Of a DNA stretch of 64,000 nt, positions 1 through 64,000 are shown piece after piece. The position numbers and the translations under genes were made by a program. Each line of letters starts with the position of its first letter. The stretch's first letter is position 1. This DNA comes from Amphiura filiformis (taxonomy: Eukaryota > Echinodermata > Ophiuroidea > Amphilepidida > Amphiuridae), in contig NC_092642.1 of the NCBI RefSeq assembly GCF_039555335.1, forward strand, positions 24,650,262 to 24,714,261, in the 5' to 3' direction. Below the pieces are notes generated by a model. That model saw nothing but the letters and a program-made list of their open reading frames with translations. It was not told the DNA's origin and ran no database searches.

Positions 1-245
1 TGATCCTGGTTGCGATGGACAAATGAAGAATGTCTAATGTGTGCGCTCTTGAAGCTGCAAAATCCCGGAGTTGATGGTTTATGGCATGACCTGTAAAGTG
101 TGTTGAGGCACATTTAGATCAACGTCTAGGCTTTGTGCCTTGCGTAGCGTCCTTTTAAAATGAAACAATCCAATCCTAAACTGGAAAAATATGAAACTTA
201 TGCCATCGCACTCATATAAGTTCTTTCTTTTCTTTCAAATTCTAG

Positions 246-391
246 AAACATCTGCTTCGCAACATACAATCAATATCAAAAAAGACTATTGACATCAACG
301 ACGCAGAATCAGTTAAAGAAAAATATAGGCGAGTGGAAATATTCTATGAAGGCTTGAACTACGCTATTACTAGAGACGTTCCGCATACGAG
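246..391 (+). CDS. DEG/ENaC channel, pre-TM2 extracellular exon (upstream gene, partial)
   Basis: This is an exon of an amiloride-sensitive sodium channel family member. A pyrimidine-rich acceptor ending TTCTAG precedes it and AG|GTAAAC follows. The only sensible open frame begins KHLLRNIQSISKK and ends with VEIFYEGLNYAITRDVPHT. This matches the membrane-proximal wrist segment of DEG/ENaC subunits (hydrophobic-EIFYE-LNY then a Pro/Tyr-rich linker) that lies just before the second transmembrane helix. The exon leaves two bases of a split codon. The following TM2 exon is phase-compatible if its acceptor is the AG at 1100-1101. The 5' part of this gene is outside the window. What is seen is the frame and splice sites; the family is recognised from conserved residues; ligand and ion selectivity cannot be told. 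Confidence 0.72.
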
Positions 392-1101
392 GTAAACGTA
401 ATTGTCATCATTACCGCGTACAGACGAAATACAGATAACTACCAACCGGCCCTTTGTATTTTTTTTTTTTTTTTATTCTGGTGTTTCTAAGATAACTTTT
501 CGCCTGATTTATGTCAACCCACGTCCATTACATCTATAAAGCAAGATTGGTGTCAGACCACCTTCTCTTTACTATGAAGCAACTCATGCTCTGGTAATTC
601 CGACCTTTAGGGAAAGGCTGGTACAACGAGCACCTCTGTGCTGACTGTGAAAGCTTGTGAATGGTTATTTAGATATTTTTTCTTTAATTATCTGGAAAAC
701 TGCAATGTTCCATAGCATAAGTTTCTTAGGAATGTATAGCTATGGATCTCATATATCCAGTGATACCGGAATAAATACAAACATTTCCACGTAATTTCAC
801 ACAACGTATGACGTCATGATGTTAGCACACACTTGCAAAATTGAAAAATTATGGATATATATAAATGATGTCCGGCTAAAAAAAAACGGATTACCTGCAA
901 AACATATAATGAAATGACCCCTGTTGTTAATAACATTGCTAAAATTGGAAAAATGGCTCCAGCTGCTATCCACACACGCCTTAACTACGCAATTCTGACG
1001 CGATAAAACACAGGGTTTTTGGGTGGTATCTTTTCTTTATTCCCTTGATAATGTATTCGGTATCTTTAATCATTCTTTTTTCTCCATGTACAGGTGGAAA
1101 G

Positions 1102-1213
1102 TTTATTCAGTGACCTCGGTGGGACAGTTGGTCTCTATATCGGCTTCTCTGTGATAACAGTTTGTGAATTTAACTGCAGTTGGCATTGTACTTGTACGAT
1201 TTTGCTTTCGTAA
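1102..1213 (+). CDS. DEG/ENaC channel, TM2/pore-helix terminal exon (upstream gene)
   Basis: The frame reads SLFSDLGGTVGLYIGFSVIT and continues VCEF, the hallmark second transmembrane segment of DEG/ENaC channels. It contains the LSDLGG entry and the G-L-x-I-G-x-S selectivity-filter region, which lines the sodium pore. The reading frame stops at TAA 1211-1213, only 13 residues after CEF. The acceptor is uncertain: CAG at 1091-1093 would add VE but break phase with the previous exon, whereas AG at 1100-1101 keeps phase. A shift by one base at about 1170 opens LTAVGIVLVRFCFRKYF, ending at TAG 1245-1247, which looks more like a normal TM2 end with a basic cytoplasmic tail. The terminus is therefore either really short or frameshifted. 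Confidence 0.8.
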
Positions 1214-1798
1214 ATATTTTCTCAATAATGATTCCGTGGCTGCTTAGATAGACATGTAGGTACGCACATCAGACGGATAAGCAATCTAAATGCATCACAT
1301 AATGATTCCAGAAGAACAACAACATAACCTTTTACATGTCAAACCAAGTAATGAGATACTTTCATACATCCTCCCTTGCCCTTGTCATGACTCAATTTAA
1401 GGCCCAAACAACAAAATAACATATCTCAAAGCCCTTGGCAGTTTATCATTTGCGATAATTCAATAGTTCACGGTATAAAATTGTGGTTCATTGACACAAT
1501 TACAAATATCAGTTGTTTTATACCTATAATCGAATCAAGTAATTCTTTTCAAAATGTACCTCAGAATTTCACGATTTTTACGGCAAAGATAAAAACTAAA
1601 ATTACCGTTTCAGATAAGAAAAAACGAACGCGCGCGGTCGCTTTGAGACATTTTTTATTTTGTTTGGCCTAACACTCAGAACCCATCACAAATGCTGTTT
1701 ACACCTTGGAACACGATTTAGATATATAGTTTCTTACAGAAACATGGTTAACAATCGATGACTGTTGTTATCAATCAGGGAAGGAGCAAGTGGAGCAT

Positions 1799-2560
1799 AC
1801 TGCAGTTACTGTCGTTTTCCTATACACTAATACACAGTGCTCTCACCATTGACGCGTGACCTCATACAATGATGTATGTTGGAAGAATGGGCACTTTGCC
1901 TGAGTTAACATCACTGTGTGAAAAATAACCAGCCAATATTTAACTTATTCTTCAAACTTCTAGCAAATATATTTCTCTAACATGACCTAAAATTACAGCT
2001 AGGTTAGATGTTCAGAAATAGTCGCACTTTTTGTAAAATATGCGTGAGGCAAGGCATAGCTAGCCAACTCCCCGTGTTAATTGAATGGAGATTTGACCGA
2101 AAATATTGGTATCGGACCGCTCACTTCTGGAGGATGCCACAAAAAACGGTACAAAGCTACATTTAAACTATTCTCTGGCAATCATTATGATGAGTTTCTT
2201 ATATAGTATGCCGAAATTGGGTACTGTAAGTGATTGACAAAGGGTCGCACTTTTTGTGGTTTAGGAAGGATATGTAAACGACAGATAACACCAAAAATAT
2301 GAAGAAATTATTTCCAAACCGTCCACTACCATTGTTTCCTTGCGTTTTCTTTATAATCGGTTACCCAACTGAAGCTGTATTATAGCAGCTCATTGCTATA
2401 TCGCTTACATATAAAACAGACACATGTGCACAGCCAGAAAAGATCCGATTTAATCAGTTGAGCTGTTTCAATGAGTGTTATCTTGGTTTAATAGCTTTTA
2501 ATGGGGGTTAAGTCCTGCAAAGGTCGAGGTGAATTCTACTGTAGACATGACTGCATCATG
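1799..2560. repeat. Dispersed direct repeat, copy 1
   Basis: The segment recurs at 5659-6305 in the same orientation, with shared blocks in the same order: a TACTGCAGTTACTGT start, CTCTCACCATTGACGCGTGAC, TTTAGGAAGGATATGTAAAC, and an end with AAGTCCTGCAAAGGTCG. No open frame of note runs through it. It may be a copy of an unrecognised non-autonomous element or a local duplication. Confidence 0.75.
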
Positions 2561-2743
2561 GATACTATAAGTGTATGTATCGCATCTTGTATACTTAAAC
2601 CCAGTCACTTGAAGTATTTTTCTTCATGATTATTATCAATGTGTTTTAATACTTGTGTAAGGCATATAATACATTGATAACATGTTTACAATTTTAAATT
2701 ATAAGTAGAAAGTAGGTATACAATTTATTATATTTAGTAATCT

Positions 2744-3099
2744 AAGGGGGTACTACACCCTATGTGCTAAATTTGTGACTATTTTGCATTTTATTTAAAA
2801 ATAATACACACACTAGTAACAAAAAGTTATGTATGTTATTGAGGCAAGGAATCCAATTACTACACTGACATTTCAGTGACCCAAGACAAGCGGTTCGTTA
2901 TTTATTATAAGAAATAAGGTACCGCCATGATGTGCCTCATATATTTAACCGCTTGTCTTGGGTCACTGAAATTCCAGTGTAGTAATTGGATTCCTTGCCC
3001 TATAATATACATAACTTTTGTTACCACTGTGTTATTAGTTTTTGAGAAAAAATGCAAAAATAGACGCAAATTTTATATCGAGGGGTGTAGTACCCCCTT
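2744..3099. mobile_element. Palindromic MITE-like element
   Basis: The two ends are perfect inverted repeats of 17 bp (AAGGGGGTACTACACCC). Most of the interior also folds back: the arms around 2848-2896 and 2950-3000 are complementary (CAATTACTACACTG, CCCAAGACAAGCGGT). No coding capacity is seen. This is a short non-autonomous DNA transposon of unknown superfamily. A clear target duplication was not found. Confidence 0.75.
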
Positions 3100-3550
3100 G
3101 AAGGCCAATTGTTGAAGTATTATATGTTTGATAGAATCCTGTTGTCTATCTCATTGATCATCATAATTATTAGAACAAGAGATGATCACAGTGATCAACA
3201 GGCTCTTGACGAAATACTTACAATTTCATTCATGTTTAATATAGTTTATATTAATTATAATTATTTATGTGTATTGCCTCATTGACTTTGTCTTGTATTG
3301 TGTTGAACATTAATTGAAATAAGTCTAATTCGAAAACAGCTTTTTTTTTAAGAAACGACAAATAAAGACCCAAAGCAAGAACACTAAAAACCAACTTGAA
3401 AATGTAGAAACTAAAATTACATAATTAGGATTGAGAATTCATAATTATGTAATAAGATCAGTATGAATCTGAACAGAAACTTGCTGTTGACATCAAAGAT
3501 GAAGTTTCATCATCCATTGCAGACAGAACAGAGTAAAGGGGTTGCAAGTG

Positions 3551-3810
3551 AAGACCTGAGCGCATAAGAAGACCGTAAGTCCACTTGGCCCCTCAACAAG
3601 TATACACTAAAGTTACGTATAGTTTCTTAGGGTTTTATCATGTTTAATACATGTACCAGGGCGAAAACATCATGAAAGGTTGTGAAAGATTTGTTTTGGC
3701 CATTAACATGTATAAAACATTACCAAACTATACGAAACTATACGCAATTTTAGAGTATACATGTTGAGGGGCCAAAATGGATTACATAGTCTTCTTGCGC
3801 TCAAATCTTC
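3551..3810. mobile_element. Palindromic MITE-like element
   Basis: Inverted arms face each other across about 260 bp: GCGCATAAGAAGAC, TTGGCCCCTCAACA and TATAGTTTC on the left are mirrored by GAAACTATA, TGTTGAGGGGCCAA and GTCTTCTTGCGC on the right. There is no open frame. It is a second short foldback element in the intergenic region, unrelated by eye to the one at 2744-3099. Confidence 0.65.
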
Positions 3811-5658
3811 AGTACATCAGAATAGTAAAGATTGATCTACTTAAAAGTAGTGCAATTAAGAATAGCAGTTACTTGGAATGAGCATGCCAAATAAATAATA
3901 TTTCACATCTATAATAAATTACTGAGTTTGGCGAATTGGTAAGGCTAAAAACTTCTACGTTTTACATTATTTCGGAAAACGGATTTTTTGCGTTGCGTGG
4001 AGTAAGGTTGTCCGCACCCCATTAAAACTTCAAATTTTGTTTTGTTTATGTTAAAGGTGTCAAATAATGTTAATTAGTTTAAAAAAGCACTGACAGCTCC
4101 TGCGAGCTAAAACTTTTCACACCAACACAATACACTAATGTTGACATATAGCCTAAAATAGGCCTTCTGTCCTGTCATCTGTGTGAAGATAATATGCCTG
4201 TAGTCTCAGCTGTGTAGTCGGGGGCTACTTTAACGTGCCTCCTGGCACGTTCATGCAGTGAGATTAAAAATCCGTGCAGTGACAATTAAAAATCCGTGCT
4301 TAAAATGTAAAGTAGACAAAAGAGTTGCTGGAGAGCTTTTCCCCTTTGCAGTCACTTTCAAGGAAAAATTTCAAAATGTTCGCACTTTTGACCACAATCA
4401 ACACTTCAGCATGCCTTTTCACGAAAGCCTCATTTCATAGGGCCCGATGCACATAGAAATAGTTTGAGAACCGCTACCTTAAACATGTTAAAGCAGACAC
4501 GGAATCAGGGGCGTCCCTCCTCCAAAAAGTAGAAAGTGGGGGAAGAACAAAGAGGAAATTGGGAAAGGAGAGAAAAGAGAAGAGAAAGGGGACAAAGGAA
4601 AAGATAAACATTACAAATTTCACGAAGGTCTACGTTCAGTAGACCCATGCCTATAACCAGGGCGGATCCCCGGGGCAGATCCAAGTTTTTGAAGGGAGCC
4701 ATTCTTGAAACATATTCAGGCTTTGCTTACCATATGACCAAATTTTACGACAAATACCACTCTGTCGACCATTCTGCTTGGGGTGCAAAGGAGTATCTCT
4801 CGGATTCAAAAAAAGGTTGCAAATACTGGAATAGGGTGTCAAAATCATCAAAATTACCTCCACTGAGGACCATTTGATAAAAGATAACTTACCTATCCAT
4901 TTTTACGATTTGACACCACCGACTTAGAGCAGACACGGACGCGGGACGCAGGGGGCACCCTTCCAATCAACACTTCAGCCAGATGATGGTAACCGACAGT
5001 CATTTAATGCGGCAACAGCCAATAGCGTAAACAAAACAACAATATGACGGCAACACTGCCTTGGACGTTGGACGCCCCGTGCCGAGGTGCGTTTTTAGCT
5101 CTATTGGCAAAAAAAAGAAAAAAAAATTGCCCCCATTATAGAAAAAAAAATGCACAAAATATATTTCCCAGTGCAAAACATGAAAATAAATAATTTTGGA
5201 TTCAAAATGAATGTGAAGAAAAAAAAAAATTATAGCCGGGAGTGGGAATCGATCTCAGGACCCTTTGCGTTATTCATACAAAAAATTCAAAAAACAGTAC
5301 TTACAATGAGGTTAACTGTCGAACCGCAAGGGATTTAAGATGATAAAATAGTGCTTGATAACATGCATACACTTTTGGAATATAGATTGAGATATTTTCG
5401 TGTTTACGTGTAAAACCAATGCCGACGTCAAAATTCAGTCAATCTTGGCCGGCCCCCTGACTTCAGCATTTTTCTTGAAAACCTCATTTCATAGGGCCCG
5501 ATGCCAATAGAAATAGTTTGGGAACCGCTACTTTAGAGCAGGTACGAACATTGGGGTACGCCCCAATAAAAACAACACTTCATCACCACTTCCGCTTCCT
5601 GTTTTTTGAAAAAACCTTATTTTTATAGGCCCGATGCATATAGTTTATGAATCGCTCA
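3811..5658. other. Intergenic, no gene recognised
   Basis: This is AT-rich sequence with purine-rich runs (4530-4610) and the phrase TTTCATAGGGCCCGATG repeated near 4433 and 5490, with a variant near 5620. These look like pieces of an unrecognised interspersed repeat. Short open frames here show no family resemblance. Confidence 0.5.
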
Positions 5659-6305
5659 TACTGCAGTTACTGTTCATTTTCCCATACACTGTACTCTCAC
5701 CATTGACGCGTGACATCTACAAACAGTGCATGTTTATATTATATGGGCATTGCCTAGTTAACGTCAATGTGTGAAAAATAACCGACCAATATTTAAAGTA
5801 CTCTCTCAAATTCTATATAGAAAATATAGTTTTGTAACATGTCCTAAATTTTTAGCTAATTTGGGTGTTTGGAAATATTCGCACTTTGGTGTTTTAGGAA
5901 GGATATGTAAACGACAGATAACACCAAAAAAAAATAAGAAATTATTTTCAAACCGTGTTAAGTCTACAACCATTATGTTTCTCATTTCCAAGAATGCTGG
6001 TTAACAATAATATGCAGACTATTGTCTCATTTCGGAAACAAAGGCCCACGCATTATCTTTACCTTGCGTTTGCTTTATAATCGATTCACCCAACTGAAAC
6101 TATAATAACAGCGCATTGCTCATCGCACAGGTAAAACAGAAACGAGTGTAGTGTGGATTTAACCAGAGAAGATCTGATTTAACATAGTTGAGCTGTTTTT
6201 CAATGAGTGTTATATTGGTTTAATAGCTTTTAATGAGGTTTTAAGTCCTGCAAAGGTCGTGGTGAATTCCCGGGGTGAAATCTACTGTAGACAAACTGCA
6301 TCATA
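5659..6305. repeat. Dispersed direct repeat, copy 2
   Basis: Second copy of the block at 1799-2560, same orientation, about 3.9 kb downstream. Both keep the same order of shared words, with small indels. The following 6340-6450 is purine-rich (GAGAAAAG) like 4560-4610, so the duplicated unit may be larger than stated. Confidence 0.75.
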
Positions 6306-7675
6306 CCTTAGAGATGGCACAAACACAAGAGGTGTTACCCTCCCACTCCTCAATAAAAGAAAAAGGGGAAAAAGAAAGGAACATATAAACGAAGGAGAAA
6401 TTTGGAAAAGGAGAGAAAAGATAAGAGAAAAGGGAGAAAGAAATATTAATTGTATATATATATACTTTTATTGAAAGATTACTTTGAATGAACATCATGA
6501 AAGTGATCAAACCCTAAAGTATAACCCTAATTTTATAGACTATAATCATGATAAAGATAATTATTTTCCTCAATGCATGTATATTGAACATGTTGAATGA
6601 TTAAATAGTTTTGTTAGAATTATGAATGAAAGTGAACACAATCATGATCTTGAAAATGCCATGTCAACAGAGAAAATGGATCTATCTATTGTCCATAATA
6701 GAAATTCTATATAGCCTATACAATAGACATGATCTATATAACGTATATGTGAATTCATTTAAAAGACTGAGCTCAATGAAGAACCTTATATGCATACAAA
6801 TTGCATACCCAATAAAGAAGCTAACATAAGGCATGAATGTTTCTCATTTCATATCATAACATCATGATTCATCTGTTTTTATACTTTGCTGGTACAATAA
6901 CTAAAACTTATCTTCACGATAGATCTGTTATTTCACGAAATTTATTCTAGATCTGTTATTTGTTCTCATCATATTTTTCCGACTCTGATATTTGTATTAG
7001 TTGTATCTGCAAGATTGTTGTGTATTTTGCTTGCTAAGTGCCTACATCGTATAAATCGTTATTGTGATGTGTTATGTTATCACAATCTTTTTATAGGTAG
7101 TTGATGTTGCCTTTTGACAATATCTGAGATATGTCACACAAAACCTCGAAGAAATAAAGTGAAACGAAATATTGGCATAAAGATCAAAACAACTTCTTAT
7201 TCTAAGAATAAAGTTTCCATCTGAAACTGTCACAATGCATGATAAATGTGAATTAGTAACTATATGGCAACTCTGTATCAAAACAACTTGTATCTATATA
7301 CTTCGATGCTTAAAATATATTACATAGCCTACTGCATGGATTTGGTTAAAGGTAAAGATATGCAATATAATAACAAATCTGATAACTCAAATGTGAGGAT
7401 GCTTGGAGGTTATGTTGACCTATTTTTCAAACTATAATAATTATTTTTCCAATTCCTTTATTAAAGTAAAAATATAATATAATTTATATACATACGATTG
7501 CGCAAAAAAATGTTTAGTTTTTTCCAACATTAAAAAGTGGCTACTGGCCTAGTAAGACCTCAAATCTGTCAATACGTCAAGATACAGGACAACCCAGAAG
7601 TATCTATACTGGGAAAGTTCAATTTTATTCGGTGTGAATGGCATTGCTATTGCTCATTATTGTTTCATATCAAAT
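6306..7675. other. Intergenic, AT-rich, no gene recognised
   Basis: I see no exon, RNA gene or complete element in this stretch. It starts with a purine-rich tract and then is AT-rich with many stops in every frame. Confidence 0.5.
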
Positions 7676-8175
7676 TGTAAGCGCTCCTTATTAGCAAAGT
7701 CATAGTTCATTGAATTTACAACCGTGTGATTAAAACAGGCGAAAATAGTAACTTTTTGCACAAGATTTGCAATTTAAAGAGAATGGCCATTGCTCATTAA
7801 AATGAAGCTAGCACATGGACAATATAAATGTGCTCTTTCATTTAATGACATAAAATTTGAAAAATATTTTGGAAATACTTGAGATTTTGACTTTAAAAAC
7901 ATTTTGTGTAGGAATGGGTCATTTCAACAGTTTACCACATTTGCCTCACTATAAACATTGAATCGCGTTATCTGTGGACCTAATGAAAAAAAAAACGTGT
8001 TTTTTAAGGGAAAGTGTTAGCTTTCGCCCGATATAAGAAACTGCTAATTGGATAGAAGGAACACTTGAGATTTTATTAAAAGCCAATTACAGATGCCTAT
8101 TTTCCACTATGTCTCACACAGCTCTTATGATGCTATGCACTCAACCGTGTAGTATAAAACAGACTGCGTAGAGGC
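7676..8175 (+). repeat. Interspersed repeat, forward copy
   Basis: The block GTAAGCGCTCC...CAGGCGAAAATAGTA...AATTTAAAGAGAATGG...GGGAAAGTGTTAGCTTTCGC...CTAATTGGAT is found again in reverse orientation at about 44925-45500. Order and spacing are preserved over roughly 500 bp. No coding frame is evident. It is a member of an unclassified repeat family present at least twice in the window. Confidence 0.7.
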
Positions 8176-11100
8176 TAGACTCGCTGTGCTTGGGAAATAT
8201 CTGTGTGCTCAGGTGTATTGAGGTGGAAATTGAGCGTAGATGCATTTACAAAGGGAATCGTTTTGTAATCAAACCTTTTCATATGTCATTCTAAATTCTA
8301 TTATATTTAGTAATAGGTATGTCACAGTGGCTGCCCAATAATTCTGCCACACTGTGCATGCAAGCATAACAGTGAATTGAAAAACGCGCGCTTCAAAGTT
8401 GACCAATTTTAGAAAACATCTATGTCAAAAATTAAATTTCCTCATATGCTTCATTTTATCCAAATTGTTTGAATTTTTTAATATATGAATTGTGTGAAGA
8501 CTTTCCGAGGCTACCATTACAATGCATTGACCGATTTCAATTCCGTTTTTTTGATTTTTGATACTTTAATAACGCTCATTCATGTAGAAACATTAAATAA
8601 CGTGTTTCTGCTGCGCTTATTTTTGGGTGATATGCCTATTAATAGCTTTCTTAGGAATTTTATATTTTAAATATTGGGCATGGAATTAACAGAATATTGC
8701 GTAAAATTGGGAGTTATGACAAAAAATTACTAACCATACAGCACACATTTACTTGGCCGTCATGCAGGTATTTTTGCTGTGTCCTGTTCTGACTTGCACT
8801 AAACAGTCAATGAAAGTAACATACAAATAATTGGATGCACAGTTGATTTTTGATTATTTGTATTTGTTTTTCAAACACAGTATAGGTAATTCTGGGACAC
8901 CCTGTATTTTATGAAATTTTAACCATAAAATGCATCAATACTGATCGCGTGATTGAAATTTCATTATGTAGCCCCCCACCCCAACGCCTGACTGTTCTAG
9001 ATCCACCATTGGCTCTTGATCCACCCCTCCCCCCGCCGCCTCCCCCCCCCCCCCCCCCCCACCACCACCACCAAAGGCTTTGCTAACGAGAACGTTAACA
9101 AGCTATTACAATGTTCATCCGGAGATTATCACGTTGGCGGCGTGCAGTGACTTTTCAACTCTAAAATAGCCCATAGTTTCTGTGTGTAGTCCTGTGCTCT
9201 GGTCACTTGATTTACTATTATAGATACCCTAGGTATTCAATATCCTGTTGCAGACCCAGACTCAGTGTTGCCAAAAATTTTCAGTCAGAATCGCGGGTCA
9301 AATCGTCAGAACATCGCCCAAATAAAACCATTGGTTTTCTGTTTGGTTTTCTTAACCATTGCTTTATATGGACAGGAAATGTACAAATTGCAGGGGAACA
9401 TTTCAAAATCACCCAATCAGGCTACCAAATTGTTATTTTGGCAACCCTGACTATAAGCAAACATCTCATTTACACCTATTGTCGCACATCTTGAAGAGTT
9501 ACCAAATCCATTATGTCCATTATCAGGGGCACAGTCCAGTAACCCCAATACATTTGTACATTCATTAAATGACCTTTGAAAATATGGGTATACAAACTCA
9601 TACTCTGCAACTCGAGGTCAAATTTTGCGTTATGATTGTTAAATTGAGTTTATTGAACTATGCTAATGGGATGAGGCCATTGTCGTCCATAGTGTCAAAA
9701 GGGTGAAAAGTCTTTTGGCGGTCAATACTGAACATCTCATATAGGCCTACCTAATACCTAATAACCAACTAAACCAATGGCTACAAAATATTGACTAGCC
9801 ACACACCTTGAACATGTACAATGTATGTGAGCCAATGAGTATTATAGTGCCAACCATTCTCTCATTCACATAATGATATTGGTTGGTACTGGAGTGAGTG
9901 GACATTGTTTATACGCCAATCAATTACATGATGACAATAATTATATTGACTTCTGAATTATTCTTGAGGGGCTGTTGAGGACTTTCCTCTTAACTTTTCA
10001 TGAGTAATTTCATCTTTTTCGGAGTGTCATCTACACCTATGAAGACTTTGATTCCATCTTTTTGCTACATGATGTGTACTTAACAATTCACCTGGCTATT
10101 GTATATCTAAATGATAATCTCACCAACGAACACACCCAACATATCAGTAATTTACCAACCGCCAAAAGGCTGTGACCGCTAGAGATTGTGACCGCGAAGC
10201 ACGGGTGACCGCTAGTATAATAAATTATCCAGTCACTATAAAACGTTTTATAAAATACTTCTAAGTCTTATCTCATCTTCAAAAAAATCGTTGGCTTCAT
10301 TCCATAATGGCGTATTGTGGGGCACTGCGAATAAACAACTTTTCAAGAAAATCGGGAACAGATGCCAATTACAAATCAAGTTATGTAAATCAGACATTCA
10401 TTCTATTATGTAATAAATATATGTAAAATTTCTGCAGTAAAAGAAATAGAATAGAAATTGAAAAAAAAAAAAAAACGTATTATAATGATACGTCAGTATG
10501 GAAATACGCAAAACGCAATACCCTAATCTTACGTTACCTCGGTCGCCGTGTAATCCCTCTGGTGTTACTTTCGTCGGCTTCATTCCATAGTGGCGTGAGG
10601 TGACCTTACGCCTCTGTGGAAAACAGTGAGGTGAATACGCCAGTATGACGTACAATATTATTAATTTTACCGATATTTTTTAGTTTGTGTACTACTATAA
10701 AATATAATAAAAGTGCTCGATACGCCACTTTTGACAAAAAGTGAAATTTTGACAAAAGTGAAAGACCAGGAAATACTGTAAAATACAAGAAATACAAACA
10801 ATTACTAATTTACTCTAGCATAGTCAAACAATAGGTATTGAGGAGAAATGTAATGTTTTATTTAATAGCTTTAATTCGTTGTGAAATAAAGTTTTGAACT
10901 TTTACTTTGTAACTTTAGACCAGATTACAGAAATAAGAGCTGGAGAAACCGATTTGAATATGACGATTATCAAAAAGGAGGCATTTAACTCATAAACAAA
11001 TCAAGTGAGTAGTTTTAATGTCGGCCTTTTAAATCCAATTCAATTATAAAGCTTTTTATCTCAAAGAGGAAACCATTTAGTTGAACTGATGTTATTTGAA

Positions 11101-11494
11101 GTTCAAACTTATAATTCCCTCCGTCATTACAAACATCGAAACAATTAACAATTCTGGGTATACGCAAAACTACTCTCCTTGTTTGTACATTATTTCTGTT
11201 TTGAACATTAATAAGCCATAAATAAACGGGTTAATTATGCTTGCTTAAATGTTTAACAATTTTGTCACGCACGACATGACTTTTGCCTTATCGCGCGTAT
11301 GCTATTAAATAGTAAGTTGATACATTATTGCCACTTATTTCTAAATGAATACAGTCCTCCGTCAATGTGAATGCAGATGATGCAGATATTGCATTGTCAC
11401 ATTGCGCAAGAAAAAAAAGAAAGTATAGCATTGGCGTGAATGATCTCAACAGTCGAGGAATACCATAATCGTGATTATATTTTGAAAGGTCAAC
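8176..11494. other. Intergenic, no gene recognised; C-rich tract
   Basis: Mostly AT-rich sequence upstream of the second channel gene. It holds a homopolymeric C tract followed by ACC repeats (about 9030-9075) and an A tract (10459-10474). No promoter motif can be assigned with confidence. The last few hundred bases before 11495 must hold the 5' UTR or an upstream intron. Confidence 0.45.
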
Positions 11495-11577
11495 ATGTTT
11501 TCTGCCAGGGAACTCAGAGGAGAAAAATCAGGAAAAAAGGTTCATAATCCGATTTTTGAAGATCCGGAACCAGATAG
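11495..11577 (+). CDS. Exon 1: start codon and N-terminal cytosolic tail
   Basis: ATG at 11495 is preceded in frame by TGA at 11483-11485, so this is the first coding exon if the start is used. It encodes MFSARELRGEKSG and ends PIFEDPEPD with AG|GTATGT as donor (phase 2). The basic, then acidic short tail is typical of variable DEG/ENaC N-termini and has no motif of its own. The join to exon 2 gives an unbroken frame. Confidence 0.65.
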
Positions 11578-14500
11578 GTATGTTGTAAAAACCTATTAAA
11601 AAATGTTTAGAGAATCTAATTATGCTATCATATTAAAATATGTAGCCTTTTTCAATCGACTGCTGAAGAAGGCCTCTTTATCAAATTTCAATTTCACTCT
11701 ATCATGAGCTGTACGCTTCCTAACGCTACCATATCCTCTGCTCTGATGTCATCTATTAATCACGTTAATTGTTTATATTGCCCGCTAAAACACTAAAACA
11801 TTTTAAAACGTTTTAAAAAGTTATATTTTGGGTTTTGATTTAGATAAAAACGTTTCAATAACATTTAATGTCGGGTTAAAATGTATTCAAAACGTTATTG
11901 TAAACTATATTTTGCAAACATTTTTTGCCAAATGTTTTGTCAACACCTAAATGACATTATGTTAAAATATTTGCAGTAGGTTATCAAAAAAAATGTTTTT
12001 AACGTTATGAACGCTTTATGCCCTTTATATACCCTTTATATAACCCGACATCTAAATGTTTTCTGACAACCTTTTATAACCTTTTGTGATTGATGTCGAA
12101 AACGTTTTGTATTTGCTGGGTCTTTAACCGAAATATCAGGTTTTTTGGCAATGATAGTCCAGTTCTATAACTATATTCAGTCTGTTCCATAGTGGCCTCT
12201 AACCACCCAAAAAAAAAAAACAAAAAAACCAAGAAAATAAAAAAACACGTACCGCGTATGAAATAACGCAATCTCTCTATTACATGTTTTCTATCTGTAC
12301 CTTACACGCAGCACTCAAAAAGGGCCTCAATACGGAGATTCAACAAATACAAATGAGGAGAAGACGTGCTTAAGTATTATTGGGAACCAGGCCACAGAAA
12401 TATCATCCGCTCATGGATATCCAACAATATTCAAATCCAAAAGATGGTATGGCAAGTTGTTTTGGACTCTGGTATTGGTATTAGCTTTCTGTGCCTTTCT
12501 ACGTCAGGCCATTGTGCTCGTTGAGAGATACATTGATGCTCCAGTTGCTGTTGAGGTGAGTTTAAAACAACAAATTACCTTGATATATATAAATGATTAC
12601 AGTAACACCGGGCCTTTTCAATTTTTTCAGTTTTCAGTTTCTTACGTAATCATCTGTACGCATTTTGACCTTGTTAGAGGTGAGCTGAACTTTAAAAGTA
12701 TGCTAGGCCAAAATAGTCTTTGTTTGCCCAGACATGGGGTAGAAAGTAATGGTTCGGTAAGGCGATTAATTTTTTTAGATGTGTAGACGTGTTGTAGCAA
12801 GTGAGGTAAGCGAAAATATACGACATCCAGCCTTACATTTTGTACTTCAACCATACCATATAAAGTTTAATCTCTTTCTCTTTGGCAACAAAGGGTAACG
12901 GACTGGAAGCATGTAGTACAAATCCCAGACCATACCTGTCATGCATGGTTCTGTATATTAATGTTGAATAATTGTAAAATATTGTTGAGGAGTGCTAAAT
13001 GGGAAAGCTGTGATTGCCAGGAATATTAACTTTCAAGTGTCATTTGGCATTTTATAGGAAAAACACCATTTTCTTTATTATTATATCATTGGTTTTTGAT
13101 GATATTTTTAAATGTTTTGGTCGGTCGTGTCTAGGCAAACAAAGACTTTTTTGGCCCAATTCACCAGTAGAATACGGTCAGGTACGACCTCGTTCGTAAA
13201 TTACAAGTATAGTATATTTGACTAAATAATACTAAGGAATATTCTCTGTGAAAAGACTTTCATCATTGTTAACTGAAAGCACGTCTGCTACAATCAAAAA
13301 TTAAAATTTTCGACTTCGGTGCTAGGTTTCTAGCATTATTAGCCATTCAATGGGTGCGTCTTGTAAAGATTTCACGTAATTTGATTGGTTTTCTGGCGTA
13401 TAATATCTGACAATAGTTGATAGTGATATTAGTCAGGGCGCGCGCCGCCACGCAACGGCGGCACGCTTGTTGCTCCTCAATGATCGCGCGATAATGCGTT
13501 CGCGTAATACACGTGCGAGAATTAAGAACGCGATTCGGCGGCTTAGATGTTCGTGATGGTTTCGTTCATTTAAAACAACGGGGATGTCCTCACAAAAGTA
13601 ACTTTATTTTTTTCTGAAAAAGGGCAGTTTTTCTCGCAAAAATTACATTAAAACTGAATAAGAATGAGAATAAACGATAGGATTTTGTCTTTTGCGTATC
13701 CAATATCGTGTCATAATGGATGGGCTGGCCAATATTTTTATCGTAGTCTCAAAATATTGGCCAGCCCATCCATTATGACACGATATTGGATAGGCAAAAG
13801 ACAAAATCCTATCTTTTATTCTCTAATAATCTCTTGATAAACACAAACTGAAAACAAAACAATGCCCGGTCAAGTGAAATATTGAGCGTTGTTGAGGTAA
13901 AATTGATGACTATAGTCTTATCCATTATTTTTAATTAAAACCGACGCTTATGATCATGAACTAAAATTGTTGAACTATTTCTTTTTGAAGTTTACGTTAT
14001 GTCTAGAGTTTAGTGTAGTGTGGCACATAGAGCACTGTGTAGGGCATACGTCTAGGATCACTACCACTATTCTGCAAATATTTGTTCTAAACACCTTTGG
14101 GAAAGATGCCTAAAATTACATTGGAATTATGAAAAATATGAGATTTCATCGGGTACCTGGTACTGATATCTCAATTTTTATGAGATGTGGTGGTGGTGGG
14201 GGTGGGCGTTGAGGCTCTCAATCGCGTCAAACATCTCTAAGTTATATTTCCATTTCAGTTGAAGGTTGTTTCGAAGACATACTTGGATTTCCCCGCCGTG
14301 ACTGTTTGTAACACTAATAAAGTCAGACGATCTGCCATCAGTAGGTCTAAACATAGACAAGTTTTAACGGTGGATGATAACACACCTAATGCTTACAGAG
14401 GTAATAATCCCATGTCACATTAATCAAAGACACTGCATATTTATGCAGCGACTGAAAACCATAAAATATCATGTGAAAGATTAAGCCTGAAGTGCTATAT

Positions 14501-17500
14501 TATACAGTAAAATTTAGTTTTTATAATAAATCCTGGGATCCCCGCTTTTATTAACCAATTGCCCTATAGAGCTCCACAATTAAGCGGCTGAATGGTTTTC
14601 TTTCATTTTGCTTCATTATCTACAATCATGCATTGTAGTGTTAGTGTATAAATTACGTAACTCTTACTAGCTTACTAAGGCATTGGTCATACATGGGCAT
14701 CTGAATGCCACGAAGCTGCCTAGTGGTGTCAAATTAAAAAATACAATAAAAAACTCTAGTCATTCTACTCGCCACTCACTGCAAAAACAGTGTTTAGCAG
14801 CTGTGTGGTCAACAGGTTTGGACACGTATGTGGCAAGTCAAATCCAGCAATGATGTATTTATTGTGTCCGAAACGTTATTGAAATTTAGAATATGGATGT
14901 ACATTCAATGTTTTATTGGGTGACTTGTGAAATTGAACACCATCTGACCGTATAAATGTTCAGAAATTTGACACATTGATAGTGCTTATTGTGATTCTAC
15001 AACGTGCAAAAACATGTAGAAAGGAAAATGATGTATTTAGAAAATGTTTGAATATTTAGATGTTTAGAAATTGAAAATCACTGACCAATGTTCAGAAATT
15101 TGACACATGATGTTTATAATTATTATCATTATCTTTATTATTATCATTCGTTTCTTTTCCTTTCTCTGTATATCCTTATTCTTTCCTAGGCCTACACTTT
15201 ATCACTCCCTCACTCTTCTAAAATAAAATAAAATGTCAATTTGTGAAATAACTTTTATATAGGCCTATACCAGTACTTATTATATGTTACATGTACATAC
15301 GTAGCTGTTACCATTATACAATACTATAGACATGCGGACATGGCAGCCGTAATACATTCTGATGTGTAGTCTATCAGCAAGCGCATTCAATTGATTAAAT
15401 GAAGCACCTAAAGTCAATGGGTGATAACGAACTGTACATCGACGGCTTAAGTGTGCCTTTTGTGTTTTCGGCTACTCAATCACACCCTTGGGCTTTGTGA
15501 GAACAAAAAGTACCTTTCGTTCAAGTAGGCGCTTTAACGCGAATTTTGTTTGATCACTTATTGACAGTACCCAGCCTTGTAAAGCGTGAACACGCTGTAA
15601 GGTCAGTTACCAATTTAATGGCGGAACTCTTTTGTCATAAACAAAAGGTACCTTTCGATGAATAGCTTGTCGGAAACTCAAATATAGGCACAAAGGAACA
15701 ATTCGATATATAATATATTGCTCCTCCAGCATTTAATAGCTCCATGGTCAAATCAGTATAGGTGAAATAAAGGTCCTGTAGCCCCTTATAGGATTTTGAA
15801 AAAAGAATTGCAATGAGGATGCACTATATTAACCCTTTAAATGAAGAAAGAGTATAGTCAGTTAAATAAATAAAACATAATAATTGAATTAATTTAATTA
15901 ATAAATTCATTAATGTCATCCGAGGTCAAAGGTCATCAGGCAGAGTGCTCAGATTCTACTAAATTAAACGGATGCCAACCGCATATGACGGGACAGGGGT
16001 ATGGGAAGAGTACCGATTTTAGAAGAAGGGTAAAACCGGAGAGAAAAACCTGCGAGAACGAGCATAGATCGTATGGCAACGTGGATAATTGGATTTCAGG
16101 CGCAGTGGAGAGACGTGAATGAGAAAAGCATTACACTAAACCCGCCCTCCCCCATTAAACATTTTGTATTCACCGTTACAATCTTTAGCAAGTTTATGCT
16201 TTATATATCTTTTGGTAAATTAATATTACATGGATCATCTTTGAATTAGCGAACAAGGGATCAACACTTCAGCTCAAGAGGGCAGCATATCATTTTTAAC
16301 GCTGATGACCTCTGACCGTACTGCGATGTACCGTTTACATTACTTATCACGCTGGTGACCTTCAAGAATTGATGCGCTCTAGAGCAAAAGCGCTGATCCC
16401 TTGTTCGCTAATTCAAATATACGAAAAGACGAATACCCATTTGGCTGTCTGTCAAACTTATAACGATACGTGTAACAGTAAGTATATTTTCTCCCTTCTT
16501 CTCTATGCAAACATGACTTCTAGTTCCATGTTTACCAGCGGATTTCAAGTGTGTTGATGGAACGGAATGTGTGAAGCGTTATTTAGTCTGCGATGGAATA
16601 CGACATTGCGCAGATCAGAGTGATGAGAATGACTGCATATATGGTAAAAGCACGTCGGCTATTATCACTGTCTGGTTGTGTCGTTTTATTAAGGCTAAAA
16701 AATAATGATATGTCTCAAAGCCCATTGCAGTTTCAAAATTGAATGCGGAATGGGGTTTTAGAATCAATTAATTAATTATTTTTTTTTAATTAAGTTGGAA
16801 TTAAGATGTCATTTTCAAGTGTTCAAAAGTACACACCATTATTTGTGATTTACACATTTGAAGTACAAAAATTGATTGTTTTATACCTAAACAATGCGAA
16901 ATCAAATCATGTAAATTTGCTTCAAAATATGTCTCAGAATATTATGCTTTTATGGCTTTGAGACACAGCATTTTAGCCTAAGCAAAACACTATTTCGACG
17001 GGTGAGTGCATATTGCATGTGTCATTTTTAGCAAAATTGAGTTATTATTGTATATACACTGAAAACATAAATTGGTTAGTATGACTAACTTTACGTTAGT
17101 CCATATGGTGTCCATTTTGACTAACTTAATGTTAGTCAAGCAGGTATGACTAACATGTGTGACTAGCTTTGCCTAATTATGCAAGCAGGACTAGCATGCT
17201 TGACTAACGTCAACATTAGTCAAGCAGGTTTGACTAACCAGCTGACTAGTTTGGACGTTAGTCATGCATGCATAACTAACCTAGGCTAGTTGTATGACTA
17301 GTAAACGACTAACTTTAAGTTTGTCAGAATGGTGTCCATTTTGACTAACGTAACATTAGTCATGCACTTCTAAGCTAGTCATGCAGGCTTGACTAACATG
17401 ATCAAACCAGTCAAGCTGTTATGACTAGTTTGCTCGACTAACGAGCTGATTGAGGTGGAAATTGGTCTCTGGTACATATGATGAAGGTGGTGGTTTTGAG

Positions 17501-20500
17501 CAGTTCTGCAATGTTGTTATTCCTTCGTTCATGACTGAACATGTACATAACCTGTGTAATGTGAGGAAGCAAAACATTAACTACACCGATATAGCTACGA
17601 ATTTGTCTCTGTGCAAGTAAGTCTTAATCTGCACTGCATAATTTCACCTGCCAACATCATATGGATCGGATATTATTGGTGTCACACAAATTAAGTACGA
17701 CGAATAGTCTGAAATAAAAGATAATACAGACAAATATATGAAACATATCAAAGTATTTTTTAATCATATTAATCTTACCCAAAATGTTTTATTATAATCA
17801 TCTTTCTAAAAATAATTTATATAGTTTACAGGGAGAATTGGTGATCATTAGAATTCAATTTTTCCAAACTTGCCGATTTCTTTGCATTAAAGAAAGAACT
17901 CCCCTATACTAATTTACCCTCACACCAACTCTTTCATTGTGTGACAAAAGCGACCTATCATTACTTAGATACATTAATCTTCCTTGCAATTTCTAATCAT
18001 GTTATCATGTTCAAGTTTATTTTTACCATCATCATATCATATACGGTAACAAAATTACCCAGATGAGCAATGGTTTTTGGGATTGTGGTGAGCAGCGGTG
18101 GTTTCGGATGAGGATGGGTGCGCCATGGCTACAGAGCTATGCACTGTGAAATATGAACGAAAATGGTCATTTTGTTCGTAGGGGTGAAAATAGTGAGAAG
18201 AATGCAAAGCGAAGAATGCAAAGCGTATTCAACTTGGTAAACCAGGTAGAGGCGCTTTTCAAATGGCCTCAAAATGCTTTAAAATGGTCAAAAATTGCCA
18301 CAAATTGTGTGATTTAGATAACATAATGCTAAAAAAATATCCTACATGACACGGTGTATAATTTCATATTTTGTATTTATGTATAAAAGTTCCGTGCAAT
18401 CTCCGAGCAATTGGCTGGTGTGTTTTTTTGTTCGCGCATTTCCGCACAATTTGCTATATTTTTCCGTAGAAATGATTTGTCCCTGGTCATTACCAAATTC
18501 TTATGATGGACAAATAATTTGGTTCATGTTACATACTTAACTACACGCAATGCGTTTTAGCTTGTTTTAACCAGCTACGTAACCTAATGATATACGGGGC
18601 CTAAAATATTAACCAAATTCAATATTATCCATTTTGTTGTTTCGTACCCAATAACTTAATATCTTAACACTGTTGAAATAGCACACCGGTATGTTCGATT
18701 TCATTGTCAAACTATTAGGTCAAAAAACTCTGTCTTAGACACCCGCGCGTATTGCTACGTTGGCCGTATTTTTTTTTCACCACCGCGGCTCGCTGACTCG
18801 CACAACACTCGCCCTTTTAATTAAAGCCATATTATAACATTTGCCGTCAGTATTTTTCAAAACTCTTTTTTTTTACAAAATTATATTGTACTTTTATGTT
18901 AACCCAGCATACCCTGCAAAAATCAAGACTCTAAGTGCTGTAGTTTCAGAGATTTTGAATAAAACGCAGGAACCGTCGTTTTATTATTACGATGGAATTA
19001 TTAGTCGAACGCATACAAATATTCATATATGCATGAGGAGACACGTGAAAACGATGCACGGCGAAGACGAGGAACGCTCCGAGACGGCCGCTTCCGAACC
19101 CGAAAAATCGGGACCGGATGATTCCGAGCGGGGAAGCGCGGCATCCGGAGAAGATAGCGACGTGGAGTTGGAGGATAATGTCACGTATCGAGAATGGCTT
19201 ACACGGGCCAGAGTAGCTACTCGCGAGATGAGGGCCCAAAAATACACGATTTTTTTTGACAGCTACGGGACATTTTTGGCACATAACATCCATTTGAAAT
19301 ATGACGAAACTCATCAGGACATCGTGATCGACCTCGAAGAGAAGACGGATAAAGGCATGGACGTAGGCAAAGCAGTAAAAATAACGTTGGCTAAACATCG
19401 ATCTCAATTCGTCGGGCTTTTCCAACTGGACGAAGAGGATGACGAGATGGAAAGCGATGACTAAAGCGCGTTAATCAACCGCACTTTTCTGGAAGTTGCT
19501 AATAAGAGTTTAAAAAGAAGATAGAAACTTACGTTTGTTTATTTCATTTTACATGCTCATTGACTCATGTCCATACTCATTTCCCTGCTCATTTGCTCAT
19601 TTCAATGCTCATTTGCTCATTTCAATGCTCATTCGCTCATTTCTTGAGTGCATTCATAAGTTTATCCCCAGCAAAAAATCTAGAAGACGAGTTAAGAAAC
19701 CCTGGGTTACAGATGAAATTTTAAAACTTGCCAGAAGGAAACAGCGCTTATATAAAGCCAGTAGGAAATCTCCTGACAGCATTGAAAAATGGAATAAATA
19801 TAAGAAGTGTAGAAATCGTATGAAAACTCTCCTTAAAAAAGAGTATCACTCCTATGTTGTTGATATAGCTTCTGATAATTCTGGTCATGGCAAAAAGTTT
19901 TGGTCTTTTGTTCGTGCCTCCAAAGCCAAACCCAATGCGACATCTTTTAAAGTAAATGATTCTTGTATTACTGATGCTACTGTCATTGCAAATGCGTTCA
20001 ATGATTTTTTGCCTCAAATTTCACTACTTCAGATGACCCTGACCTTTTGGATACTTGGTGTGAGGGTCATCAAGGTTCTTCGTTTTTGACCAATGTTTCC
20101 ACTAATTCACATGAGATTTTTAAACTTATCCGGTCTTTAAAAAAAGGCAACGCACCTGGGCCTGATGGTATAACATCCACCATGCTTAAGCATACTGCAC
20201 CCCAGGTTGCATTTCCTCTTTCATTGCTTTTTAATATTTCCCTCTGTGAGGGTAAAATCCCTGATGACTAGAAAAGAGCAAATGTCGTCCCAATACACAA
20301 ATCTGGTAACATTAGTAGCATTGAAAACTATAGACCGATATCTTTGTGCTCTGTGGTTGGCAAGCTGTTGGAAAGGGTTGTTACAAGGAATGTTGTTGAG
20401 TATATGTACACGAGCGGGCTCATCTCTCCTCAACAACACGGTTTTATATCCGGTCGCTCTTGTACCACCCTCCTGACTACGGTTTGCCATCACTGGTCAC

Positions 20501-23500
20501 AAATTCTTGATAAGCGATCACCACCTGATGTTGACGTCATCTTTCTTGACTGGAGTAAGGCCTTTGACAAGGTCAGTCATTCTATTCTTTTAAGGAAGCT
20601 TCATCTGTATGGCATCTGTGGTCCGCTTTGGCACTGGATCGCCTCGTTTCTTTTAAATCGTTACCAGTGTGTTCAGTTCAGATGGGCATCCTCTGAGTGG
20701 GTCCCTGTTAAATCAGGGGTCCCACAAGGGTCTGTGCTGGGTCCTCTTTTGTTTAATCTTTTGTTTTAGATCTTCCAAATTTTGTTCAGTCTCCTCTTCC
20801 ACAATATGCAGATGACACGCTCCTTTATAGGCCTCTATACTCGGAAGATGACGCCAATATCATTCAAAATGATTTAAATGAAATTGTTAGCTGGTGCAAT
20901 ATTAATAAGATGGCTTTAAACCCAGACAAATGTAAGGTCATGAGGTTATCCAGGAGAAATGTTGCTGGTCGACAGGTCCCATCGTATGTCATTCTTAATA
21001 AACCCATTGATGTAGTCCAAAGTTATAAATACCTTGGTGTTTTAATTTCTTCTAATATGAAATGGGGTGATCATGTCAAGTATGTTACTTCAAGAGCTTC
21101 AAGACTCTTTGGTTTTATTAGGCGGTTGGTCCGTTGTAACGATCCAGATATTCTCGTCAGATTATTTTCCACATTATGTAGACCCATCTTGGAATACGGA
21201 ATACCAGGGTGGCTCCCTTACCAAATTGGTCATTTAAAATCACTTGAAAAAACTCAAAAACTTCTGGCTCGTGTTTGTGTTCCTGCTCCCCGGGGGGAGC
21301 TTAGTTACAATTTCAGATTAGAAATGCTTGGTTTATCTTCTATGCGTAACAGATATATTTACCTTGCTTTGTCCTTTGTTTCAAAATGTTTGTATGGGAG
21401 GTATGATATCAATCCCTTTAAGTTTATCTCAGTGAATCCCCGCCACAACGAGAATTTAAAATTTAGTCACACCTATGCTCGCACAGATGGTTTTAAATTC
21501 ACTGTTTTCAACAGATTTCATGCTTATTTTGACCAACTTCCTCAAGATCTCCGTAATCAACTTCTTTTCAGTTTAAATGGGTTTTTAACAAATTCTAAAG
21601 AGCACTTCAAAAATCTCAGCTGGAATTGATTTTTTATCGAGTGTTTCTTATGTAATATGCTTAGTTTATTTATTTACCCCACTCTAGTTCATGGGGAGGA
21701 ATCCTGTCTCCTTCGGTGTGATCTCTGTTTTGCTGTGTTGTTTTTGCAGAGTTTTTAGGTTTAGCCACTTTGGAAGTGACTTTTGTTACTCTTGGCTATC
21801 CTTGCCAGAGGCTCTGTGTCTTGTTCTCCTGTTTTTGCACACCGAGGGAGTCTTGGATTCCTCATCATGGACTGGAGTCTTGCCTTTTAATAACTCCTAT
21901 ATGAAAATAACTCATGTTAATTGCTGGTAATATTGTGCAATCATTGTATGTGTTTTACTGTATGTTTAATGTTTTTTATCTGGCAAATAAAATGAAATGA
22001 AATGAAATGAAATGAAATGAAATGAAATTTCACTGCTCATTCGCTCATTTCACCGTCCCTGAAATTTTGTTTGAAAATGTTGTTTGACATTTTTTTGGAT
22101 TTTTTGAACGATTAACCACGCCCACCTCATTAATATTCACATATGCTAATTAGCCACGCCTACCTCATTAATATTCATGAGCTTGTGTGACCTTGAAATG
22201 GTCCCTACAGACCCGTATACTACTTTCTATATTGTGCTATTCGTCAGTGTAAACCAACAATATTTTCTCCACATATTGTTGGTTTACACTAACAGACTTG
22301 TCCTCCTATAATTTCGGGACGAACAAATGAATTAAACCGAAAAAATGAACTTCATTCCAGCACCAATACCGTCCACTGTTCTTCATCTTCTTCCTCCTCC
22401 TTATCTTCTTTCATCTTCATATCTATCTTCATTATCATCACATATTTATTATCATTTGAATCCTATACCTAAGGTGAATGTGGGAAGGATCAGTTCAGAT
22501 GTAGTAGCGGTGGAGATATGGGAGTCTGCATTAGCAATGATTTAGTGGGTGATAACATTGCCCATTGCTACAAGGGAGAAGACGAGATCGATCGAGGTAA
22601 GATAAAGTATAATTTGAAATAAACAATCTATTTTAATGAACAATACTATTTATGTGTACTGATGAATAAGAATAGCATATAGCATTATTGATAGAATAGT
22701 AATTGACCAAATCAGATACCTACAGTCATTTTCTACCGTCAGGATTTAAAAAGTACATTAATAATTCTGATATATCCCTATTTTATATATCAAAACGTTT
22801 CTCTTTTATATAGTGTGCATGAAGAATGAATATAAATGTGCAATAGGCGTCTGCATTCCAAAAAGCAAAGTTTGCGATGGAAAGATAGATTGCACATTGG
22901 ACAGTAATAATACAAGTGACGAAGGACGTTCCTTATGTGGTAAGAAGCTTATACAAATCTCCAACCATTCTTGATTAAGGCTCTGTACTTGGTACGGGAT
23001 ATCATTCTTCGCCATAAATTGAATTACCATGTTTACGCGGACCCTTCTCAACATAGTGATAATTCTGCAATTGCTACCCTTGAAATTTGTATCAGTGAAA
23101 TCCGCAATTGGATGAAATCAAACTTCTTGAAGTTAAATGATGATACAGCATAATTTCTGTTGGGATTCTACCAAAACTGTCTAAAACCAACATTGCAAAT
23201 GTTTGCATCGGTGACTCTGCAATGCCCTGTCAACGCATGTAATTTGGGTGCAATTTATGACACTCACATGACCATGCAACCTCATATTTCTAAAGTCATT
23301 GCTTAGCGTAACATCAACCGGATCCGCAAGTACTTAAGTCACGACGCCACTGAACAAATTCATCCATCTCTTCTCGTTTGGAAAACAACAGCAATACACT
23401 TCTCTATGGATTACCAAGAAAAAAACAGTACCGTCTGTTCAAAACACTGCTCGAATTCTCACTTTCACAATAAAATCATTGCAATCCTAAAGGAACTGCA

Positions 23501-26500
23501 TTGGTTTCCTGTCACCCAAAAATTGTTTTTCAGTGATGTGATATTATTCAATTATTCTTTATTAATCACATCATAAAAATACATCAACATTAACAAAAGA
23601 ATGTACAAACATCCCCAGGACACGCTGAAACTTACGTTGGCAGGCCATCAAGCAGGCAGGAGGGCCTTAAAAATGCAACACAAAACACAATTACAACTAT
23701 ATACAATAAAATGCATGCCAACAATGTTTTTAACACAGCAAAGGAGGACGTGGGGAGAGAAGCATGGCAGCAAGCAAGGGGAGCTAGATTTTTAAGGTAA
23801 GGGCCGCGTCCCAATGGGGCTCATTACGTGCGTTCCCGATTGTAAAGCTGCTGACGAGCGAGATCTTATTAATCTCCCGAACCAATTACTTAGAGAATTT
23901 GGCTCCTGCAAATTTGAAGGTATCGCACAATCTCCCCTGTTCTCATTTGTAACCACACCGCTGGACCCAATTTCAAAGCAGTTCAGGTAACATTTGAACC
24001 CTTTTGGATGATATCAGATTATAAATGTTGGTACTTGGACAATTTTCGCTTGTGGGCGGTTTGAATATTTGTTTCTAGAGGAACGGTAAGCTCGAATATA
24101 TGAATGGACTTTTTTGTGGTTATCAATGATACTTCACACAAGAACACTCGTTACATGATATCATGTTATTGCCTGTACAAGTTTGTGGTCATCGTCAACG
24201 CCAGGTCAATAATTAAATTTGTACAGACGGAAACGAACCAATAGAAATACGTCCTGCAGCCAATCTCGTGGAAATGTAAACGCACCATCAAGCGCTAGTT
24301 AATAGCATCAAGAGCCCGATTACAAATAAACTTAATTGATAATTTGGCGATGTGTATTTACCAATATTGACCTCAATGGAGCTCTATGACTTAACCTGAT
24401 TGAAATAAGCTTCCTTTAGCATGTTAAGCATCAGATAATGTTTATATTACAGTTAAAGTGTCAAATACCTTTAATTTAACAATAGTTTTTCACACTATTA
24501 TGAAGCAAATTTAAGTTTGATTCAATTTATTCGGAAGTCAGTGTTAGCCAGATACCCGGACGTTTTGAAAAGTAGATGGGTGGAAAAATCCCCAACCCGT
24601 CTTATAGACGGGCAGTTGCTAAATGGTTTGACAATGAAATCTGAACATACTGGTACTATATTTTAGCATACTTAACATCCCAAAAAATAAGAAACAACGA
24701 AATACTAGTTAAAAAAGCTTGAACTCAAAAAGAAGAAAAAAAAGTATGTCTCAGACACATTTGGTAAAAAAATAAATGTTATACTATGCTTGTCACCCTG
24801 CTGCAAAAGTCTCTACCGTCTCATAAACATGGTGTATAGCAATTTTACAAATAGTGTGAAGACTACAGTTATGGCCACGAGCTGTATTTGATGAAACAAA
24901 ACTTCCTTTAAAGCCATATTATAACATTTTCATACAAAATAGATTAGCATTTGTTTGCCATAAATTGTTAGCTTTTACTGTCAGATATATCCACTTTTAA
25001 TTTTGAGCCCAACAACTAAGGCAAAGCAAAGAAAATTGAAGAACTGGTGGATTCACCCTATTATCACAGCAATATTTGACAAGAAGATATAGGGATGATG
25101 ACGCTGTGCAACAGTGTGGCCAAAATATATGATATATTGCTAATATTAGGAAACATCGAATATCATTAAAGGGATATTTTGTGGTTCACCCAGTTGTAGT
25201 CTAATTCTACCTAAAAGCGGCCCACGTTATTTCTATAGATCTGCTGCGTATTCAAATTGCATTGTATTGCATCGTAATTTCATTTGTGTCCATGCTAATT
25301 ATGTTTACACAACATGAACTCACATGTTTTCAAGCAAATTCGGCGATAATAGGCGGTCAAAAGCGATCGGAATGTTACAAAAGTACAGATCGCATTCAGC
25401 TAACTTCATATGAGATGATGTTTGGGAAAAATACTGCATAATTTGTCATGGTGCTTGCGGAATGATATGCAGTAAAATACTAAAACGTTGCGGCAATTCA
25501 TGATTGACAACTAAAAATCGGCGTGTCGTTCGTATCCTCCGCTGTCAATTTCTTATCCACTCACTAGTCCTCACAAAAGCTTTGTGTTGATTACGTAATG
25601 TTTGGAGCCAAATTCAATAAGTACAATGAAATAATGAGTAGGGCGGCCTCCGGGGCGTGTTTCTTCTTCGTCTTACGTAACAGTATTGTTCTCCAAAAAA
25701 AAACCCGGAAGCTTGTTGTCTGGCGCTCTAGCTGAAATACAGCAAGATAATGTAAGATAGTAAATGTAAACCTGTATTAAAGCTAGAGTATCTCGAGCTA
25801 GGTTCACCCGATCCAATTTGTACACATGGGCGTGTGAATAGCCTTGCCTATGTGCATAACACGTTGACCATGCGGGAATTCAAATCCACGCTGCGCCCCC
25901 ATGTCCCGTTTGCAATTCCTGTCTGTTTTTCTTTTCTTGTGAAACAATTATCAGCAAGAGTGAATAAGTTGCATGCCTCGGTTGTTTTCCAAATCCGATT
26001 TTACTTCTTGTTTTGTTTTTAATAAAGACCCTGTGGAACTCCAACGAATTGGATGGAAGTGTGGTCATACTATTGTCTATATACCTCGGCTATTCTTGTG
26101 TGATGGGTATAAAGACTGCCCAGGCGGTGAGGATGAGGACAAAGACACCTGTGCGGATGGAGGTATCTCCCTCCTTTTGATATTAATCGTAATGGCGTGA
26201 GACCGACACGCGTTATTTATGGGGTACCAAAGGTCGTGTTCACACAGTCGGACTTAAATCACTTAATCTTAAATTACGTCGGTATAGTATCCGGAATTAG
26301 CTCGGATAAATTACGACGTCGGTAAATATTTGTAGTCGGATAAAATTAAATTACGTCGGTAATAGTATCGGATATAAGTGGCAGTGTGAATGAGCGTCGG
26401 ATATAAAACAAATTACTATATCCGACGTAATGTGCTTTAAATCCGACAATTTAAAGCCGAAGATGACCAGGGTTAACCGGTTAAGAGCTGTTAAGACCAA

Positions 26501-27465
26501 TCGAAACGTTACGTCCGGTAATAGTAATTACGTGTGGACATGCAGCACTATTGGGCTGTCGGATATAACTGTGAGTATATCACTCGCGCAAAATTTTAAG
26601 CAGAGTAATTTACTGCGTGATATCATCATGGCTGCAGCTGCATAAACGGAATAAACGGAATGACAAGGAAACATTGGCTATCCTCACGATTTGGAGAGAC
26701 ACGGAAAGTATTTTTGGGATAAAAAAAAGCTTTGGGAGGAGATTGTCACGCTATTGCATGACAAGGGGGAATTCCCCACACGGTCGGGGGAGCAGATACA
26801 TGCTAAGATAAAGTCACTGAAAACTCTCCATCGCACCCTCCATGATCGGGTGAAAAGTTCAGGCGCAGGAGCAATTGACCATCCTTATTGGGATGACCTA
26901 CACGAGTTTCTAGGGGGGGGGGTAGCAAATGTAAACCCTCCAGAGGGTTCAGTGGGGGGGGCAGTATGGCCCTGGATGTAGATGGAGATTAAATTTATTA
27001 AGCCATAAGCATGATAACAGAAAGGCATGCAATTGGATTTTATAAGATGATTAGGGGGTCCCAAATATACGGAAAGAAAAATAGGGGGTGTCATAAATTT
27101 TTTTTGATGACCAAAATGTAGGGAGTCCCAACACAACATGACTACAGATAGTGTGTTTATTTTATTCAAAAAGACTGATGCCTGTTTGGGGGGGGGGTGC
27201 AAACGGTGGGGTGGGCGTCATAAAATCTTTGCTGGTAAATTTGGGACCCCAAGAAATAAATAGCATGATGATGGGAGTCATTGTTATTTTTTTTTTTTTT
27301 TGTCAATTTTTCAAAGATGTCCACCATGTAGGGTCTACATGTATAAAATGCGTTATCAAGCTAAGTCTACTGTAAAATGGGACTACTTTGTCAAACTAAA
27401 ATAATAATAATAATTAATTAATTATTATTAATATTATATTATTATTATTATTATTATTATTATTA

Positions 27466-27498
<33 letters not shown>

Positions 27499-30400
27499 GT
27501 TATTATTATTAGTAGTATTATTTTAGTTTGACAAAGTAGTCCCGTTTTACAGTAGACTTAGCTCTATATCGCATTTTATACATGTATCTTAGCATGTATC
27601 TGCTCCCCGACCGTATGGGGAATCCCCCCTTGTCATGTAATAGCGTGACTATCTCCTCCCAAAGCTTTTTTTTATCCCAGAAATACTTTCCGTGTCTCTC
27701 CAAATTTTGAGGATAGCCAATGTTTCCTTGTCATTCCAATTGACCCCTCTATTGCGTTTATTTATATTAACATTTGCAGCTGCAGCCATGATGATATCAC
27801 GCAGTAAATTACTCTGCTTAAAAGTTTGCGCCAGTGATATACTCACAATTATATCCGACAGCCCAATAGTGCTGTCCATACGTAATTTCTATTACCGGAC
27901 GTAACGTTTCGATCGGTCTTAACAGCTCTTAACGCTGGTCATCTTCAGCTTTAAATTGTCGGATTTAAAGCACAATACGTCGTTATATCCGATGCTCATT
28001 CACACTGCCACTTATATCCGATACTACATGTATTACCGACGTAATCTAAGTCCGGCAATAAGTGATTTAAGTCCGACTGTGTGAACACGACTGTCATCTT
28101 CGGCTTTAAATTGTCGGATTTAAAGCACATTACGTCGGATATACAGGGTGTCAAAAAAAGAGGCCCCTCATTGCGCCCTCTTTTTCTCCTATTTTTTGAT
28201 CAAATATAGTATTGAGAAACCTTTCGTTAGCTATAATAAACTAAAACAATTATATCAATCGGCTCACAACTTTTGAAGATATGCTCTTTTAAAGAAATGA
28301 ACCCGTTTTTCACTCTGTCCACGGCGAAGGTTTGGCTACTTCAAAGATTGAAAAGGAGTACACATACCATGCATGAATATCAAACATTCCTCAATGATAA
28401 CTTTATAAAATAACTTTATTTATGGAATGGGCTTTACCGGTGGGTTGGGCAATGGATTTTGTTAATAGTGTCATTAATTTGTGGGTAAAATGGATGCCGA
28501 ATGGGACTTCTTTTGCTTTACTTGCAATTACTTATTTTTTCTTAGTTATTTATGCCTTTTTGTTTTATTATGTTTCTTACTTTCTTACTTTGTTGTTTCT
28601 TGCTTTCTTTTTTTTATTTACAACATAAGTCATTTCTCTTTTTAGGATAAAAGGTAGCCCTAAAAGGCTGTTTGGTTTGTATTTGGTTCTTCTGAAGTGA
28701 GTTTACTATGCTGCTCTGCCCTCTATCTGGTTGCCTCCTTGGCGAATACAGGTTTCAGCCCTGGTCCTCATTGCATCAATTGCGTTGCGTACCATCCTTG
28801 TGCGCCAGATACTTGCGAATGCATTCAGTAATACGTTTGCGAAGATCCTGGATTTTGTCACAAAGTAAAAATCAAGTGGTGTGAGGTCTGGTAATCGTGT
28901 AGGCCACTCCACACCATATGCCACCACAACCACTCTGTTTGCTATCCGTGGACAGAGTGAAAAACGGGTTCTTTTATTCAAAAGGGCATATCTTCAAAAG
29001 TTGTGAGCCGATTGAAATAATTGTTATGGTTCATTAAAGCTAACGATTAAAGGTTTCTTTACTAAAATATATTTCATCAACTTTTCAGAAATAGGTGAAA
29101 AAGAGGGCGCAATGAGGGGCCTCTTTTTTGGGGGACCGGACACCCTGTAGTTATATCCGACGTTCATTCACACTGCCACTTATATCCGATACTATTACCG
29201 ACGTAATTTAAGTCCGGTTTTAAGTGGTTTAAGTCCGACAGTGTGAACAAGGCTTAATGTGGACGCGCTAAGGGATTAGCGGAAAATATTTAATTCGATC
29301 GGACATAAGCCTAGATAAAATATTACCGGTAATAAGTGCATGTGTGAACACAGCTTATGTTTACGTGGTTAGTGGTTTTAAGGGCTGATGGATTTTTTAA
29401 ATGTCGATGAAATGGGAGGAGTTTGCCATGTTTGCTGTAAATTGTTGCACAGTCCGTGTTGATCGAGTTTCCTACTCTTTTGTGTAGGTATTTACAGAAT
29501 CTTGAAATAAGAATTATGCTAGCTAATTGCGATTTCGGAATGCAACGAAGACATGTTCAAACCTCCTCAATACAGAAAATTCTACCCGATTTCACAGCCT
29601 CGTAGACTATTATTTCTCACATGTTATTTTCACTCTAAATTAAACAAGATTCTATTTGTTAGGTGAAAAGACTTCTAGAGATACCAGTTTACATGTCCAT
29701 ATTCGATTGATGGTAATACTATAAACCAATTTTAATATCTTAATATCTTTAGATTTATGGGAACCATATTTTGTACATTTTAACGCCAATTTTGGTACAA
29801 ATTTGTCAGTTTTACCGAAGTTATTGGACAGGAACGAACACCTATATAGGTTCTCAGACAAGCTAAGAGCGCTAGGTTATTATACTAGTTTTACTTACGA
29901 TTCGTAGAATGATTCCTTTTGAGAATTAAAATAATCCTTTTGAGAACTTGTTTTTGGAGTGTTGCCATTCAAGAATGATGCAAGTCAAAAACAAATCGGG
30001 ACATGGTAGGGCCCGTAACTACATTAATATGTAACCCAAATGTCCATGTTATTTATGGTACTATGTTCATGTATAATATACAATTTTAAAACAGTGTTTA
30101 TAATTTTCTAACGTGCGTTGCGGGATTCTTTCTCCCATTTGAGTTTTAATGTATATACCTTCGCTAATGACAGTCAATTTCAAATCACTGAGGGCTGGCA
30201 ACACCATCAATTCTGTAAAACCTTTGACACACGAAAAGGCATGAAACCGTTCCGCTTGGTTTGTTACATACAGGACAGGTCTAAGTTGACCGAGGGACAC
30301 GTCTCTCATTCGATTCCATCGGCTGTTGATAAACTAGTGGATTCGACCTACCATCATGGTGATTTCTGCTATGAAGATATCGTGGCGATGACACTGTGTA

Positions 30401-33400
30401 CCCTCTGTACGGATGTTACATCACAATTCTGTATTATTATTCAAGTTTGTTACGTGTGTCTGTCATCGACTTGACAACAGGCACACCCCAGGTGCAAACA
30501 ATTGTAACTTGAGGAAAATCGTGTTTATGACTAAATAATAGTTTTAGGTATTGTTCCGTTAGTTTCAGTATGACCCATACCTACCACCCATCTAGAATCA
30601 GTCCCCATAAGTCACTTAAACCAATGGTTTGTTTAAAATTGGTTTAAAAATTACAGAAGAATCAGTTGGTATTAGGAGGGCTCGCCAAGTGAAGGGATTG
30701 CCTGAGGAAGTCAGGAAAATGTGCCACTTGAGAAGAAAAGCCAGAGTCTTGATGTTTAACATCCCCTCAGTTCCAAACCACGGTTGTTTGAAGTGATCAT
30801 TTATTAAATTTTCCAACAAAACATTATTTAATGTTCAATTCTAGACCTGGACAATACCAACAACAGTATCACAATAAATAAGTACTTGTATTTCCAGCTC
30901 TTTTTAACATAGATTTTCGTTTCTTTTCCAACTTATACATCTTTTTCTGCTTTTTTGTAGTATTTTTTATTCTATAAACTGTATATTTCTGTGCACATTG
31001 AGGGCGCTATTTACATATATTTCAAATTTAAGACAAACATGAATCACTGGAAACAGCCCCAGATGAAGTAATGAAGTGCTGGGAGGAATACTGCAGTAAA
31101 CATCTGAATACAGAATTCCCCAAATACTGTAATATACTTAACTCCATCGCGGAGCCTGTCAACACCGCTACATCAATTTTGCCCTTTTCCATGGATGAAG
31201 TTGAAGAGGCTATCAAGAAGCTTAAAAACAACAAAGCCTGTGGTTGGGATAAGATCTCAGCAGAAGTGTTGAAAGCAGGAGGACCTATGTTGAAAAACAT
31301 ATTATTGAAGATCATCAACACAGCCTGGGCTGAAGAAAAAATCCATGAAGACTGGAGTAAATGTCTAATAACCCCTGTGTACAAGAAGGGCGACAAACTA
31401 AACCCAGCCAACTACAGAGCTATTACCCTCCTGTCAATCCCGGGAAAAGTATTCTGTAGGAAGGTTCTTAACCGAATACAACAGACTGTAGATAACCATC
31501 TGAGAGAGGAACAGTGTGGGTTCAGGAGTTTCAGAGGTACCTCAGATGCGGTATTTACAGTACGCCAAATCTTTGAAAAGGCTAAAGAAAGACGCGTTCC
31601 AATACACTGAACTTCGTACACTTCAAAGCAGCATTTGACACAATATGGAGGGACGTCATTTGGAAATGTTGGCGATCAGTAGGAGTAAACACCAAACTGG
31701 TAAACCTAATTGCAAAAATGTACGACCAAACCAAATGTTCAGTCGTGGTAAATGGAAAGATCGTCGATTGGTTTGAGGTCCTAGTTGGTGTTAGACAGGG
31801 ATATCTTCTCTCACCATGTCTCTTGATGGGTGGCAGGTGCATTAAGAACATCCGATATAAAGATGATACCACACTCATGGATATGGACTTTGAGAACCTG
31901 CAAATCTCCACTAATGAACTGGAAAAAGCATGCAGCAGCTGGGGAATGAAAATTAACCAAACAAAATGCAAGATCATGTCTGACGATCCAAAAGATATCA
32001 TGCTGCACCAAAGGCCCATTGACAAAGTAAATGACTTAGTCTTTCTGGGTAGTAGTGTGCGCTCAGTAGAAGAGGATATTAAATGTCGCACAAAGTTGGC
32101 AGCCTGGGCATTTGGGAGATTGAAAAATACCATCTGGTCTAACCATGACATCACCAGATCGCTGAAAGTAAGGATCTACTAGTCGCTCATCCTCCCTATT
32201 GCCACTTATGGGTCAGAATCCTGGGCGTTACGTGAATCCGATCGACACAGATTGGATGTTTTTGAAATGCGATGCCTTAGGACAATGCTCGGAGCTTCTC
32301 TACTTGACAAAATACGCAATAATTCCATCAGACAGAGCCTCAACATCACTAGCCCTGTCAACGATGTTATTTGCCAGAGACGTTTGAAATGGGCTGGGCA
32401 TATCCTCTGGACGCCTCAACATAGGCTTCCCCACCAAGCCTACATTAACAACTTCAGCAAGAAAAAAACACCAGGTCTTTCACCAACCAGATGGAGTAAC
32501 CAAATTCAGAGGAACCAGGGAATGACACCACAAGAAGCAAAGACACAAGCAGCAGAAAGGAGGCTTACTCGGCAGAGGGCAAAGGGCAAAGTCAAGTTAA
32601 AATTGGCCGACATTGATTCATTTTACTTTGTTGATGTTCCAACATTTTTGCAGTCCTCTAACACTTTAGACTAGACATATCATGTCTGTTTTGGCCCCTT
32701 TTTTTTACCTCACTAGGTAGTGATACGTGTAAAGAAGACGACTTTAGTTGTGAAACCTCGTCTCTTGATGAAAATGGTAAACGCATTGTGGAATGCTTCA
32801 ACCAGTCATTCATTTGTGATGGTGATATTAATTGCTATGACATGAGAGACGAAAGTAATTTGTACTGTGCAGGTAAGAATATTATTTGCTCTCACAACAA
32901 AAATTGAGATCTTACCTCAATATTTCGACGTGGTTGAATTAGTGAAATGCATATAACAATTAATCATAAGAATGACGCTAAATCCACGGCTGTTATTAAT
33001 ACCAACGCTTACTTATAGCCAATTCCGGTGGTCTGCGGGTAAGAATTGAGGCCAGATATCTGTTACAGCTTGGATGAATTTTCGTTGAGACCGGGAGATG
33101 GTGTTATATACTACAGGGTGTCCAACTAAAAAGAGGCCCCTCATTGCGCCCTCTTTTCGCCTATTTCTGAAAAGTTGATCAAATATATTTTGGTATGTAA
33201 AGAAACCTTTAATTGTTAGCTTTAATAAACCAAAACAATTATTTCAATCGGCTCAAAACTTTGCTCAAAGATATGCCCTTTTAAGACAAGTACCCGTTTT
33301 TCACTCTGTCCACGGATAGCAAACAGAGTGGTTGGGATTGGTCATGCTGTGGAGTGGGCTGCAAGATCACCAGACCTCACACCACTTGATTTCTTCATTT

Positions 33401-36400
33401 GTGGCAAAATCCAAATCTTTGCAAACGTATTACTGCTTTATTCGCAAGTATCCGGCGCACAACTTAATCATTGCCTCAGGGATATTGCTTAGAGTCTTAG
33501 CTTTTATATGATACCCTATTTGTTAGGAATTATCTTCAAATCTCTCTTAGAAAATTACAAATAAGTGAGGCTACATGAGCTCGGTTGCTACGCATTACAG
33601 GCCAATATGAGTGCCTCGTTAAGAAATTAAGTGCTAATTAAGCAGTTAAAGAAGAACTTTTTTTTTTTTTTGGCTGAAATATGTAACCTAATATCTTATT
33701 CATAAAAGGAAACAATTAGATTGATGTTAATAATAGTTTAGACTGAATTATACCAATTAAAAGACCAGTGGTGGGTACACAATGCAATTGGTAGGTCTAT
33801 TCTTGCTTATGACCAAATGTGTTTGGAGAACGACGCAAGGAAGGAGTTTAGTATTTGGGAGAATGCAGCTCCATTTTCGTGTGAGGATTTTGTACCCAAG
33901 GATTTATAAATGCAAGTGTACAATAGACTTCGCTGATTTTCGCAGGACAAGTAAATAAGGATATATGCTTCAGCTGTCCAAAATATTGCAAGAACTCTAG
34001 AAGAAGACTGCTGGTTAAGTACTGAGTAGTTAAAATATTACTGTGATTGTGTGATTATTTTATATGTGCATTTTGTTAGCTTAATCAAACAGTGTATTTG
34101 TGTTGTGTATTCGTGTGAGTTCGGGTAAACGTAATTTTATCCTTGAGTCAAGTACGATTCGTAACAAAAAATTGGGGGCTCATCCGGGAAATACACTGTA
34201 AAAAGAAAGTTGACATTAACTAACAGGGTCTTGAAAGTGAAAGTACAGTATGGCAGAGTTCAATGCAGAAGAGTTTCTTGAAACTATAGATTGGGAGAAG
34301 TTTGATGAGTTTAAGAAGCCTGATTTATTAGCATTTGCCAAACATTATGAATTGAAAGTAAAGCAAGCTACAAGAAAGCAAATAATCACTGAATCCCTTG
34401 AATTCAAAAATCGGAGCAACTTTAATTTGTCACCCTGTTTAACATGCAAATTGACCTTGAACCTGTTGAGCCTCATAACTTGGGACTTTATGTCCTGTGT
34501 GCAAATGTGTTACATTTTTGTGATCCTTAGACCCATACATATAATTTGACATGTTTTTAGTGAATTTGGAGCATGTTTAGTTTTTGTCCCCTATAATGAG
34601 CATATAGGGGGTTTGGGGTCTCTTTTAAGGGTCGCTGGGTTCCAATATAACTTGGCAGACAAAATATTTGAATTCAGCATACCCGAATTTACCAAATTGA
34701 TTTGGGTACCAGCTTTTACGCGAACTTGACGCTTGATGCTTAAATAAGCACATACGGTATTTCCAAAATAGAACCAGTCTGTCATGCTTAAAGTTGTACA
34801 ACATTTAGTAACGTTTGCCTGTTTATACAATGTATGGAGATAGTGGCAAGTTCGGATATTTTCTTTAGTGAACCATATTTTATAATTTGTCCTCAAGATT
34901 ACAAAAAATGACTTCGGCAATTATTGTTCTTGTGCAAAGATTGATGAAATTTTGTTTAAATGCATGTTTGAACCATATTTTATAATTTGTCCTCAAGATT
35001 ACAAAAAATGACTTCGCAGTAGTAAGCTGACGATATTTAAAATATAGGTGCGATTTTGGCTAACTTGACTCAGTCAGAAGTCAGAAGAAAATCATTGATT
35101 TTTTTTAATTTAGTTGATTACGGTCACACTTCAAACAAGTGAAACATGCAATGTTAATAAATAACATGATTAGATATGATTTCAGGGCGGCATACATTAG
35201 TCGCCTTGTTACAATATTATCCATGATTAAACCTCTTCTTTTTTTAAATTATAATCAGTTGACGTTATTTCGCCGGTGATCAAAAACAGGGAATTTGTAG
35301 ATTTTCCTGTGACTGTCGAATTTGTTGACGGAATTGAGCCAAGAGGCGCAAGGGCAAATTGGGAAGAAATAATAGCAACAGACAACTTCGGCGATGAACA
35401 ACTTCAAATTGAAAGAGGTAATTGTGCAATATCTTACACTGACTTAAGGAATGGGGTATGAACGTTTGGACAGTATTTATTGTGGGACATCAGAGCACAT
35501 CAGACATATCGAATTGCATTCTGAATACGAAGAATGTCCTTCTGATATCAAATAATTTTGATTTTTTGAAATTCGCAATATAATACACATTTTATGGAAA
35601 ATCATTGGTATTTTAGATATTTTACAGTACTCGAAGTATACTTTATAAATCTGATGATTTATACTTGGAGTGTATGTAGGTGGGATGAAAAGCCGACGAT
35701 CAATTGAACATTTTGACCTTTCGTATTGAAGATATGGATTTTTTCCCAAAACACCAAAAAAAATTAGGTCTTTTGGGAAAAAATCCATATCTTCAATATG
35801 AAAGGTCAAAATTTTCAATTGATCGTCGGCTTTTCCTCCCAGCTACATACACTTTAGGAATATATCATTAGATTTATAAAATTTACTTCGAGGACTGTTA
35901 TATATCAAAAATGTGAAAAATATCAAATTTTAATAATTTGTCATAAAATGTGCATTATATCGTGAATTTCCAAAAATGAAAAATTATTTGATATCAGAAA
36001 GAAATTCTGCGTATTCAGAATGCAATTTGATATGTCTAATCTGCTCTCATGTCCCACAAAAAAATATGTCGAAACGCTTAAAACGCTCATTCCAGATCCC
36101 TTAAGGGCTCGGATTTTTGTAGGACCTGAGAGCACATCAGACATATCGAATTGAATTTTGAATACGAGGAATGTCTGATGATATCAAATAATTTTGGTTT
36201 TTTGAAAATACAAATATAATACACGTTTTATATCAAATGATTAAAAATTTAAGCTTTTTGTCTAATGGTAAATAAACTGAAACTGAAATTGATATTTTTG
36301 AAAGTTATCATATATACTGAAAGTGTATGTAGCTGGGATGAAAATCCGTCCATCATACGAAAATATTGCCCTTTCGTATTGAATCTATATATTTTTCCCA

Positions 36401-39400
36401 ATGAAACACCAACAAATGTAGGTCTTTTTGGGAATAAAATTTATATCTTCAATATGAAAGGAAAGATAAAACTTTCATTTGATCGTTGGCTTTTCATCCC
36501 AGCTACATACACTTCAAGTACATATCATTATATATTTAAGTTTAATTCGAGGACTGTTAAAAATCAATAGTATAAAAAATATTAAATTTTAATAATTTGC
36601 CATAACATTTGTAGTATATCACGAAATTTAAAAAAAAATCAAAATTATTTGATATTCATCGTATTCAGAATTCAATTCGATGCCTGATGTGCTCTCAGGT
36701 CCCACAAAAAATACTGTGCAAACGTTGCTGCTATCCAATTCCTTAAAATTGGTTATTAATTTTGCTCAGTACCTACAGATTTAAATCTTCATAGGCTGTC
36801 TGTTTGTCATTCATTCATGTCATTCGACTGCGAAGCAGGCGACTACAAAGTTTCTCCATGTACTACGATCTGAAGCCAATGTGGCAACGGCATCTGGCAG
36901 TAGAAAGTTGTCGAAATCCCCCAACAGTTTTTGCACATAAGACAAGAAGGATGTTCTTTGCCTTCCAGGTCTTCTTTTACCATGTAATGGGGTGTAGAGA
37001 GCATTATCTTCTGCATGGTTCATCTTCCTGCATCCTCAGGATATGTCCCAGGAATCGTAGTTGTCGTGATCTGACAGAGTTGATAAGAGGCACAGTATTG
37101 GTGATGGTATAGACCCTTTCATTACTAATAGGGTCAGTGCGCTTGATGTTCAGCATTATCCTGTAATATGATGTACCAAAAGCGTTGAATTTACTTTCCA
37201 TGTCAGTAGATATCACCCAGGACTCGCAGCCATAGAGCAATACTAGACAAGTAGGATGTTCTTTACAGTGCTAGAGCCCATCATGGGACCAAGATATTTA
37301 AAATCGGTGACATACTTGATGGGTTCTCCGTATACTTGGAGTGGTGGCTGAGGATTGCAGTTGATGGTCATGTACTCAATTTTGGGAACACTGGCTTTCT
37401 GCTGCAGCTGCTGTTCTGGTCAGCTGTGCCTGTGCCCGCGGGATAGAAGATTCAAGTAAGGCAATATCATCAGCGAAATCCAAGTCGTTCAAAACCTTGG
37501 CAGGATAACGCCTGGAGCGACGGGTGTGTTTCAACACCACTCTTAGTCCCCTCGATAGCCATCGTCATCAAATAGTCGATGAGAACAATGAATAGGAATG
37601 GGGCTAGAACCAGAGGCGGATTTAAGGAAAATGGCCCTGTCAGCAAAATATCCTGGGGGCCCATCAGTAAAGAGGTAGAATCAGGAGCGTGTCTGAACTT
37701 TTTGTCTGATGGAGGGCAAGAAAAAAAATGACCAGTGAGCATTAGTCCGGCCCAATGTTATGAGATATGTGCGAGCAGTGCGCAAATATTCATTCCATTT
37801 CATATTTGAGGAAGGCATGTGCACTTAAGTGCCCAATGCTTGGTTTAAGTATAAGATCGACGGTGGTGGAAGGAGATTATAATTTAGGGGGAGATGAACA
37901 TAGAGTTTAGCAGGACATTTTACGGTGCGTGCGAAGCGCGCGAAAAAAGTTCAATTTAGCCGAAAATAAAGGTGAATTTTGCTATATAACTGGCCATTGC
38001 GTGCGAAGCGCTCAAAATTATGCAATGTTACCCTATTTTGGCTCAAAACATGGTGTATTTTTGGCTGAAAGGGAAGATGCAAGGGCAATATTTGGGGACC
38101 TAAAATTTTGGGGCCCTGGGCCAGGCTAAAATTTGGAGGCCCCAAACTCACCGTGAAGAAGACATGTACACTCAAGTGGCCAGTGCTTGGTTTAGATATA
38201 AGATCGACGGTGGCGGTAGGAGCATTACAATTTAGGGGGAGATGAGCATAGATCTTCGTAGTACAATTGTGCGCGCGAATTTCAGTTTAGGTGAAAATGA
38301 AGGTGAATTTTGCTATATAACTCGCTATATAAGCGCGCAAAATTATGCAATTTCAGGGCAATTTTTGGGGCCCCAAAAAAGTTGGGGCCTGGGCCCGGGC
38401 CCATCTGGCTCTATGGTAAATCTGGCCATGGGGCCCCGGACCCATACTATATAGATGACCTACTTGTATTTTGAGAATGTATAATGCTCTAGGATTATCA
38501 GCATACCAACTCGTAATCCTGATTTAATCGCAACAGTATTCACAAATATTAAATTTGGGCCCCTGGGGCCCTTGACCTTTGACCTCTTGCTGGGGCCAAA
38601 ACGGGCAAAATAAAACTTTCGGGTAGGGCCCTAGGTGTGCAACATGCCAGGTCTGTTATCGTTTTTAGTTTTAGAGCTGCTATAGCATTGGCACTCATGT
38701 GGATAGAGGAGAAGGAGAAGCAACCCGAGAATCATAAATGCGGGCATAAATAGAATGGCCTCTTGCACGTACGGGTAAATATATAACCTTTTCGTTTTTA
38801 TTCTACCCACCGCACCTTGGAACCTTGCAGAAAACAATTAGGCCTTAAGCTAAAAAAAAAGAAAGCAGGGGGGCCCTTTGGCCAAAATGGCAGGGGCCCT
38901 TGTCAGCAACTGCTGACTTGCTGACAGCTTAAATCCGCCACTGGCTAGAACATCCCCCTGCAATACTCCAGTAGTCACTAGGAAGGGATCCGAGATGTTG
39001 CCATCTACCAATACGGCACTTTGCGAATTAGTATACAGTACACGTATTGCCTTTACGATTATCTCCGGGATACCATAGTGCCGCAAAACAGAAAACATCA
39101 TCTTCCTGTTAATTGAATCAAAGGCTTTCTTGAAATCAATGAATGTTATAGTTAGTGGAAGTTGGTAACTATGGAAAGCCTCCATGATTCTACGGAGGAT
39201 ATCCGTTTGCTGTGCACAGCTTTTGCCTGGACTAAATCCGGCCTGGTTACTTCTTAATACAGGATCAACATGGTCCCTAATTCTATTCAGTAGGATCCTA
39301 TTATACACCTTAGCTGCAACTGACATCAGTGTGATTCCTCTATAATTGTTCATGAGGCTGAGGTCTCATTTCTTTGGAAGGGGAACAATAACATTGGTAA

Positions 39401-42400
39401 TCCACTGTTCCGGTGGCGTAAGCTTTGTAAAAACTTCTACGCAGAATTTATGGATGATGTCTACCATAGCTTCATCACCGCCCTGGCGTGCCTCAGTGGT
39501 AATCGCACAGTCCAGTCCAGCAGCTTTGTTTGTTTTTATTGCTTGAATGGCTTTTCTTGTCTCTTCCAGGGTAGGGGGATCAGCACAAATAGGCAAGTCC
39601 TGGTCGGCGGGTGGTGGGAGATCAGATGTTGGTGGTCAGCAAGGCACAAAAGTAGTCCTTCCACTCACCAAGTAGTTCTTTGTCACTTGAGGGGATTGTC
39701 CCATCTCTCTTCTTCACTTTGGGATTTGATCTCTTCTTCTTCTTCCCCGAGATGTCATGGATTTCCACGTGGTGTTGTAATTGCCATTTTCATTTGCTAC
39801 TTGCAGGTCTTCCATCTGCCTGTGTATAGAGGCAAGTTCATCAGTCCTATATGACTCGTTGAGCTGGGTGTTGAGCTTTCTCGACACTTCTCTGGCGCGG
39901 TGAGTTCTAACAAGTAGATATGTCTTCTTAGCTGCATCTCTTTCTGATCTCAACTTGAGGGTCTTGTCTGTCACCCAGCTTGGCATTCCACAGGGGCTAC
40001 ATTTTCCCACAACCTTTTCCGCGACTTCTTCTACTACTTTCTCAAACATTTCATACCTCTCAGAAATTGGTGACTGGTTGTTGTCGTCACACTGGAGGAC
40101 CTGGAATCTGTTTGAAAGTTCAATCTGGAAACTGTTCTTAGTAGGAGCATGAAACAGCTTCTTCCAGTTGTACTTAGGCCTCTTACAAGGTTTACCTTTG
40201 GTGGTTCGGAGACTGGTGTGCAGTCGTATGCTGAGTATTCGATGGTCTGAATCCAGCTCTACAGAGTTACAAGCTCTGCAATTGCGCAGGGAATTGACCC
40301 ACTTGCTATTGACAAGGATGTGGTCCAGTTGGTGTTTTGATCCATGTTCAGAGACGACTTTTGGGTTGGGGAAATCTTGATTGTGAAGGACGGAGCTGAT
40401 ATGATATGATATGATATGATTTTATTAACAACATCGCGGCCAAACGGCCGAATTGCATTATACAAGAAACAAATAACATGAAAGAAATCAATTACACATA
40501 ATTATAAAGCAGAAAAGGGCAACTTCGCATGGAAAACAGCAGAGAGATGCAAAAGGGCACAATGGGAAGCCACTAGCACGCAAGCTACTACTGCTTATTT
40601 AACAGTTTAATGTAGTAGGGAATGGGGCTTTCAGCAAATCTGCTTGTGCGTGCACGCAATTTGGAGATATGGGCTGCATTTCTCAGCTGTCTTCCATGGA
40701 CTTCACTTCTACTAGGAGGGAGCAACATGTTGGTACGCTCTGATTTAGCAAGCGATTGCGCGAACTTAAGCGAGTGTTGTTCCCTCCTGGCAGAGAGAGA
40801 GTCTAGCTTACATACATTAACTGCATTATCATACGAAATATAATTAGCACCCAAATGATTCTGCATGCCCTTTTTTGGACTCGCTCAAGTGTACTTGATT
40901 GTTTAACAGTGAGCGATGAATGACAAATGGCATCAGAATATTCCAAAAGGGGACGTATGTAACCAACGTAAACTGTGGTCAGCTCCAAAACGTTGAAACC
41001 AAAACGTTTCAGAGAACGGAGCATGAAGACGCGTTTGTTAGCAAACATGCACATGTGATCCACCTGAGCATCCAATTTAAGATCTTGCTGTATGAAGATG
41101 CCCAGGAATTTGGCAGATGAAACAAAAGAAAGCAATGAATGGCCTATCTTCAGAATGGGATGAGAAGGTGGGTTTCTCATGAAACAGATTTGAATGGCTT
41201 GACATTTGTCAGGGTTGAGTTTCAGGTGGTTACTTACAAACCAGTCCAGGAAGTCATCAAGATCAGACTGAAGGTTGCCTTTCTCACTACACGCACGGTT
41301 CTCAACGAATGTGAGATCGTCGACATATTTCCAGTAGTGAGAACTGCAACCTTGAGCAGCGTCGTTGATGACAGCCTGGAAAATGATGGGACCAAGTTTG
41401 GTACCTTGCGGGACACCAGCACACAAGGGGGCATACTCAGACACGGTTTGGTTATATCTCACACACTGAGTGCGATTATTGAGGAAACTGCAAACCCAAG
41501 GAACGATAGCCCCCCGGACCCCCAAAGCAATCAACTTTTCAACAGCTATATTGTGATTTACCAGGTCAAATGCCTTGGAGAAGTCCGTGAGGACTACCGT
41601 TCCTACATTGTTGCGTTTGTCTGAACCTTGGAAAAGTGTGTGTACAAGATTGATTAGGTAATGAGATGTTGATATACCACTGACATTCCCAAATTGTTTA
41701 ATATCTATGTATGGTTCAATGTCATACACAATCCATTTTGCCACAAACCCTTCGGCAACCTTAGCAAAAATATCAGTAAGTGATATAGGCCTCATTTTAT
41801 CAATGCTGGGTGGGTGTTGCTTTGGAATGGGGACAACAATGGCAGATTTCAACTGGTGTTGCACAATTCCCTCCTCAAAAGAACAATTCAACACATTTGT
41901 TAAAGGGCCACTCAGTTCATAAGCAAATTCCTTTATGATTTTGGGAGGAATTCCATCCGGGCCACTTGATTTTGAAGTTTTAACTCTCTTAAGCTCTCTA
42001 TACACATCCCATGGATAAAGAACGGGGGCAGGTTTCACAGCGGGCAAAAAAGGTTGGAAGCTCAGAATGATCCAAGGGATTAACACGGGAGGATACGCTC
42101 ACAAACTTGGAATTAATGGCATTAGCCATTGCCTTGTGGTTAGCCCTATCCACTCCTGGGATGTGCATGTCAAGATCAGAATTGCTAGAATTAAGCATAC
42201 ACTTGATTTGTTGATACCATTTACGAGGTTCAGTCTTTTGCAACTTTCTCACTCTGTCCGAATTATAATTCACTTTAGCTTTTTCAATTTCTCTTTTCAC
42301 CTCATTACGCAACTGGCGCCATTTTGAGGTTTCATGAGCTTCAAATTCTGCTTGACGTTTTGATATGAGTTTCTTTATACATGGAGTGATCCACGGTTTA

Positions 42401-45400
42401 TCAGTCTGATGAATTTTTAGTAATTTAGTAGGAAAGTAAAGTTCCATACCCTTGTTTAACACAGAATACAGATCATCCGTTTTATTTTGGGACCATTGCA
42501 TTCGTGGACCTCACTCCAACTCTGATCCTGAATCCATCTATATACCAAATGCTCTGATATTATCATCACGAAAAGGCCGTGTAATCCTGGTCTTAACTGT
42601 GTTTTTAGCAGTAGTGTTTTTAGGCTTCCATAGAACACATGCATGATCACTTTTACCAATTGATGAGAGAGCAGGTGGTGGTAAATAATGGGTTTGGATA
42701 TTAGTTAGAATGAGATCCAGGGTTGCCTGGCATCGAGTAGGAAATGTGATTATCTGATTAAGATCATTACCACGAGTTATGGCATTTATGTTCATTCGGT
42801 TGAAATCACCAGAAATACAGAACCCCATTTCAGGATAACGAGTGCGAAGATGGTCAGTCTTGAATTCCTGGCATACATTCACTAGTCTCTCTCCATTGTC
42901 ATTTGTTGTGTCGTAAAAACAATGAGGACTAACCACAGCTGGATGAGATACATGGCAATCTTGGCCAATTCTGGCATTGAAATCACCAATGACGAGATGG
43001 ATGTTGTGCCTCTTCACCTTTTCAAGATGGTCTTCTAGTGGATTATAGAAACTGTCCTTTTCTCCTGAGGTTGCTGATTCAGTTGGGGCATAAATAATTG
43101 TAACCGTGGGCTGGGGTTCCCGTTAAAACTGGCCATCTTACAACTCACTGTGCTGAAGTCTGCATCAAGGGGATTTGCATGGCTGGATGATCAAGAATCG
43201 ATACACCGTAAGTAAATGTTCACTTGGTGAGGATTTTAAACTGCACTCAACACATGGGGTTTTCCATTAGTAACAAGCCATGACTCAACTTTTGTGACAA
43301 GCATAGGCCTACTTTGTGACTTTTGAAAAGGGCAGTTTTGCCTTCAATTTAGGCTCCTTCAGCCATGAAGTCAATAGAAATCTCTTATTTTCACACAGCA
43401 CTTAGTAAACAGTCATATTATTCAAAGTTAGTTTTACTGGTACAAAACGTAACCTTACAATGTTATGACGACATGTTCAGAGGGGGACTTATTTCTTTTG
43501 ATGTGTTTACTATTCTTTGATTAATGGTCTGCACGCTCTGAAGACACCTATGGATGTGCCTTGACATCAGAAGTCCAACACCTCCCTGCCTCTGGTCTGT
43601 GGCAGAACTGTAAATAAGTACCCAATTCTTGTCGTCTGACCATAATTCGTCAGTGGGGGATGATGTAATAAGACGGTGTTCTTGCACACCGACAATGTCG
43701 ACGCCTGCATCGCTACAACCCGTAAATAGTTGATGGGTTGTTCCTTATTGGTGTAGTGTACGCACATTGTAGGTGGATACTACAAGTGGTTTGAAGGTAC
43801 GTAGACGAGACATATCGGGACCAACAGTCTGTGATGGTGCGCCAGGTTCCCGCTGGCCCGTCATAGAGTCAGACGAAGACGTCTGCCCAGCTACCTTCGA
43901 TCTAGTATTTGGATATTTGTTTGTTCAAATGGTGCAGTGATAACATCTTGTCTACATTCTTTGTCCTGTTGTTGTTTTTGATGATGATGATGATGATGAC
44001 GTCATATGTAGTGACAAAAGGACGTCATAGCAATATGTTATGATGTCACCAAAGTGTATAGACCTACACTAAGAGTAATATTTGAATCCAACTTCTCTTC
44101 ACATCATCCACATGAGCATACACATTAGTTTTGTGAGAACACTGTAATAGGCCAGTAAATCTAGCTCTTTTGGGGGCCAACTAAGGAACTTAGTTTACAA
44201 CAGATTTTCTTCACCACAATGCATTTCCTTGAGGTCCCCAAAGTACCATATTAAAAGTCCCACAATATCCAAGTATGGGAAAGGTGCCTAATTTGAATAA
44301 TTCCAAAATGGCCGCTAAAATTACAGAAAAATCTAAATTCTAGATGGCCTATTACAATGATTTTTAAATCAAACATTCTAGGAAGGGGTTTTGAACACAT
44401 CGAGTCTAATGGGATATGTTACAAAATGTTTACACAGCAGCATAATTAGCATATTTTCAAAAACCTATTAATCACTAAAGTATTATGTTTTCCACTTTAA
44501 ATATTAATTGTTGCATTTCTGAATTAATTTCTATTATATTCAAGATATATACCGGTTTCGCAATTCGGAACTGATAAAGAGCAATTTGACAAATGGCGAT
44601 TTTTTCCCCGAAGGATTTTATCGTGTTTTTGAGAGCGTCACAGATGAAGCAGGCAATTATTATGAGGACTGGTTTAGGCTCTATGTGAGAGCAGGTAAGT
44701 ATCATACAAAAAGGCAAGTATATTAAGCTTCAACAACGGTGTTAATTGGAGCGAAATTTTATTTGATATCAAACAGTTATGCCAAAAAGGTGCCAATTTA
44801 GATTATCAAGTCCCCTTGCATGCAGTGTTGTCAACCTGTCATCCTTTTGAAGACAATAATTACAAATCTACTTTTCAGTGTCGCAACATAATGGAAAGGT
44901 TTCTATACAAAAACGATTCTCTTATAAACCATCATGCGCACAGTTTCCACCTCGATACACCTGAGCACACATTTTCGTCCTAAGAGCTTCCAAGCAGAGA
45001 ACAACAGGCAGTGAATGTCTCCACCACAGTCTTTGATTACACTACACGGTTTAGTGCATTGCAATGTAGGAGCTGTGAAGCATCTAGCTAAAAAATGGGC
45101 CTCTTTGATTGGTTTTGTCGAAACCTCAAGTGTTCCCTTCATCCAATCAGAATTTTTTTTATATCAAGCGAAAGCTAACACTTCCCCCTAAAAACACTTT
45201 TCGTCACTAGGTCAACAGATAACACAATTTAGTGTTACAGCAAGGCGAATGTGGAAAATCTGTTGAAAACTACCTATCCAAGCACATTTTGAAGTCAAAG
45301 CCTCAAGTTTTCCTTACAATATTTTTCAAATTTTATGTCATGAAATGAAACAGTACACTTTTATTGTCCATAATAGTCACTAGAATGAGCAATGGTCAAT

Positions 45401-48400
45401 TCTCTTTAAATTGCCAATTTTGTGCAAAAAGGTACTATTTTCGCCTGTTTTGTTGTTAACAAAAGAGTTTGTTGTCTTTTAAAAAAGAGCGCTTACAAAT
45501 TGATATGCACCAGATGCGCATTTTTGTTCTGAAAAAGCAAATTGATAAATACTAAAAGAATAAAAGCGATATCTGATTGATAGAAACGAAAAAAAAAATA
45601 GAGGGCCTTATAATTTGTACACAAGAAATTGTACAGTTGGGCAAAAATGGGGCAACATTGGGCAAAAAAAGTAGCACAATTGGGCAAAAATGTGTTAAAT
45701 GTGAGAGTCCAATTAACAAGCTTTAATTTAATGTAATTTGCACTCGCGTAGCACTTAAAATAAAGAAATTGTAAAAATGTGTCAAAAGTGAAAGTCCAAT
45801 TAACTCTCGTAGTACTTAAAATAACCAAATTGTAAAAAGTCGCCCAATTGGGCGGAAAATATGTAAAAAGTGAGAGTCCAATTTACAAGGTTTAATTATA
45901 ATGTAATTTGCCCTCGCATAGTAACTAAAATAAAGAAATTGTAACAAGTAGCCCAATTGGGCAAAAAACTGACAGTCCAATTCACCAGCTTTAATCTAAT
46001 GTAGGTTGCACTCTCGTATCAAACTTAAAAATACACCCATTGACTTTTTTGCATTTTTTGCATTTTGTGAAGAAATTAAAAAAAAATTGGACAAATTGGT
46101 ATGGAAAATGAAGGCAAATATACGTTTTATTGGTGGCATCGGTATCAATGAAGAGCTTATTGCTTTTAAAAGTAGCCAAAAGCCAAAAGGTGGTACATCA
46201 CTGATGATTTAAATTCACTTCATTTGGAAAGCTTAGCTATCAACGGATTTCGTTCAAAATTTTGGAATCATGTTGCTAACACGTTAGGGAAATAAAGTTG
46301 ATATGTAAAATGGGAATAAGTGGTTCAAGCTTTGATTTAATGTAGGTTTATGAACTAAGATAATGAACTTGGTGCTCCACAACTATCAAAAAAGGAACTG
46401 GTGAAAATGCTTTATTTTTCAATGTTGAGCTATATTTTGTATTTTTAACTTGCGACATTATTTCACTGAAACTTATGGGGCTCATGTACAGGTAACAGGT
46501 TACTCAACAACCATACTAAAGCAATGTTGAAAAAAATTTTATTTCTTGTCACCTATACCACCATATTGGGTAGTTTTCCGTAAGCTTAGCTTTTGTGATT
46601 TTGGTAACTATTTTATATTTATTTTTGAAACCATCTCAACTATTTATACTTTTAATTGTACCACTAAAATTTACATCCGGGGTGGGGTATATTAGTATAC
46701 CCACCTTGCACTTCTCGATATATATCCAGTTAAAGACAGAATATCAAAATTATTCCTCATTATGATATCACAAACTCTCACATGTGTATTCAAAATTGAT
46801 GCTTAAATTTGACCTGAACCAATTGACCTATAACCTGACATACGGTGACCTAATAGCCTTTTCTTCTCCTAACAACACATTATAATATTATTGACTAATG
46901 ACTATACATCCATTGTGTAAGTGTTTATATATTTTGCATTAGTACCACTAGATTTTCTAAGAGAGTATAATCAAGGAAGGATTTAATGTATTCTATTGTG
47001 TAAACCCTACTTGAACATGCTGAATAGAATAAATCATGGTTTGTTATGAAACACGCATCTGAGTAACTAGGATACAGTAAACAAAATATATATAGGGCTA
47101 AAATGACTTACTACAATTGTTTAAAAGCACTTTTTTTCTTCTTTCTTTCATATTTTTTTTTTATTTCACATGATCCGTGCATATATCGCCTAGCTATAAA
47201 TGAAAAAATATTTATTTAGACCAATCAAACCAATATATGGGTGTAGTACGCCCTTAAAATAGCCAAATTGTAAAAAATCACAAGCTTTAACTCAGTTTAA
47301 TGTGGGTTGCACTCTCGTAGCAGGTAATGAGTAAAAACTGAAAGTCCAATTCACAAGCTTTAGTTAAATATACGTTGCACTCTTGGAGCACTTAAAATGA
47401 AGACATTGTATAAAGTAGCCGAAAATGGGCAAAAAATGTACAAAATGTAATAATTCTCAGGTGCAATCTGTGACAAACGCAATTGAGCTCTGAAGCTGCT
47501 TTATTCAATGAGAATTGCTTTAATTCATGTAGGTTGTACTCTCGATAGCACTTGAAATAAAGAAATGGTAAAAGGTCGCCCAATTGCGTGATAAAGTCCA
47601 ATTCACAAGCTTTAATTTAATGGAGGTTGGACTCTCAAAGCACTTAAGATAAAGAAATTGTAAACGGTCGCCCAATTAGATAGGGGCAATCTATGTACAA
47701 TTTCTGAGCCCTGAAGAAGCTGCTTTATTTATTGAGAAATAGCCGGCCCTTTGTTTTAACATGTGGGGCCCTGGGCCCATAATATTTGACTTATGGGGCT
47801 CATGTACATATGTGAAGTATAATTCTCAAGTGCTATCAGTATACTGAAGTAGGGCATTATTAGTTGACATTTATTTACTCCTTAATTGCCGGCCCTATAT
47901 TTTAGCGTATGTGGGTCCTGATTATTATTGATAATCCAACAATCTATACTTGGATGACCTTGACATGATTTTTGACCATTTTTGGCACTCGATAGTCACG
48001 TCATCATCGCCGCAATCCACCGTCAGCTGCCGTTCCTTGCCGCAAGCAAATCTGCTGCCAGCCGTCCGACCTCGTTGCTTGTTGTCGGGCTCCGTCGAGA
48101 CATCGTCACTCGCCGCCCAGACAACGTCCGGTTTTGGGCGCAAGTCTCCGTTTCCTGCCGCAGCATTTCGTCCCTTGCCGTCGTGTTGTCGCTGGAGGTC
48201 GTTCCCACTCGTCAGCGAATCTTGTTTTGCCTCTTTTTGCCGTCGCTTTGCCGTCAACATTTTGTGATTTTCACGTTCGTCACCTTTCGTTGCTTATCGT
48301 CCGTCATAGTGTGACCGGGCCTTAAACTCCTTCATTTAATGAGTAACGGTCGGCCCTATGTTTAGCGTTTGGGCCCTGGGCCCATATCATGTGACACATA

Positions 48401-51400
48401 TGGCTCATATATACATTTAAAAATATAATGCTGAAGACCTATTAGTGTACCAAATCTGAGCAATGTAGCTGCTTTATTTGCTGTGCAATTGCCGGCCCTT
48501 TATTTTAACGATGGGCCTCTGGGGCCCCTAGCCTTAAACATCTGGGGCCAAAATGGGCAAACGGCACGTCTACAACTTACATACGTGTGCCACATTATGA
48601 GCTCTAGTGCCCTTGTAGTTTTCAAACTAGTCTTGTCAATCTGCTGCCCCTTATTTTAATAGTTGGGGCCCTTGGGCCCATAATATATGACATATGGGGT
48701 TAATATATACCCCTGGGGCTATCAGTGTACCAACTCAGGGCACTGAGGCTGCTTTATTTGTTACGAAATGGCATGATTTGTATTTTAACATTTGGGCCCC
48801 TGGGGCCCGTGACCTTTGACCTTTGGGGCCAAGATGTGCAGAAGGCGCATTTACAGGGTAGGGCCATTAAGTGTACAACATATGAACTCTAGGGCCCTTG
48901 TACAGGCATGGATAACTACAGAGCAAAAGCAGAATATCTTTGCCCTGTTTGCACATATTAAAACACAATTATTGATAACCTACTGCAACTATTTTAAAAT
49001 TATGTTATATAAGTGTTGACAAAATATTGGGCAAACAATGTTTGTAAAAATAGTTTACAATAACATTGTGAAAACATTTTAAAAATACTGTTGTAGTGTG
49101 TTTTCATACAAAACGTTTTAAAACATTTTTATGACCTTTATACATGTATTTAATGTTTTTAAACGTTTTTACCTGAACCAAAATCCAAAATATAACTTGT
49201 TTAAAACGTTTTTAAAACATGTTTGTGTTTGCTGGGCCTGCATGCTCTGCATGCGGGTATTAGGACATATGAAGAAACCAGATTATTAAAATTGAAATTG
49301 AAATTTGGTTGTAATTGTTACTCGTCGTTGATTCCAGATGACTATGACAAATTGCGCCTTTAAAAACAAATGTGACTTTGTTTTTCTTTCAGTACCGGAA
49401 ATCATCACAATAAATGGATGTCCAGATGATATTACAAAAGAGATCGGAACAAATGTTGATGGTGTTGAGGTCCTTTGGATTCCACCTACAGCAGTTTTAA
49501 CTACTAGCATTATCAATGCAAACGAATCTTTTGAACCTAATGTCTCGACCATCTACATGCCTGGAGATCGATTTTTTCCAGGTGTGACGACCATTGATTA
49601 TGAATTTCGCTCCGATACAATTTGCTCCTTTAACGTAACTGTTCTTGTAGGTATGTAATTTATTCACTAAAATATTACCCTTTTGGAATAGAATTATACT
49701 CTTAAAGTCCCAAAGCATGCCACCATCGGACACTGCCCCTGACGGGGTAAGATGATATTATGGCAGCATACCCAGTCAGAACGCTAGTAAACTGCGCTTT
49801 TGTTATGATCAGGCATTTAAATGAGGCTCATGAACAAGTAAGTAGCTGTTGTGCAATGCTCATGTATTTATATGCATAGTTTGGATATGAATAAATATGT
49901 CCTAAAATATTGAGACATTCATTGATGATCATTATTGTGTAACAATAAATAATCGACAAATATAGAAAAATACTATTAACAATAGGCCTTATCATATTAA
50001 TGCGGACGTCCGCATTAATGTGATAAGGGCAAGTAGCGAATAGCTTTCATTGTCTGATGGTCACCTTGGCGTGAAACTCAGAGTTACAACTTTCGTTCCA
50101 CAACGAAAGTACACTCGCATCGCCAGTATACGCAAATCACAACGATTTTAATGTCTTTCAGTTGACACGGAGCCACCAGTAATCTTCGGATGTAATATCA
50201 GTATTGACTTCAGGATGCCGGAGTTCGAAAACATTTTCTATGACTTTGATGGCGCTGCTTTTTATTTTTGGAGTAGGCCATATGCTGAAGAAAAGCCAAA
50301 TAAATCTCATGAAGTCATCTTGGTCACGGAAACCAGAAATGGAGACCCTCTGTTTTTCCCTGGAAGAACCACAGTTAATTATGTGTTTAGAGATCAGAGT
50401 GGAAACACAGCGGAATGTAACTTTACTGTTACAGTTCGTAAGTACAAAACAGCTCTATACGTAAGAAATTTGACCTCACCAGTACCAAACAGCACAGGGT
50501 CTGCAAAGCCCTATTTAATGTTTAGTTATATTCAACATGAACAAAAAAATCAAGGTCATCTGAGATCAAAGGTCATCCAGGGGTTAAATTTTAAATTCTA
50601 AACTTTGCCCTATTGGGCTTAAACTTGGTGAAAGTAATTCTCCATATCATGGGGAAATGAACAAAATCAAAGTAGGTCACTCGAGGTCAAAGGTCGTATG
50701 GGGTCACACATTAGAGTATGTACAATTGGGCTTAAACGTGGTGAACAGAATCATTAATACTGTATGACAGGAACATGTCAAAATGTTCATCCGGAGTCAA
50801 ACAGTATCGCTATCATGCAGGCTGCTGGTGCTCTCACAGCTAAAGGGCCCTCATAGCTAAAGGTCCCCTAGTACATATTAGCAATAACACTACATATTAA
50901 CCCGGGGGCACTCAACTTTAGAAGTGACGGGTATGTGCCTACTGGCGTCGCGAAGTAGGGGCCTATCGGGTACAAAGCATTATTTTTAAAAAAGGGGATC
51001 ATTCGGTACAAACAAAATTAAAAAGGAGGTCATTGGGTATTTTGAAAAAAGGGGGTCATTGAGTATGAAATTAAAAAAGAAAGGGTCTTTGGGTAGAAAA
51101 TTTTGAAAAAATGGAGCAAAATCTTGAAAGTTTCGGCATTATTTTGTTGCATTTTGATGATTCTATTCTAGAAAATCTAGAAAAAATGCGGTCATTGGGT
51201 AGCCGCAACCAAAAAAGTTAGTCATTGGGTAGCCGCAACTAAAAGAGGGGGTCTTTGGGTATGACTTCGAAAAAAGGGGGTCATCGGGTATATTCGACTT
51301 CAAAAGAGGGGGCCTATTGACAGGCACCTACCGTCAATTCCAAAGTTGAGTGCCCCCGGGCATATTAACCCTCTCAGAAACTACCAATAACAAACAATAC

Positions 51401-54400
51401 CAGCTACTTAATCACCACTCTAATCCTTTTAGAAATACTTCAGACATTCCTAAAAATGAATATAGTTACGCAACCAACATTTTTATAGCCAAGTTCAAAC
51501 CTTGCAAATTTTTAACCTTGCAAATTCTGTTTTGCTATATCCTACACATATGTTTCTCATCTCCAGCCACAATTTCAGTTGGTGCACAGAGAACAGCGAT
51601 CAGAGATCAACGAGAAACATGTGTCAAATGGAAGAGTTGTACGTCTTATGAATAATGAAAAATAAATACCGTAAAACCTCGTCTACAAGCATATTAGTGT
51701 TTTTGATAAAAGCTAACCTAATACGAAACAAGTGTAAATATGCCAATACAATAGATTGGTCGTACAATAATACTTGTCTGTATATGCTTGATCTGTAACC
51801 TATTTGCTCAAATTCCATAATGGCGCCTGGATTAATCACAGAGGATGATTTAAGCACTACCCAACACTCCACTGGGGTGAACTTGCGATTAGCACAGCTA
51901 TGTGAGTGAACATGACACCACTGCTTGCCCACTGCATAGACGTACATGGTTAAATTTGAATTTGGACTGATATATTTACAATAAAAACACATTAAAAATG
52001 TTGGTCGATTTCACATTTTATGTTATCTACAGAAGGTGTGAATTATCCTTTGTGCATACATCACTTTTGTTCTGAAATCGACCAAGTAATAATGACACAT
52101 ACACAGTTCTAAAACAACATCTTTTGCACAGAATTCAATGGGATTTTTGAAAAGTAAAGTGGCAGTTGAAACTCTAGTGATAACACTTCTACAGTGCATG
52201 ATGGAGCTTCCTTAAATCATCCTCTGGATTAATCAGAAGTACTCTATATGCTTGTAGACGAAGTTTTACGGTACAAGCATACACATACATTTACTTCTTT
52301 ATTGATATGCCTAAATGTTGTAAGAAATAGTGTACTGTCAAATGAACATGAAGAAAACATTGTGATGCACATCAATGTGAACATCTACATAAGCCTAATT
52401 CATACAAGTTTTACTTCGAAAGTTTGAATTGAAATAGATGCAATTAAAATGATATAAGCATATCAATAATTTTGTATAAAATATAGAAACTAAGCAGCGT
52501 TAAATCATTTTACATTCTTCGTGCAAAATAAGAGATGCGCTTCATAAAATGTGTTCTTTTTCAATCATGATGATAAACAAAGATTGCAAAAAGTCATCCT
52601 CATAAAATATTATTGGAAAAAACACTTTATTTGGCCGAGTAGGCGCCTGCAAAGTCTAGAAATGCGTCCAAAAATCCTCAAAAAGGCTCAAAAATGGATT
52701 TAAAGGTTAATATACATTGTTAATCTGCATGAAGCCGTTTTGCTGAATATTTAGTAGGCCTACCAAAAAGATCGTAATTGTTACCACTGGAACGGGGGGG
52801 GGGGGTATTTTTACTTCAGACTCAGTAATAAATGATTTCCAAAACAAAATGGCAACACTGATAATCTAGAAAAGAAATTAAACTCCGTTCGGTTCAAAGA
52901 CGTGCTCAAATTGTCGTCTGTCACTAATTTTGTGAGTTTTGTACAAACTTTTGCATATTGGAGGAAAAGTCAAATATTCGATTTTCGGCGTTTCGGCACT
53001 TGATCTTTAAAACATCATTTCTCTTGAACGGAATGTTGCCGAGACATGAAATCTTCGGTGTTGAGCTTCAAACTTTCTCTTGTTTACTTAATAAGTAATT
53101 AATGTGGATTTTGAAAACGTTTAAACCTTATAAGAGGGCGCAACACTAAATCACTCCGCATTTTATGTAACAACGAAATTCGGCTAATATAGTCCATAGT
53201 GAATATGAGATTGTAGCGACCATATCTACCGACAAGTTCACTTAAAATCACTCAATGTCAGCTTATATGAATTCGACAAGTGTCTTTAATGATAACATGC
53301 AGAACAAAACCGGACAATTGATCTCAAAAGCAATTCTTTGTGGCGGATTAAGAGAAAACCCGATTTTGAAATGTGAGTGGTGAGTTTAGTATATTTTTAG
53401 CTCTTTTTTTTTTTTTGCACCGCAAATTAGCGAAAAAAGTCAATGGTCATCGATATATGCCGACAAAAGTTTTGGAATCTAGAGAAACAGAGCTTTAATT
53501 TGATACCAAATTTATTTTTCCAAGTATTGCAGGGACGCTAGAAATGGCGCTTGAAGTAGGCCGAATTCACACGTTATCCTATGGGACGCTGAATTAGTGC
53601 TGCGCCCCCTTAAAAGGACTGAACGAATAACCAAATGGTCTTATATCCCGTGTGCTGCGTCCAATAACTGTACCTCAAGGAGACTCAAATAACAGAATCC
53701 CAAATCTATGTAGTGATTAAATCAAACCTATATGCAACAACTGTAAATACAGTCATGATATTATTGCACAAACAGAGGATAGGACCACCTGGTCACATGA
53801 AATACATTGCCTCATTTCAAATGTTTAGTTTTAGTTTTGGTTTTGGTTTTGGTCACGTGATTGTCCTACCTAACCACTTGAATCATAAGATATCGAACTC
53901 ATTGTTTCTACCTTTTGTTTAAAACCGAACATTTGTGTCAGTCAGTTTCGGTTTTGGTTTCAGTTTCTTATAAGTGGTGTGAATCGTAAAATTATCTGAT
54001 TTGAAGTTACCTACTCTAAGTATACAAAAGAAATGTTTAAATTTCGCAGTGCAATATTCACGAGGAGAGAAATCGAGCATGGTAATCTACATTGAAAGAC
54101 GTGGTTTACAAAACCGAATAAGCCCAGGCTAATTGACCTGTGAAAAAATATGCATTCGACATTACAAAAGGGGCCACTATTGTAATTGTATAGGTGCTAT
54201 AAACAAAATCGATTCATGTCCTTAATCCCATGTACCAGAATCGATGGAAGGCCATTATATGACCTCTAATAACCTAATGACTTTTACTGAAGCAATTTTA
54301 CTGCAGAAAGTAGAAGAACGAGGGGAGAAGAGATTGTGTGGTGTGTGTGTGGGGGGGTGGTTGGAGGGCAAGGGGGATATGGGCCGGGAGAGAGAGAAAC

Positions 54401-55061
54401 AGATGAGAGAGAGCATTGGAAGTGAAAGAGAAGGGGGAGGAGAGCTCGAGATGAAGATATCGAATGTAGGGGAAGAGGAGGGGAAAGGGGTAATTTAGGG
54501 AAGAGGTGGTTATATAGGGAGGAGTCCCTCTTAAAGAGGTATGGGTTGTGCTTCCGGGGATAATAAACTAATTCATAATCAAATCATCTCCATGCATCGT
54601 TTATGTTTCATACAAACAAACAATCCCACACCCAAATCCTTCAATATACGCGCATGTATATGATTTCTAGGCCTAGAACTCGTGAGTGTAATTTGTCACC
54701 TACCTTCGACAGAGAGCATCAACTGTCGTCCGCGTGATAGATTTCCGATATCAATCATGATAATAAGTTATGATAGCACAATAGGTTATTGTATACTTCT
54801 GGTTATATACCCTATACTGTGTCTTCCCAGCATAATAGTGTTATGATTGCAGACCAGATCAGCTCTACTTTTTAATCCCTTGATTTTTGGTTTCTGATAA
54901 CCCGTGTGTATTCATAGGTTTATGGGGTTTGCAAAATAAATAAATAAATAAATAAATAAATATATAATAATAATAATATATTTCGCTCCTATATTTTATA
55001 GTTGAGCACTTTATCTAGTGATGGTTTCACTATAATTTCTTACTATAAATAAATAAATGAA

Positions 55062-55101
<40 letters not shown>

Positions 55102-58100
55102 AAAATAAAGAAAAAAAAAGAAAAAAAAAAGATCCAACGCCTTTTTCAAACGCAATTTACAGCTTTAAAAGTTGCATTGGTAACTTTTTATCACAGAGAA
55201 TGTCCTTTGATATACTAAACAAATCCCTACCTGCCTACCATGTTACGCCAATCAATTGTTACGCCAATCAAACATTTTTTAGGCCTAAGGGACCGTTCAC
55301 AAACACTTGTAAGGGGGGGTCTGATGCAAAAAGGGGGGCCCTGAAATTTTTGACCCTCCTAAGGGGGGGGGGGGCCTGAAAAAAATGACCACAAATTTTC
55401 ATGGAAAATTTTAGTTTATTTGCTTTTCTATGGGGTTGACCCATAATTTTCATGTCAAAAAGGGGGGCCCTGAAATTTTTGAGGCCTGTAAAGGGGGGGG
55501 GGGCCGAAAAAGTTTCGCGATAATTTTTTTTGCATCAGGCCCCACCTTACAAGTGTTTGTGAACGGTCCCTAAGTTCTACAAGGCAACTCACCAAACATA
55601 GCAGGCAAAAACTTAAACACACTCGTACAATAACTGCACTGAAATTTAATCCTTGAACAAAACCTCTTAATCGCCTTTTTATCCAATTAATAAAAACATA
55701 TCACTACAAATGCCATTATATATCTATTGCTTACTACCTCAACCACTTTCACTATTATTTTCTCGGACAACAATCTCCATTCCCACTGGGACCTTTCCCA
55801 AAATATTAACCCTCGCCTTTTGAAGAAACGAACACATTTCTTGGGGAAATACCAAACCCCATCCACAATAGTCAAACACTTATTTCGGACATTTAGTCGT
55901 TTAGTAATTTTTTTCAGACATTTTCATAATCATGGATTTCAGTCAAGGTCAATTTAATTGAAAGCAGAAAATAATGAAATTGAAAATCTTTATTCAATGT
56001 CGTACATGTAAATCAACATGCTTTCCTTTTCAGCCGATAACGAACCACCTAGAGTAAAATGCCCTGGAGACATCGTCCAGTATGTTCCGGCAGGTGTCAC
56101 AGGAAAATTGATAAGATGGAAGGAACCAATAGTCAGTGACTACTCTTCCAGAAGTGGTGAAAAAGTAGTGCCTGTATCTCAAAGTCACACATCGGGACAA
56201 GTATTTTCGATTGGCGTCACAGTTGTACGATACACGTACGCCGATTGGGCTGGTAATACAGCTATGTGCGAATTTCACGTTCATCTCTTGGAAGGTAAGT
56301 ATTTAGAAACATATGGGTGACTATCGATTATCTAAATGTATGGCACATCTGTGATGTCAAATATATCAAGATTTCCCATCTAGAAGTATGATAATCGAGT
56401 TTCCCTCAAGAAAACAACTCTGCCACGGCTGTTTGATGTGATCATTTATTAGTTTTTCAAACAAAACATCATGTACACCCCAATTTTAGGCTTAACAGCT
56501 TAAAGCGGTATCATGCTAATGTTCACAGATGCTTTTGAGTCATTTTTAACTTTAATTTCCCCCTATTTTCAACATTAGTCACTTTCACAGCATTTTTTCG
56601 AGCTTTTCCTGATATAAAATGTTTCTATTTATGACAAGATTGCGTGGCGCTATTTAAATAAAGAAATTATGTCTTTCATGCTTTTAATACAAGTAATTCC
56701 TTTTATTTTTTGATGAAATATGTTTATAAAATTTCTTTGTTGATTATTTCACCTATTTCACCTGTGTAAATGGCAGTATTGATTACCTAACCCTGGGAAA
56801 TTAAAAATATGATTTAAAATAGTGAATAGCCATAAACCTATAGTTTGCATTTCGTTAATAATGAAGCCAAGTGAATTTATATACATCAAAAACCGTAAAA
56901 TCAAATTTGACGTTTGAGTAAAACTGTTACCCACGAGTCCAGCAAATGTATTGAGATAATAGATTAAATTAATGATTTGGACACTGAATTTAGTTTGACA
57001 AGCGGAATTGTAAATCGTACAAATGCGTTCACGTTTAAAAAAGAATACGACGGTATTGGCTGTTGATACCCACGAATTCTACGTAAAATGTCATTAATAA
57101 AGAAATCACGTTATTGATGGAGCATATCATGTCACGTCCAATGTGCTCTCTTTGAGCATATAGGCCTTTACTAGCAAGTCATACCAGGGGACAAGTTATG
57201 CTGGCTTAAATGAATTGGCGTTACCCACGAATTCAAAGATAAAGCACCATATATGTCATTGAATGTCCTTCAATCAAAATGAAATTATTACCGTTAGAAA
57301 GACGTTTGCATGATCTCTCATCATATGTAAAACGATTGAATTCCACCAAAGTTTGTGGACTCTAGAGGCCATTAAGTCAATTTGGCTAATAATTTTGTTA
57401 CTCGCGTATCAAAAATAAAATGATCGTTCTGAAAAATGTTTAGTGAATATGCCATAAATGACTATATCATGAAACGAAGTTTCGTTCTATAATTCTGAGG
57501 TCCAAGTGATTATTTTATGCAAATACATTTTACCCATAAAATTCCATAAAATCAAATTTGACGTTACCCACGTATCAACTGTTACCCACGAGTCCAGCAA
57601 ATATAATTGCCATTACTTAAATTAACATTTAATGACTTTGGACACTGAATTTAGTTTGACAAGCGCTTAAAATTGTAAATCGTACAAATACGTTCACCGC
57701 TTTAAAAAAGAATCTACGACGGTTTAAACTTTTGATACCCACGAATTCTACTTTAAAATGTCATTAATAAAGTAAATCACGTTATTGATGGAGCATATCA
57801 TGTCACGTCCAATGTGCTCTCTTTGAGCATATAGGCCTTTACTAGCAAGTCATACCAGGGGACAAGTTATGCTGGCTTAAATGAATTGGCGTTACCCACG
57901 AATTCAAAGATAAAGCACCATATATGTCATTGAATGTCCTTCAATCAAAATGAAATTATTACCGTTAGAAAGACGTTTGCATGATCTCTCATCATATGTA
58001 AAACGATTTAATTCCACCAAAGTTTGTGGACTCTAGAGGCCATTAAGTCAATTTGGCTAATAATTTTGTTACTCGCGTATCAAAAATAAAATGATCGTTC

Positions 58101-61100
58101 TGAAAAATGTTTAGTGAATATGCCATAAATGACTGTATCATGAAACGAAGTTTCGTTCTATAATTCTGAGGTCCAAGTGATTATTTTATTCAAATACATT
58201 TTACCCATAAAATTCCATAAAATCAAATTTGACGTTACCCAAGTATCAACTGTTACCCACGAGTCCAGCAAATATAATTGCCATTACTTAAATTAACATT
58301 TAATGACTTTGGACACTGAATTTAGTTTGACAAGCGCTTAAAATTGTAAATCGTACAAATACGTTCACCGCTTTAAAAAAGAATCTACGACGGTTTAAAC
58401 TTTTGATACCCACGAATCCCGAATAGATGCTGAACTTGAAAAACAAGGAGATTGTTTATTTTAAGTTTAAATCAGCACATATTCAAGCCATGGGTATGCG
58501 ATAATTTTTACAGTACTTACAGTTTATGCACCTAAGAAACGCAAACCCCAAACGGTACTATAGTACTTATAGCTTTACCCACGAATTCGGCGTTACCCAC
58601 GAATCCAAGGATTTATTTGTAAATTATATGTTTCTTATGCATCTTAACATTTTGAAAACATGCGAAATAGGTTCCAAAACAGTCCTGTTTAATAGCGTCC
58701 TCTTGAAGGTATACTGAAGCTGTATCATGAAGTTTTGATTGATTATCCTAAATTACCATTTTTGGGTAAATGCAATTGGTTAGAGAAACGGGAATCATTG
58801 AAACACAATGGAGGAATAACCGCATGATGGTTTCCAACCTTCTGTAATATTTTCTATTTTGCCGTTTACCAATACATACCTTCAAATATGTGTTACCCAC
58901 GAACATTTTGGTTACCCACGAATCCCTACTTAAATTATAGTTAACAATGTATTGATAGTGTCTTAGTTCATAGGAACTGTCAAACACGAGTTAATAGAAT
59001 ATTGCTGCATGAAAATATGGAATGATTTTACTAAAATAATAATATAAAACTGTTTGCTCTGTCTATTTGAATTTGGCAACTTCATTATTCTCCAAATTTT
59101 TATACCCAAAATGCCATAATGATCAATTCTAAATATTCCACGTAGTTTGTATTTTGATTAAAATTCATTTTAGTGCCATTGCAGCCTGAATTAGACATAC
59201 TGCTATTTTCAGACGCTGTTACCCACGAATCCATCCGAGATCCTCATCCTGCGACGAGATACAAAATCTAACTTTATATTTCTATGAAGCATTTATTCTA
59301 ATCTTTCGAAATAATACAGTAATGTTAAATGACAGCCACTTTGGAAAGAGTTCGAAGAATTGACATAATCTTAACTGTACACCTGGTTCTTTCTTAACAT
59401 TTGTAATAACCAAAATATTTCTTTGTAGATATAGGTAATAAAATTCTATTTTACGTTCAAAGTCTTCACCGATTTCTAGTGTATATGAGTCACACATAAA
59501 ATATTCAAAGATATTAAAGAAAGTGAAATTTTATGGCGTACAACAGGTGAAAAAGGCTTGAATTCGTGGGTAACATGCATATGCGCATTTAACACTTAAT
59601 TTGGTCTAGCAAGACAAGTTATTTTTCAATCCGATGGCACTTCCACCTGATGATTCACTAGATATAATCGTCTCATTTGATAAGTCTAGAATTGAAAAGG
59701 AAAACATTTTTAAAATGGCCCCCAGAGAGAATTTTGTCCCGCTTTGGCTGGAATTGACCATATACTAATAGTCAACCAACGATTTTAAAATACAGCGTTC
59801 AGCCTTCTTGTGGTCAAAATTTGGAGGGCGTAAACATGTTTTATATCTATATAATGACGTTAAGTCAGCCTCATTTGATTTTAGAACAGGCTTAACATGC
59901 CCCTTAAAATTTATTGTTTTTCAGTGCTTCCCGAATATTATTATTTACAAAAAAAACCTAACATTTCTGTAGATTAAAGACGACTACAAGCTGTGACCCG
60001 GCAGCACAAATGAGCCGTAAATTCCCTAAATTTTAGAACAGGCTTAACATGCCCCTTAAAATTTATTGTTTTTCAGTGCTTCCCGAATATTATTATTTAC
60101 AAAAAAAACCTAATATTTCTGTAGATTAAAGACGACTACAAGCTGTGACCCGGCAGCACAAATGAGCCGTAAATTCCCTAAATTGTATTCTGTACGAAGG
60201 TCATATTCATCGGTAACTTAAGCTGGCCCGACATCCGTCTCATTTCGATAGTCAAAAACTAATCAATAATCCTATTGTTGAAGTGGATAATAAGCTTCTA
60301 CCTTAGATGGCTATAGAACTTATAATAGCTCTGGTCTTTGTTAGGTTATATTGCTTAATCCTGTTCAAGTGGTGGGTTACCAGGCATTGCATTTTGTACA
60401 GGTATGCATAACCAACAATTAACAATGAGAGAACTTTCTTAAACCTCGTTGACTTGGGGATGATTTGAAATGACCGCCAATTATGACTGTTTGATATTTA
60501 TTGCCAACAATGTGGAAAAAGAGAAAAATAAAAAAACGTAAAAAGCTATTATTTTGTTGAAGGAGCAAAGTTTAACAAACCATAACCCGCTTCTGGATAT
60601 CGTTTGAAGTCAAATGATATACCATTTTTAAGTTTATGATGTTTATTTTTAAACACGAAATTGACCGGGGGAGGAATTTACGGCTCATTCGCCGTGGACG
60701 GTCACATATATCATGACTTTATTTTCAAAATGATTCGTGTGAAAATTAGTCACGGTCAAGAACCGTCGTAACGCCGTAAAAATGTCAATTTCAACATGGT
60801 CCGTGCGTATGCAAGGTACATATGTATGAAAAAGTCATATCGCAATGTCATTTTTAAACGGCCGATCTCACATGCATTTAATTGGACAACCTGTACGAAT
60901 GAACCGCGCTTATGAGTGAAGTCAAATTTGCTCACCCCCCTTTAGCTTTATTGTAATGATTTCTTACAAATAAAAAGGATCTTAATCATAGTTAGACTTT
61001 CCTTCATTATCCTTGACTGTATTTAACATATTGTAAAATGCAATTTTCAACGATGTCTTCACGATCGAACGTGCAAAATCTTAAAAACTGGCTAAATACG

Positions 61101-62545
61101 CGACTTCGCTTGATACAGGAGAGTGGTTTTGAATAGATCGACGAGCTTACGATCACGGCGTTTGGAAATCGCAATCTCTCTAATCACTCTATGTACCTCA
61201 CAAGGAAATAGGACACCTCTCTTTTGTATCTGTAATATCTCACTATATATATATATATCTGTGTATCTATAAGTGCCCTAACAATCAGTTATGTCGAGGT
61301 TTCCATTCAACGTATCGAATTCACCTGTGTGTATCAAAAACATATGTGGATTATCTAGGAATCACCCATATGTACCAAGTATACCATATATACTAAGCTG
61401 TTTTATAACATGTCTGATGAAGAAGATTATATAGTTCGCATCCGATCCAAAAGTAGGAACACTATTCGGACAGTGTCCATTTAACCTCACTTTGGTGTCA
61501 TTAGTTGTTCAACATAAAAAAAACCCTCCTGTTTGTACACAAATTTAAGCCAGAAATTGACTTTCGGTTCCAACACGTACAACGTAGGGGAGCGAGTTGG
61601 CGCAGCGGTTGTTCCCTTGCCTTGCACCACTGAGGTCCCGGTTTCAAGCACTGGCGCGGCCCAAGGACTCATACGTACTTGGTTTATCCCAATTCCATGC
61701 TCGCTCTCTCCTGTATCGCAAAAATAGGTAAGTAGTTGTTTGGTTATCAAAAACTTGCTTCACCCAATGGAATTTGGGGAGCTGCACAGATAATCGATAG
61801 ATGTTACAGTCTAAGTGCAGATAGGTTTGCACCGTTCGGCAGCAACTGACCTAGTTGATGCGATCTGATTGTGATGATTCACCATGGCAGCAAAATTACA
61901 GCGATCCTCTAAGATCTGGAGATAAGGCGCTATATAAATCCAAAATTTAATTTTTAAATTTTAACATTCGATTTTCACCAATGTATAAGGAAAAAAAATA
62001 TTTCAGCATGATATGGTTTTCTCGAGACAATAACAGCCGCGAGTTATACACGCTCGATCAATGGAGGTAATCTGTAGCGCAAGATGCGACGCGAAGTGAC
62101 TGAGCCCTGCAGATACACCGACTAATACATATTGATAGATTTTCAACTAATATTTTCATTCAAATTTTCACACCCCACTCCTTCTATCGAGCCTTAATGT
62201 TTGTTCTTACCCTAGCATGCCTGATGGTTATCATTTTTTCGCTAAAATGACTACAACCAACCCAAATCATTTTGTGGCAAACGAGCTTCGTAGCGTGCAA
62301 GATCGAAACACCATAAAGGTTTGCACCCTCTCCCTTACGTACATGTAGGTCCATGTTTCGAAAAGGTGATTTGACATTTGAATTCTGACAAAATACTGCA
62401 CTGTCATCTTTGTTTACAGAACCAGATCAGGAAGTTGAAATGTTTGATTGTGAGGCTGGTATTCAGGTTCCTATGTGGAAAACGTGTAATACTGTTCCTG
62501 ATTGTAACAATGGAAAAGATGAACTCGTGTGTGGCTCTTTTGACG
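11495..62545 (+). CDS. DEG/ENaC channel with LDLa and HYR ectodomain modules (5' part, 14 exons)
   Basis: Predicted multi-exon gene for a sodium-channel-family membrane protein. Exons: 11495-11577, 12312-12555, 14259-14400, 16539-16643, 22474-22596, 22814-22939, 26028-26162, 32717-32872, 35259-35417, 44545-44694, 49393-49650, 50162-50437, 56034-56294, 62420-62545. They sum to 2344 nt and stay in one frame with GT-AG borders. Residues 1-76 are cytosolic with the HG gating motif at 62-63; TM1 is about 77-97; FPAVTVCN is 120-127. Then come LDLa 157-191, 192-232, 233-274, 275-319 and 320-371; HYR 372-474, 475-560, 561-652 and 653-739; LDLa 740-781. From exon 4 on every exon is phase 1-1, the mark of shuffled modules. 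The remaining channel ectodomain and TM2 should lie beyond 64000. Family membership is from seen motifs; continuity of channel and module exons is inferred from phase and order and needs transcript support. Confidence 0.8.
11778..12120. repeat. AACGTTTT-rich element in intron 1
   Basis: The interval opens CCCGCTAAAACA and closes TGTATTTGCTGGG, imperfect inverted ends. It is dense in AAAACGTTTT and AACATTTTAAAA words. A related block ending TTTGCTGGGCC lies at 49015-49240. It is probably a MITE family whose ends read CCCAGCAAA. Confidence 0.55.
12312..12555 (+). CDS. Exon 2: HG motif and TM1 of DEG/ENaC channel
   Basis: Acceptor CACGCAG and donor GAG|GTGAG frame 244 nt (phase 2 in, phase 0 out). 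The product contains SSAHGYPTIFKSKRWYGKLF followed by WTLVLVLAFCAFLRQAIVLV. The His-Gly pair (residues 62-63) is the conserved gating motif just before TM1, and the W-x-x-KLFW entry and a ~21-residue hydrophobic run are the usual first transmembrane helix. The exon ends ERYIDAPVAVE, the start of the extracellular wrist. This is the clearest proof that the gene is a DEG/ENaC subunit. Confidence 0.88.
12706..13160. repeat. Inverted repeat pair in intron 2
   Basis: GGCCAAAATAGTCTTTGTTT near 12706 is mirrored by AAACAAAGACTTTTTTGGCC near 13138, each extended by the flanking CTAGG/CCAGAC words. This may be the ends of a ~450 bp MITE. The interior shows no gene. Confidence 0.45.
13676..13812. repeat. 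Long near-perfect hairpin
   Basis: Two arms of about 62 bases (13676-13737 and 13751-13812) are inverted copies with one or two differences, separated by a loop of about 13 bases. The stem includes GATAGGATTTTGTCTTTTGC and CATAATGGATGGGCTGGCC. It is in intron 2 and could be a recent foldback MITE or a source of double-stranded RNA when transcribed. Confidence 0.85.
14259..14400 (+). CDS. Exon 3: conserved FPAVTVCN segment of DEG/ENaC ectodomain
   Basis: Acceptor ATTTCAG and donor AGAG|GTAATA frame 142 nt (phase 0 in, 1 out). The product reads LKVVSKTYLDFPAVTVCNTN and then KVRRSAI. The L-x-FPAVT-x-CN-x-N signature follows TM1 in nearly all DEG/ENaC channels, its Cys forming a palm-domain disulfide. 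After the signature the exon has a short basic stretch and ends VDDNTPNAYR, where the family would normally pass into the finger domain. Instead the next in-phase exons encode LDLa modules. Confidence 0.88.
14401..16538. other. Intron 3
   Basis: AT-rich intron with no exon recognised apart from flanking ones. It contains the TIR element at 16240-16417 and TTATTATCATT-rich low complexity around 15110-15160. Confidence 0.5.
16240..16417. mobile_element. Short MITE with 24 bp perfect terminal inverted repeats
   Basis: The left end TTTGAATTAGCGAACAAGGG followed by ATCA (16240-16263) is matched exactly, inverted, at 16394-16417. The 178 bp element has no coding capacity. No certain target duplication was seen. 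Confidence 0.8.
16539..16643 (+). CDS. Exon 4: LDLa module 1
   Basis: A phase 1-1 exon of 105 nt with acceptor TTACCAG and donor TATG|GTAAAA. The product FKCVDGTECVKRYLVCDGIR then HCADQSDENDC carries the CDG...C.D.SDE..C calcium-binding half of an LDL receptor class A repeat. Asp-Gly, Asp, Ser-Asp-Glu are all present, so calcium binding is likely. Five cysteines are seen; the first canonical Cys is missing because the exon begins at ADFKC. LDLa modules bind protein ligands outside the cell. Confidence 0.88.
17070..17455. repeat. GACTAAC / GTTAGTC interspersed word array
   Basis: Over about 390 bases the heptamer GACTAAC or its complement GTTAGTC, and close variants GACTAGC and CTAGTCA, occur at a very high density, joined by TGCATG and CAAGCAGG words. 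Spacing is irregular, so it is not a simple tandem repeat. No coding frame. It lies in intron 4. Confidence 0.75.
19033..19464 (+). CDS. Intronless ORF, acidic protein with C2H2-finger-like start
   Basis: From ATG 19033 an open frame of 143 codons ends at TAA 19462-19464; the frame stays open upstream to 18841 without another ATG. The start RRHVKTMHGEDEERSET resembles the distal half (H-x-x-x-H) of a C2H2 zinc finger. It is followed by a Ser/Glu/Asp-rich stretch, a segment VTYREWLTRARVATREMRAQ, then HQDIVIDLEEKTDKGMD and a strongly acidic tail FQLDEEDDEMESDD. I associate this layout, tentatively, with multicopy C2H2-linked proteins in marine invertebrate genomes. The ORF is much more GC-rich than the intron around it, suggesting insertion. 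Function is not known. Confidence 0.5.
   Translation: MRRHVKTMHGEDEERSETAASEPEKSGPDDSERGSAASGEDSDVELEDNVTYREWLTRARVATREMRAQKYTIFFDSYGTFLAHNIHLKYDETHQDIVIDLEEKTDKGMDVGKAVKITLAKHRSQFVGLFQLDEEDDEMESDD
19550..19643. repeat. CTCATTT-type degenerate tandem repeat
   Basis: GCTCATTTCAATGCTCATTT and variants are repeated in tandem. The array is the target in which the LINE at 19644-22033 was inserted; one more unit resumes after it at 22034. Confidence 0.7.
19644..22033 (+). mobile_element. 5'-truncated CR1-like non-LTR retrotransposon
   Basis: Remnant of ORF2 of a LINE. It keeps the EN-RT linker (KKPWVTDEILKLARRKQRLY, 19700), RT motifs FLDWSKAFDKVSHSILL (about 20541), SGVPQGSVLGPLLFNLL (about 20716), YADDTLLY (20805) and the C-terminal region to a stop at 21627-21629. 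The endonuclease is absent. Frameshifts near 20015 and 20765 and a TAG at 20269-20271 break it, so it is dead. The 3' end is AAATAAAATG followed by (AAATG)n. An 18 bp word TGCTCATTCGCTCATTTC flanks both ends (19626-19643, 22034-22051), a probable target duplication, though the target is itself repetitive. The clade (CR1/Jockey group) is a judgement from motifs. Confidence 0.85.
20910..21629 (+). pseudogene. RT C-terminal fragment of the CR1-like LINE
   Basis: Longest remaining open frame of the element at 19644-22033: MALNPDKCKVMRLSRRN, YKYLGVLISSNMKWGDHV, then RPILEYGIPGWLPY and the thumb/C-terminal region. Family hallmarks are the LNPDKCKVM and YLGV motifs after the YADD box. It is separated from the upstream RT frame by a shift and cannot be translated as a full enzyme. 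Confidence 0.8.
22246..22290. repeat. Short perfect hairpin
   Basis: AGTGTAAACCAACAATA and its exact inverse TATTGTTGGTTTACACT enclose an 11-base loop. The stem of 17 bp lies in intron 4 shortly before exon 5. It may be the remnant of a MITE end; there is no terminator-like T run. Confidence 0.75.
22474..22596 (+). CDS. Exon 5: degenerate LDLa module 2
   Basis: A phase 1-1 exon (123 nt) with acceptor ACCTAAG and donor CGAG|GTAAGA. The product GECGKDQFRCSSGGDMGVC then HCYKGEDEID matches the LDLa layout C-x4-F-x-C...C...C...GEDE, but only four cysteines remain. The CDG turn is lost and replaced by LVGDN. It probably folds as a diverged LDLa. Acceptor strength is modest, without a long pyrimidine tract right next to it. 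Confidence 0.78.
22814..22939 (+). CDS. Exon 6: LDLa module 3 (complete)
   Basis: A phase 1-1 exon (126 nt) with acceptor TATATAG and donor TGTG|GTAAGA. All six LDLa cysteines are present: VCMKNEYKCAIGVCIPKS, KVCDGKIDC and SDEGRSLC. CDG, DC and SDE calcium-cage residues are in place, with an insertion NSNNT-like before SDE. It lies only 217 bp after exon 5, the shortest intron seen. Confidence 0.87.
22965..23560 (+). mobile_element. L2/CR1-like LINE reverse-transcriptase fragment
   Basis: In intron 6, right after exon 6. Frames with shifts show HVYADPSQHS (degraded YADD box), LEICISEIRNWMKSNFLKLN, CNLGAIYD, HISKVIA, RKYLSHDATEQ, and ILKELHWFPV (the LKELHWLPV motif common in L2-type C-termini). 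Several frameshifts and stops make it inactive. The following 23560-23830 may be a separate LINE tail and was not resolved. Confidence 0.78.
23831..26027. other. Intron 6 remainder, no gene recognised
   Basis: AT-rich sequence with many stops. The phrase TAAAGCCATATTATAACATT near 24913 also occurs near 18821, marking an interspersed repeat end. No other feature could be supported. Confidence 0.45.
26028..26162 (+). CDS. Exon 7: LDLa module 4
   Basis: A phase 1-1 exon (135 nt), acceptor AATAAAG, donor GGAG|GTATCT. The product WKCGHTIVYIPRLFLCDGYK then DCPGGEDEDKDTC has the CDG...C.GGEDE...C half of LDLa. Four cysteines are seen; the first and third canonical ones are missing (IVYIPRLFLCDG lacks the Cys before the CDG turn). 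The lost pair would be C1-C3, which are disulfide partners in this fold, so the loss is coherent. The acceptor lies behind a T-rich run. Confidence 0.82.
26670..26990 (+). pseudogene. Myb/SANT-like DNA-binding protein remnant
   Basis: Frame-shifted coding remnant in the left arm of the foldback element. It has the tryptophan/aromatic spacing of a Myb/SANT-like trihelix (LAILTIWRD..., FWDKKKLWEEIV, YWDDLHEFLG). In Harbinger elements this partner protein brings the transposase to the DNA. A one-base shift near 26700 and the missing C-terminus make it non-functional. An inverted partial copy is at 27518-27830 on the minus strand. Confidence 0.65.
27395..27525. repeat. (ATT)n/(TAA)n microsatellite at hairpin centre
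   Basis: Runs of TAATAA and ATTATT lie exactly between the arms of the foldback element; they likely arose from or initiated the inverted duplication. Confidence 0.85.
28092..29255. mobile_element. Adjacent half-copy of the foldback element, interrupted by a mariner
   Basis: Sequence from 28092 repeats the subterminal words of the left neighbour (GGCTTTAAATTGTCGGATTT, TTACGTCGGATATA) and then ends at 29215-29250 with AAGTCCGACAGTGTGAACA. The mariner-type element at 28144-29147 lies inside it. A further CATGTGTGAACACAGCTTA end occurs at 29335-29355, suggesting a third decayed piece. Confidence 0.6.
28144..29147 (-). mobile_element. Tc1/mariner (IS630-like) element, 1004 bp, TA flanked
   Basis: Starts CAGGGTGTC and ends GACACCCTG, flanked on both sides by TA, the target duplication of this superfamily. 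Subterminal AAAGAGGCCCCTCATTGCGC is mirrored at the right end. On the minus strand around 28706-28940 a frame reads VEWPTRLPDLTPLDFYFVT, the transposase catalytic block (normally W-P-x-R-SPDLTPLDFFLW) that contains the last acidic residue. Only this C-terminal part is recognisable, so it is non-autonomous. Confidence 0.82.
29361..31027. other. Intron 7, unassigned; one unexplained ORF
   Basis: At 30118-30474 a 118-codon + strand frame (MRDSFSHLSFNVYTFANDSQ...) stays open and contains HSIPSAVDKLVDSTYHHGDF; I do not recognise it and it may belong to an old transposon or retrocopy. Around 30655-30800, words such as GTTTGAAGTGATCATTTATTA recur near 56430-56470, indicating an interspersed repeat. 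Nothing else is supported. Confidence 0.4.
31030..32675 (+). mobile_element. LINE (APE-type ORF2 fragment) with FEMRCLR C-terminal region
   Basis: RT-coding remnant. KKLKNNKACGWDKISAEVLK (31220) and ITPVYKKGDKLNPANYRAI (31367) are RT fingers; a shift near 31608 leads to FKAAFDTIWRDVIW (31624) and GVRQGYLLSPCLL (31790). The next expected ~60 residues are deleted, and the catalytic box is changed to IRYKDDT (31850) in place of YADD. The C-terminal region has LDVFEMRCLRTMLGASLLDK (32249) and RRLKWAGHILWT (32380). The frameshift, deletion and lost active-site Ala make it inactive. The clade is uncertain (RTE-like or related). The endonuclease part is missing. Confidence 0.82.
32717..32872 (+). 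CDS. Exon 8: LDLa module 5 (complete)
   Basis: A phase 1-1 exon (156 nt) with acceptor TTTTTTACCTCACTAG and donor GCAG|GTAAGA. SDTCKEDDFSCETSS, RIVECFNQSFICDGDINC and YDMRDESNLYC supply all six cysteines with CDG and D..DE positions. An insertion SSLDENGKR enlarges the loop between the second and third Cys. It immediately follows the 3' end of the LINE at 31030-32675 by about 40 bases, so the element's insertion has come right up to the acceptor's pyrimidine tract. Confidence 0.87.
33115..33490 (+). mobile_element. Partial mariner copy
   Basis: Begins ACAGGGTGTCCAACTAAAAA and GAGGCCCCTCATTGCGCCCT, the same end as the element at 28144-29147, then jumps to the transposase C-terminal block EWAARSPDLTPLDFFICGKI on the + strand (about 33350). 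The other terminal repeat is missing. It is an internally deleted and truncated relative. Confidence 0.75.
33640..34420 (+). mobile_element. Decayed LTR retrotransposon 5' end (LTR edge, primer site, gag start)
   Basis: TTGGGGGCTCATCCGGGAA at 34170-34190 closely matches the primer-binding site complementary to tRNA-Pro. It is preceded by a probable LTR whose left edge (about 33640) is not fixed. Downstream, ATG 34250 opens a gag-like N-terminus with EEFLETIDWEKFDEFKKPDL then LLAFAKHYEL, the helix-rich start seen in many invertebrate gypsy-like gag ORFs. The frame loses similarity after about 57 codons. No pol or right LTR was found, so it is a fragment. Confidence 0.55.
34868..35018. repeat. 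Local direct duplication
   Basis: GAACCATATTTTATAATTTG followed by TCCTCAAGATTACAAAAAATGACTTCG occurs twice, about 103 bases apart, in intron 8. A short tandem duplication of non-coding sequence. Confidence 0.85.
35259..35417 (+). CDS. Exon 9: HYR module 1, first half
   Basis: A phase 1-1 exon (159 nt) with acceptor ATAATCAG and donor AGAG|GTAATT. The product VDVISPVIKNREFVDFPVTV then ARANWEEIIATDNFGD follows the hyalin-repeat pattern: D-x-x-x-P at the start, W-x-E/P in the middle, D-x-x-G near the end. It lacks the cysteines of typical HYR modules. HYR is an immunoglobulin-like extracellular fold used in adhesion proteins. Exon 10 supplies the second half. Confidence 0.75.
35487..36720. mobile_element. 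Two adjacent palindromic MITEs
   Basis: Copies at about 35487-36060 and 36110-36720 each begin GGGACxTxAGAGCACATCAG and end with its inverse (GTGCTCTCAGGTCCCAC), and each folds back around CATATCTTCAATATGAAAGG / AAAGGTCAAAATTTT arms. Shared words are TGATATCAAATAATTTTGAT and CAGCTACATACACTT. No coding frame. The second copy is more diverged. They stand head-to-tail in intron 9. Confidence 0.8.
36800..37610 (-). mobile_element. LINE A, 3' part (outer element, minus strand)
   Basis: Reading on the minus strand, the RT continues from the other side of the hAT insertion: FLFIVLIDYLMTMAIEG (about 37550-37600), LDFADDIALLESSIPRAQAQ (about 37430-37490, the YADD box as FADD), LLYGCESWVISTDMESKF (about 37190-37240), RSRQLRFLGHILRMQ (about 37040) and a terminal basic region GKRRPGRQRTSF, stop near 36820. 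The sequence has frameshifts. The C-terminal GHILRM...GRQRT layout is typical of LINE ORF2s with a cysteine- and basic-rich tail. The 3' end is GACATGAATGAATG. Confidence 0.83.
37611..38943. mobile_element. Non-autonomous hAT element, 1333 bp, 8 bp TSD
   Basis: The left end CAGAGGCGGATTTAAG and right end CTTAAATCCGCCACTG are 16 bp inverted repeats with one mismatch. Both sides carry the 8 bp duplication GCTAGAAC (37603-37610 and 38944-38951). Short inverted ends starting CAG and an 8 bp target duplication define hAT. The interior has no transposase; it holds GGGGCCC-rich repeat phrases related to 47760-48900. Removing it restores the outer LINE reading GVLQGDVLA|PFLFIVL, which independently proves the borders. 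Confidence 0.9.
38944..40392 (-). mobile_element. LINE A, middle part (EN end, linker, RT)
   Basis: On the minus strand from 40392 down: VLHNQDFPNPKVVSEHG, QLDHILVNSKWVN (end of the APE endonuclease, 40300), a long basic linker SWVTDKTLKLRSERDAAKK (39960), then PTLEETRKAIQAIKTNKAAG (39570), EQWITNVIVPLPKK (39380), NNYRGITLMSVAAKVYNR (39340) and FIDFKKAFDSINRKMMF (39130), ending GVLQGDVLA at the hAT border. A run of stops and shifts (for instance near 39360 and 39600-39710) shows it is inactive. Confidence 0.85.
40393..42866 (-). mobile_element. LINE B, CR1-like, inserted in LINE A
   Basis: Minus strand. The 5' end is truncated inside the endonuclease: CISGDFNRMNINAI (42800), TFPTRCQATLDLILTN (42720). 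Then comes a linker, and an RT frame 42086-40803 with SGPDGIPPKIIKEFAYE, VVLTDFSKAFDLVNHN, CAGVPQGTKLGPIIFQ, KYVDDLTF (YVDD catalytic box, about 41320) and LNPDKCQAI. The C-terminal region shifts frame at about 40860 and ends at about 40588. The 3' tail is AATAAAATC plus (ATATC)n at 40395-40420. Because its RT frame of 427 codons is nearly open, this is the youngest of the LINEs in the nest. The CR1-group placement rests on the motifs and the pentanucleotide tail, similar to 19644-22033. Confidence 0.87.
40803..42086 (-). pseudogene. Reverse transcriptase domain of LINE B
   Basis: An open frame of 427 codons carrying RT blocks 1-7 in order (SGPDGIP, RPISL, DFSKAFD, GVPQG, YVDD, KFLGI). The catalytic aspartates are kept, with Ala to Val in the YxDD box. 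It is open through the RT but cut off from the endonuclease by stops around 42000-42100 and from its C-terminus by a shift near 40860. It could not make a complete ORF2 protein. Confidence 0.82.
42867..43870 (-). mobile_element. LINE A, 5' part (APE endonuclease N-terminal half)
   Basis: Minus strand from about 43800: VVSTYNVRTLHQ (start of the APE-type endonuclease), VDIVGVQEHRLITSSPTDEL with the catalytic Glu (43690), TDQRQGGVGLLMS, an unresolved insertion at about 43125-43460, then TVTIIYAPTESATSGEKDSF (43100) and IHLVIGDFNARIGQD (43000), NDNGERLVNVCQEF at the border with LINE B. The frame resumes at 40392 with SSVLHNQDF, so LINE B sits within the endonuclease region of LINE A. A stop after LHQ and shifts make it dead. 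Confidence 0.82.
43871..44544. other. Intron 9 end, no gene recognised
   Basis: Contains (GAT)n at 43977-43999 and AT-rich sequence. The pyrimidine stretch before 44545 is short (TTCTATTATATTCAAG). Confidence 0.5.
44545..44694 (+). CDS. Exon 10: HYR module 1, second half
   Basis: A phase 1-1 exon (150 nt) with acceptor ATTCAAG and donor GCAG|GTAAGT. The product NSELIKSNLTNGDFFPEGFY then RVFESVTDEAGNYYEDWF and RLYVRA fits the C-terminal half of an HYR module: S-x-x-x-G-x-x-FP-x-G-x-x-x-V, T-D-x-x-GN and a closing V-strand. The Cys before the last strand is replaced (YYEDWF). It pairs with exon 9 across a 9.1 kb intron that carries the nested LINEs. The other three HYR modules are single exons. 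Confidence 0.8.
44925..45500 (-). repeat. Interspersed repeat, inverted copy of 7676-8175
   Basis: Complementary words appear in reverse order: GCGAAAGCTAACACTT, AGGTCAACAGATAACAC, ATTGACCA-like ATTCTCTTTAAATTGC, TACTATTTTCGCCTG and AGCGCTTACAA. About 500 bp. Same unclassified family as the intergenic copy. Confidence 0.7.
45630..46030. repeat. Degenerate tandem repeat, unit about 110 bp
   Basis: Units share GCCCAATTGGGCAAAAA, GAGAGTCCAATT(A/C)ACAAGC, TTTAATTTAATGTA, TTTGCACTCGCGTAG and ACTTAAAATAAAGAAATTGT in this order. At least three units are seen here; related ones return at 47250-47670. No coding potential. GCCCAATTGGGC is itself palindromic. Confidence 0.8.
46031..47249. other. Intron 10 segment, no gene recognised
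   Basis: AT-rich, separates the two blocks of the ~110 bp repeat. TATGGGTGTAGTACGCCCTT at 47235 resembles the end of the MITE at 2744-3099 (GGGTGTAGTACCCCCTT), so another member of that family may lie just upstream. Confidence 0.45.
47250..47670. repeat. Second block of the ~110 bp repeat
   Basis: Same ordered words as 45630-46030 (ATTCACAAGCTTTA, GGTTGCACTCTCGTAG, ACTTAAAATAAAGAAATTGT, CGCCCAATT), more diverged. Confidence 0.75.
47740..48900. repeat. GGGGCCC-rich repeat block with GC-rich insert
   Basis: Phrases such as GCCGGCCCTTTATTTTAAC, GGGGCCCTTGGGCCCATAAT and TGACCTTTGGGGCCAA recur several times; the same phrases occur inside the hAT at 38420-38640. Between about 47960 and 48325 lies a GC-rich segment of different composition that ends AGTGTGACCGGGCCTTA, the kind of end seen on short DNA transposons. 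Open frames here on both strands are compositional and not gene-like. Confidence 0.6.
49015..49240. repeat. AACGTTTT-rich element, second copy
   Basis: Rich in AAAACGTTTTAAAACATTTT and ending GTGTTTGCTGGGCC, as does the intron 1 block at 11778-12120 (GTATTTGCTGGG). Lies 150 bases before exon 11. Confidence 0.55.
49393..49650 (+). CDS. Exon 11: HYR module 2
   Basis: A phase 1-1 exon (258 nt) with acceptor TTTTTCTTTCAG and donor GTAG|GTATGT. The product PEIITINGCPDDITKEIGTN, VLWIPPTAV, FFPGVTTIDYEF then CSFNVTVLV matches the whole HYR layout: CP-x-D-I near the start, W-x-PP, FPG-x-T-x-(I/V)-x-Y and C-x-F-x-V-x-V at the end. The usual D-x-x-GN turn is replaced by RSDT. Two cysteines are present and probably pair. 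Confidence 0.87.
49988..50027. repeat. 40 bp near-perfect palindrome
   Basis: CTTATCATATTAATGCGGAC joined to GTCCGCATTAATGTGATAAG; one mismatched pair. It lies in intron 11, centred on GACGTC. It may be a very short MITE remnant or a cruciform-forming site. Confidence 0.85.
50162..50437 (+). CDS. Exon 12: HYR module 3
   Basis: A phase 1-1 exon (276 nt) with acceptor GTCTTTCAG and donor GTTC|GTAAGT. The product DTEPPVIFGCNISIDF..., FFPGRTTVNYVFRDQSGNTA then ECNFTVTV has the D-x-x-PP-x-I start, FPG-x-TTV-x-Y, D-x-SGN and C-x-F-x-V-x-V of a canonical hyalin repeat. The middle is divergent, with an acidic/aromatic stretch FYDFDGAAFYFW in place of the W-x-P segment. Two cysteines are kept. Confidence 0.9.
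50438..50901. other. Intron 12 start
   Basis: AGGTCAAAGGTC-type words repeat at about 50560-50700 (GAGATCAAAGGTCATC, GAGGTCAAAGGTCGTA), a low-copy degenerate repeat. No gene. Confidence 0.5.
50902..51360. mobile_element. 459 bp MITE with 9 bp target duplication
   Basis: Starts CCGGGGGCACTCAACTTT and ends AAAGTTGAGTGCCCCCGGG, so terminal inverted repeats of 18 bp are perfect. CATATTAAC occurs on both sides (50893-50901 and 51361-51369). The interior is made of diverged GGGGGTCATTGGGTA units (about 51000-51290). A target duplication of 8-9 bp fits hAT or MULE-type transposition; the superfamily is not settled. Confidence 0.87.
51370..54300. other. Intron 12 interior, no gene recognised
   Basis: AT-rich. 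Contains a G tract at 52794-52805 and GTTTTG repeats at 53830-53855. AAGAGGGCGCAACACTAAAT (53130) and an inverse-like TGCTGCGCCCCCTTAAAAGG (53600) suggest the two ends of an old 480 bp inverted-repeat element. No exon-like frame was seen. Confidence 0.45.
54301..54540. repeat. Purine-rich tract
   Basis: An almost continuous G/A strand (AGAAGAACGAGGGGAGAAG, GGGAGAGAGAGAAAC, GGGGAAGAGGAGGGGAAAG) with a short GT run. Such tracts can form triplexes; the open frame across it is a result of composition. Confidence 0.75.
54930..55135. repeat. (AAAT)n microsatellites
   Basis: Two AAAT/TAAA runs (54938-54965 and 55046-55105) separated by about 80 bases; the second ends in A-rich AAAGAAAAAAAAAG. Confidence 0.9.
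55289..55570. mobile_element. MITE with TAA target duplication
   Basis: Starts GGGACCGTTCACAAACACTT and ends AAGTGTTTGTGAACGGTCCC with TAA directly outside both ends (55286-55288, 55571-55573). Inverted ends extend to TGATGCAAAAA / TTTTTTTGCATCA. The interior has four similar AAAATTTTxAxx blocks with G tracts. A three-base TAA duplication suggests a PIF/Harbinger-type element. Confidence 0.85.
56034..56294 (+). CDS. Exon 13: HYR module 4
   Basis: A phase 1-1 exon (261 nt) with acceptor CTTTCCTTTTCAG and donor GAAG|GTAAGT. The product NEPPRVKCPGDIVQYVPAGV, IRWKEPIVSD, FSIGVTVVRYTYADWAGNTA then MCEFHVHL is the most canonical hyalin repeat in the gene: D-x-EPP-x-x-x-CPGDI, W-x-EP, G-x-T-x-V-x-Y, D-x-AGN and C-x-F-x-V. 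Such modules mediate cell adhesion in sea-urchin hyalin and occur in complement- and sushi-containing proteins. Confidence 0.92.
56890..58412. repeat. Tandem repeat, ~650-670 bp unit, about 2.3 copies
   Basis: CAAATTTGACGTT occurs at 56902, 57553 and 58224, giving periods of 651 and 671 bases. The second copy and the partial third are almost identical, while the first has small deletions. Each unit contains AATGTGCTCTCTTTGAGCAT, CAAAGTTTGTGGACTC and several GTTACCCACGA words. No coding frame. Confidence 0.9.
58413..59580. repeat. Continuation of GTTACCCACGAAT-bearing DNA
   Basis: Outside the tandem units the word (G)TTACCCACGAAT(C/T)C still recurs at about 58577, 58593, 58893, 58911, 59219 and, inverted, at 59566. 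The sequence between them is unrelated. AT-rich, no gene. Confidence 0.75.
59879..60183. repeat. 152 bp tandem duplication
   Basis: The unit TTTTAGAACAGGCTTAACAT...TGAGCCGTAAATTCCCTAAA occurs twice in tandem (from 59879 and from 60031) with one or two differences, so it is recent. The inverse word GGAATTTACGGCTCATTCG appears at 60674. Confidence 0.92.
60184..61586. other. Intron 13 segment, no gene recognised
   Basis: No exon or complete element could be supported. A short TATATATA run is present at about 61244-61258. Confidence 0.45.
61587..61960 (+). mobile_element. tRNA-derived SINE
   Basis: The head GGGGAGCGAGTTGGCGCAGC followed by GGTTGTTCCCTTGC resembles a tRNA 5' half with a pol III A box (TTGGCGCAGCGG), and GGTTTCAAGCA at about 61640 is a B box. 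The body ends in AAGGCGCTATATAAATCCAA (about 61924), the type of 3' end shared with CR1/L2-group LINEs, which would supply the reverse transcriptase. It lies in intron 13, on the gene's strand. Confidence 0.85.
62420..62545 (+). CDS. Exon 14: LDLa module 6 (after the HYR modules)
   Basis: A phase 1-1 exon (126 nt) with acceptor TTGTTTACAG and donor GACG|GTACAT. The product VEMFDCEAGIQVPMWKTCN then TVPDCNNGKDELVC fits the LDLa pattern F-x-C...C...DC-x-x-G-x-DE-x-x-C with four cysteines; the C1 and C3 pair is missing as in exon 7. An LDLa after four HYR modules shows that the two module types are interleaved rather than in two separate blocks. The next exon must start in phase 1, beyond the window. 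Confidence 0.8.
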
Positions 62546-62584
62546 GTACATATTTGTGATCAATTACAAACATTGGTAAACTAA

Positions 62585-62982
62585 GGGGCTGTGAAAAAAT
62601 TATGGGCCCCCCCCCCCCCCATTTCCAAACGGCTCGCCAAAAATCGCTTGCCCCTCCCCGGCCTGCCAAAAATCGCTTGCACTCCACTCTCGGCCCGCCA
62701 AAAATTCTTTGCCCCCCCCCCCTTGCGCATGCCAAATTTTTGGGATCCCAATTTACAAACCTTAAATGGTCTATATACCTGTTGTGAGCCTCTTTAGAGC
62801 GTTTTATTTAAAAGGCGACCCATAAATGTGTGCCAAAAATCGCGTTTTGTTTAAAAGGCGACCCATGAATGTGTGCCAAAACTCGCTTGCCCCCCCCACT
62901 CGGCTTGCCCCCCTTTTGGCTCGCCAAAATTGTCTCCCCCCACATTTTACCCTCCCCCAGCTCATAATTATTGTACAGCCCC
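62585..62982. mobile_element. C-rich MITE with TAA target duplication
   Basis: Starts GGGGCTGTGAAAAAATTATG and ends CATAATTATTGTACAGCCCC with TAA on both outer sides (62582-62584, 62983-62985). The interior consists of CTTGCCCCCCC and GCCAAAAATCGCTTGC units. It resembles the element at 55289-55570 in target duplication and GGG start. PIF/Harbinger type is inferred. Confidence 0.83.
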
Positions 62983-62985
62983 TAA

Positions 62986-64000
62986 GATATAGCTTGATGC
63001 AGGCTTAAGGGCATGACAAGGGGAGACCACATTCATGCACGCCCGAATTTGAGATACCTTGCTCTTTATAAACACGAAGATGTAATCTTTCCTTAAAAAA
63101 TACAACTTTTACAACTAAAATACAACTAATATTTCCTCTCATTTTTGTCTTGATTCAAAAATCAATATTACACCTATTCCAACTCTTAAAAGTCACATAT
63201 CTCCAGATAGCTGATTTTTATTTGTTTTTATTTTTCTCGACGCATTGCCATTCGAAAAATTTATAGTTTTATATACTCTGCACTTAAACTTCAGAAATAA
63301 TGAAGTCGGAAAACGTTTATGTTCTCATCCATTACTCTTCCCTTAAAACAAATAATTTAATTTATCTGACATAACGTTGTTACTCTTGTATATTGGTGGT
63401 CGTATTGACTCCCATCTCTATGCAACGATATAATAAGGCTAATGAAAGTCGATTCACTTAAAAAATATGATCATTAAAATATTCCAGACCAATATTACCT
63501 GCTACCGAGTTCACTCAAACACACTATTATATCATAATCAAACAACTTTCGATCATTTATTAAAGGCCCAGTCAGTAAAAATTACCACCATTGTCATTGT
63601 CATAGATATGCTAACATAGCCTGCAAGTAGTTCGATCGAAAGCCATGAATGAAAGACAAAATAAGACATTTTACATGAATAATATGTAATTCAGTAATAT
63701 AAATTAGCTACATGTATTTCAATGGGGCTTTAAGTTTGTCAATAATATTATTTCCTTGGTTTTTTCCCCAAGTTTTTTCATTTCAGAAATACCTAATGAC
63801 AATTTTCACAACTTATCATTTCCTTTTAAGGGATTTATACAAAAATTTATTTTTTTGTACCTTCGCTGGGATCACTGAATGGGACTTTAATTAGTGCAGT
63901 ATGGCTATCAATCAAATCACTATACAATATCATACAAGAATTTAACTATGCTATGATTACTTATCTAAGCCTGCTGATCTTAATTAGATGACTTTCTGAT
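62986..64000. other. Intron 14 start, no gene recognised
   Basis: AT-rich to the end of the window; no further LDLa, HYR or channel exon was found. Confidence 0.5.

Follow-up and report, generated by a model that had tools for sequence, protein, structure and literature searches.

A candidate DEG/ENaC channel gene of Amphiura filiformis with LDLa and HYR modules in its predicted ectodomain

Lineage-specific additions to the ectodomain, located in or near the finger, are a known feature of the DEG/ENaC family, as in the GRIP domain of ENaC and the extracellular insert of the nematode degenerins. To our knowledge, the described FMRFamide-gated channels pass directly into the finger, and we know of no ASIC that carries a modular insert. 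It is not yet settled whether pulling by the extracellular matrix opens DEG/ENaC channels, and the tether model rests on separate matrix proteins and glycans (PMC10148893; PMC7958617).

We analyzed a 64,000-nt stretch of the genome of the brittle star A. filiformis (the window), in which a plus-strand gene, here the LDLa/HYR gene, agrees with FMRFamide-gated sodium channels (FaNaC1, 8on7; 7yvb) in its N-terminal HG motif, its TM1 and its palm strand 1. The N-terminal segment is also held in common with ASIC1 and ASIC5, the best match to ASIC1 having E=1.1e-4. In contrast to the FMRFamide-gated channels, however, LDLa and HYR modules come after palm strand 1 in this gene. The addition also differs from the ENaC GRIP domain and the degenerin inserts, which are shorter and channel-specific, whereas here it consists of mobile LDLa and HYR modules and extends over at least 630 residues. 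Among the titles and opening abstract lines of the literature matches listed, none described DEG/ENaC, LDLa and HYR together.

Gene model and the channel N-terminus

Splicing 14 plus-strand exons at 11495-62545 in silico yielded 2359 nt encoding 786 amino acids, with no stop and no frame break. The original prediction had placed the HG motif, TM1 and FPAVTVCN ahead of five LDLa, four HYR and another LDLa module, on one strand and in one frame; all of these were found in that order and could be joined. Its statement that the 14 exons connect without a frame break also held; the length it gave, 2344 nt, corresponds to an E4 start at 16539 instead of 16524.

The first in-frame ATG, at 11495, lies shortly after an in-frame stop and opens E1 (11495..11577), which encodes the cytosolic N-terminus (residues 1-27). 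E2 (12312..12555) contains the HG motif at residues 62-63 and TM1 at approximately residues 77-100, and E3 (14259..14400) encodes FPAVTVCN within palm strand 1 and then enters the finger region, with matches in both Pfam and the PDB. In the spliced protein, Pfam ASC aligned to residues 59-141 (E=2.9e-17), and the features by which we recognized a DEG/ENaC N-terminus, namely the HG motif, TM1 and an FPAVTxCN first palm strand, were all present; within the window, the ASC coverage of the gene comprises profile positions 5-88 of 455 only. When the N-terminal 156 residues were compared with the PDB, the FMRFamide-gated channels were the best matches (E=9.6e-9 and 2e-8), followed by weaker matches to Pickpocket 26 (9.7e-5) and to ASICs (1.1e-4 and weaker). 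Against ASIC1a, 26 of the 82 aligned positions were identical.

C126, the cysteine of FPAVTVCN, is retained. Its equivalent in ASIC1 is bonded to a cysteine far later in the ectodomain, and the retention of C126 thus predicts that the remainder of the channel exists. We further infer from the retained HG and FPAVT that more than a mere membrane anchor is encoded, as neither would be necessary for one.

Every internal exon border is an AG/GT border. The exon ends are in phase 2 for E1, phase 0 for E2 and phase 1 for each exon from E3 onward to E14, which gives all eleven module exons a symmetric 1-1 structure. The donors lie at the 83rd-100th percentile of the GT sites of the window, those of E4 and E14 being modest (83rd), and the pyrimidine tracts of the E2-E14 acceptors lie at the 83rd-100th percentile except for that of E4 at 16524, which is average (53rd). 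In the case of E4, two acceptors are compatible in phase: the one at 16524 (tract 0.50) gives a full six-cysteine LDLa1, and the one at 16539 (tract 0.69) loses C1. A first exon scan with a stricter threshold did not select E4 or E14. Of 958 acceptors in the window, 46 are followed by an open phase-1-1 stretch. Such stretches are thus frequent enough that the agreement in phase between E3 and E4, taken alone, would arise by chance about one time in three; the identity of the modules rests on their domains.

The LDLa and HYR modules

A domain search of the spliced protein, which the original prediction had named as a check, placed ASC, Ldl_recept_a and HYR all above their cut-offs (24.1 bits for Ldl_recept_a and 21.7 bits for HYR). 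Ldl_recept_a matched six stretches (E=2.5e-31) and HYR matched four (E=1.5e-40), stretches being counted in both cases at E up to 1.

Three of the six LDLa modules have six cysteines: LDLa1 in E4 (16524..16643; raw-frame Pfam E=6.5e-9), LDLa3 in E6 (22814..22939; raw frame 26.0 bits, E=1.1e-5) and LDLa5 in E8 (32717..32872), which was matched within the string and scored 14.0 bits, below the cut-off, in the raw frame. The other three have four cysteines and each scored above the cut-off alone, namely LDLa2 in E5 (22474..22596; 25.9 bits), which lacks C4 and C6, and LDLa4 in E7 (26028..26162; 26.8 bits) and LDLa6 in E14 (62420..62545; 25.6 bits), which both lack C1 and C3. The disulfides of LDLa modules join cysteines I-III, II-V and IV-VI. 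Each degenerate module is thus short of exactly one bonded pair (3/3; chance 0.008 under random loss), and the cysteine count is even in every module. By eye, the DE pair of the acidic calcium site is kept in 6/6 LDLa modules. Since the cysteine losses come in bonded pairs, the modules look real, folded and selected.

Hyalin is an HYR protein, and modules of this type occupy E9 to E13. HYR2 in E11 (49393..49650) scored 25.4 bits alone, and HYR3 in E12 (50162..50437; E=2.1e-10, 41.2 bits) and HYR4 in E13 (56034..56294; E=2.4e-18, 66.7 bits) were matched in the raw frame; each of the three has two cysteines. HYR1 has none and appears to be divided between two exons. Its second half is encoded by E10 (44545..44694), to which a partial, sub-threshold HYR score in the raw-frame Pfam scan had led, and HYR1 alone reached 23.0 bits against the cut-off of 21.7 through this half only (profile positions 40-72). 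Its proposed first half is E9 (35259..35417), which was chosen by eye from the 21 candidates that a relaxed exon scan gave and has no Pfam match.

Among solved chains, the LDLa string was closest to LRP2 (8jut, E=5.2e-54, with E4-E13 as the query), and the HYR part was the best stretch in none of the 43 solved-chain matches of this query. The string differs from those of LRP2 and VLDLR in that Pfam found no EGF or beta-propeller modules in the spliced protein and in that it follows a channel TM1.

The introns contain several other features. Reverse transcriptase pieces of retroelements were matched by RVT_1 at 19514-21626 on the plus strand (E=7.9e-22), at 31032-32179 on the plus strand (E=1.9e-12) and at approximately 41100-41828 on the minus strand (E=9.3e-45). 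The E4-E5 intron holds an open frame of 207 codons (18841-19464, plus strand) with an acidic C-terminal half and no Pfam match in frame, and at 34870-35008 on the plus strand there are two copies of a short stretch reading EPYFIICPQDYKK, in different frames and separated by about 100 nt. Towards the 3′ part of the window, 56927-59573 holds an exact 300-nt duplication with a spacing of 671 (57103 and 57774), as well as 14 of the 15 window matches to TTACCCACGAATYC (at most 2 mismatches; 0.76 expected), a pattern that suggests a mobile or satellite element. A 152-nt tandem duplication at 59878-60181 is 99% identical and apparently recent. Rfam at gathering scores and a tRNA scan returned nothing. 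Several Pfam candidates fell below their cut-offs and were discounted as fortuitous or overlapping matches: ZW10_C (about 58.1-58.4 kb), Defensin_beta_2, PRIMA1, LDLRAD1_C, GKRP_SIS_N, CPSase_L_D2, HYR_4C, Myb/SANT near 26.7 kb, CTD1 and PAP_fibrillin.

Topology and the search for the rest of the channel

TM1 is the only hydrophobic segment in the 786 residues, and every N-glycosylation sequon (9/9) lies beyond it, which indicates that the modules are extracellular, as expected for a DEG/ENaC ectodomain. E3 runs 29 residues beyond FPAVTVCN, the ASC match ends at residue 141, and in the ASIC1a alignment residues 138-139 fall on the KN of the ASIC1 SKN motif; this motif sits in a short loop and the first finger helix (PMC10507113). 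The string accordingly comes after palm strand 1, where the finger begins. We consider it fairly probable that the gene encodes a DEG/ENaC subunit with a string of, at minimum, five LDLa, four HYR and one further LDLa module inserted where palm strand 1 gives way to the finger.

Fusion of a DEG/ENaC N-terminus to LDLa/HYR modules in one gene is well supported, because frame, phase, strand, order and membrane topology all fit and no rival start was found between E3 and E4. In a simple search for start exons, defined by an ATG, a signal-peptide-like stretch and a phase-1 donor, this interval gave 0 candidates. This makes it less likely that two genes are present, one a DEG/ENaC gene of which E1-E3 are seen here and whose other exons are lost, undetected or elsewhere, and the other an independent LDLa/HYR gene for a secreted or membrane protein, with a first exon of its own. 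Across the six inter-module intervals, one start candidate each was found in the E4-E5, E7-E8 and E8-E9 introns, which would leave room for such a second gene, but this is about the background rate of the scan (5 candidates per 64 kb on each strand). The insensitivity of raw-frame scans to single channel exons likewise allows for two genes; however, tblastn with ASIC1a found no finger-to-TM2 exon after E3 on either strand, and the fit of frame, phase, strand and topology is to one gene. We therefore regard two separate genes as quite unlikely.

The fused gene should continue past 62545, since E14 ends in a phase-1 donor. Within the window, Pfam found no finger, thumb, knuckle or TM2 exons after 14400 in three frames over the whole plus strand (E threshold 1 in one raw-frame scan, 10 in the remainder), and no further ASC exon in the minus-strand stretches 10001-19902 and 36001-45902. 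With ASIC1a, tblastn on both strands gave two matches below E=1, at 14256-14348 in the E3 region (E=7.8e-4) and at 1091-1171 (E=0.002). These scans are weak for channel exons: raw-frame Pfam missed E2, E3 and a TM2 exon further upstream, and ASIC1a matched E2 at E=81. Within their sensitivity, there was no TM2 or other ASC exon in the 49.6 kb after E3, and the only TM2 within the window belongs to the upstream neighbor. The TM2 of the LDLa/HYR gene, if it exists, must lie beyond the window.

This neighbor is another DEG/ENaC gene, whose last two exons lie on the same strand, 10 kb upstream of the LDLa/HYR gene. Its last palm strand exon (246..391), matched by Pfam ASC, includes EIFYEGLNY, and its TM2 exon (1094..1244), which gave the second of the tblastn matches, includes GLYIGFSVITVCEF and is apparently frame-disrupted. 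Jointly, the two exons cover ASC profile positions 394-452 (E=1.6e-12), and the C-terminus they encode is closest to ASIC5 (E=1.2e-7). The two exons are out of frame when joined at their GT and AG sites, and the tail of TM2 apparently continues in another frame (1158-1244), and for these reasons the neighbor is probably a decayed DEG/ENaC copy or affected by assembly errors. The two loci show that predicted DEG/ENaC genes or pieces of them adjoin one another here.

The apparently decayed 3′ end of the neighbor indicates that duplicated, broken channel parts exist at this locus, and together with the lack of an ASC exon in the 49.6 kb downstream of E3 in the weak scans it would also fit a different kind of protein. 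An LDLa/HYR gene could have captured exons 1-3 of a duplicated channel gene as its cytosolic tail and membrane anchor, giving a single-pass type II receptor of the adhesion or scavenger type that lacks TM2. We think this unlikely. HG, FPAVTVCN and its cysteine have been kept although an anchor does not need them, and the phase-1 donor of E14 leaves the gene open at the window boundary.

Frame disruption in the neighboring channel 3′ end, and the retroelement pieces in several introns, also raise the possibility that the LDLa/HYR gene is not truly expressed, being a pseudogene or else an artefactual chimera produced by duplication or by the assembly. Such an origin appears highly improbable, however, given that 2359 nt are open across 14 exons with AG and GT borders and that the cysteine losses of the LDLa modules are paired.

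A possible covalent tether in a DEG/ENaC channel

For the subunit with modules at the transition from palm strand 1 to the finger, we propose that symmetric phase-1 exon shuffling placed the module string at this position. The N-terminus with the gating motif HG would then be intracellular and TM1 would span the membrane, with the modules outside, forming an arm of at least approximately 630 residues at the channel's edge. E3 would be spliced to E4, and exons further downstream would supply the rest of the finger, thumb, palm and TM2. The arm may bind a matrix, glycan or secreted ligand, and the ligand-bound arm could pull on the joint between finger and palm and thereby position or gate the channel. 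With regard to the original prediction of a channel with inserted modules, the fusion of the DEG/ENaC N-terminus to LDLa/HYR is well supported, and the finger, thumb and TM2 that would follow it, like the gating or localizing role, keep the standing of predictions. That the gene encodes a complete DEG/ENaC subunit within a local cluster, with a covalent LDLa/HYR binding arm in its finger that serves as its own tether, is a proposal to which we would give an even chance.

If this proposal is correct, matrix-type modules in the finger of a channel would make the tether question testable in a single polypeptide, and exon shuffling would be shown to have equipped an ion channel with what may be a sensor arm.
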